32,508 bases of DNA from Bacteroidales bacterium (GTDB taxonomy: Bacteria; Bacteroidota; Bacteroidia; Bacteroidales; UBA12077), in the NCBI GenBank assembly GCA_022360575.1, contig JAKSCO010000254.1, forward strand, positions 1 to 32,508, read 5' to 3'. Made by a program: the position numbers and the translations under genes. Shown here one piece after another: positions 1-32,508 of the stretch. The notes under the pieces were generated by a model. That model worked only from the letters and a program-made list of their open reading frames with translations. It was not told the origin of the DNA and made no database searches. How positions within the stretch are numbered: position 1 is the stretch's first letter; each line of letters starts with the position of its first letter.

Positions 1-1
1 A

Positions 2-2074
2 AGTCAAAGTCCTATAGCTGGAACTGTTATTAGTGATACAACAATTGTTACTCTAACTGTAACTGACGAATATGGAAATAATAGCTCGTGCCAATTCAGT
101 GTATTTACCCAAGAAAATACAAATCCTGTAATTAACTCGTGTGCTCAGGATACTTTGGTTACTTTAGATGCTAGCTGTAATTATACATTACCCGACTTTA
201 CCAATGATGCCGATTTAAATATTACTGAATGTAGTAGTTATATTGTAACTCAAAACCCTACTGCTGGAACTGTTATTAGTGATACAACAACGGTTACTCT
301 AACTGTAACAGATGAGTACGGGAATAATAACTCATGTCAGTTTAACGTATTTACTCAAGATACTGCAAATCCTGTTATTAACTCGTGTGCTCAAGATACT
401 CTGGTTACTTTAGATACTAATTGCAATTATGCTTTGCCTGACTTTACGAACGATGCCGATTTAAATATTACCGAATGTAGTAATTACAGCATAACTCAAA
501 ATCCTGTTGCTGGAACTGTTATTAATGACACAACAATTGTTACTCTAAATGCAACTGACGAGTATGGAAATAGTAGCTCGTGCCAATTTAGCATATTTAC
601 TCAAGACAATATAAATCCTGTGATTAACTCATGCGCTCAGGATACAAGCATAATATTAAGTCCCCTAAACACTTATACCTTGCCTGACTTTACCAATGAT
701 GCCGATTTAAATATTACTGAATGTAGCAGTTATACTGTAACTCAAAATCCTACAGCAGGAACAAGTATAAGCGATACAACCATTATTACATTAACTGTAA
801 CAGATGAGTACGGGAATAATAACTCATGTCAGTTTAACGTATTTACTCAAGATACTGCAAATCCTGTGATTAATTCTTGCGCTCAGGATACTCTGGTTAC
901 TTTAGATGCTAGCTGTAATTATACTTTACCTGATTTTACTAACGATGCTGACCTTGTAATCATTGAAAGTAACTATACTGTCTCTCAAAGTCCTATTGCA
1001 GGAACTATTATTAATGATACAACTACGATTACACTAACTGTAACGGATGAATATGGAAATAGTAGCTCGTGTCAGTTCAGCATATTTACTCAAGACACTG
1101 CAAATCCTGGAATTAACTCGTGCGCTCAAGATACTCTAGTTACTTTAGATGCTAGCTGTAATTATACATTACCTGACTTTACTAACGATCCTGATTTAAA
1201 CATTACTGAATGTAGTAGTTACACTGTAACTCAAAGTCCTGTTGCTGGAACTATAATTAGTGACACAACAACGGTTACTCTAAATGCAACTGATGAATAT
1301 GGAAACAATAGCTCGTGCCAGTTCAGTGTGTTTACTCAAGATACTGCAAATCCTGTGATTAATTCTTGTGCTCAGGATACTCTGGTTACTTTAGATGCTA
1401 GCTGTAGTTATACTTTACCCGACTTTACGAACAATGCTGATTTAAATATTACTGAATGCAGTAGTTACAGCATAACTCAAAATCCTGTTGCTGGAACTGT
1501 TATTAGCGATACAACTACAATTACATTAACTGTAACTGACGAATATGGAAATAATAACACATGCCAATTCAGTGTATTTACTCAAGACAATACAAACCCT
1601 GTAATAAACTCGTGCGCTCAGGATACTCTGGTTACTTTAGATGCTACTTGTAATTATACATTACCTGATTTTACTAATGATGCTGATTTAAATATTACTG
1701 AATGTAGTAGTTATACTGTAAGCCAAAATCCTGTTGCTGGAACTGTTATTAGCGATACAACAACTATTACACTAACTGTTACTGACGAATATGGGAATAA
1801 TAACACATGTCTATTCAATGTATTTACTCAAGATACTGTAAATCCTGTGATTAATTCTTGTGCTCAAGATACTATGATTACTTTAGACGCTAGCTGTAAT
1901 TATACATTACCTGACTTTACCAATGATGCTGATTTAAATATTACTGAATGTAGTAGTTATACTGTAAGTCAAAATCCTATTGCTGGAACTGTAATTAATG
2001 ATACAACTACTATTACACTAACTGTAACGGATGAATATGGAAATACAAATCAATGTTCTTTTAATATAAACACA
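2..2074 (+). repeat. Coding tandem repeats, 246-bp (82-residue) HYR units
   Basis: Eight full copies plus one partial copy at the window edge. The phrase encoding INSCAQDT recurs at about 131, 377, 623, 869, 1112, 1358, 1604 and 1850, which gives 246-bp spacing except for one 243-bp unit. Each unit carries PDFTN, DADLNITE and TDEYGN motifs and normally four cysteines. Copies are close to identical at the DNA level, so copy number may vary by recombination and short-read assemblies may collapse here. Confidence 0.93.
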
Positions 2075-5000
2075 ATTGATACAATCCCTCCTATAGCTAT
2101 TTGTCAAGATATTACAACACAATTAGATCCTAATACAGGAATAGCAACAATAAGTCCTTCAAATATAAACAATGGGAGTTTTGATAATTGTGGTTTAATC
2201 AGTTTATCTATAAGTCAATCTAATTTTGATTGTACTCACTTAGGAGATAACATTGTGACTTTAACTGTAAATGATGAATTTGGAAACACTTCAACTTGTA
2301 ATGCAACTGTTCATGTAGAGTATCAAACTACCCCTAATATAACAATCAATCCTTCAGCAGATACTATTTGTAATAACGAAAGATTAAATATTGCTATTTC
2401 GAGTAATATCAATGCAACTTTATTTAGTTGGACAGCCAATGCTCATTCTGACATTATAGGTGAAAACAATGGAATGCAAGCAACAATCGCTACAATAACT
2501 GACAGTTTAACAAACATTGGAGATACTGCAAGATTAGTTACATATACAATAACACCAAGAATCTATGGATTATGTGACCTTGAAGATACCGTTGTTAATA
2601 TCTGGGTTAATCCAAGCCCAAAAATTTCCGTTTCATCTATTGACACTATTCTATGCGATTCATCAGATATTACTTTTAATATAACTAGTTTAAGTGGAAA
2701 CATCATTGGTAATAAATACTATTATCTTGAAACAACCTATACTTCTGGAAATATCTTAGGAGTAACCTCTGATGGTTATTATCCTATAGCAAATTTTACT
2801 GACAACTTAATTAATACAACAAATCAAGTACAATTCGTAATTTATAGATTTTCTGCAAAAATAAAAGATCCTGAATCTGGCACACCTTATTGTCATAATG
2901 GGTCAGATACAAGTATTACAATTTATATAAATCCTACTCCTCAATTTAATGTAAGTATTACCGATACAATTGTGTGTGATTCGAGCAATATTATTTTATC
3001 AATAACTGATTTACTTGGGACTACAAATGCGGATAAAGTATATGATTTAACTACATCTCAAACAGGAGGAATTATAGGAATTGAGCCTAATGCAGAATTT
3101 CCAATATCAACAAATGTAACAGATCAATTAATTAACACAACAAATCAAGTGCAATCTGTTACTTATAATTTTTCTTATCGCCTTGAAGATTCAAGAAACG
3201 GGAATCCTTTCTGCGACCATGGGATTGATACCAATATCACTGTTTATGTGAATCCATCCCCTCTTGCTATTATAACAATAACGAATGATACAATTTGTAA
3301 TGACTCTTACACAGAGATAAGCCTTACTTCGCCAACAACATTAATTAATGGGAATGTCACATTTGATTATACTTCAACTACAGATATTGGATTAGTAGGT
3401 AATAGTTCTGGGTTATCAAGTTTAGGAAATGGTTATATAATCTCAGACTCTCTTCATAATTCAACTGCTTTGCCAGCAATACCTTTAATCGCTCGCTATA
3501 GGATTACACCCAAAGCATCATCGATAGGATGCCCAGATGGAGTAAGTATAGTTGATTCTGTAACTGTACATCCAACTCCTGATACTAGATTTATTAATAT
3601 TGATAGTGTCCGCTGTTATTCAGAAACAAACGGAAGAGTAACTGTAGTCGCTCAAAATACGATTAATCTATTTTCTTACGAATGGAGCGATTTATCTCAA
3701 CAAACAACAGCAACAGCTGTAAACTTATCTAAAGGAATATACAGAGTTACTGTAACAGATAATCAAAGTTGTATAAAAGTAGATTCTGTATCAATTGAAG
3801 AACCTAATGAACTTTTTGTTCGAGAAGATAGCCTCGCAAATGTATCGTGCTTTGGTGAAGGGAATGGCTATATTTCAGTTGATCCTATAGGCGCAAATGG
3901 CCGATATACATACGTATGGCAACCAACAGGAATAAACACTAGATACCTAGAAAATATAAGTGGTGGAGACTATCGAGTTACAGTTACCGATTTTAAGGGT
4001 TGTCAAAAAGATTCATTATTTACAATTATTGAACCAGGGCAGCCTATTATTGGATTAAGTTCTAGCAATATTACTTGTAGTGGAGCTAACGATGGATGGA
4101 TTGAAGTAACATCGCCTGCTATATCATATCTTTGGAGTACTAATGATACTGTTCGACGCATTAACAATCTTTCTCCTGATAACTATACAGTGACTATAAC
4201 CACAGGTGATAATTGTCAGGCAATATCAGGAAGAGCAATAACAGAACCTGATCCTTTAGTAACACATGTTACTGCTACCAATATTGTATGTGCTGGAGAT
4301 GAAAATGGAACAATAACTCTAACAGCCGAAGGAGGTAACGATGAATTAGACTATACTTATAACTGGTTTTCGCCCGATGGCATTGGTTTTATTGCAAACA
4401 ACCAGAATCAAATCAATTTATCTGGCGGAACTTACTATGTTACTGTAAGTGATTATAGGAATTGCTTTACTGTTGATACAATTTATGTAGGAGAACCTCC
4501 TTTATTTAGTTCTTCTATTAACTATGAAAACAATAGATGTTTTGGAGATTCGACAGGATGGATATCTATTATACCAACAGGAGGAAATGGAAATAAATAC
4601 TCTTATGAATGGACTAATAATAGTGGAACTTCTTTTGCCGATACATCTTACCTAGAAAATTTAGATGCTGGAGAATATTCAGTTATTATAAGAGATACTG
4701 CTTTATGTGAAATTTTTGACACAATTGTTATAACTGAACCAGATTTATTAGATATACTACCAAGCTATACAAACCCATCTTGCTTTGGATATCAAGACGG
4801 AACAATCAAAATTACAATAACTGGAGGAAATGGAAACTATGTTATTAATTGGTCAAATAATGCAACAACTGATTCGATTTATGGATTATCTGGAGGTATA
4901 TATTCTGTTTTAGTAACAGACTCGAAAAACTGTTCAGCAACAGATTCAATAAGAATAGTAGAACCTGATGAAATCATTTCAAATAAAGTGTTTAATAATA

Positions 5001-5926
5001 TAACATGCTTTGATTCTACTAATGGTTCAATTCAATTTTCACCTACAGGAGGAATGGAACCATACAGTTACATTTGGTCTCATGACAATATATTGACAAG
5101 AAATGAAGCTTCTAATTTAAGTCCTGGCGATTATTTAGTATCTATAATTGATAGTAATAACTGTATTAAAATAGATAGTACCCGCATTACTCAGCCAGAC
5201 CCTATAGAACTTTTAATAACAAAAACTGATATTAGTTGTCACAATCTTACCAATGGAGCTATTTCTTTATCTGCAACAGGAGGAACACCTTCTTATTCTT
5301 ATATCTGGTCAAATGGATTAACTTCAGATAATGGAAGATTTTTATCAAAAGGGAATTATTACATTACTATTAACGACCAAAATAACTGTTCTACTGATAC
5401 TGTTGTTGAAATTATCGAACCTCAAAAATTAACTATCTCACCAGAAATAAGGAAGCCTTCTTGTCCTGATGTAAAAGATGGATATATTGAATTAAATCCA
5501 TCAGGAGGAACCTCTCCATATTTTATTTATTGGAATAACCTGATTTCTGAACAAGAATTACTTGATATAAGAACAGGTATTTATAACTTACACATTGAGG
5601 ATGACAATTCATGTAAGTTTGACACATCATTTGTTATTCAAAGTGAAAGTAATTTTTGTATTGATATTCCAACCGCATTTACACCTAATGGAGATACCTA
5701 TAATGAAAAATGGGTCATTGATATGAAAGGTCTTTATCCTAATGTTGAAATAGAAGTTTTTGACAGGTGGGGTAAAAGAGTATTTTTCTCGAAGGGATAC
5801 GAAGAGGCTCAATATTGGGATGGGACATATAAAGGGAAAAAACTTCCTATGGATGCCTACTATTATATAATTAATCTAAAAAACGGAGCAGCTAAATTAT
5901 CTGGAACTATTTCTATTATAAGATAG
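2..5926 (+). CDS. SprB-like giant surface adhesin with HYR repeats and gliding-motility-type C-terminal domain (5' end outside window)
   Basis: The frame is open from base 2, so the gene starts upstream of the window; the first in-frame TTG (155) lies inside a repeat and is not a real start. About 1,974 residues are visible. In order: HYR (hyalin-type) repeats of 82 residues (2 to about 2074); a diverged HYR-like unit (about 2075-2325); three or four PKD/Ig-like segments (about 2330-3590) with recurring DTI-C motifs; nine SprB-type repeats (about 3605-5640), each opening with a Cys followed by a D/NG turn; and a C-terminal domain (about 5658-5923) with AFTPNGD and a DRWG motif, typical of the gliding-motility-associated (type B) T9SS sorting domain. 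By family knowledge such proteins are exported by T9SS and displayed at the surface, as with Flavobacterium SprB. A role in adhesion or gliding is inferred. No PorP/SprF-type partner gene follows. Domain assignment is firm; the ligand is unknown. Confidence 0.9.
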   Translation, partial: SQSPIAGTVISDTTIVTLTVTDEYGNNSSCQFSVFTQENTNPVINSCAQDTLVTLDASCNYTLPDFTNDADLNITECSSYIVTQNPTAGTVISDTTTVTLTVTDEYGNNNSCQFNVFTQDTANPVINSCAQDTLVTLDTNCNYALPDFTNDADLNITECSNYSITQNPVAGTVINDTTIVTLNATDEYGNSSSCQFSIFTQDNINPVINSCAQDTSIILSPLNTYTLPDFTNDADLNITECSSYTVTQNPTAGTSISDTTIITLTVTDEYGNNNSCQFNVFTQDTANPVINSCAQDTLVTLDASCNYTLPDFTNDADLVIIESNYTVSQSPIAGTIINDTTTITLTVTDEYGNSSSCQFSIFTQDTANPGINSCAQDTLVTLDASCNYTLPDFTNDPDLNITECSSYTVTQSPVAGTIISDTTTVTLNATDEYGNNSSCQFSVFTQDTANPVINSCAQDTLVTLDASCSYTLPDFTNNADLNITECSSYSITQNPVAGTVISDTTTITLTVTDEYGNNNTCQFSVFTQDNTNPVINSCAQDTLVTLDATCNYTLPDFTNDADLNITECSSYTVSQNPVAGTVISDTTTITLTVTDEYGNNNTCLFNVFTQDTVNPVINSCAQDTMITLDASCNYTLPDFTNDADLNITECSSYTVSQNPIAGTVINDTTTITLTVTDEYGNTNQCSFNINTIDTIPPIAICQDITTQLDPNTGIATISPSNINNGSFDNCGLISLSISQSNFDCTHLGDNIVTLTVNDEFGNTSTCNATVHVEYQTTPNITINPSADTICNNERLNIAISSNINATLFSWTANAHSDIIGENNGMQATIATITDSLTNIGDTARLVTYTITPRIYGLCDLEDTVVNIWVNPSPKISVSSIDTILCDSSDITFNITSLSGNIIGNKYYYLETTYTSGNILGVTSDGYYPIANFTDNLINTTNQVQFVIYRFSAKIKDPESGTPYCHNGSDTSITIYINPTPQFNVSITDTIVCDSSNIILSITDLLGTTNADKVYDLTTSQTGGIIGIEPNAEFPISTNVTDQLINTTNQVQSVTYNFSYRLEDSRNGNPFCDHGIDTNITVYVNPSPLAIITITNDTICNDSYTEISLTSPTTLINGNVTFDYTSTTDIGLVGNSSGLSSLGNGYIISDSLHNSTALPAIPLIARYRITPKASSIGCPDGVSIVDSVTVHPTPDTRFINIDSVRCYSETNGRVTVVAQNTINLFSYEWSDLSQQTTATAVNLSKGIYRVTVTDNQSCIKVDSVSIEEPNELFVREDSLANVSCFGEGNGYISVDPIGANGRYTYVWQPTGINTRYLENISGGDYRVTVTDFKGCQKDSLFTIIEPGQPIIGLSSSNITCSGANDGWIEVTSPAISYLWSTNDTVRRINNLSPDNYTVTITTGDNCQAISGRAITEPDPLVTHVTATNIVCAGDENGTITLTAEGGNDELDYTYNWFSPDGIGFIANNQNQINLSGGTYYVTVSDYRNCFTVDTIYVGEPPLFSSSINYENNRCFGDSTGWISIIPTGGNGNKYSYEWTNNSGTSFADTSYLENLDAGEYSVIIRDTALCEIFDTIVITEPDLLDILPSYTNPSCFGYQDGTIKITITGGNGNYVINWSNNATTDSIYGLSGGIYSVLVTDSKNCSATDSIRIVEPDEIISNKVFNNITCFDSTNGSIQFSPTGGMEPYSYIWSHDNILTRNEASNLSPGDYLVSIIDSNNCIKIDSTRITQPDPIELLITKTDISCHNLTNGAISLSATGGTPSYSYIWSNGLTSDNGRFLSKGNYYITINDQNNCSTDTVVEIIEPQKLTISPEIRKPSCPDVKDGYIELNPSGGTSPYFIYWNNLISEQELLDIRTGIYNLHIEDDNSCKFDTSFVIQSESNFCIDIPTAFTPNGDTYNEKWVIDMKGLYPNVEIEVFDRWGKRVFFSKGYEEAQYWDGTYKGKKLPMDAYYYIINLKNGAAKLSGTISIIR
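3605..5640 (+). repeat. Nine SprB-type protein repeats
   Basis: Units of about 75-80 residues start near 3605, 3842, 4071, 4283, 4531, 4774, 5001, 5231 and 5456. Each opens with a Cys motif (for example SCFGEGNG, TCFDSTNG), passes through GG followed by a Y-x-W strand, and ends in a VTD or I-D segment followed by an EP turn. This is the SprB repeat pattern of Bacteroidota adhesins. Unlike the HYR array, the DNA copies are well diverged. Confidence 0.85.
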
Positions 5927-6001
5927 TTTTAATGAATAAACAAGAAACTTTTTTGATTTATAAAGTAATAAATATTAAATTGTTAATAAAATTTCTAAAT
6001 C

Positions 6002-7741
6002 ATGAAAGTATTAAAGCCATTACTCCTATTTACTTTATCATTATTTATAACAAATATGTCTTTAGCTCAAGAACAGTTAAAACATAAAAAGAAAATTTAT
6101 TCGTCACCCGAAGGGAAGCTGTTTATAAATAAAGACTTACCTGTATATTTTTGGATAACAACATCTGCCGAAGATAAAGAAGCACAACCTTTTTTGCTAA
6201 GCCCTGCAAAAAACTCAAAGAAATACGCAAATCCTATGTATTTGGATACAGAAGGATATAATACTTTTAGGTCTCCTTATCAAGTTGATCCTGTAACCAA
6301 AAAGATAGTTTCTCCTCGACAAGATATTATATATGAGATGTACGCTGATAGCAAAGCACCTAAATCGAAATTTATATTTGGAAGCAAAAAGTATTATAAA
6401 GAAAAAGATGTATTTTTCTTTGGTGAAAAAATTAACTTAAGTATAAAATCATTCGATGAATTATCTGGTGTACAAGCTATTTATTATTCGATAAACGAAT
6501 CGCCATATTTAAAGTTAGATAAAACGGTAGAGCTTAATAATGAAACTTTATATAATATAAAATTTTATTCTGTAGATAATGTTGGAAATGTAGAAAAACC
6601 TAAGCATATAAAAATAAAAATAGATTTAACAACACCAACTAGTAAATTAGAAATAGATAAAGATTTACATGAAAATATTATTTCTATTCGTTCAAAAATT
6701 TTACTTAAGGCAAACGATTTTAACTCTAGTGTAAAGACCATCTTTTACTCTATTGATAATAATTCTTCGAAAAAATATACTACTCCCATTACTGTATCAA
6801 ACTTAACCGAAGGCGAACATACAATTTCATACTATGCAATAGACAATACGGGAAATAAAGAACCGTCACAAAAATATTTATTTTATTTAGATAAATCTGC
6901 ACCTGTAGTTGTTGATGAATTAATTGGAAATACATTTATTGCAAATGGCAGAGAATACTCATCAGGAAGAAGCAAAGTAAAGTTAACAACTGTTGATAAT
7001 AAAGCTGGAATAAAGGAAGTCTCATATTCGATAAACAAAGGGAAATTTATTAAATACACCCAACCTTTTTATTTAAAAAAATCAGGGAAATTAGAAATTT
7101 TAGTTTCAGCAGTTGATAATGTCAATAATAAAAAGACAATACGGATTATGTCGAACAGAGATAATATTCCTTACGTTGACCTATCAGGACCTATATTAGA
7201 ACATAAATTTATTGGAGCTAAGTACACCTTTAAGGGTACTACATTTATAACACGAAACACCCAAATAAATCTTAAAGCAAAAGACCTAGCTTCTGGATTT
7301 AAAAGATTAGAATACAGCATTAATAATACTGGAATAAAAAACTATAAAACTCCTTTTAAAGTAGAAACGGAAGGAATTCATCAGATACTATATTCGGGTT
7401 ATGATTTTGTTGACAATTTGAGTACAAAAACCTTTTCTTTTGTAGAAGACAATACTGGACCAGAAATCTTTCATCGCTTTAGTATACAATCAGATAATAC
7501 TAAAAACATAAAGAATAAGATTTTCCCTTCGTTTCCACAACATACTGTATTGTTTTTATCATCAACTGATAAATTAGTTGGTTTTGACAAACTTCAGTAT
7601 TCGATAAATGGGAATTCGTTTAAACCCTACGCAGGCTTAATAAAGGGATTTGTTAAAAATAAATTATATTCGATAAAAGTAAAATCTTTAGATAAACTGG
7701 GGAATAAAAATGAAAAAATAATTGAATTTTACATTGAGTAA
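6002..7741 (+). CDS. Secreted protein of OmpL47/Ig-like repeats
   Basis: 579 residues. A signal peptide is visible: a Lys-containing start, a hydrophobic core of about 18 residues, and cleavage near SLAQ. The body contains at least five repeats, each with a YSIN/YSID strand, an aromatic-Pro or PF turn, and a closing S/Y-x-D-N-x-x-N motif (for example SVDNVGN, AIDNTGN). This resembles the OmpL47-type or chitobiase-C-terminal-like beta-sandwich repeats often found in surface proteins. No T9SS tail, catalytic motif or lipobox was seen, so it may stay in the periplasm or at the outer membrane. It starts 75 bp after the giant adhesin on the same strand, so co-transcription and a role in supporting the adhesin are plausible but inferred. 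It converges with the phosphatase gene with only 18 bp between stops. Confidence 0.75.
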   Translation: MKVLKPLLLFTLSLFITNMSLAQEQLKHKKKIYSSPEGKLFINKDLPVYFWITTSAEDKEAQPFLLSPAKNSKKYANPMYLDTEGYNTFRSPYQVDPVTKKIVSPRQDIIYEMYADSKAPKSKFIFGSKKYYKEKDVFFFGEKINLSIKSFDELSGVQAIYYSINESPYLKLDKTVELNNETLYNIKFYSVDNVGNVEKPKHIKIKIDLTTPTSKLEIDKDLHENIISIRSKILLKANDFNSSVKTIFYSIDNNSSKKYTTPITVSNLTEGEHTISYYAIDNTGNKEPSQKYLFYLDKSAPVVVDELIGNTFIANGREYSSGRSKVKLTTVDNKAGIKEVSYSINKGKFIKYTQPFYLKKSGKLEILVSAVDNVNNKKTIRIMSNRDNIPYVDLSGPILEHKFIGAKYTFKGTTFITRNTQINLKAKDLASGFKRLEYSINNTGIKNYKTPFKVETEGIHQILYSGYDFVDNLSTKTFSFVEDNTGPEIFHRFSIQSDNTKNIKNKIFPSFPQHTVLFLSSTDKLVGFDKLQYSINGNSFKPYAGLIKGFVKNKLYSIKVKSLDKLGNKNEKIIEFYIE

Positions 7742-7759
7742 ATTTATTTCTACAATAAG

Positions 7760-9019
7760 CTAAAAGTTAGTAATTTTCTTTTTTCTAAAAAATTCAATCC
7801 CGATAATTGATATATCATCAAAAATAGCAGCACTTCCTTCTAATATTTTCTGTTCTTTAATAATATTATTTATATCCTCATCGATTTGATTATTGTTTGT
7901 TATTAGCTTTTCAATCTTTTTAGTACCTAAAACTACTCCCTTTTCGTTAGCTAACTCAACCAATCCATCGGTATAACAAAACAATTTAGATTTATTTTTT
8001 ATTTGTAATGTTCCGGGTTCTAACAAAGGTATCTCTTCGAGCATTCCAAGTCCTACACAACCAGTGCGTAGAAATATTAATTTCTTTTCTTCTTTATCAT
8101 AAAATATAGGGGGATTATGTCCTGCATTAACATAATCGAGAGTTTTTGTTTTGTAGTTATATTTTGCAATAAACAAGGTTATAAACTTTTCGCCTTTAGC
8201 GTTAGCCATTATTCTTTTGTTAAGCTTCCGTACAATTTCAGCTAAAGAAAGGTCTGTTGTAAAAAGAGCTCGTAAGTTAGCTTGGAAATTTGACATTAAT
8301 AATGCTGCTGATATTCCTTTTCCAGAAACATCCGCAATACAAAAACCTACTTCGTTATCGTTTAGTTGAATGAAATCGTAATAATCTCCACCAACTTCAG
8401 AGTGTGGATGATAAAACGGAGAAACCATTATCTCATCATTATTAGGCAAAGCGGTTCTATCAGGGATTAACATATATTGCATTTTCGAAGCTAATTCTAA
8501 CTCTTTTTTTAGAGCTTCTTGTTTTAACGATTCCTCATATAACCTAATATTTTCAATTGCAACAATAATTATATTGGATAGGGTTTGAATAAAATGAAGA
8601 TGCTTTATAGTAGGACTAACCCCAGCTTTCTCTTCGTCAATATCTCCAATTAAAACAAATGCTACAGGTATATCTTTATTTATTATTGGAATAATATTAT
8701 CAAACTCTCGGAGTATTGGGTTTGGAGACCCTGTAATAAAAGAAATTTCTCTGTGTATTAGTAAATCTTTTTCTACATCAATGTGCTTTATTATTTCTTG
8801 TGAACAACCAGAACTAAGAATCAGATTCCAAGATTTATCAAATTTAAAAATTAGAATCTTACCAATATTTAAATCCTCTCGCAATACATTCTCATAACGT
8901 TTTAATAATTCATCAGTAGGCAAATTATCATTAATTGCTTCCGTGACAGTAAGTAGCGTATTTAACTTAAATGTTGAAAGTTTTAATCTGTTAATCGATG
9001 CTTTTCCGAAAATATTCAT
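7760..9019 (-). CDS. GAF-like plus SpoIIE/RsbU-type PP2C serine phosphatase
   Basis: 419 residues, no signal peptide or membrane segment. Residues about 20-160 look like a GAF-type sensor domain. A short helical linker (about 160-185) leads into a SpoIIE/PP2C phosphatase domain (about 190-412). Metal-binding aspartates sit in the expected motifs: GGDYYD (D212), ADVSGKG (D230), CYTDG (D351) and FDDIS (D401/D402); VNAGHNPP is also present. Enzymes of this type dephosphorylate anti-sigma-factor antagonists or similar phosphoserine partners. No antagonist (STAS) or anti-sigma kinase gene lies in the window, so the target is unknown. It starts 55 bp after the efp stop on the same strand and may be read through from the efp promoter. 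Confidence 0.88.
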   Translation of the reverse strand: MNIFGKASINRLKLSTFKLNTLLTVTEAINDNLPTDELLKRYENVLREDLNIGKILIFKFDKSWNLILSSGCSQEIIKHIDVEKDLLIHREISFITGSPNPILREFDNIIPIINKDIPVAFVLIGDIDEEKAGVSPTIKHLHFIQTLSNIIIVAIENIRLYEESLKQEALKKELELASKMQYMLIPDRTALPNNDEIMVSPFYHPHSEVGGDYYDFIQLNDNEVGFCIADVSGKGISAALLMSNFQANLRALFTTDLSLAEIVRKLNKRIMANAKGEKFITLFIAKYNYKTKTLDYVNAGHNPPIFYDKEEKKLIFLRTGCVGLGMLEEIPLLEPGTLQIKNKSKLFCYTDGLVELANEKGVVLGTKKIEKLITNNNQIDEDINNIIKEQKILEGSAAIFDDISIIGIEFFRKKKITNF

Positions 9020-9074
9020 TTATTGCTAAGATTCTGATTTATGAATTGCAATATAAGAAATTTTGTTATAAAAA

Positions 9075-9644
9075 TTATTCTTTTACTCTTTCTCCATATG
9101 AATGATCTCTAGTATCTACTTTGATCTTATCTCCTGTATCAACAAATAAAGGAACCATTATTTGAGCTCCTGTTTCTACGGTTGCAGGTTTTAATGAAGT
9201 ACTAGACGACGTATCACCTCTTAAACCAGGCTCGGTATATGTAACCTCTAGAACTACATATGGAGGTAATTCGCAATACAGAGGAGTTTCTGTGTCGGCA
9301 TGCCAAACAGCTTCAACCGATTGACCTTCCTTTAATAAATCTGAAGCATTAATTAAATCTTCTTGAAATGAAACTTGCTCAAAGGTTTCGGTATGCATAA
9401 AATGAAATCCCAAATCATCATTATATAAATACTGATAAGGTCTTCGTTCAATACGCTGAATATTAATTTTTACTCCAGCATTAAAAGTATTATCGATTAC
9501 TTTACCTGTTTTAAGATTTTTAAGTTTTGTTCTCACAAAAGCTGCTCCTTTCCCCGGTTTTACATGCTGAAATTGCACTATTGTGAACAAATCTCCGTTG
9601 TACTCAATGCATAAACCATTTTTAAAATCTGCTGTACTTGCCAT
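9075..9644 (-). CDS. efp: Elongation factor P
   Basis: 189 residues, the usual EF-P length. The three-domain family is clear: an N-terminal KOW-like domain with the VKPGKGAAF loop, a central OB domain, and a C-terminal domain ending with [16 protein letters not shown] binds stalled ribosomes between the P and E sites and relieves arrest at polyproline stretches. The loop residue that meets the P-site tRNA is Lys32 here (Lys34 in E. coli), so this is a lysine-type rather than an arginine-type EF-P. No lysine-modifying enzyme gene is nearby, so its modification state cannot be read here. A well-formed promoter lies just upstream. Confidence 0.97.
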
Positions 9645-9673
9645 ATATCAAAATTTATTCTAATTATTTTGTG

Positions 9674-9705
9674 CAAAAATAGTGTAAATCATTTAAATAT
9701 GACAA
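9674..9705 (-). promoter_or_regulatory. Promoter of efp (Bacteroidota type)
   Basis: On the minus strand, TATTTTTG (9681 to 9674) matches the -7 box TAnnTTTG. A TTG (9705 to 9703) lies 21 bp upstream, matching the -33 element. The predicted start gives a short leader of about 25 nt before efp. Confidence 0.6.
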
Positions 9706-10460
9706 TATAAATTTACAAAGGAAAAGATCGAGGTAAATAATTAAGTATTAAAGGAAAGAGGCTGTTTAGGACAAGAGGGATGATACAATTGTTTTGCGCA
9801 TATTTAAGATTTCATTTTCTACGTGTGTGTAGTAAAAAAATCATGGAAATTTATCGATCCAATAACAGCCTCCTTAGGTTAATAACTATATTTTCAAGCT
9901 ATATTTTCTGCGTTCTTTAATTGTAATAGTTCATCCAAAGATAATCTTTTATCCCTAAGAATTACATTATCCGTGGATCATAGCAAGAAATATTATACTA
10001 ACGATCTAATATTTATGATTAATATCACAAAATAACTTATAAAGCATGAGCTTGTTACAATAAAAGTGTTTTATTAGAATTTTTTATGAAAAAATCTAAT
10101 TATTCTTATGCATTCATACATAAAAGTTGTCCGTTTTTAAAAACAATGAGCGAAGTCAGTATTTTAATATACATCAGACATATCTTCGAGTATACTTTTA
10201 GTTATAAATGTGTAGCTTTTTATTAGACTAAGGTAATATTTTGACTTAATCTATCAATCAACAAATATTATTCGAATCATTAAACCTTAGTAAAAATAGA
10301 GAGTAGATAGATTTTTATATCAAAAAAGTATTTCAAATAAAAATTTAAATCTAAAAGAAAGTAAAAGATAATTCGAACTGAGAATTATAAAATATAACAT
10401 ATTCTCTCGATTATCTGCAATTGATCAAAAAAGAGGTTTTTTATAAAAAAAGCAAAAAAA
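9706..10460. other. Gene-free intergenic stretch with a split inverted repeat
   Basis: No convincing ORF or known RNA was seen. A GAGGCTGTT (9758-9766) and its complement AACAGCCTC (about 9864-9872) enclose roughly 97 bp. The same core forms compact terminator hairpins at 14.65 and 25.57 kb, so this may be a degraded or interrupted copy. The rest is AT-rich with no repeat I could establish. Confidence 0.5.
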
Positions 10461-10462
10461 GA

Positions 10463-10493
10463 TTTGTAGATAATAATTTCTTTTTTATTTTTG
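10463..10493 (+). promoter_or_regulatory. Promoter of tRNA-Gln
   Basis: TTTG (10463-10466) and TATTTTTG (10486-10493) are separated by 19 bp, a near-ideal Bacteroidota -33/-7 pair. The start would fall just before the tRNA at 10512. Confidence 0.7.
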
Positions 10494-10511
10494 CACCGCA
10501 TTCAAACGAAT

Positions 10512-10584
10512 TGTCCGATGGTGTAATTGGCAACACGTCTGATTTTGGTTCAGAAGAGTCTAGGTTCGAGCCCTAGTCGGACAG
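10512..10584 (+). tRNA. tRNA-Gln (anticodon TTG)
   Basis: A 73-nt cloverleaf. The acceptor arms TGTCCGA and TCGGACA pair fully. The D stem is GTG/CAC, and the anticodon stem TCTGA/TCAGA encloses loop TTTTGGT with anticodon TTG. The T stem CTAGG/CCTAG encloses TTCGAGC. The discriminator base is G. CCA is not encoded. Promoter and terminator flank it, so it is a single-gene unit. Confidence 0.97.
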
Positions 10585-10585
10585 C

Positions 10586-10620
10586 AAAGGGATTAAAATT
10601 TATTTTTAATCCCTTTTTTA
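10586..10620 (+). terminator. Terminator of tRNA-Gln
   Basis: A perfect 13-bp stem, AAAGGGATTAAAA (10586-10598) with TTTTAATCCCTTT (10604-10616), has a 5-nt loop and runs into a T tract on the plus strand. Confidence 0.88.
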
Positions 10621-10946
10621 TTTATTTTAATTCAAATACAGGATCACAGAGCACTCTCAAAGTTTATCTTTTCTATGCAAAAACAAACCCACATTATACA
10701 TCTATAGATTCTACATTATTGAACTTGTTTTTAACCGAAGGAATTTGTGATTATCTTAAATTGCAGGATTTGAAACCACAGCATCAGACCAAGAATGTTA
10801 CACCTAATACCTAAAAAGAATATTCATTTTAAAAATAAAAGCTTACAGCTTTGTTCCTTTAAGAAATATAATAATTATCCCATTTGAGTTTTATTAACAA
10901 AGTATCCATAAAACACCAAAAATAAGAAACTGACACTACTGAATAT
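10621..10946. other. Gene-free spacer between the two tRNAs
   Basis: No supported gene. An open frame crosses from the tRNA-Gln into this spacer but lacks a plausible start and has no recognisable family. No integrase remnant or attachment-site duplication of the tRNA 3' end was found. Confidence 0.5.
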
Positions 10947-10950
10947 AAAC

Positions 10951-10978
10951 AAAAAAAGGAAGACTTTTGTCTTCCTTT
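10951..10978 (-). terminator. Terminator of tRNA-Asn
   Basis: A perfect 10-bp stem, AAAGGAAGAC (10955-10964) with GTCTTCCTTT (10969-10978), has a TTTT loop. Read on the minus strand it follows the tRNA by a few bases and ends in a T tract. Confidence 0.88.
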
Positions 10979-10980
10979 CG

Positions 10981-11054
10981 CTCCCCAACTAGGACTTGAA
11001 CCTAGGACCCCCTGATTAACAGTCAGGTGCTCTAACCAACTGAGCTATTGAGGA
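10981..11054 (-). tRNA. tRNA-Asn (anticodon GTT)
   Basis: A 74-nt cloverleaf on the minus strand. The acceptor arms TCCTCAA and TTGGGGA pair with one G-T wobble. The D stem is GCTC/GAGC. The anticodon stem CCTGA/TCAGG encloses CTGTTAA, giving anticodon GTT. The T stem CTAGG/CCTAG encloses TTCAAGT. The discriminator is G and CCA is not encoded. Confidence 0.97.
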
Positions 11055-11087
11055 ATTTTCACTACACTCTTTCTGTGTTTTGCGATG

Positions 11088-11118
11088 CAAAAATAAGTCG
11101 TTTTTTTTTACAAAACAA
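11088..11118 (-). promoter_or_regulatory. Promoter of tRNA-Asn
   Basis: On the minus strand TATTTTTG (11095 to 11088) is a perfect -7 box, and TTG (11118 to 11116) lies 20 bp upstream. This is the same box sequence as at efp, tRNA-Gln and dtd. Confidence 0.65.
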
Positions 11119-11459
11119 CATCTCTTTCAAAAAAAACACTTTTTTTTAGATGCTCTTTGCTTATATCATTGACTATCTGAAATAAAAAACATAAAAAAAG
11201 ACACTAACTTTTCTTTACATAATCAGAAATTATGTCATATACCGTCTATAAAAGACATTTTTCGATAAATTATCGAAGCGTTCTAAACATAAACACTAGT
11301 CTAACTTAATAAACAAGGAATACTAAAATATTTTAATTGTGATACTATTCTCCGTTTTTTATCGTCCTGAGCATTAGTTAAAATCAGATACATAAAATCG
11401 AAAGCAAACCCATATTTATACAATTATTACTTTTCTTTTTTATTGAACTGTTTCCCTCT
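11119..11459. other. AT-rich gene-free stretch
   Basis: No gene recognised. The only structure noted is a 17-nt palindrome, TTCGATAA-A-TTATCGAA, at 11261-11277. Confidence 0.45.
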
Positions 11460-11943
11460 TATTTATTCGGAATATAAATCCCTGTTTTAAAAATATTCCA
11501 ACATTTTCGGTTTGTTTCATCTTTGCTATATTACAATTTGATTCTCGATATAAGTTATACACACTAAATACTGTTCATTTATTATCCGTTTTGCTTATTT
11601 ATAAAAGCATTTCGGTTAACTAAGCAAACAAACAGGTACCTTATCTATATTCTAGCTTAATAAACCCAAATTTTGACCTATCAAAACTATATTTTCTTCT
11701 TTTATACTAATCCATATCATTAACTTAATATTCCTGTTCTATAATTTATAGATATGATTCGGTTATTTACACAAGTGTTTCGGCAGTTAAACCAAAGTTT
11801 CCGATTCCGAACGTATATTTTTAGGTTTGGAACGTATAATTATACGTTGGTGAACCTATCCATTTCTATAATTTAATGATCTGTTTCTATAAGCAACCGA
11901 AATGGATCATTAATTAACCTAAACAGATAGGTAATTTACCTAT
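11460..11943. repeat. Degenerate tandem array, 21-bp period (array 1)
   Basis: Cutting 11587-11943 into seventeen consecutive 21-mers aligns them without gaps. By hand count, column 15 is A in 15 of 17 units and column 9 is T in 13 of 17; the two units missing A at column 15 are restored by a 1-base shift. Typical units contain TTTCGGTTA (11610, 11778) or TTTCTATAA (11863, 11884), and two neighbours end in GAACGTATA (11809, 11830). Weaker units seem to continue back to about 11460 with a small phase change. The array contains palindromes at 11831-11848 and 11927-11943. No frame is long or open, so it is not coding. Function unknown. Confidence 0.75.
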
Positions 11944-12067
11944 ATTTTAAGGATCTGGATCAATAGCATCCTAAATAACAAATCCTCCTAAATAAAGTCC
12001 AATATTCATATGCTGTTGGAAACTCATATTTTAAATACCCCCTTACGACAGAAAACACTTAAGTTTT

Positions 12068-12112
12068 AAATAGTCGAGCCTTAAAAAAGATTTTTTTAAG
12101 GCTCGACTATTT
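12068..12112. other. Long hairpin with perfect 21-bp stem
   Basis: Bases 12068-12088 and 12092-12112 are perfect reverse complements around a 3-nt centre. The core is TAGTCGAGCCTTAAAAAA. No T tract follows on either side, so it is not a standard terminator for TPR, which has its own hairpin nearby. It could be the 3' end of an untranslated RNA or a fold-back insertion. It lies about 125 bp past the end of array 1. Confidence 0.8.
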
Positions 12113-12131
12113 AACGAACGTACAGATACAA

Positions 12132-12157
12132 AAAGAGCAATCTCTCGATTGCTCTTT
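12132..12157 (-). terminator. Terminator of the TPR gene
   Basis: AAAGAGCAAT (12132-12141) and ATTGCTCTTT (12148-12157) form a perfect 10-bp stem with a 6-nt loop. It lies 32 bp beyond the TPR stop and is followed by a T run on the minus strand. Confidence 0.85.
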
Positions 12158-12188
12158 ATTCTATGTTATCTAAAGTAAAGTATAAATA

Positions 12189-13166
12189 CTATAAGCATTT
12201 AACCACATGTTTCATTTGATATTCAGCAGCTTCGGCATAATCGCCTTTTTTTGCTTTAGAAAAGGCATCGCAAGCTGATGCTTTGTCTCCTTTACCGTGG
12301 AAAGCTGTTCCTAATTCGTAATATATTTTAGCATCTTTAGTAGTTCCTTTTGGTTTAAACAACTCTAATGCTTTTTTTGCTGATTTTATTCCAGCATCCC
12401 ATTTTGATTGTTTGTTATAAATAACTGCTAATTGGTAATATAAGTCAGAATTGGCTGCTTTGTACTCCATTGAAGTATTGAAATGTTTTTCGGCAACGGC
12501 ATATTTTTCGGCTTTAACGGCAACAGCACCAGCTTTTAAATAAAATCCACTAGCTATTTTTTTAGCTGTAGCTTCTGATTTTTTGTCTTTTTTAGCAACA
12601 GCAGTAGTTATAGCCATATCGACAGCAGCTTTAAAGTTAGCTTCGTCTTTTTGCTCTTTATATACTTGAGCTTTTCGCACATAAGCCATTGGGTATTTTG
12701 GATTCAGTTCGATTGATTTATCGAAAGATGCTAAAGCTTCTTCGTATTTTTTGCTTTTTAATAAGCTAACACCTTTTGCATAATACAATTTAGGAACTGT
12801 AGCTTTTGCTTTTTTCGCATTTTTAGGATCATTATAGGTTTCGGCATATTCTTTTAATTTTCCGAAAGCGGCTATCGACTCGTCGTATTTTTTTTGTTTA
12901 TAAAGGCTTATTGCATATTTATATTGCATATTGGGAATTTGCCCTGATGCTGTAACAGCATTGTCATTATCTCCATCTTCTAACTCTTCATAAATCTCGA
13001 CACACTTTTTGAATGACTCTATTGCTCCTAAGTAATCTTTTGCTTTTGATTTTTCGGCGCCTGCCTTTAATGCATCAATTGCTTCTGACTCGGTTTGAGC
13101 ATTCACCATAACTGCACAACTTAACAAAATGATTACAGTTAAACTACTCATTAATTTAAATTTCAT
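12189..13166 (-). CDS. Exported tetratricopeptide-repeat (TPR) protein
   Basis: 325 residues. The signal peptide covers about residues 1-23 (a Lys-rich start, a hydrophobic core, and cleavage after VNAQ), so it acts in the periplasm or outer envelope. The mature part is almost all TPR-like helical pairs: about 37-70 (DYLGAIESFKKC), 88-120 (KYDESIAAFGKL), 130-165 (KYEEALASFDKS with N-P-K-Y-P), 205-265 and 278-310. It is very Lys/Ala rich. TPR proteins act as scaffolds; no enzymatic motif is present and the partner is unknown. It is a single gene with its own terminator, divergent from the polyprenyl synthase. It may help envelope assembly, but this is not shown by the sequence. Confidence 0.85.
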   Translation of the reverse strand: MKFKLMSSLTVIILLSCAVMVNAQTESEAIDALKAGAEKSKAKDYLGAIESFKKCVEIYEELEDGDNDNAVTASGQIPNMQYKYAISLYKQKKYDESIAAFGKLKEYAETYNDPKNAKKAKATVPKLYYAKGVSLLKSKKYEEALASFDKSIELNPKYPMAYVRKAQVYKEQKDEANFKAAVDMAITTAVAKKDKKSEATAKKIASGFYLKAGAVAVKAEKYAVAEKHFNTSMEYKAANSDLYYQLAVIYNKQSKWDAGIKSAKKALELFKPKGTTKDAKIYYELGTAFHGKGDKASACDAFSKAKKGDYAEAAEYQMKHVVKCL

Positions 13167-13483
13167 AACTTAAAACTTTTAGTTTAGGATTATATTTTCT
13201 TGATATTACTTTTCGGCCTTAAAAATATAAAATCGAGGCAAATAATAAAATTATTTGGTAATATTATTTATATCAATTTCATATCAAACGAAAGTGAAAT
13301 AATGATTTATGTAATATTTTTACTTTTATATGAAACCATAAAATTGTCTGATAAGAAACCATATAATGATGTTTTTATTAAAAATATTTTTAGAATTAAA
13401 TTTAAAAATGGTTGAAAATATTTAATTCGAATAGCATTTTTTACTATTTAAAATTTCATTTATCTTAGGTAGTGGAATTGTAT

Positions 13484-13491
13484 TATATTTG
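13484..13491 (+). promoter_or_regulatory. Probable -7 box for the polyprenyl synthase gene
   Basis: TATATTTG matches TAnnTTTG and lies 18 bp before the ATG at 13510, which implies a very short leader. No good -33 TTG was found at the expected distance, so this rests on the -7 box alone. Confidence 0.4.
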
Positions 13492-13509
13492 ACAAATTAA
13501 CAAATAAGT

Positions 13510-14487
13510 ATGTCGATAATAAACAAAATAAAATCACCTATAGGCGAGGAAATGTCGAAATTCGAACCATCTTTTAGAGCTTCGATGCAAACAAAAGTTC
13601 CTTTGCTTAATATAATCACTAATTACATTTTGCGCAGAAAAGGGAAGCAAATGCGTCCGATGTTTGTTTTTCTGACATCGAAAATGCTTAACAGTAAGGT
13701 TGAGGATGCCAGTTATACAGCTGCTTCGTTAATTGAACTTTTACACACTGCAACTTTAATTCATGATGATGTAGTTGACGAGGCTTATGAGCGCAGGGGG
13801 TTTTTCTCGATTAATGCTTTATGGAAATCGAAGATTAGTGTCTTGGTAGGCGATTATTTATTATCGAAAGGATTGTTGCTAGCAGTAGAAAAAAATGAAT
13901 ACGAACTACTCAAAATTGTATCGGTTGCAGTAAAAGAAATGAGCGAAGGGGAGTTGCTCCAAATTCAACAATCGCGAAAGCTAAAAATTACCGAGGAAAC
14001 TTACTACGAAATTATACGCAAGAAAACAGCGGCATTAATTGCAGCATGTATTGCATGTGGGGCAAAATCTATTGGAGCCGATGAAAAAACTGTAGATAGA
14101 ATGCATTTGCTTGGCGAATATGTAGGAATGGCTTTTCAGCTAAAAGATGATTTATTAGATTATCAGAATAATGGCAATATAGGAAAACCTTCGGGGAATG
14201 ATATAAAAGAAAAGAAATTAACACTACCGATTATTTATGTCCTCAAGAATGCCTCTCAATCGGATCAGAAAAGAATACTTACAATTGTCAAGAAACATAA
14301 TAAAAATAAGAAAAAGGTACATGAGGTAATTGATTTTGTTATTGCCAACGGAGGAATTGAATATACTACTGATAAAATGCATGAATATCAACAAAAAGCA
14401 TTGGATATTTTAGCTGAGATTCCTTCAAGTGATTCGAAAGAAGCTTTAATAGAACTCATTAATTATGTAGTTGTTCGCAAGAAGTAG
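13510..14487 (+). CDS. Trans-polyprenyl diphosphate synthase (long-chain isoprenyl diphosphate synthase)
   Basis: 325 residues, normal for the family. It condenses isopentenyl diphosphate onto an allylic primer to build a long all-trans chain, most likely the menaquinone side chain in this phylum. Visible motifs: GKQMRP (45-50, substrate phosphate binding), the first Asp-rich motif DDVVD (86-90) followed by ERRG, and the second motif GMAFQLKDDLLD with DDLLD at 213-217. Two bulky residues are not packed just before the first Asp-rich motif (LLHTATLIH), which fits a longer-chain product, but chain length cannot be set from sequence alone. It is cytosolic. It stands alone between a divergent TPR gene and the convergent deoC cluster. 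Confidence 0.93.
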   Translation: MSIINKIKSPIGEEMSKFEPSFRASMQTKVPLLNIITNYILRRKGKQMRPMFVFLTSKMLNSKVEDASYTAASLIELLHTATLIHDDVVDEAYERRGFFSINALWKSKISVLVGDYLLSKGLLLAVEKNEYELLKIVSVAVKEMSEGELLQIQQSRKLKITEETYYEIIRKKTAALIAACIACGAKSIGADEKTVDRMHLLGEYVGMAFQLKDDLLDYQNNGNIGKPSGNDIKEKKLTLPIIYVLKNASQSDQKRILTIVKKHNKNKKKVHEVIDFVIANGGIEYTTDKMHEYQQKALDILAEIPSSDSKEALIELINYVVVRKK

Positions 14488-14513
14488 TTGAAGTTAGGTA
14501 GCATCTCAGCTAC

Positions 14514-14638
14514 CTTTGTAAAATGAGTATCTATCTTTGTAAAACTTTGTCCCTACAATGTAAAATGACCTCCCCACTCTGCGAAAGTTCGTCTATCTTT
14601 GTAAAACGACCTCCCCTCTTTGTAAAAAATCCTATATA
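14514..14638. repeat. Tandem array of six 21-bp units (array 2)
   Basis: Units start at 14514, 14535, 14556, 14577, 14597 and 14618 (spacings 21, 21, 21, 20, 21). The conserved first half is CTTTGTAAAA, exact in four units. The second half is often GACCTCCCC (units at 14556 and 14597). It fills the gap between the convergent ends of the polyprenyl synthase gene and deoC, so it is not a promoter for either. Stops interrupt all frames over the array as a whole. Function unknown. Confidence 0.88.
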
Positions 14639-14644
14639 ATAAAA

Positions 14645-14674
14645 AAAGAAGCTGCCTTTTTGGACAGCCTCTTT
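14645..14674 (-). terminator. Terminator of the dtd-deoC cluster
   Basis: On the minus strand AAAGAGGCTGTCC pairs with GGCAGCTTCTTT (one bulge, one wobble) and is followed by a run of seven T. It lies 20 bp after the deoC stop. The GGCTGTCC core recurs at 25.57 kb. Confidence 0.8.
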
Positions 14675-14694
14675 AGCATAATTGTATATGTATA

Positions 14695-15564
14695 TTAAAA
14701 ATATTTTATTTGTTTTTGATAAATATCTGTTAGCAAGTTATTAGCTAATCTGCTAGCTCCGATTCTGAATAATTCAGAGTTTAACCATTCGTCGCCAAGG
14801 TTTTCTTTAACAATAGCAAAATAAGCCATAGCGTCTTCTTTGGTTGATATCCCACCTGCAGGTTTTATTCCTATTTTTTTCCCTGTTTTTTCGTGGAATG
14901 CTTTAATTGCTTTAGTCATAACATAAATAGCATCGGTTGTTGCAGCAGGGTTTTGTTTTCCTGTTGAAGTTTTTATGAAATCGGCACCTGCTTCCATCGC
15001 AAGAATACTAGCGTCCCAAATTTGTTGATATGATTGTAGTGCTCCTGATTCGAGAATTACTTTGAGATGATTTTCGCCAATAGCTTGTTTTATTTCTTTA
15101 ATCTCTTTGAAACAATATTCGTAATCGCCTTGGAAAAACTTACCCACCGAAAGAACAATATCGATTTCGGTAGCCCCAGCTTCGATAGCTTGTTTACATT
15201 CTTCGATTTTTACATTTAAGAATGTTTGCGACGAAGGGAATCCTGCTCCTACCGATGCTAATCCTAGTTTCGAAACCGTTAGATTCTCTCTTACGCACGC
15301 TACCATACTTGGATAAACACAAATAGCGGCAACTGAAGGCATCTCGGGATAATGGTTACTAAAGTCGTTAACCTTATCGACCATTGATTTGATTTTTTCG
15401 GTATTATCTTCGGTGTTTAAGCTCGTTAAATCAATTAAGCTAAAAGCTTTTTTAAGGTTTTCAGTAACTGCATATTGATGGCTATTATTGCTTATAATAG
15501 CAACTTTTTGTTGGATATTTTCTTTTAAGAAATCAGCATTGTATTTATTAAAAATCTCTTTCAT
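14695..15564 (-). CDS. deoC: Deoxyribose-phosphate aldolase
   Basis: 289 residues, with an N-terminal extension of roughly 40 residues relative to the E. coli enzyme (259). It cleaves 2-deoxyribose 5-phosphate to glyceraldehyde 3-phosphate and acetaldehyde, the last step of deoxynucleoside catabolism. Class I aldolase residues are in place: Asp135 (EIDIV), Lys168 (LKVILESG), Schiff-base Lys198 in DFIKTSTGK, and Lys234 in GIKPAGGIS. The TIM-barrel start is near IDLTSL (44-49) and a Cys lies in AICVYPSMV. It is cytosolic. It is last in the dtd / MazG-like / deoC run, 17 bp after the MazG-like stop, and has a terminator behind it. Co-transcription is very likely. Confidence 0.95.
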   Translation of the reverse strand: MKEIFNKYNADFLKENIQQKVAIISNNSHQYAVTENLKKAFSLIDLTSLNTEDNTEKIKSMVDKVNDFSNHYPEMPSVAAICVYPSMVACVRENLTVSKLGLASVGAGFPSSQTFLNVKIEECKQAIEAGATEIDIVLSVGKFFQGDYEYCFKEIKEIKQAIGENHLKVILESGALQSYQQIWDASILAMEAGADFIKTSTGKQNPAATTDAIYVMTKAIKAFHEKTGKKIGIKPAGGISTKEDAMAYFAIVKENLGDEWLNSELFRIGASRLANNLLTDIYQKQIKYF

Positions 15565-15581
15565 ATCTATTTGAGTTTTAT

Positions 15582-15908
15582 TTATTTCAACTTTATATTT
15601 TCGTGATGTCTGTTAGCATCTCGTTTTGTTTTTTTATCAAGATTTTTTTGAAGAGCTTTAGTTAAATCAATTCCTGTTTGATTGGCAATACATATTAGAA
15701 CAAAAAGAACATCAGCTATTTCATCTTCAAGATTCTTATGTTCATCGGTTTCTTTACACGATTGTTCGCCATATTTTCGAGCAATAACTCTGGCTAACTC
15801 TCCGACCTCTTCGGTTAAAAGAGCCATATTTGTTAACTCATTGAAGTAACGGACACCATAAGTTTTTATCCAATTATCGATTTTTTCCTGCGCTTCTTTT
15901 ATTAGCAT
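15582..15908 (-). CDS. MazG-like nucleotide pyrophosphohydrolase
   Basis: 108 residues, the size of single-domain MazG-like proteins. These all-alpha enzymes use magnesium to split (d)NTPs to monophosphates and pyrophosphate, often as house-cleaning of non-canonical nucleotides. The metal-binding signature is visible: EEVGE (33-37) in helix one and DEIADV (62-67, with E63 and D66) in helix two. No second MazG domain is present. It lies between dtd (80 bp upstream) and deoC (17 bp downstream), which suggests a small operon for damage control and nucleotide salvage. The substrate is not predictable. Confidence 0.88.
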   Translation of the reverse strand: MLIKEAQEKIDNWIKTYGVRYFNELTNMALLTEEVGELARVIARKYGEQSCKETDEHKNLEDEIADVLFVLICIANQTGIDLTKALQKNLDKKTKRDANRHHENIKLK

Positions 15909-15988
15909 ATTTGTAATTATTTTAAAAATAAAGCGCGTAAAGATATAACAATTATTAATATAAGATGTTTAATCTCAATTTTATAAGT

Positions 15989-16441
15989 CTATGCTTTATT
16001 TTTTGTATCTATTATAATGGTTACCGGTCCATCGTTTTCGAGATTAACTTTCATGTGTGCTCCGAATTTTCCTGTTTTAACCTCTTTGCCCAAATCAGCA
16101 CTAAGTTGTTTTACAAATTGTTCGTATAAAGGGATTGATATTTCGGGTTTTGCCGCTTGTTGATACGATGGACGATTCCCTTTTTTTGTTTTTGCATGTA
16201 AAGTAAACTGACTTATAGCTAATATTTCGCCATTAATATCTTTTACAGACAGGTTCATAACTCCATCTGAATCATTGAATATTCTGAGTTGAACTATTTT
16301 TTTTGTCAACCAATTAATATCTTCATTATTGTCTGATTCTTCGATTCCTACTAGTATTAATAATCCTATTTCGATGGATGATTTTATTTTATCTTCAACA
16401 CTAACCGATGCTTTATTAACTCTTTGAATAACAACTTTCAT
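15989..16441 (-). CDS. dtd: D-aminoacyl-tRNA deacylase
   Basis: 150 residues, the full family length. It hydrolyses D-amino acids (and glycine mischarged on tRNA-Ala) from tRNA, protecting translation. Family signatures are all present: MKVVIQRV at the start, SQFTLHA (77-83), KKGNRPSYQQAA (87-97), GKFGAHMKV (125-132) and NDGPVT (136-141), whose Gly138-Pro139 is the cross-subunit Gly-cisPro motif of the dimer active site. It is cytosolic. It is the first gene of the cluster, with a promoter just upstream and divergent from the endonuclease gene. Confidence 0.97.
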   Translation of the reverse strand: MKVVIQRVNKASVSVEDKIKSSIEIGLLILVGIEESDNNEDINWLTKKIVQLRIFNDSDGVMNLSVKDINGEILAISQFTLHAKTKKGNRPSYQQAAKPEISIPLYEQFVKQLSADLGKEVKTGKFGAHMKVNLENDGPVTIIIDTKNKA

Positions 16442-16481
16442 GAAAAATATTTATTTTTTATAATTATGTTTACTGACATGT

Positions 16482-16489
16482 CAAAAATA
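16482..16489 (-). promoter_or_regulatory. -7 box of the dtd cluster promoter
   Basis: On the minus strand TATTTTTG (16489 to 16482), identical to the efp and tRNA boxes, lies about 40 bp before the dtd ATG. No clear -33 TTG at 19-21 bp was found. Confidence 0.5.
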
Positions 16490-16570
16490 ATTAATTAATT
16501 GGAGTATTCTTTCTGTAAAATTTGTAACATTGCGCCCATTTTATTACATAACAACCTAATTATTTAAACA

Positions 16571-18793
16571 ATGAAACGAATTTTAAGCGCATTAATAGCG
16601 ATATTTTTGGTATCGTCGCTATTTGCATCTATTCCTAACGGGTATTATAGCGATGCTTCAGGAAAGACAGGCTACGAGTTAAAAACAGCTCTTTATCACA
16701 TTATCAAAGGACATAGAGCTAGTTCGTACAAACAACTATGGAAACATATGGAAAAGACAGACAAAAAACCTAACGGAAAAGTATGGGATGTTTACTCTGA
16801 TGTACCAGGAGGCAATCCTCCATATGAATTTAATTTCGGAACAAATAAGTGTGGTAATTACTCGGGAGAAGGAAGCTGTTACAACAGAGAACACTCATTT
16901 CCTAAAAGTTGGTTTGATGACGCAAAACCTATGTACTCGGATTTATTTCATTTATATCCTACCGATGGAAAAGTAAATGGTATGCGAAGCAATTATCCCT
17001 TTGGTGAAGTAAGCGAATCTAAATGGATCTCGCTAAATGGGTGTAAACTTGGTTCGTGTAGTGTTTCTGGTTATAGCGGGACTGTTTTTGAACCTATAGA
17101 TGAATACAAAGGAGATTTTGCACGAACATATTTTTATATGGCTACTCGTTATCAAAATATTATTTCGAGATGGGAACATAATTCAAAACATTCGGACGCT
17201 GTATTAGATGGAACTTCTGATCAGGTTTACGAAGAATGGTATCTTAATATGATTTTAGATTGGCACAATCAAGATCCGGTAAGTCAGAAAGAAATTGATC
17301 GAAACAATGCTATTTATAAAGTTCAAAATAACAGAAACCCTTTTATCGATCATCCCGAATATGTAGCAATGATTTGGGGTGGCGAACCAATACCTAATCC
17401 TGTTATTAGTAATATCTCGCATAATCCAACGACTCCGCGCAGCACAGATAATGTAACTATACAAGCAACAATTACTGACGATAATAGCATTGAATCGGCC
17501 GAGTTGATTTGGGGGACAAATCAAACAGCTATAAACAACACCATAACAATGACTCGCTCGGGAGTAAAATACTCTGCCGTTATTGACAAACAAGCCGATG
17601 AAACAGTTGTTTATTTTAAGATAATAGCTACTGATAACGAATCGAACATTACTCAATCACCAGTAAAATCTTATCAGGTAAGTAACCAAAGAATTATTTC
17701 GAATCCTATTTTCGAAGAAAATTTCGGAACAATAACCCCCAAAAAGCCCATTGCAATTAATAACTGGATAACTTATATTGAAGCAGGAACAAAAACATGG
17801 TTTGGGAAAGAGTACAAAGGTCAGAAATATGCTTCAATGTCGGCATACAAATCAACAGGCATGGAAGAATCAAACATTGCTTGGTTAATTACTCCATCAA
17901 TTGATTTAAGTAACATTTCGAAAGCTACATTAACTTTTAAGAGTAAAGATGGGTATAATAACGGAACCCATGTCGAATTGTTTATATCGAGCAATTATAC
18001 CAATAAGGTAAGTACAGCTGATTGGACCAAGCTAGAGGCTACTTTTGCAACAGAAGCTCCATCTGATGGTTATGCTACGAGTTTTACTAAGTCGGGAGAT
18101 ATTGATTTGAGTGCACACTGTGGAAATCGTATTCGCCTAGCTTATAAATATACCGGTGGAGCCAATGTGGGAATTGGAACAACAATGCAAATCGATGATA
18201 TTGTAGTAACCGGGGAATCATCGTCAACAACTAATATTGATCCTGTTATTACAGATATTACTATTGATCCGAGCCAACCAACAACTAAGAGTAATGTAAA
18301 TATTTCGGCTCAAATTACAGACGATAAAGAAGTGCGTTCGGCTAAATTAATTTGGGGAACCAGAAGTGGAGAATTGCAAAATACTGTAATAATGTCGAAA
18401 TCAACAAATACTTATTCAGGTATAATCCCAGCTCAAAGCAAAGCAACAACAGTATATTTTAGAATAAAAGCTACCGATAACGAATCGACCGAATCGATAA
18501 GTAGCGAAATAAATTACAATATTTCGAAAGCTAATGGTATTGATTTAGCATTGTCTAAGAACATAAATGTTTATCCAAATCCAACAAAGGGAAACATAAA
18601 AATTACTCTTAGCAATAACTTACAACTAAAATCAGTAGAAGTTTATAATTTAACAGGAGAAAAGGTTCAGGCAAAAACAAATATAAATTCTGACGAATGT
18701 ATGCTCAATTTAGAGACTTTACATAAAGGGATATACTTTGTTAAGATAAATACACCAGAATCATCTTTTACTAAAAAAATTATCTTCGAATAA
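16571..18793 (+). CDS. Secreted endonuclease I with two Ig-like domains, an adhesin-like domain and a T9SS tail
   Basis: 740 residues. A signal peptide covers about 1-20 (cleavage near LFAS). The EndA/endonuclease I domain covers about 21-270: NREHSFPKSW (105-114, His108), DLFHLYPTDGKVN (124-136, His127), then NPFIDHPEYV at its end. Next come an Ig/Fn3-like domain (about 277-370), a jellyroll 'choice-of-anchor'/cleaved-adhesin-like domain (about 375-555), a second Ig-like domain (about 560-650) similar in sequence to the first (both contain TDD and LIWGT), and a type-A T9SS sorting domain (about 658-740) starting NVYPNPTKG and ending KKIIFE. It should be exported by T9SS and degrade extracellular DNA/RNA; the added domains suggest binding to a surface or polymer. 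A compact terminator follows. Confidence 0.9.
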   Translation: MKRILSALIAIFLVSSLFASIPNGYYSDASGKTGYELKTALYHIIKGHRASSYKQLWKHMEKTDKKPNGKVWDVYSDVPGGNPPYEFNFGTNKCGNYSGEGSCYNREHSFPKSWFDDAKPMYSDLFHLYPTDGKVNGMRSNYPFGEVSESKWISLNGCKLGSCSVSGYSGTVFEPIDEYKGDFARTYFYMATRYQNIISRWEHNSKHSDAVLDGTSDQVYEEWYLNMILDWHNQDPVSQKEIDRNNAIYKVQNNRNPFIDHPEYVAMIWGGEPIPNPVISNISHNPTTPRSTDNVTIQATITDDNSIESAELIWGTNQTAINNTITMTRSGVKYSAVIDKQADETVVYFKIIATDNESNITQSPVKSYQVSNQRIISNPIFEENFGTITPKKPIAINNWITYIEAGTKTWFGKEYKGQKYASMSAYKSTGMEESNIAWLITPSIDLSNISKATLTFKSKDGYNNGTHVELFISSNYTNKVSTADWTKLEATFATEAPSDGYATSFTKSGDIDLSAHCGNRIRLAYKYTGGANVGIGTTMQIDDIVVTGESSSTTNIDPVITDITIDPSQPTTKSNVNISAQITDDKEVRSAKLIWGTRSGELQNTVIMSKSTNTYSGIIPAQSKATTVYFRIKATDNESTESISSEINYNISKANGIDLALSKNINVYPNPTKGNIKITLSNNLQLKSVEVYNLTGEKVQAKTNINSDECMLNLETLHKGIYFVKINTPESSFTKKIIFE

Positions 18794-18811
18794 TAATCAC
18801 TACATATATAA

Positions 18812-18845
18812 AAGCCCGGCTATCATGGCCGGGCTTCATTTTTTA
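18812..18845 (+). terminator. Terminator of the endonuclease gene
   Basis: AAGCCCGGC (18812-18820) and GCCGGGCTT (18828-18836) form a perfect GC-rich 9-bp stem with loop TATCATG, followed by a T run on the plus strand. The M16 gene converges from the other side and may share it. Confidence 0.88.
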
Positions 18846-18858
18846 TTTGTTATTGAAT

Positions 18859-20934
18859 TTAAAATAATTCGTCGCTTAAATCTTTATTTATAGAAACAGA
18901 ATCTATTTTTAACTCCATATTTTGCACCCCTGTAATTTTAATAATATGAGGATATAAAAGACCTTCGATCTCTTTATAATCCTTATATGTATGTGTTTGA
19001 CTAAATTCGCCTTGAGGAGCAACAATTGTTTCTTTTGTTTTAAGCTTTAATCCCGATTCCATATCATAGTAATCGTAAACAGTTTTTCCTGTAGGGTTCA
19101 CTACTTTAAGTTTGTATGCTTTTTTGTCGCCTACTTTCTCAACCGACTCTAAAGTAAATTTTACATTTAATTCTGCATATTTCAACTCAGGATTAATAAC
19201 AGCCTCAACTTTTAGGTTTTCTAAATCATCGCCCACAATTTCTTGTTCGCCCTGAAAACCTTTCATAATAGCACGCTTACCATTAAAAGCTTGTTTCATC
19301 ATAACATTTCCGTTCATTGACATAATCATAGCAAACTTGTTAGGAGCTTTTTTATATATTGTTTGCTTAATAGTCATTCCTCCCATATTAGCACTTGCTT
19401 CCATAGTAACATCTTGAATTTTTTCAAGCTTTTCTTTACCTCCAACTGCTTTAATATATTTTTCGATAACAAGATCAGCAGTCATTCCTTCTGGGATTGC
19501 TATTTTTTCGTCTTCTTTTACAGTGTTTCCATAAGCATCGTAAAACTCAACTTTACCTGTAGCACTATATTTTTTTAACGATTCAGCAATTTTATTTTTA
19601 TCTCCAACAACAATGATTATAGCCTGATTAGGATCAATATATTTTTTTGAAACAGACATGATTTGCTCACTAGTAACAGCATCTATTTTTTCGAAATATG
19701 ATTTATAATAATCATCAGGCAACGAATATTTAATAGAGTTAAGAGCAAAGCTGGCAACTGTTTCTGGTTTTACTAACGAACGAGCAAAAGCTCCACCGCT
19801 AACTGTTTTAAATAGTTTTAATGTTTTGTTATCAACAATCTCGTTACCCATTCTATTCATCTCGATAAGAAATTGATTTACGGCATCGTCGGTAACACCT
19901 GTAGCAACCTGCGCACTAGCAGAGAATTTTCCTACAAGAGGATCAGGAGTTAAGTCTGAATATGCACCATAAGTATAACCTTTATCTTCGCGTAAGTTAG
20001 AAATTAAACGAGCAGAAAAAACACCACTCCCTAAAACACTATTTGCTAAAAGAGCAGGAATTACGTTTTTATCTCCTACCTTTAAATTAACAGGATAAGT
20101 AATATTAATATAAGATTGAACAGCACCTTCTTTATGAACAACAGCAACACGAGTTCCTATATTCTTATTTGGAACCTGATATTCAAACTTATCAACAGAT
20201 CCTCTTTCCCAAGCTCCAAAATATTTCTTTGCATCTTTTTTAGCCTGTCTTAAAGTAATATCACCAACGATAACAAGATATGATATGTTAGGTTTATAAA
20301 ATTTATTATAATAATTAAGGATTCCTTCGCGAGTAATGTTATTAATTGTCTCTTCTGTTTCTATCTCGCCATAAGGATGATTATCGAAGCAAAGCTTTTG
20401 AGAAACATTTGCTGAAATAAACTTTGGATCTGTTTTAGAAGAGTTCATGGCAGAAATTGCTTGTTTTTTGGTTTTTTCTATTTCTGCCTCAGGAAATGAT
20501 GGATTTAATAGAACATCAGAAAAAACAGATAAGAACTCATCTTTATGCTTCGTTAAAGTTAAACCAGAGATACCATTCAAGCCAGTAGATAATTTAGCTC
20601 CAATAAAGTCAACAGCTTCATCAATTTCTACTTTCGATTTGCTACTCGTTCCTGATTTTAATAAACTACCAGTAAAGTTTGCAGTACCAGCAATTTCTTT
20701 TTCAAAAATAGGATCAGCATCAATTGTTAACTGAAATGAAACTCTTGGCAATTTATGATTCTCAACAAGAATAACTTTTAATCCATTTTTTAATGTAAAT
20801 GTTTTGTGTTTTCCGATTTTAAATTCGGGAGCGGGACCTGGTTTAGGCTGAATACTTCGATCTAATTGAGCATTAATCGTACTACTAACAAATAGCACCA
20901 ATACTAATAATATAATTGATTTTATCTTTTTCAT
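18859..20934 (-). CDS. Inactive M16-family peptidase homologue with C-terminal LolA-like domain
   Basis: 691 residues. A signal peptide covers about 1-23 (cleavage after INAQ), so it is periplasmic. Two M16 halves span about 40-460. The zinc motif HxxEH is lost: the aligned segment AGTANFTGSLLKSGT has Asn86, Gly89 and Ser90 in place of His, Glu and His. The M16 C-domain feature LREDKGYTYGAYS, which helps bind substrate in the non-catalytic subunit, is kept. This is the pattern of the inactive partner in two-gene M16 systems. A further domain (about 480-691) starts ADLVIEKYIKAVGG and resembles LolA/outer-membrane lipoprotein sorting-like folds. It lies 119 bp after the catalytic M16 gene on the same strand, so the two probably form a heterodimer. 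Confidence 0.88.
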   Translation of the reverse strand: MKKIKSIILLVLVLFVSSTINAQLDRSIQPKPGPAPEFKIGKHKTFTLKNGLKVILVENHKLPRVSFQLTIDADPIFEKEIAGTANFTGSLLKSGTSSKSKVEIDEAVDFIGAKLSTGLNGISGLTLTKHKDEFLSVFSDVLLNPSFPEAEIEKTKKQAISAMNSSKTDPKFISANVSQKLCFDNHPYGEIETEETINNITREGILNYYNKFYKPNISYLVIVGDITLRQAKKDAKKYFGAWERGSVDKFEYQVPNKNIGTRVAVVHKEGAVQSYINITYPVNLKVGDKNVIPALLANSVLGSGVFSARLISNLREDKGYTYGAYSDLTPDPLVGKFSASAQVATGVTDDAVNQFLIEMNRMGNEIVDNKTLKLFKTVSGGAFARSLVKPETVASFALNSIKYSLPDDYYKSYFEKIDAVTSEQIMSVSKKYIDPNQAIIIVVGDKNKIAESLKKYSATGKVEFYDAYGNTVKEDEKIAIPEGMTADLVIEKYIKAVGGKEKLEKIQDVTMEASANMGGMTIKQTIYKKAPNKFAMIMSMNGNVMMKQAFNGKRAIMKGFQGEQEIVGDDLENLKVEAVINPELKYAELNVKFTLESVEKVGDKKAYKLKVVNPTGKTVYDYYDMESGLKLKTKETIVAPQGEFSQTHTYKDYKEIEGLLYPHIIKITGVQNMELKIDSVSINKDLSDELF

Positions 20935-21053
20935 TGTAAAAATTTTATGACTTACTTAAAATACACTCTATCGTTTTCCTCATAAGTATTTTAAATACGT
21001 CTGTTTTTCGTTTTTAATAATAAATTAGCGAGTTTAACTAAATTAGTTATAAT

Positions 21054-22382
21054 CTATTTCTGTTGTAATTTTGGCAAATAGTATAATACTACTCGATTAT
21101 CTTTTCTGAAATATTTTTTAGCAACACGCATGATATCTTCTTTAGTAACTGCTAAATACTCTTTTATTTCTGTATTTATCAGATTAGCATCTTTATGGAA
21201 AAGATAATTGATTGCTAAATTATAAGCTCTGGTATCTAAATTAGCATTAGAACTTACATGATTTGCTTCGAATTGATTTTTTAATTTTTGTAATTCTTTA
21301 TCCGAAATCAATTCGTTTTGAACTCTTTCAATTTCAGCATCCATAGCAGCTTCAAGATCTTGTAATTCTACCCCCATATTCGGTAGTGCAAAGGTTAAAG
21401 CTAAACCAGCATCTTCATATGGAAGAGGAAACGATTGTGCTTGTATTGCTAATTGTTTTTTATCAACCAATTGAGTATAAAACCTTGAGCTCTCTCCCCC
21501 CGACAATAAAGTCGCTAACATTTCAACAGCATAAGAATCTTTTGTTCCAGCTTTGGGAGTATGATATGCCTGAAAAATTGCAGGAAGTTGAACGTTATCA
21601 TAAATAGTATCTCTAACTTCTTGGTGCTTTATAGGTTCGACAAGGTTAGGACGATATATTTCTTTATCTCCTCTAGGTATTGAACCATAATACTTTTCAA
21701 TAAGTTTTTTTGTTTCATCAAAGTCAATATCACCTACAACTGTCAAAACAGCATTATTCGGAACATAAAACTCATCGTAGAAATTTTTATAATCCGAATC
21801 AGTAGCAGCCATTATGTGTTCAGCTTTTCCTAACACAGTCCAACGATAAGGATGTACTTTAAAAGCTCTTTTCCCGATCTCTCTCTGAAAACTCATGTAA
21901 GGCTGATTGTCTTCGCGCTGTTTTATTTCTTCGGTAACAACCTTTTTTTGTGTAGCAACACCTATTGAATCAACATTTAAGTGTAATAAACGTTCCGATT
22001 CAAGCCATAATCCTAACTCTAACTCATTAGCAGGAAGAATTTCATAAAAATAAGTTCTATCCCATGTGGTATTTGCATTAAGTGTTCCCCCTGCACGATC
22101 AACAATTTTAGGATATTCGCCACGAGAAATATTTTTTGATCCTTCGAACATTAAATGTTCAAAAAAGTGAGCAAATCCAGTTCTTTCAGGTCTTTCGTTT
22201 TTCGACCCTACGTGATAAGTTATAGTTACCACAGCTAGAGGAGAACTTTTGTCTTGATGAAGAATAACATGTAAACCATTATCTAAGTCATACTCTTCAA
22301 ATTCGATCTTATTAGCTTGAGCAAACATTATATTTGTCGAAGCTAACAAACAAAGTGTTAATAAAAGTGTTCTAATTTTCAT
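21054..22382 (-). CDS. Catalytic M16-family zinc metallopeptidase
   Basis: 442 residues. A signal peptide covers about 1-22 (cleavage after MFAQ). The inverted zinc motif HFFEH occupies 72-76 and the third ligand is Glu152 in VTEEIKQRED, exactly 76 residues after His76 as in the family. The second M16 half covers about 190-400. Such enzymes degrade peptides inside a closed chamber made by two halves. It is about half the size of pitrilysin, so it needs a partner; the downstream inactive M16 protein is the obvious one. It is periplasmic by signal peptide. It lies 51 bp after the Xre regulator gene on the same strand, so read-through from that gene is possible. Confidence 0.93.
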   Translation of the reverse strand: MKIRTLLLTLCLLASTNIMFAQANKIEFEEYDLDNGLHVILHQDKSSPLAVVTITYHVGSKNERPERTGFAHFFEHLMFEGSKNISRGEYPKIVDRAGGTLNANTTWDRTYFYEILPANELELGLWLESERLLHLNVDSIGVATQKKVVTEEIKQREDNQPYMSFQREIGKRAFKVHPYRWTVLGKAEHIMAATDSDYKNFYDEFYVPNNAVLTVVGDIDFDETKKLIEKYYGSIPRGDKEIYRPNLVEPIKHQEVRDTIYDNVQLPAIFQAYHTPKAGTKDSYAVEMLATLLSGGESSRFYTQLVDKKQLAIQAQSFPLPYEDAGLALTFALPNMGVELQDLEAAMDAEIERVQNELISDKELQKLKNQFEANHVSSNANLDTRAYNLAINYLFHKDANLINTEIKEYLAVTKEDIMRVAKKYFRKDNRVVLYYLPKLQQK

Positions 22383-22433
22383 AATTAAAATTTAATTGAT
22401 TTCTAATTGATTTTTCTAAATTCTTTTTTTGTT

Positions 22434-22637
22434 TTATGGTGTATAATTAAGAATATCTCCGGGTTTACATTTCAGCTCTCTACAAATAGCATCTAAAGTA
22501 GAAAAACGAATTGCTCTGGCTTTCCCGCTTTTTAATATCGAAAGATTTGCAATTGTAATATCTACACGTTCGGCAAGTTCTGTTAAAGACATTCGACGTT
22601 TAGCTAAAATCGTATCTAAATTTGTCACAATAGGCAT
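22434..22637 (-). CDS. Small Xre/YozG-type helix-turn-helix regulator
   Basis: 67 residues from the ATG at 22637. An earlier in-frame ATG (22733) would overlap the DUF2975 gene by 82 bp and add a segment unlike the family, so I reject it. Helix-turn-helix core: LTELAERVDITIANLSILK (18-36), then KARAIRFSTLDAICREL, and GDILNY at the end. This is the compact Xre type found beside DUF2975 proteins, as in the Bacillus YozG/YoaS pair. It follows the DUF2975 stop by 14 bp, so the two are one transcript. It probably represses its own promoter; its target list and signal are unknown. Confidence 0.9.
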   Translation of the reverse strand: MPIVTNLDTILAKRRMSLTELAERVDITIANLSILKSGKARAIRFSTLDAICRELKCKPGDILNYTP

Positions 22638-22651
22638 AACCTTCGTATTTA

Positions 22652-23299
22652 TTATATAGTTAATTCTTGATCTTTCTTCATTTCTAAGCCAATACGATAT
22701 ATCTCTGCAATGATTACAACAACTAAGCTCCAAAACAACTTAGTAAAAGAATCAAAATTTAGTTTCAAATCGAATGACTTTCCTAAAAGGATAACTTTAT
22801 CGAACCAAGCATATTCGATAATAACAGGATACATTATCTCCATAACAGCCAACAAAAAGATAGCAATTGCTATATATCTTATCCTCCATACATTTTTGTA
22901 ATCGAATACGTTTTGTTTTTTTAGGGATTTACGGATAGACCTAAATATTTTCCACAATAGAAAAATAATGTAGTATGCTATAAGTAAAAAAAAGATTAAT
23001 GCTAAAAAATTTAATACTCCTGCAATTCCATATTCTTCATTTATATTAAATCCAATTGATGCATAAGTAATAAAAATATTACTTTGAGCTCCACTCTTTA
23101 ATTCTAAAGTAGCATTTTCTGCTATTTTCAAAGGGATATCAGTAATTGGTATAAAACGTTCAAAATCAGGATTTGATAAAGAAATAATAAAAATTAACAA
23201 ATAAGCCATAATCATAACTCCAACAAAACCTAACAATGTACTTAGTATAACATATATTAGATTTATAATATTCTTGTTCCTAGGTTTTTGAGGTTCCAT
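22652..23299 (-). CDS. DUF2975 membrane protein
   Basis: 215 residues with four predicted membrane segments: about 12-40, 91-118, 145-168 and 187-205. The loop after segment two is basic (RSIRKSLKKQNVFDYKNV), which suggests the cytosolic side. A conserved-looking tail KKDQELTI ends the protein, as in DUF2975 family members. The region between segments one and two (about 43-90) would face the periplasm. No enzymatic motif is seen. Its gene sits directly before an Xre regulator, the usual arrangement for this family, so a membrane sensor that controls the regulator is plausible but not demonstrated here. Confidence 0.85.
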   Translation of the reverse strand: MEPQKPRNKNIINLIYVILSTLLGFVGVMIMAYLLIFIISLSNPDFERFIPITDIPLKIAENATLELKSGAQSNIFITYASIGFNINEEYGIAGVLNFLALIFFLLIAYYIIFLLWKIFRSIRKSLKKQNVFDYKNVWRIRYIAIAIFLLAVMEIMYPVIIEYAWFDKVILLGKSFDLKLNFDSFTKLFWSLVVVIIAEIYRIGLEMKKDQELTI

Positions 23300-23512
23300 A
23301 AAATATCATTTTAACTTTAGCAAAAAAAGATAATTTTATTGAAAAACAATAAAAAAAAATGTTAAAAAAGTTAAATTACCCATATCATCCTCTATTTAAT
23401 TTCTTCGGGAAAAATATAAAAACCAATTGAACTTAACTCGACTGTTATTTGTTGTAAAGAATAAATACGGGAAGGTTATTTACAAATAGCTGATTATTAA
23501 AATAAAGGGCAT

Positions 23513-23538
23513 TATTTTTGCATATAAATCTATATTTG
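23513..23538 (+). promoter_or_regulatory. Candidate -7 boxes for the universal stress protein gene
   Basis: Two TAnnTTTG matches lie upstream of the gene: TATTTTTG (23513-23520) and TATATTTG (23531-23538). Neither has a clear TTG at the ideal -33 distance. The second would give a leader of about 50 nt. Which is used cannot be decided here. Confidence 0.4.
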
Positions 23539-23594
23539 TGTAACTTTTCAAACTTAAAAAAGTAAAACGTTGTCGTGTTCAAATTACGAAAAAC

Positions 23595-24428
23595 ATGGAA
23601 AAAGATACATTATTAGTACCTTGGGATTTTACCGAAGTAGCCGAATCGGCATTACAACATGCTTTAAAATTTGCTAAAAGGCTTAACAACAAAATTACGC
23701 TAATACACGTAGTTAAATCTTCTAAAAAGGGAGAAGAAGCTCTTGTTGAACTTAATAAAGATATTGAAGAACTAAACAAGAAATATAATGTTGAATTAGA
23801 ACCGCTCGTTCTAGAAGGAAGTTTATTTCATGTAATCTCTGATTATGCTTCAGAAAATAATGTTAGCATGGTTATTATGGGGACACATGGGATAAAGGGA
23901 ATGCAAAAATTTACAGGAAGTTATGCTTTAAAGGTTATTGTAGGATCAAAAATACCTTTCTTAGTAGTTCAAGATGATCCGGCAAAAAAAGATGAATTTA
24001 AAGATGTTGTTTTTCCTCTCGATTATCGTTCTGAAGCAAAACAAAAATTACAATGGGCTTTATTTTTAGTTAAGTATTTCGATGTTAAAATTAACATTAT
24101 TATACCTACACTAAAAGATCGTTCATTAAATAATAAATTAATGGCAAATGTTCATTTTGCTGAAAAAATTCTAGGAAAATATAATTGTAGCTACGAGCTT
24201 CATAAGGTAGAAGAAAGTAACATTGCCGAAAGATCAATTGAATTTGCTCAGAAAATTAATGCTGACGTAATGTTAATAATGACAACCAAGGGAATTGGAA
24301 TAACGGATTATGTGCTAGGCACTCAAGAGCAATACATTATTGCAAATACAGCTAAAATTCCAGTTATGGTAGTAAATCCACGAACTGATTTAAGCCGATA
24401 TGGAAGTTTTAGCGCTACAGGCGGATGA
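23595..24428 (+). CDS. Tandem-domain universal stress protein
   Basis: 277 residues with two UspA domains: about 1-135 and 140-277. Domain one opens with LLVPWDFTEVAESAL and ends with the nucleotide-binding-type loop MGTHGIKGMQKFTGS, followed by VIVGSKIPFLVV. Domain two has the equivalent TTKGIGITDYVLGTQ and ANTAKIPVMVVNP but lacks the second glycine pattern, so only domain one is likely to bind ATP. It is cytosolic. Such proteins support survival under starvation, oxidative or energy stress through unclear mechanisms. It is single, with its own terminator. Confidence 0.92.
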   Translation: MEKDTLLVPWDFTEVAESALQHALKFAKRLNNKITLIHVVKSSKKGEEALVELNKDIEELNKKYNVELEPLVLEGSLFHVISDYASENNVSMVIMGTHGIKGMQKFTGSYALKVIVGSKIPFLVVQDDPAKKDEFKDVVFPLDYRSEAKQKLQWALFLVKYFDVKINIIIPTLKDRSLNNKLMANVHFAEKILGKYNCSYELHKVEESNIAERSIEFAQKINADVMLIMTTKGIGITDYVLGTQEQYIIANTAKIPVMVVNPRTDLSRYGSFSATGG

Positions 24429-24451
24429 AAGTAAAACCATATAAGTATATT

Positions 24452-24484
24452 AAAAAACAAGAGTTTATAACTCTTGTTTTTTTT
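24452..24484 (+). terminator. Terminator of the universal stress protein gene
   Basis: AAAAAACAAGAGTT (24452-24465) and AACTCTTGTTTTTT (24469-24482) pair perfectly around a 3-nt loop and run into T. The A tract on the left could make it work on both strands. Confidence 0.88.
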
Positions 24485-24572
24485 ATTGATTTAATTGTAA
24501 TGTTTCCATAAATTGGTAAAAAAACATACATTTACGACTCATTTTTAAAGCGTAAATTAAATAATTATTGTA

Positions 24573-25511
24573 ATGACATTTATTACTAAAGAAAAATTTT
24601 TATCAAAAGCATGGTTTCTCAATTATCTTTTTATAACTATTGGGTCCTTCATTCTTGCAGCTGGATTTGTTTATTTTATTGATCCCCACAAAATTGTTCC
24701 TGGAGGAGTATATGGGATAGGTATTGTTGTAAAAAACTTAACTGCCGGAATGATGGGAGATGGCTTAAAGATTCCTTTTATTGCTGAACCTATTTTTAAA
24801 GAAGGATTGGGTATCGGATTTGTAGGTTTAATGCTTAACATTCCTTTAACTATTATTGGAATTAAAGCCTTAGGTCCAAGATTTGGAGTAAAAACCGTTG
24901 TAGGATTTGTTTTATCTTCTATTTTCATTGATTTTCTTGATGAGAATTTTAGCGGAGCATTAGTTGATGATGTTCTTTTATCGTGTATTTTTGGTGGAGT
25001 ATTAATTGGTTTTGGTTTAGGTTTAATATTTAAATCGAAAGCAACATCTGGAGGATCTGATATTATTGCTATGATTATAGCAAAATACACCAAAATGTCA
25101 TTGGGTATACTAATGATTGTTGTTGATTCCTCAATTGTATTGTTAGGATTGCTTGTATTCAAAGACTGGAAAATCCCGCTTTATTCTTGGATTGTAATTT
25201 ATGTTACAGGAAAAGTAATTGACGCAACACTACAAGGAGTTAGCTACGACAAAGCTTTGTTTATTATTTCGGATAAATACGAAGAAATTCGATCTAAAAT
25301 AATAAACGATTTAGGTAGAGGCGGAACTCTGCTAAACGGAGTAGGTATGTTTAAAGGGGTAGAGAAAAAAATCATATTTACCAATGTAAACAGAAGAGAA
25401 CAATCTATTTTACGAGATTATATTAAGGAAATTGATCCTAATGCATTTATGACTGTAATTGATGCAAACGAAGTTCTAGGAAATGGGTTTAAATCATTAT
25501 ATGAAGACTAA
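24573..25511 (+). CDS. YitT-family membrane protein (DUF161/DUF2179)
   Basis: 312 residues. Five or six membrane segments lie in the first 215 residues (about 13-35, 82-103, 108-125, 133-155, 175-198, 200-215). Family motifs are visible: VPGGVYGIG near 42-50, GLGLIFKSKATSGGSDI (about 148-164), where the GG-x-D segment is typical, and a soluble DUF2179 tail (about 225-312) with LGRGGTLLNGVG and REQSILRDYI. The C-terminal part resembles small ligand-binding ACT-like folds in the cytosol. The family's role is not settled; transport or efflux is often suggested. It stands alone with its own terminator. Confidence 0.9.
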   Translation: MTFITKEKFLSKAWFLNYLFITIGSFILAAGFVYFIDPHKIVPGGVYGIGIVVKNLTAGMMGDGLKIPFIAEPIFKEGLGIGFVGLMLNIPLTIIGIKALGPRFGVKTVVGFVLSSIFIDFLDENFSGALVDDVLLSCIFGGVLIGFGLGLIFKSKATSGGSDIIAMIIAKYTKMSLGILMIVVDSSIVLLGLLVFKDWKIPLYSWIVIYVTGKVIDATLQGVSYDKALFIISDKYEEIRSKIINDLGRGGTLLNGVGMFKGVEKKIIFTNVNRREQSILRDYIKEIDPNAFMTVIDANEVLGNGFKSLYED

Positions 25512-25516
25512 TAAAT

Positions 25517-25551
25517 AAAAAGTACCCAAATAATTATTGGATACTTTTTTA
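25517..25551 (+). terminator. Terminator of the YitT-family gene
   Basis: AAAAAGTACCCAA pairs with TTGGATACTTTTTT with one mismatch around a short AT loop, ending in T. It starts within a few bases of the YitT stop. Confidence 0.75.
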
Positions 25552-25562
25552 TCTAAATATAT

Positions 25563-25599
25563 AAGAGGCTGTCCTTTACTTTTTGGACAGTCTCTTTTT
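25563..25599. terminator. GGCTGTCC-type hairpin between convergent genes
   Basis: AAGAGGCTGTCC (25563-25574) and GGACAGTCTCTT (25585-25596) form a 12-bp stem with one wobble. A T run follows on the plus strand; on the minus strand it lies directly after the M1 peptidase stop. It probably ends transcription in both directions. It shares its core with 14645-14674. Confidence 0.78.
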
Positions 25600-25601
25600 C
25601 T

Positions 25602-27515
25602 TTAATATTTAACTAATTTTTTCGAATACGTAATATCTACAGACATTACTTTAATGAAATAAATTCCGTTCTCTAAGTTCGTAATATCCATATTAATCTC
25701 TGTGCCTTTTGTTTCTTGTCGGTTAATTATTTGTCCACCTAAGCTTATTACCTCAATCTTTTTTGTTTCTTGATCTAGATTCGGATTAAATTTTATTGTA
25801 ATAAAATCCTTTGCAGGATTAGGTGAAAATTTAAATAAGTCTTTCTTGCTATTTATCGGGGGGATAGAATCTATAACTCCTATTTTATTCAATATCCAAT
25901 TATCAGGATCAACAATAATATCAGTAACCTTTTCTCGAATCGGGATTTTAAATGTCTCTACGTTTTTCGATTGAAACAATCGAACTGTAGTATCTCCATC
26001 GGCATATAATATTTTATAATCGACATGCAATTGAAACAATGGAGTTGCTTGAGATGAAGTTGTTTGCTCTACTATAAACAATAACGAATCAGAATTTTGA
26101 GTGTATTGTATACTAAATATCGGAAATCCTTTTCCGTAGTACCATTGATCAAAGAAAGGATCTAAATCTGTTCCTGTTTGAGATTCCATTACATTTTTAA
26201 AATCATCACCAGTAGCTACGCTATTGGCAAAAAGCCTCAAATACTCTCGAATTGACGAAAAAAACAATTCGTCATCATTTATTTCATGACGCAAAGTATG
26301 AAGTATAAATGCTCCTTTCTTATACGATAAATTATAATGAAATATTCGAAATTCATTTTTCGATTCACTAAAGGGAATATAAATCGATTTATCTGTAACC
26401 GCCATAGCTAAATCATGAGCTTCGGTAAGCCATTTATTTACTCTTGGATTTGATAAATTTTCGAGAGCAATGTATTCTGAATATGAAGCAAAACCTTCGT
26501 TTATCCATATATCTTGCCAAGATGCGCAAGTAACATAATCGCCAAACCACATATGCCCTAATTCGTGAGAAATAATATCGTGATAGAAATATCCTATTGT
26601 TGTCATTGTTTGGTGTTCCATCCCCCCTCCTAAGGCCGTTAAACAATGTCCATATTTCTCATTAGCAAAAGGGTAAAGCCCAAATTTTTCACTAAAAAAC
26701 TCGAGGAAAATTATTGTACTATCAATAAATGCTCTGTTCTCAGCAAGACATTCCGGAGTATTAAAAATAAAGTTCTGTATAAGAACAGAGTCAACTCCTT
26801 GTGGCTTTGCATAAATCGAATAATCTTGATATTCGGCAACAGCAAACGATAACATATAGTAATTCATTGGATGAAAAGTTTTCCATTCGAATCGTTTTTT
26901 GTTATTATCAAGGTTTACAACATTTGTTAACAAACCATTTGATCCTACCATACAGTCGTTATCACAAGTAAAAAACATATATGCCGAATCTATTTTATCA
27001 GACAGTACCTGTTTGCAGGGCCACCACTCGTAAGCATGAAAAGATTCCGATAAGGTCCAAGTTGAATTCTTTCCCCATTCTTCAGAAGAATACGACATTA
27101 CTCCTCTTCCTTGTTTTGTAGGTGTTCCTTTATAGTGAATTTGAGCTGTAAACTTTGTATTCGGAGGCAATGGATTAGTAAAAATATATTCTATAATGTG
27201 GTTATCATGATTAAAGTTTACTCTTGAATCATTAATCAGCAAAGAATCAACTTCCATGGTTTCATTTAATTCAAAAACAAGAGTATCAAGAGTCTGTTTC
27301 GAAGTTGATTTTATTGTTGCATTTCCTGAGAGGTATGTTGTATCGTCCGAAACACTTAAATCTAATTTTACAAAATAAATATCATATTTATCAAAATTAG
27401 AATTCTTATGCAATCTTACATTATAACATCGTTTAATAAAATCCTTGGTATTAACTTGTTGCGAAAATAAATTTACTGTAAGTAAAAACAACAAAATAAA
27501 TAATAGGTTTTTCAT
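25602..27515 (-). CDS. Secreted M1-family aminopeptidase with T9SS tail
   Basis: 637 residues. A signal peptide covers about 1-19 (cleavage near LFSQ). M1 N-terminal beta domain, about 40-250. Catalytic domain: GGGMEHQT (296-303) in the position of the GAMEN exopeptidase motif, zinc site HELGH (317-321), and the third ligand Glu340 in WINEGFASY, 19 residues on as expected. The YKKGAFILH and DFKNVMES segments continue the catalytic region. The bulky helical C-terminal domain of classical M1 enzymes is missing. Instead there is a short beta segment and a type-A T9SS sorting domain (about 555-637, FSPNPAKDF to KKLVKY). It should be exported to trim N-terminal residues from peptides outside the cell. 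It is downstream of array 3 and has no clear promoter that I could identify. Confidence 0.92.
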   Translation of the reverse strand: MKNLLFILLFLLTVNLFSQQVNTKDFIKRCYNVRLHKNSNFDKYDIYFVKLDLSVSDDTTYLSGNATIKSTSKQTLDTLVFELNETMEVDSLLINDSRVNFNHDNHIIEYIFTNPLPPNTKFTAQIHYKGTPTKQGRGVMSYSSEEWGKNSTWTLSESFHAYEWWPCKQVLSDKIDSAYMFFTCDNDCMVGSNGLLTNVVNLDNNKKRFEWKTFHPMNYYMLSFAVAEYQDYSIYAKPQGVDSVLIQNFIFNTPECLAENRAFIDSTIIFLEFFSEKFGLYPFANEKYGHCLTALGGGMEHQTMTTIGYFYHDIISHELGHMWFGDYVTCASWQDIWINEGFASYSEYIALENLSNPRVNKWLTEAHDLAMAVTDKSIYIPFSESKNEFRIFHYNLSYKKGAFILHTLRHEINDDELFFSSIREYLRLFANSVATGDDFKNVMESQTGTDLDPFFDQWYYGKGFPIFSIQYTQNSDSLLFIVEQTTSSQATPLFQLHVDYKILYADGDTTVRLFQSKNVETFKIPIREKVTDIIVDPDNWILNKIGVIDSIPPINSKKDLFKFSPNPAKDFITIKFNPNLDQETKKIEVISLGGQIINRQETKGTEINMDITNLENGIYFIKVMSVDITYSKKLVKY

Positions 27516-27698
27516 AATATTTAGGTTCTTATATCATATTATCAACAAAGAGACAATACAATTGTGGTTAGTAGGAATCTTATTCATGGGATGAATGTAA
27601 CGAATCAGGATTTAAAAAACAAACACAATAAATAATTTCAACAGCAATGGCTTAAAATCTTATTTAAAAAGGTCTCCCTATTATTCATAATCTTTAAA
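27516..27698. other. Upstream region of the M1 peptidase gene
   Basis: 183 bp of AT-rich sequence that should hold the peptidase promoter. No clean TAnnTTTG box was found on the minus strand. A unit resembling array 3 may start at about 27657. Confidence 0.4.
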
Positions 27699-28231
27699 AT
27701 ATCATCAATGGGGTCAACACCCCCAAGCATGATATTCTGGTCTTTATTAATTGTGTCGATAATATCGGTTATTATCTCCTAAATAAATACTATATATTGT
27801 CTTACATCGAACATCCCTATTTTTATATCCATCGAGATTTAAATGACATCAATTAATATCTTTTTTTGATCGATAACCTCGAACAAAACATCAAAAACCA
27901 AGCTTTTTACATCCTTCGAGTCAAAAAGAATATCAACCTTGGAGTAATTTATCTCATTAATGACCTCTGAGACATAAACAATAGGGGAATTTTTTTTAAC
28001 CAAAAGACCCCTCCAACATAAACATCGATCTAAATTTGGTCAATCGAGATGTATTTTACCCCAAGCTTGATGTACTTTAGGTATTTTTTCTTTCAAAATT
28101 TTGATATAAATCGATGTTTTTGAGACCTTAATTGATGTTATCGTCGAGTTAATAGATGTTTTTCTGATCATCTTTGATGTAAATAATAGCATTTACGATC
28201 TCTGTAACATATTTAATAAACACCTAGACAT
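27699..28231. repeat. Degenerate tandem array, 21-bp period, with an internal orientation change (array 3)
   Basis: From 27699 to 27992, fourteen gap-free 21-mers align. By hand count T is at column 4 in 12 of 14 and C at column 5 in 11 of 14, giving starts such as ACATC or ATATC (27804, 27825, 27846, 27888, 27909, 27930). After a 44-bp double unit and 28022, the motif appears on the other strand as GATGT: 28048, 28069, then 28113, 28134, 28155, 28176 and a GATCT at 28197, again every 21 bp (28069 to 28113 is 44 bp). The second half of units often contains CTCGA or GACCTC. It lies between endonuclease gene 2 and the M1 peptidase gene. No start codon opens a credible ORF. Function unknown. Confidence 0.82.
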
Positions 28232-28270
28232 AAACAATGGGGTCGGCATCCCTAATTGTAATTAATATCA

Positions 28271-28302
28271 AAAAAAAGCGTCTAACTATCTATTAGACAC
28301 TT
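28271..28302 (-). terminator. Terminator of endonuclease I gene 2
   Basis: On the minus strand AAGTGTCTAA pairs with TTAGACGCTT (one G-T wobble) around a 7-nt loop and is followed by eight T. It lies 23 bp after the stop. Confidence 0.85.
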
Positions 28303-28325
28303 TATAAAACTTATATTTCGAATTA

Positions 28326-29312
28326 TTATTTCTTTATAATCTTTTGATTTTTAATTGTCACTCCAAAATTATCTTTAACAATTACAAAATAAATCCCCGC
28401 ATCCAAGTCGCTTACATCAATTGTTTCTTCTTTCCACGATTTTAGTTTCTCTCCTATAATTGTATATAATTCACGGGTAGTATTTTCAGGAGCTACCACA
28501 TTCAATTCGTTTAATACCGGATTAGGATAAATTTCGATAGCATCTTTTTCAATTAAAGATGCATTAGTTGATGGAGGATTAAACATAGCTTCGACATACT
28601 CGGGATGATCGATAAATGGATTTCTGTTACCCTGATGCGAATAAATTACATTATTTCTGTTTCTTTCAAAATCATCAACAGGATCTTGTTCGTGCCATTG
28701 TCTTAAAGCAGATAGTTTCCCAAAAATAGAACCACTCGTTCCGGTATAATCTACCAACTCTAAATCAGGTTCTCCAGAAACATCTCCTTCGTATCGAACC
28801 GCCATATAAAACATCATTCGAGCTACATCACCCTTTACTTCATCGCGAGGTTCCCACGAGTCTGAATCATGGAAACAACCAATAGCTTCGTGATGTGGTG
28901 TTCCTCCATTATCAAAATCTTTATTCCCTCTGGATGAATTTACCGAAGGATCGGCCGGACGTATATGATGTAAATCGCTCCCTGCCGGAGCACTAGTCCC
29001 AAAATCACCATGCGATTTAGCCCACACGTGCTCTCTGTTCCATGTTGCTCCGCTATCCCAAACTCCACTAACACTACTTCCTTTGTAAATTAATATTACA
29101 TTGTTCGAGTTGTTCGGATCTCTATCGGTTTCATCAAGAATATATCGAATAGCATTATATGATTTTTCTGTATGGTTATCAATTATATTATGAAGTGCTG
29201 ATTTTAGCGCATCGCCCGCGAGCCCTTCGGCACTGTTATAATAACCACTGGGTATTTGCGAAAAACCATTAATCGCAAATAACATCAAAAGTATAGTAAA
29301 GGTTTTTTTCAT
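28326..29312 (-). CDS. Secreted endonuclease I with T9SS tail (second copy, short form)
   Basis: 328 residues from the ATG at 29312. An ATG 11 codons earlier (29345) is in frame but would put a charged stretch before the signal peptide, so I chose the later one. A signal peptide covers about 1-18 (cleavage after GFSQ). The endonuclease I domain covers about 19-245: NREHVWAKSH (92-101, His95), SDLHHIRPADPSVN (112-125), SSRGN, and NPFIDHPEYV near the end. It is followed directly by a type-A T9SS domain (about 255-328, IYPNPVLNE to KIIKK) without the Ig-like and adhesin-like inserts of the first copy. It should cut extracellular nucleic acid as a freely secreted or surface-bound nuclease. The two nucleases share only the core fold and motifs, so they are old paralogues or separately acquired. 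Confidence 0.92.
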   Translation of the reverse strand: MKKTFTILLMLFAINGFSQIPSGYYNSAEGLAGDALKSALHNIIDNHTEKSYNAIRYILDETDRDPNNSNNVILIYKGSSVSGVWDSGATWNREHVWAKSHGDFGTSAPAGSDLHHIRPADPSVNSSRGNKDFDNGGTPHHEAIGCFHDSDSWEPRDEVKGDVARMMFYMAVRYEGDVSGEPDLELVDYTGTSGSIFGKLSALRQWHEQDPVDDFERNRNNVIYSHQGNRNPFIDHPEYVEAMFNPPSTNASLIEKDAIEIYPNPVLNELNVVAPENTTRELYTIIGEKLKSWKEETIDVSDLDAGIYFVIVKDNFGVTIKNQKIIKK

Positions 29313-29743
29313 TAGCTTAATGTTTTTTAAAGAAATTTCTATCATCAGATGTAAATAGAAAAAACTCTATTAATCCTCATGTTTTTAGACCATTTTACTC
29401 TAATAACAGATAATTAATTTTATTGTTTAATCACGAATCATTATTTATGATGATAAAAACATCAATTAAAATCATATAATAAGCAAAAACAACGAACTGA
29501 AACTATATTTCATTTTCTTATAGAGTTTTACAAACCTCTTTACAACACTAAAGAAACAAAGGGATAAACACAAAAATCTATCGAATCGAAATCTCTGATC
29601 TTATATTTCTTTGAAAATTGGACTAATTCTAAAAATTGTGATTTTTAAAATCCGAATTATCTCGTTATTTAAAATCATAATAAATAAGTATTGTGCGTCA
29701 TAGCTCGAAATAAAATCTTTGCACAGTAAAATTTAGACTAGAG
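29313..29743. other. Divergent intergenic region with candidate receptor promoter
   Basis: 431 bp separate the second nuclease gene from the TonB receptor gene. No gene seen. A TTG (29691-29693) followed 20 bp later by AATCTTTG (29714-29721) resembles a weak -33/-7 pair for the receptor, with a short leader. AT-rich otherwise. Confidence 0.45.
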
Positions 29744-32461
29744 ATGAGGGGAGTTTTAATTGCATTGTGCTTATTTTTTGTAAATATTAGTTATGCTCAG
29801 ATAACAATAAAGGGTAGTGTTTTTGATAAACTGAATAAAGAACCATTATCATATGCAACGATAACCATAAAAGAAACTACAATAGGTACTGTTTCTGATA
29901 TAAGTGGGGGATTTAAATTAGACCTCCCTTTTAATAAAGAATATACTTTATTGTGCAGTTACTTGGGATATGAGAATAAAGAAATAAAAATCTCTACAAA
30001 AGAGAACATTTCAAATCTTAAAATATATCTCGAAGCTCAAAACATTAAACTACAAGGGGTCACCGTTATTGCCACCGAGCGTAAAGGAATAGAAACATCA
30101 TCAGCAATCAACCGAATGGCCATGCAACACTTACAACCTTCGGGTGTAGGCGATTTAATACAACTACTTCCTGGGGCTAATCCTAAAAATGGAAATTATT
30201 CTCAAATGTCAAAAATCTCTTTGCGACAGGCAGGGAATGACAACAATACAGCTTTAGGAGCTTTATTTGTAATTGATGGTGCTCCTCTTAATAATGATTT
30301 AAACCGACAGCTTCCGGCAGGTGGAGCTGGCGATATAAAAACAAAAGATCGTTATTCGCAGAACAGAGGAGTTGATATGCGAGAAATATCAACCGACGAA
30401 ATAGAAACAATAGAAGTTATCAGAGGAATTCCTTCGTCCGAATATGGAGATTTAACCTCCGGAATGATTAAAATCACTCGCAAAACAGGAAAGACACCCC
30501 TCCACATTCGATTAAAATCAAACTTAACAAACAAACTATTTTATGCAGGTAAAGGCTGGATGCTAAAAAATGGAGGACAATTAAATATCGGTAGCGACTT
30601 ATTACTATATAAAAGCAATCCTCGAAATCCTCTGGAACAATACCAACGTATTACTTTTTCGGTACGATATAAAAAAGCAACCAAACTACTAAATAAAGAT
30701 TTCAACTGGGATTCATTTATAGACTATACCGGAACGATTGATAAAGAAAAAGAAGACAAACAGCAACTCACTTTACCCGAAGATAGCTACACATCGACCT
30801 ACAATAAAATTTCGAGCAAACTGGGATTTAAGTGGAATTTATTAGATAAAAAACAACTACAGTTAAAAGGTACTTTCTCGGTTAGATATTCGAGCAATAT
30901 ACTTAAAAGAACAAGGGCTGTAAGCTTAAAGGGTCCTACCCCATCATATACCGAAAACAAATCTGGACGATACAGAGGAACATACCTTCCTCAATCTTAT
31001 GTTGCAAACCACAATGTCGAAGGAAAACCTTTTGTTGCTTTTAGTAAGATAATTCTTAGTTCCGAAAAAATACTTAAAGGGAAAAAGCAGAAAATAAAAA
31101 CAGGAATAGATATCAACTACAATAAGAATTTTGGGAATGGACAAATCTTTGATATAAATGCTCCTTTGTTTTACGAAAGGAGTGCGCGCCCATACACCTA
31201 TAAAAGTCTTCCGGCAATGAGTAAATTTTCGTGGTTTGCCGAAACAAACTTAAAACTACCAATTGGGCAACATACACTATCAATGCAATTAGGATTAAGA
31301 ACCGAGCATATGCTGGGTATTGATTATAAATACTCTATTAGCAATAAATGGTATATCGACCCCAGAATAAATATATCATGGGGATTTCCTAAAATTGGGA
31401 ATAACCTAAGAATAAATATTTATGCCGGATATGGGGTGCATTCAAAGTTCCCTACTCATGCACATTTATATCCTCGACCCATATATTATGATATAAAAGA
31501 ACTCGACTATTATCCTCAAAAAGAAGAAATTCGTTCTATGTTTTACCTACTTAGAGTTATTGATAAAGCAAACTATAATTTAACTCCAAGTCGAAATAGA
31601 AAAAACGAATTAGGAATCCGTTTGTCGTACAAAAACATCAAACTTGATATTACTGCTTTTAACGAAAAAAACAATAATGGTTTTGGGTTTAACAATGAGT
31701 TTCTTCATATAAACTACAAAGAATACAATACATCTCATCTGAATCCTGAAAATGTAGTTGAGCCTCCTGATACAACAGGGCTTCCTTATGAAAATAAGAT
31801 ATACCCTTTAATTTATGGAGTAGCCGGCAACCAAAGTTCAACACAAAAACAAGGAATCGAATATCAATTGGTTCTTCCTCATTACAAATCTATAGCAACT
31901 CGGATTTCTGTTTCGGGAGCATGGTTTAAAACAACTTATAGACTTAATGGAGAATATTTAGATAAACCTTCGATTATCTTAAATAGCGAAGAATACCCAT
32001 ACATTGGAGTTTATCAACATAGTAAATCAGATCACGTTAAAGAACAACTTAACTCAAGTATCAGATTCGATACACACATACCTAGGTTAAGTTTAATATT
32101 TTCGAATCAGTTTTATATACGCTGGTATTACAAAAGACAAAACATAAAAAGTTCTGGAAGTCCTATTGCTTATATCGATCAAAAAGGGATACGTCATACA
32201 TATGGCAAAACTGAGAGTAATAACCCTGATTTAAGATGGTTAAAAGATCAATATTCACAGCTTTATTTTACTCCAGACAAAGAACCTTATTATATAACAC
32301 TTAACCAAAAAGTAACAAAAGAAATAAAAAAGAAAATCCGCATATCATTTTACATTAATAGTTTACTAGCTTATCAGCCTAGCTATAAAACAAAAAATGG
32401 GATAAGCCAAAAAAGTCGTTTTTTCCCATCTTTTGGAGCTGAAATAAACATTAAACTATAG
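29744..32461 (+). CDS. TonB-dependent outer-membrane receptor with N-terminal carboxypeptidase-regulatory-like domain
   Basis: 905 residues. A signal peptide covers about 1-18 (cleavage after SYAQ). A carboxypeptidase-regulatory-like beta domain (about 20-100) starts ITIKGSVFD and contains LSYATITIK, TVSDISGGF and SYLGYE. A plug domain (about 105-250) contains LFVIDGAPLNND and IETIEVIRGIPSSEYGD. A long beta-barrel runs to a C-terminal strand ending with aromatic/hydrophobic residues (FGAEINIKL). It imports a substrate across the outer membrane using TonB energy. No SusD-like partner is visible, but the next gene starts 43 bp later and is cut by the window. The substrate is unknown; polysaccharide, peptide, metal or cofactor are all possible. 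Confidence 0.93.
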   Translation: MRGVLIALCLFFVNISYAQITIKGSVFDKLNKEPLSYATITIKETTIGTVSDISGGFKLDLPFNKEYTLLCSYLGYENKEIKISTKENISNLKIYLEAQNIKLQGVTVIATERKGIETSSAINRMAMQHLQPSGVGDLIQLLPGANPKNGNYSQMSKISLRQAGNDNNTALGALFVIDGAPLNNDLNRQLPAGGAGDIKTKDRYSQNRGVDMREISTDEIETIEVIRGIPSSEYGDLTSGMIKITRKTGKTPLHIRLKSNLTNKLFYAGKGWMLKNGGQLNIGSDLLLYKSNPRNPLEQYQRITFSVRYKKATKLLNKDFNWDSFIDYTGTIDKEKEDKQQLTLPEDSYTSTYNKISSKLGFKWNLLDKKQLQLKGTFSVRYSSNILKRTRAVSLKGPTPSYTENKSGRYRGTYLPQSYVANHNVEGKPFVAFSKIILSSEKILKGKKQKIKTGIDINYNKNFGNGQIFDINAPLFYERSARPYTYKSLPAMSKFSWFAETNLKLPIGQHTLSMQLGLRTEHMLGIDYKYSISNKWYIDPRINISWGFPKIGNNLRINIYAGYGVHSKFPTHAHLYPRPIYYDIKELDYYPQKEEIRSMFYLLRVIDKANYNLTPSRNRKNELGIRLSYKNIKLDITAFNEKNNNGFGFNNEFLHINYKEYNTSHLNPENVVEPPDTTGLPYENKIYPLIYGVAGNQSSTQKQGIEYQLVLPHYKSIATRISVSGAWFKTTYRLNGEYLDKPSIILNSEEYPYIGVYQHSKSDHVKEQLNSSIRFDTHIPRLSLIFSNQFYIRWYYKRQNIKSSGSPIAYIDQKGIRHTYGKTESNNPDLRWLKDQYSQLYFTPDKEPYYITLNQKVTKEIKKKIRISFYINSLLAYQPSYKTKNGISQKSRFFPSFGAEINIKL

Positions 32462-32503
32462 ATAGTTATAAATAAAAAATCAATAAACTAAAACTACAAA
32501 CAA

Positions 32504-32508
32504 ATGAA
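32504..32508 (+). CDS. Start of next gene (cut by window end)
   Basis: ATGAA at the end of the window, 43 bp after the receptor stop and preceded by an A-rich leader like those of other genes here. It is probably the partner in the receptor operon. Only the first codon and two further bases are visible, so identity cannot be inferred. Confidence 0.4.

Follow-up and report, generated by a model that had tools for sequence, protein, structure and literature searches.

Three intergenic arrays with a 21-bp period are found in the window, the whole stretch of 32,508 nucleotides of a Bacteroidales genome analysed here. They very probably are noncoding, lineage-specific satellites of the class of bacterial repeats with constant repeat size and variable sequence. 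This assignment is based on a ladder of unit sizes, the lack of a coding signal and, among the families compared, of a common sequence, the finding of further such arrays across the genome, and the lack of array 2 behind the corresponding gene in the relatives inspected. The genome is a rich new example of this already described, unexplained class. That the unit size is constrained through protein binding is our tentative explanation, with a chance somewhat short of even.

Periodicity, layout and relatedness of the window arrays

The arrays and their flanking features are listed in Table 1. The 21-bp periodicity reported in the initial annotation is confirmed for all three arrays, where the lag-21 autocorrelation reaches z 5.7-6.7, above 400 dinucleotide shuffles per region. 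When lags 5-60 are compared, the lag-21 value of each array is unmatched at any lag in its 400 shuffles. In arrays 1 and 2 no lag in this range exceeds lag 21, which in array 3 taken whole is second (z 5.7) to lag 42 (z 6.4). A sliding scan without preset coordinates gives z above 4.5 at all three sites, with top lags of 21, 62 and 42. At score 30, Tandem Repeats Finder, which had been suggested as a check, did not report any of the arrays with a period of 21.

Table 1. Arrays and adjacent features in the window
Feature	Position	Strand	Description
tRNA-Asn, array 1 flank	10980-11054	-	
Array 1	11600-11960		about 17 diverged 21-bp units, TTtCGGTTa-like
TPR gene, array 1 flank	12189-13166	-	
Polyprenyl synthetase gene, left of array 2	13510-14487	+	PF00348, E 2.9e-66
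Array 2	14512-14634		about six family A units, CTTTGTAAAAxGACCTCCCC; lag-21 z 5.67
DeoC-like aldolase gene, right of array 2, convergent	14695-15564	-	PF01791, E 5.4e-23
Array 3, left half	27795-27983 (about)		21-bp units with ACATC
Array 3, right half	28026-28222 (about)		21-bp units with GATGT

The periodicity of array 1 (z 6.65 at lag 21 for 11460-11940) lies mainly between about 11,600 and about 11,960, where the sliding profile is strongest, and the identity to the consensus is 58% (11640-11960). Over the full gap around this array, 10,815-12,188, lag 21 ranks first without reaching significance when all lags are considered (P 0.055); over 9,645-12,188, which includes the array, lag 26 exceeds lag 21. 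The left part of array 3 (27700-28010) has z 6.2 at lag 42 and z 3.0 at lag 21 (P 0.09 over lags), and the right part (28010-28231) has z 5.5 at lag 21. The two halves of this array are related in inverted orientation (P 0.001 and 0.008).

The neighbours of the window arrays code for EF-P, a TPR protein, polyprenyl synthetase, DeoC, an M1 peptidase and endonuclease I. The iterons offered as a parallel in the initial annotation are unlikely, because no initiator gene is present among these neighbours and there are many arrays per genome.

The word AATGACCTC occurs exactly at 14564 in array 2 and at 27959 in array 3, as had been noticed; it was chosen after looking, and of 100 shuffled versions of the window, 2 have at least two matches. 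The single family to which this word seemed to point is not supported. Under a period-preserving null the window arrays are mutually unrelated, the inverted halves of array 3 apart, and a common family for them is rejected. In 220 comparisons of 11 segments with this column-permutation null, the only P values below 0.02 come from pairs of one family and from the two halves of array 3 compared with each other. The null recovers known family pairs, while a plain-shuffle version of the test is uninformative since any two periodic arrays score high. No word is clearly common to the array families. The best shared 4-mer is present in 9 of 15 families (a value also reached in 2 of 30 null runs), the best 5-mer in 5 of 15 (5 in 3 of 30 null runs), and the best 6-mers, GTAAAA and AAAATG, in 4 of 15 each, where the null maximum is 3.

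Relatives of array 2, which belongs to family A, are located at C268, C79, C82, C23 and C308 of the same genome, and a further one at C103 was found by protein search. At C268, Tandem Repeats Finder gives 3.0 copies of a 104-bp unit with 93% matches, and this unit is read as 21+21+21+21+20. The 104-base unit has one match among 38 other genomes, a weak one. In the genome contig collection it is found on one contig, belonging to that same genome, and it has no match among viral contigs. The array sequences are species-specific in family A, the sole family examined.

A genome-wide ladder of unit sizes

A 668-kb sample of the same genome contains 24 noncoding tandemly periodic clusters, while its shuffled control gave one cluster in ten replicates together. 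The top lags of 21 of the 24 fall on a ladder of about 21 bp (21, 23, 41, 42, 44, 83, 87); the three others, at L035 (twice) and L041, are 7-bp based and are counted as misses. The sample was not picked for arrays and excludes the window and nine stretches on contigs from the family A searches. Part of it was drawn from contigs listed for MITE ends; C362 and C183 came from a family B list, the listed matches lying outside the stretches used; among the G002 stretches, C348 was picked for its match. Two weak arrays (L108:5692 and L206:6847) and an edge array (L205:15226) were left out of further analysis. The mean autocorrelation of 16 ladder families, our own selection with the 7-bp family omitted, peaks at 21-23, 41-42 and 63, and no helical sub-period of 10/11 bp is seen in this average.

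The two-turn size of about 21 bp, combined with differing sequences, is a property of the genome and not of the window only. The initial annotation would have been refuted by a lag-21 signal no higher than that of shuffled intergenic DNA or by the lack of such arrays elsewhere. Neither result was found: the shuffled signal is exceeded, and arrays are present elsewhere in the genome. In congeners such arrays look rare; in G003, a further species of this genus, a 42-bp array is seen whose sequence is different (judged by eye).

Units of 41/42 bp without a detectable internal 21-bp repeat are found at L107, L122, L206b, L209 and L210b, five arrays that perhaps represent three families (grouped by eye). 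Thus it is length, not sequence, that the arrays have in common. Diverged arrays hold register with few indels. The 21 array segments compared (one from G002, the other 20 from this genome) have 34 indel events versus 1225 mismatches, while 18 full copies of the local MITE have 13 versus 133. It is important to note that the arrays were found and trimmed by phase, which accounts for part of their low indel ratio. Five 41/42-bp arrays (L122, L199, L206b, L209 and L210b) have a MITE-like 10 indels versus 83 mismatches; the corresponding counts are 1 versus 36 for L107 and 0 versus 50 for L104. Near-identical arrays coexist with decayed ones, at identities from 97% to 57%.

The arrays are noncoding. 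The length of 21 bp corresponds to seven codons, and the arrays could in principle be genes or gene relics for coiled-coil (heptad) proteins. Open heptad frames at C308, array 3 and L098 were persuasive early: the family A member at C308 has an open frame of 87 codons with IDGLSAEWGALSAK repeats, and the right half of array 3 is open over 51 codons with a seven-residue repeat. This origin is nevertheless extremely improbable. The column variability has no mod-3 pattern (codon-phase test, Fisher P 0.97, 15 segments), and units of 22, 23, 41, 83 and 104 bp, not multiples of three, break the reading frame; after the codon-phase test and with the 22-, 23- and 41-bp units in view, a coding role of the open frames is rejected. 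In addition, the frames with the lowest N/S ratio often carry stops, and C308 is open on both strands. Its frame matches the Pfam model Molybdopterin_N just above the cut-off (26.8 versus 26 bits) over an 11-residue stretch, which is taken for a repeat artefact. The other Pfam matches are to general coiled-coil models below the cut-off, and PDB matches have E 0.005 or worse.

Possible origins of the constant length

Each array very probably arises by local tandem duplication, after which its sequence drifts while the unit remains close to 21 or 42 bp in length. These lengths correspond to two and four turns of B-DNA. The length may be held because each repeat must show the same helix face to its reader, probably a candidate DNA-binding protein of nucleoid type spanning two turns, which would recognise shape or local features and not one motif. 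Binding of the arrays by an architectural protein, as the initial annotation proposed, is possible. Against this reading, units of 22, 23 and 41 bp drift from exact helical phase.

Two general features of the arrays were considered and rejected. In array 3, compared with its column-permuted versions, the curvature has z 4.2 and 4.8 in an A-tract wedge model and 1.9 and 3.4 with roll values; over 17 segments the mean z is 1.06 (s.e. 0.48) and 0.60 (0.31), respectively. Intrinsic curvature is strong in array 3, family D and L210b (wedge model) and is not general. Dyad symmetry, as expected of symmetric operators, has a mean z of 1.3 in a set of 29 segments that includes overlapping ones and members of one family. 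This is a weak tendency and not a general one, with stronger single cases in family D, L097, L088 and array 1.

Most of what is seen here would also be expected from a neutral duplication mechanism that favours a certain length. Drifting minisatellites, made without selection by a duplication process (slippage, template switching or the work of a recombinase) whose own copy length is about 21 or 42 bp, are a close rival with a considerable probability, although one below even. The single match of the family A unit among 38 other genomes agrees with such an origin, as does the coexistence of near-identical and decayed arrays. Of 19 further genomes of the genus, 14 have a match to the polyprenyl synthetase gene left of array 2; array 2 was not seen behind this gene in the flanks of 13 relatives inspected by eye (one flank of 177 bases), and the convergent DeoC neighbour is kept in five of these flanks, also by eye. 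The arrays also sit where insertions harm least. Convergent gaps hold 6 of 19 placed arrays and make up 14 of 159 other gaps (P 0.01), while the figures for divergent gaps are 2 of 19 and 50 of 159 (P 0.065); this count covers the 19 of 30 arrays that lie between two called genes, the other 11 being left unplaced by the script. Against a neutral origin, no bacterial process is known to us whose quantum is 21 bp, and the register is held in diverged arrays, which however were selected by phase. The unit length may be held either by a DNA-binding protein or by the duplication mechanism itself.

Transcribed repeat RNAs, acting as small RNAs, sponges or stem-loops at transcript ends, are an improbable account. 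The 52-nt satellites of Bacillus coagulans are described as transcribed (PMC8625621), and BrickBuilt segments are described as driving reporter expression in E. coli (PMC4596501). The enrichment of arrays in convergent gaps agrees with this reading, and array 3 folds better than shuffled sequences (z -6.8 in a comparison with 20 shuffles; -4.2 and -4.6 when its bounds were set differently). However, the mean fold z of 26 array segments, -2.3 and -2.2 on the two strands, is not clearly beyond the -1.4 (s.d. 2.2) of 40 other intergenic stretches. Rfam matched two tRNAs and no other family in the window, and RNA structure would leave fixed unit lengths of 21 and 42 unexplained. The structured RNA suggested earlier is not favoured as a general account. 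It is more improbable still that the arrays are cargo of MITE-like transposons in the fashion of BrickBuilt. A 25-bp MITE end does have 76 matches in the genome when as many as two mismatches are allowed (none for the reversed control), the full local element being about 163 bp, and with looser patterns an end lies within 120 bp of 9 of 30 arrays. Yet 230 of 1311 random noncoding placements (18%) lie as close, the ends are oriented both towards and away from the arrays (by eye), and the three window arrays have no such end nearby. One exact 12-base end pattern of BrickBuilt type had no match in 225 loci, and no leader/tail container with terminal inverted repeats was found around the arrays.

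Comparison with known repeats

The 2020 survey of Subirana and Messeguer reportedly covered 1241 genomes. These authors describe constant-size, variable-sequence repeats of 20-23 nt with several families per genome, mostly noncoding and species-specific, with a few units of 40-41 nt; they point to two helix turns and propose a protein that forms polymers along DNA (PMC8161180). The present arrays agree with this description in unit size (20-23 or 40-41) for 21 of 24 clusters, and in having several families in one genome that are not protein-coding. They differ in their Bacteroidales host. Moreover, the described repeats carry short characteristic words (in Bacillus), while here 4- and 5-mers are at or within the null and 6-mers slightly above it; their 40-41-nt repeats are related, according to a figure legend, to the 20-21-nt ones, while some 41/42-nt arrays here have no detectable internal 21-nt repeat. 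Arrays 1 and 3, being decayed, might not pass the SATFIND criteria of at least four repeats and 60% equal length.

The statement that no Bacteroidota element of such form had been described is not supported. Porphyromonas gingivalis has intergenic arrays of 23-nt (BrickBuilt), 41-nt (PgRS/MITE464) and 22-nt units, as described in PMC4596501. Set beside ours by this description, they are likewise intergenic tandem arrays of Bacteroidota, with 23- and 41-nt units unrelated to each other. BrickBuilt, however, is described there within a MITE-like element that has a leader, a tail and IS5-like ends and is complete in some copies, and no such container is found here. The 52-nt Bacillus satellites also have constant length and variable sequence and are transcribed, but their length is different and the account cited reports them only in Firmicutes. 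BldC of Streptomyces polymerises head to tail on direct repeats and could serve, by analogy only, as a model for an array reader; its repeats, as described in PMC5859096, are shorter, have few copies and function in promoters. A literature search found no paper on 21-bp intergenic direct repeats in Bacteroidales.

A more specific proposal, which we consider unlikely, is that a nucleoid protein of Bacteroidota, new to science, polymerises on DNA with a two-turn footprint, reads shape instead of sequence and sets the unit length. If this is true, unrelated 21- and 42-bp satellites would be selected in parallel, would act near gene ends and would be a bacterial counterpart of nucleosome-length satellites. 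Bacterial satellites of fixed length and free sequence have been reported without explanation. This genome gives a dense set of them, with 21 ladder clusters in the 668-kb sample and varied families and ages. Together with the 41/42-bp units without detectable 21-bp ancestry and the apparently array-poor congeners, this set makes it possible to ask whether the unit length is chosen by selection, through a two-turn protein footprint, or by mutation.

Periodicity in the window and in the genome

The 21-bp period that the initial annotation had read at all three arrays is borne out by autocorrelation against dinucleotide shuffles. The lag-21 z values of arrays 1, 2 and 3 are 6.65, 5.67 and 5.68, respectively, and no lag between 5 and 60 matched them in any of the 400 shuffles per region. 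In five other, shorter intergenic regions the values are 0.2, 0.3, -0.15, 0.6 and -2.2. Array 1 is sensitive to the bounds chosen: over the whole gap (10,815-12,188) lag 21 ranks first (P 0.055 over lags); when the bounds are 9,645-12,188, lag 26 exceeds it. A sliding scan run without the earlier coordinates picks out all three positions. The units have only 57-72% identity to their own consensus, and Tandem Repeats Finder, proposed as a check, gave period 21 for none of the three.

The genome (3.6 Mb, 362 contigs) was surveyed in 71 stretches not picked for arrays, comprising 668 kb with 81.6 kb noncoding. Windows with z > 3.5 were found at lag 42 in 6.3%, lag 21 in 4.7%, lag 84 in 3.7%, lag 41 in 3.3% and lag 63 in 2.3%, against 0.05% at the median lag. 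The signal is present genome-wide: the noncoding segments that reach 189 bp, 156 in number and 66.5 kb in total, contained 24 clusters above z 4.5, and ten shuffled replicates together contained one. The top lags near 21 bp and its multiples are 42 (6 clusters), 21 (4), 41 (4), 87 (3), 23 (2), 44 (1) and 83 (1); three further clusters have a 7-bp base (56, 28 and 14). Extrapolation from 21 per 668 kb gives roughly a hundred such clusters in the whole genome. Four other species of the genus yielded four clusters (lags 12, 66, 42 and 15) in 322 kb, 34 kb of it noncoding, and the genus-mate G002 three in 118 kb (lags 21, 101 and 70), the lag-21 contig having been chosen for its hit. The present genome therefore looks unusually rich in arrays, the congener samples being small.

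Coordinates of the arrays and of neighbouring or related features
Feature	Location	Description
Window	C14:1-32508	
Repeat protein	window 4-2045	8.3 copies of a 246-bp (82-codon) repeat; the 1923-aa product has SprB repeats, an HYR domain and a type IX secretion signal; predicted gliding or adhesion type
Array 1	window ~11,600-11,960	true extent
Inverted repeat	window 12066-12114	perfect, 23 bp, 3-bp loop; terminator-like hairpin downstream of TPR gene
Family A units	window 14532-14606; also C268, C79, C82, C23	include TATCTTTG
7-bp-based intergenic repeat of another kind	L035:400-546; L035:1828-2016; L041:4243-4536	AAGTATC AAGACAT AAGACAC; top lags 14, 28, 56
Similar-looking 7-bp-based repeat	G002, L141:5923-6069	
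Arrays of 41-/42-bp units	L205:810; L209:550; L210:17005	one end near similar sequence like GACACTGTCTTAAATTTTGTGTAAAG
MITE	L147:1095 onward	~163 bp; ~25-bp terminal inverted repeats AATACCAAAAGAACATCAAAATGAG ... CTCATCTTGAAATTCATTTGGTATT

Common length and different sequences

Relatedness of 11 segments was assessed both ways and on both strands against a null in which unit columns were permuted with period and composition retained. P values below 0.02 were confined to pairs within known families and to the two inverted halves of array 3; therefore arrays 1, 2 and 3 are not detectably related by sequence. The reading of different sequences at a common period is thus upheld, and the suggestion that arrays 2 and 3 belong to one family is not.

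Length is what the arrays have in common. The consensus is internally repeated at 20-22 bp in contigs C268 and C308, in loci L104, L088, L200, L205, L210a, L194 and L100 and in L125 of G002; that of L202 repeats at 41, then 21 bp. No such internal repeat is detectable in L107 (42 bp), L122 (41 bp), L206b, L209 and L210b (42 bp each), of which L206b, L209 and L210b may form a single family; L199 has a 41-bp unit repeated internally at 7. The mean autocorrelation of 16 families from the 21-bp size series, selected by us, peaks at 21-23, 41-42 and 63, with no peak at 10 or 11. The similar sequence near one end of three 41-/42-bp arrays resembles an insertion-sequence end, perhaps of IS256 type.

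Array 2 is a member of family A, other copies of which lie on C268, C79, C82, C23, C308 and C103. On C268 a 104-bp unit, which we read as sub-units of 21, 21, 21, 21 and 20, is present in three copies. Outside this genome, 38 relatives were searched for the unit, and one of them, G002, matched it over 28 bases. A degenerate family A pattern was found in genome_contigs on one contig, from G002, and in viral_contigs not at all, records closest to the present genome possibly being left out there. By eye, no counterpart of array 2 was seen behind the orthologous synthetase gene in the 13 relatives whose flank was inspected (one flank being short), five of which keep the convergent DeoC neighbour. 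The family A word TATCTTTG fits the Bacteroidota promoter -7 consensus, TAnnTTTG. The word TATCTTTGTAAAA is present at 16 places in the genome, 14 of them within arrays by our reading, and its reversed control at one. Such a promoter-like word could be due either to chance or to the arrays being stray promoters.

Surroundings and nature of the arrays

The window arrays have unremarkable neighbours: EF-P, a TPR protein, polyprenyl synthetase, DeoC, and an M1 peptidase and an endonuclease I that each carry a type IX secretion tail, together with two tRNAs. Nineteen arrays were located with a called gene on either side. Six of them occupy convergent gaps, against 14 of 159 for other gaps (P 0.01), and two occupy divergent gaps, against 50 of 159 (P 0.065).

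Arrays of 21-bp units can contain long open frames (87 codons on C308), and a low N/S ratio is seen in individual frames, several of which have stops; the coding reading was rejected, codon phase being absent (Fisher P 0.97). Array 3 folds as one long imperfect hairpin (z -6.8) because its halves are inverted, and folding is likewise good in L199, L107, L204, L097, L210b and family D; the alternative of structured RNA is not favoured for the arrays overall, whose mean z of -2.3 and -2.2 is not clearly in excess of other intergenic DNA (-1.4). Dyad symmetry is a weak tendency. Ends of the local MITE, which match 76 places in the genome, lie near 9 of 30 arrays against 18% expected. Of 29 two-ended copies of this MITE examined, 11 are shorter forms of 61-102 bp.

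Relative to the consensus of the array concerned, the 21 segments carry 34 indel events and 1225 mismatches, while the neutral yardstick of 18 full MITE copies from this genome has 13 and 133. Five segments (L122, L199, L206b, L209 and L210b) have a MITE-like ratio (10 to 83), and the contrast is carried by the remainder (24 to 1142). This low ratio is only moderate evidence for a kept register, because phase was the basis on which the arrays were selected and trimmed.

Relation to known repeats

The initial annotation knew of no Bacteroidota element of this form; such elements are described, since Klein et al. report for P. gingivalis intergenic arrays with 23-nt units and cite others of 41 and 22 nt (PMC4596501). 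A class of tandem repeats of constant size and variable sequence has been described by Subirana and Messeguer, with units of 20-21 nt in Bacillus, of 20-23 nt across many groups of bacteria and of 52 nt in Firmicutes, generally noncoding, species-specific and with several families per genome (PMC8161180). There the length is equated with two helix turns, perhaps needed by a protein polymerising on DNA (PMC8161180). The window arrays show each defining feature of this class for which a clear test could be made, and they differ from BrickBuilt, the 23-nt P. gingivalis arrays, in lacking its MITE-container feature. For a short word common to the families, 4-mers and 5-mers were at or within the null and 6-mers slightly above it.

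The unit length suggests a relation to two-turn DNA geometry. It could be held through selection by a protein or through a mutational quantum, the two standing side by side. The arrays are real and genome-wide; they make up a length-quantised set of noncoding satellites, a strong further example of a known, unexplained class.

Follow-up and report, generated by a model that had tools for sequence, protein, structure and literature searches.

A worn 21-bp tandem array and its dispersed intergenic relatives in an uncultured marine Bacteroidales

The array and its surroundings

The stretch of DNA analysed here (the "window", 32,508 nucleotides) belongs to the genome of an uncultured marine Bacteroidales. 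Its array A sits in ~1.1 kb of noncoding, AT-rich DNA between a tRNA-Asn gene and a TPR-protein gene (Table 1). Next to this array lies a decayed copy of the tail of a membrane-transporter-like gene. A fuller copy of the same gene tail (C46/C296; L009 2-784) also has an A array directly downstream, so that tail and array seem to have been co-duplicated; this suggests that the two arrays of the pair arose by local segmental duplication. Elsewhere in the window (positions 4-2045), a 246-bp tandem repeat of 8.3 copies forms part of a large gene of the secreted SprB/HYR type, which ends in a type IX secretion tail.

Table 1. Coordinates of array A, its flanking features and two further arrays in the window.
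Feature	Position	Strand	Remarks
tRNA-Asn gene	10980..11054	-	flanks array A on the side opposite the TPR gene
Decayed gene copy	11329..11601	+	3' end and downstream flank of a membrane-transporter-like gene
Array A	11587..11965	.	18 degenerate 21-bp units, consensus ~TTTTTCGGTTATTTAACCAAA; strand meaningless (noncoding, partly self-complementary)
Array A core	11734..11888	.	best match to paralogous arrays elsewhere in the genome
Register slip	11838..11840 (11839/11840)	.	1 bp, between units 12 and 13; downstream units shifted by +1
Hairpin	12066..12114	.	between TPR gene and array; 23-bp arms, T-rich centre, terminator-like
TPR-protein gene	12189..13166	-	3' end toward array A
Array B	14500..14651	.	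another 21-bp family (..CTTTGTAAAACGACCTCCC..), in an opposite-strand relation to array E (L148)
Array C	27650..28290	.	third 21-bp family; large inverted arrangement, ACATC.. in the first half and GATGT.. in the second

Array A is an authentic, although worn, 21-bp tandem repeat. At period 21 its columns have a mean entropy of 1.491 bits, whereas dinucleotide shuffles average 1.721 (z -9.8; none of 1000 shuffles as low), and among periods 15-30 the excess is confined to 21. Lag 21 is the sole strong short lag (z +8.9), with echoes at 42 and 63. The first-pass annotation had described 17 gap-free 21-mers at 11587-11943, with A in column 15 of 15 units and T in column 9 of 13. Positions and counts are exact, and a column shared by 15 of 17 units is seen in 0.1% of the shuffles, far under the 1-in-20 line that it had proposed for refutation. 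The repeat is therefore present, but its units do not follow one another without a gap: units 13-17 align best when shifted by one base, owing to a 1-bp insertion at about 11839 that divides the array into two registers. When this slip (one 22-bp step) is allowed, 18 units are found, and the conserved columns sharpen to A15 in 18/18, A19 in 17/18, T9 in 16/18 and T4 in 14/18; the fit score reaches 194, compared to 53±8 for shuffles allowed equal freedom. Mean pairwise unit identity is 0.39. In the A consensus, position 12 is the centre of a symmetric pairing of conserved columns (T5/A19, G7/C17, G8/C16, T9/A15), and covariation at this dyad is weak (z 2.4).

A protein-coding heptad repeat is rejected, each frame of the window array containing at least seven stops. 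No match for the array was returned by Rfam or by phage and plasmid searches, and a viral origin is rejected as well, the two IMG/VR matches to an 18-mer being isolated chance hits.

Family A, its unrelated neighbours and the MITE link

The array region of the window matches 49 pieces of its own genome. At least 15 contigs bear arrays of family A, with as many as 19 units, and some loci are 80-92% identical to one another. In C316, C317, C331, C358, C231, C233, C149, C286, and C195, family A matches extend to the contig end, as repeats that interrupt an assembly would. The family A sequence is absent from 58 relatives, 19 congeners among them. When nine paralogous A arrays are phased independently (123 units), the commonest columns are T9 (110), A15 (106), T4 (97), T3 (95), and T5 and A19 (94 each), and those conserved in the window array rank among them. 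The earlier view that this is not a fresh minisatellite is borne out, since the array is old and diverged, belongs to a dispersed family, and has biased columns that recur in its paralogs. Neither a constant leader, nor a constant tail, nor fixed shared ends were found in A arrays.

About ten further intergenic array families are present in the genome. Their sequences are unrelated to A and differ greatly from each other, while their unit is ~21 bp or a multiple of it; families B, C, D, I, and J are multi-locus and species-specific. A period of 20-22, 41-43 or 62-65 bp characterizes 13 of the 19 noncoding arrays in 519 kb sampled from the genome, and 8 of the 14 lying outside the window, in a survey that is not fully random: some contigs were sampled because they matched the first query, the matching stretches themselves being excluded. 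Such periods are found in 2 of 13 noncoding arrays from congeners other than G002 (~1.1 Mb). Furthermore, the mean noncoding autocorrelation, with the window excluded, displays sharp peaks at lags 21 and 42 only, which are not seen in congeners. Array K (L150 9353-9541) is composed of alternating 21-bp units, some of them near-perfect palindromes showing paired changes (CTTCCGTAT/ATACGGAAG, CTCTGTAC/GTACGGAG).

Among the 19 congeners sampled, clear arrays of a comparable kind occur in G002 only, which harbors two in 119 kb, one of them made of 12-13 clean 21-bp units (L242 4013-4285). The core of the latter, AATGA, resembles that of family D. The same locus in sister species had been proposed as the place to look for a persisting period; in G002, the nearest array-bearing congener, no array lies beside the TPR-gene ortholog, nor at the locus matching array C, and array position is thus not conserved. 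Of note, noncoding DNA makes up ~12-14% of the stretches sampled from this genome (G000) and G002, versus ~7-8% in most other congeners.

A MITE of ~162 bp is scattered in the genome together with ~76-bp deletion derivatives (copies include L151 16968-17128, L207 1209-1370, and L009 4787-4862). It has terminal repeats ATACCAAAnGAAnnTCAAnATGAG, with the terminal inverted repeat (TIR) ATACCAAAnGAAnnTCAA. Genome-wide, 76+76 near-exact TIR ends are counted, against none in 10 congeners and none for a reversed-pattern control. TIR-like ends are found at 14 array-boundary places, where 1.4 are expected, and involve families A, B, C, D, E, K, and M. No MITE end adjoins the window array, and such ends are present at only 2 of 18 A arrays, hence carriage of family A by the MITE is not established. 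Neither an intact mobile element nor a transposase could be linked to the TIRs, and the autonomous parent of the MITE was not found; between the TIRs at L155 2744-4418, a candidate autonomous element was rejected, as the enclosed ORF resembles a membrane transporter and not a transposase.

Register, folding and competing explanations

Family D (L203 858-1343, L149 5871-6185, L204, L205, L206, L207, L208, and L211) consists of 21-bp arrays that keep strict phase and are built on a conserved TCATT/AATGA core. Its units possess one conserved and one variable half, and the repeats differ between loci. Substitutions are unevenly spread over its columns (p=1e-6). Register was assessed block by block, with simulations calibrated on the MITE copies, whose indel:substitution ratio is 0.076: all four blocks are in register in 6/6 D arrays, an outcome expected for 2-6% of simulations each, whereas the window A array slips by 1 base, C by several, and B by 1-2. 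This block-register test, which array A does not pass cleanly, was substituted for a wrap-around alignment that had pointed to indel suppression in array A (1 indel vs 8 expected) and was dropped because simulation shows that it misses most indels. Homologous D arrays differ in net length by 0 in 13 pairs and by exactly 21 in 5 pairs. Tandem genes flank the D arrays, and in 7 of 8 cases the array points the same way as both of its neighbours; co-orientation of all of them is rejected, the eighth locus, L208, running opposite.

From these results on register, columns, length and orientation, family D looks constrained in its register and contacts, and A appears as an older, looser relative. Selection on columns and register is likely in family D, the only family in which the contact-like pattern is convincing. 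The "selected contacts" that the first-pass annotation read into array A are not established: changes along the unit tree are not unevenly spread over columns (p=0.14 in the window array, p=0.56 in the other A arrays), the register of A arrays drifts by 1-2 bp, and the comparison with G002 lends no support.

Arrays of A, C, and K fold well beyond shuffles (z -5.0, -4.8, -3.8, -6.5, and -3.9), and family D does not (z +0.75). The dyad column-permutation test is significant only for the window A array (p=0.02) and for F, and marginal in C_L225 and L027. A dyad hairpin as the general unit design is rejected, the symmetry being missing in most families.

Array A is best placed in a population of MITE-associated minisatellites, as an old member that is drifting; it is probably a worn copy of an intergenic 21-bp minisatellite that is dispersed, specific to this lineage, and copied to many sites. 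Arrays of A and of the other families would have been copied to many intergenic sites, at least partly with MITE-like ends or adjacent DNA, and whole 21-bp units would then be gained and lost, probably through slippage or unequal recombination, with drift afterwards. If transcribed, A and C arrays would form long imperfect hairpins, and read-through transcripts may be affected. A single unit length across unrelated sequences speaks against this explanation, as it runs counter to what free slippage predicts.

A rival explanation is a helically phased protein-binding array, in which each 21-bp unit places one site on the same face of the DNA and selection keeps the register and a few contact bases; for family A, the predicted site is the dyad TnGGT-N5-ACCnA. 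The value 21 corresponds to two B-DNA turns (2 x 10.5 bp) across unrelated families, the A columns are symmetric about position 12, and family D displays the column heterogeneity, the common register and the gene co-orientation described above. However, no motif is common to the families, and the dyad, only weakly symmetric in the window array, is missing from most of them. The register wanders in A, B and C arrays, column heterogeneity does not reach significance in A, and the G002 orthologous loci examined carry no array. Such an array is an unlikely account, and contacts lined up on one side of the DNA helix are an unproven possibility.

A structured RNA or terminator-like element, with arrays acting as long transcript hairpins at gene ends, seems a little more doubtful still. 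It is consistent with the folding of A, C, and K, and arrays B and E are each faced by the 3' ends of both gene neighbours. Yet D is unfolded, covariation at the A dyad is weak, Rfam offers no match, and some arrays are located upstream of start codons.

A CRISPR-like or TIGR-type guide array is highly improbable. In TIGR arrays, repeats of 8-12 nt are separated by 9-nt spacers (PMC12045711). The short period and the alternation of conserved and variable stretches are alike, and in family D the conserved and variable unit halves and the locus-specific repeats would suit a guide array. In contrast to TIGR systems, in which a Nop-domain Tas protein is encoded beside the array, no Nop/Tas gene accompanies the arrays here: PF01798 is absent from the genome with positive controls, a search by which a divergent Nop domain could be missed. 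Dozens of arrays are scattered, their variable parts recur between loci, and family A has no division into repeats and spacers. Finally, a chance pattern, for which the AT-rich intergenic setting could be invoked, is refuted by a column entropy that no shuffle approaches and by the paralogs in the genome.

Known intergenic repeats and the meaning of a common unit length

Minisatellites within mobile intergenic elements are already known in Bacteroidales. BrickBuilt of Porphyromonas gingivalis, the closest known system, is a 23-nt minisatellite inside a MITE, with ~19 intergenic copies and a lineage-restricted distribution (PMC4596501). Its units have conserved and variable positions, long stem-loops are predicted, and its sites coincide with assembly gaps (PMC4596501). 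A leader and a tail carry the TIR GAGACCTTTGCA / TGCAAAGGTCTC (PMC4596501). The arrays described here come from the same order and share with BrickBuilt a short, noncoding, spacer-free unit, multi-copy intergenic location, lineage specificity, conserved and variable unit halves, predicted long stem-loops, assembly-breaking sites, and MITE ends on some copies. They differ in having a 21-bp instead of a 23-nt unit and about ten unrelated families instead of one sequence family; the TIR is ATACCAAAnGAAnnTCAA and not GAGACCTTTGCA, and A arrays are devoid of the constant leader and tail.

BOX elements of Streptococcus pneumoniae are modular repeats scattered between genes, and the number of modules inside them varies (PMC3049150). 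They resemble array A in their dispersal, modularity, strong folding and limited host range, but possess fixed boxA and boxC ends, whereas no fixed ends were found for array A. Array A resembles BrickBuilt and BOX in kind while being a member of neither, as unit length and terminal repeats differ.

A tandem unit of about two helical turns is also a feature of plasmid iterons, which are near-identical ~20-22-bp units spaced about two helical turns apart at one Rep-bound replication origin. The arrays described here differ from these in their ~40% unit identity, their scattering over many places instead of a single origin, their intergenic chromosomal context, and the lack of any plasmid match.

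The dispersed arrays account for part of the fragmentation of the draft genome, and family D provides its best candidate for a register under selection, in a concrete and testable form. The sharing of a 21-bp unit by about ten unrelated families in one lineage appears to be new, no description of it having been found in the open-access literature. It suggests that some mechanism, DNA geometry or an enzyme for example, fixes the length, and not descent from a single ancestor. A lineage system, for instance a nucleoid or array-binding protein or a copying enzyme, might impose this two-helical-turn register on unrelated arrays; this proposal is a tentative one. If true, unit length rather than sequence would be the conserved trait of these intergenic arrays.
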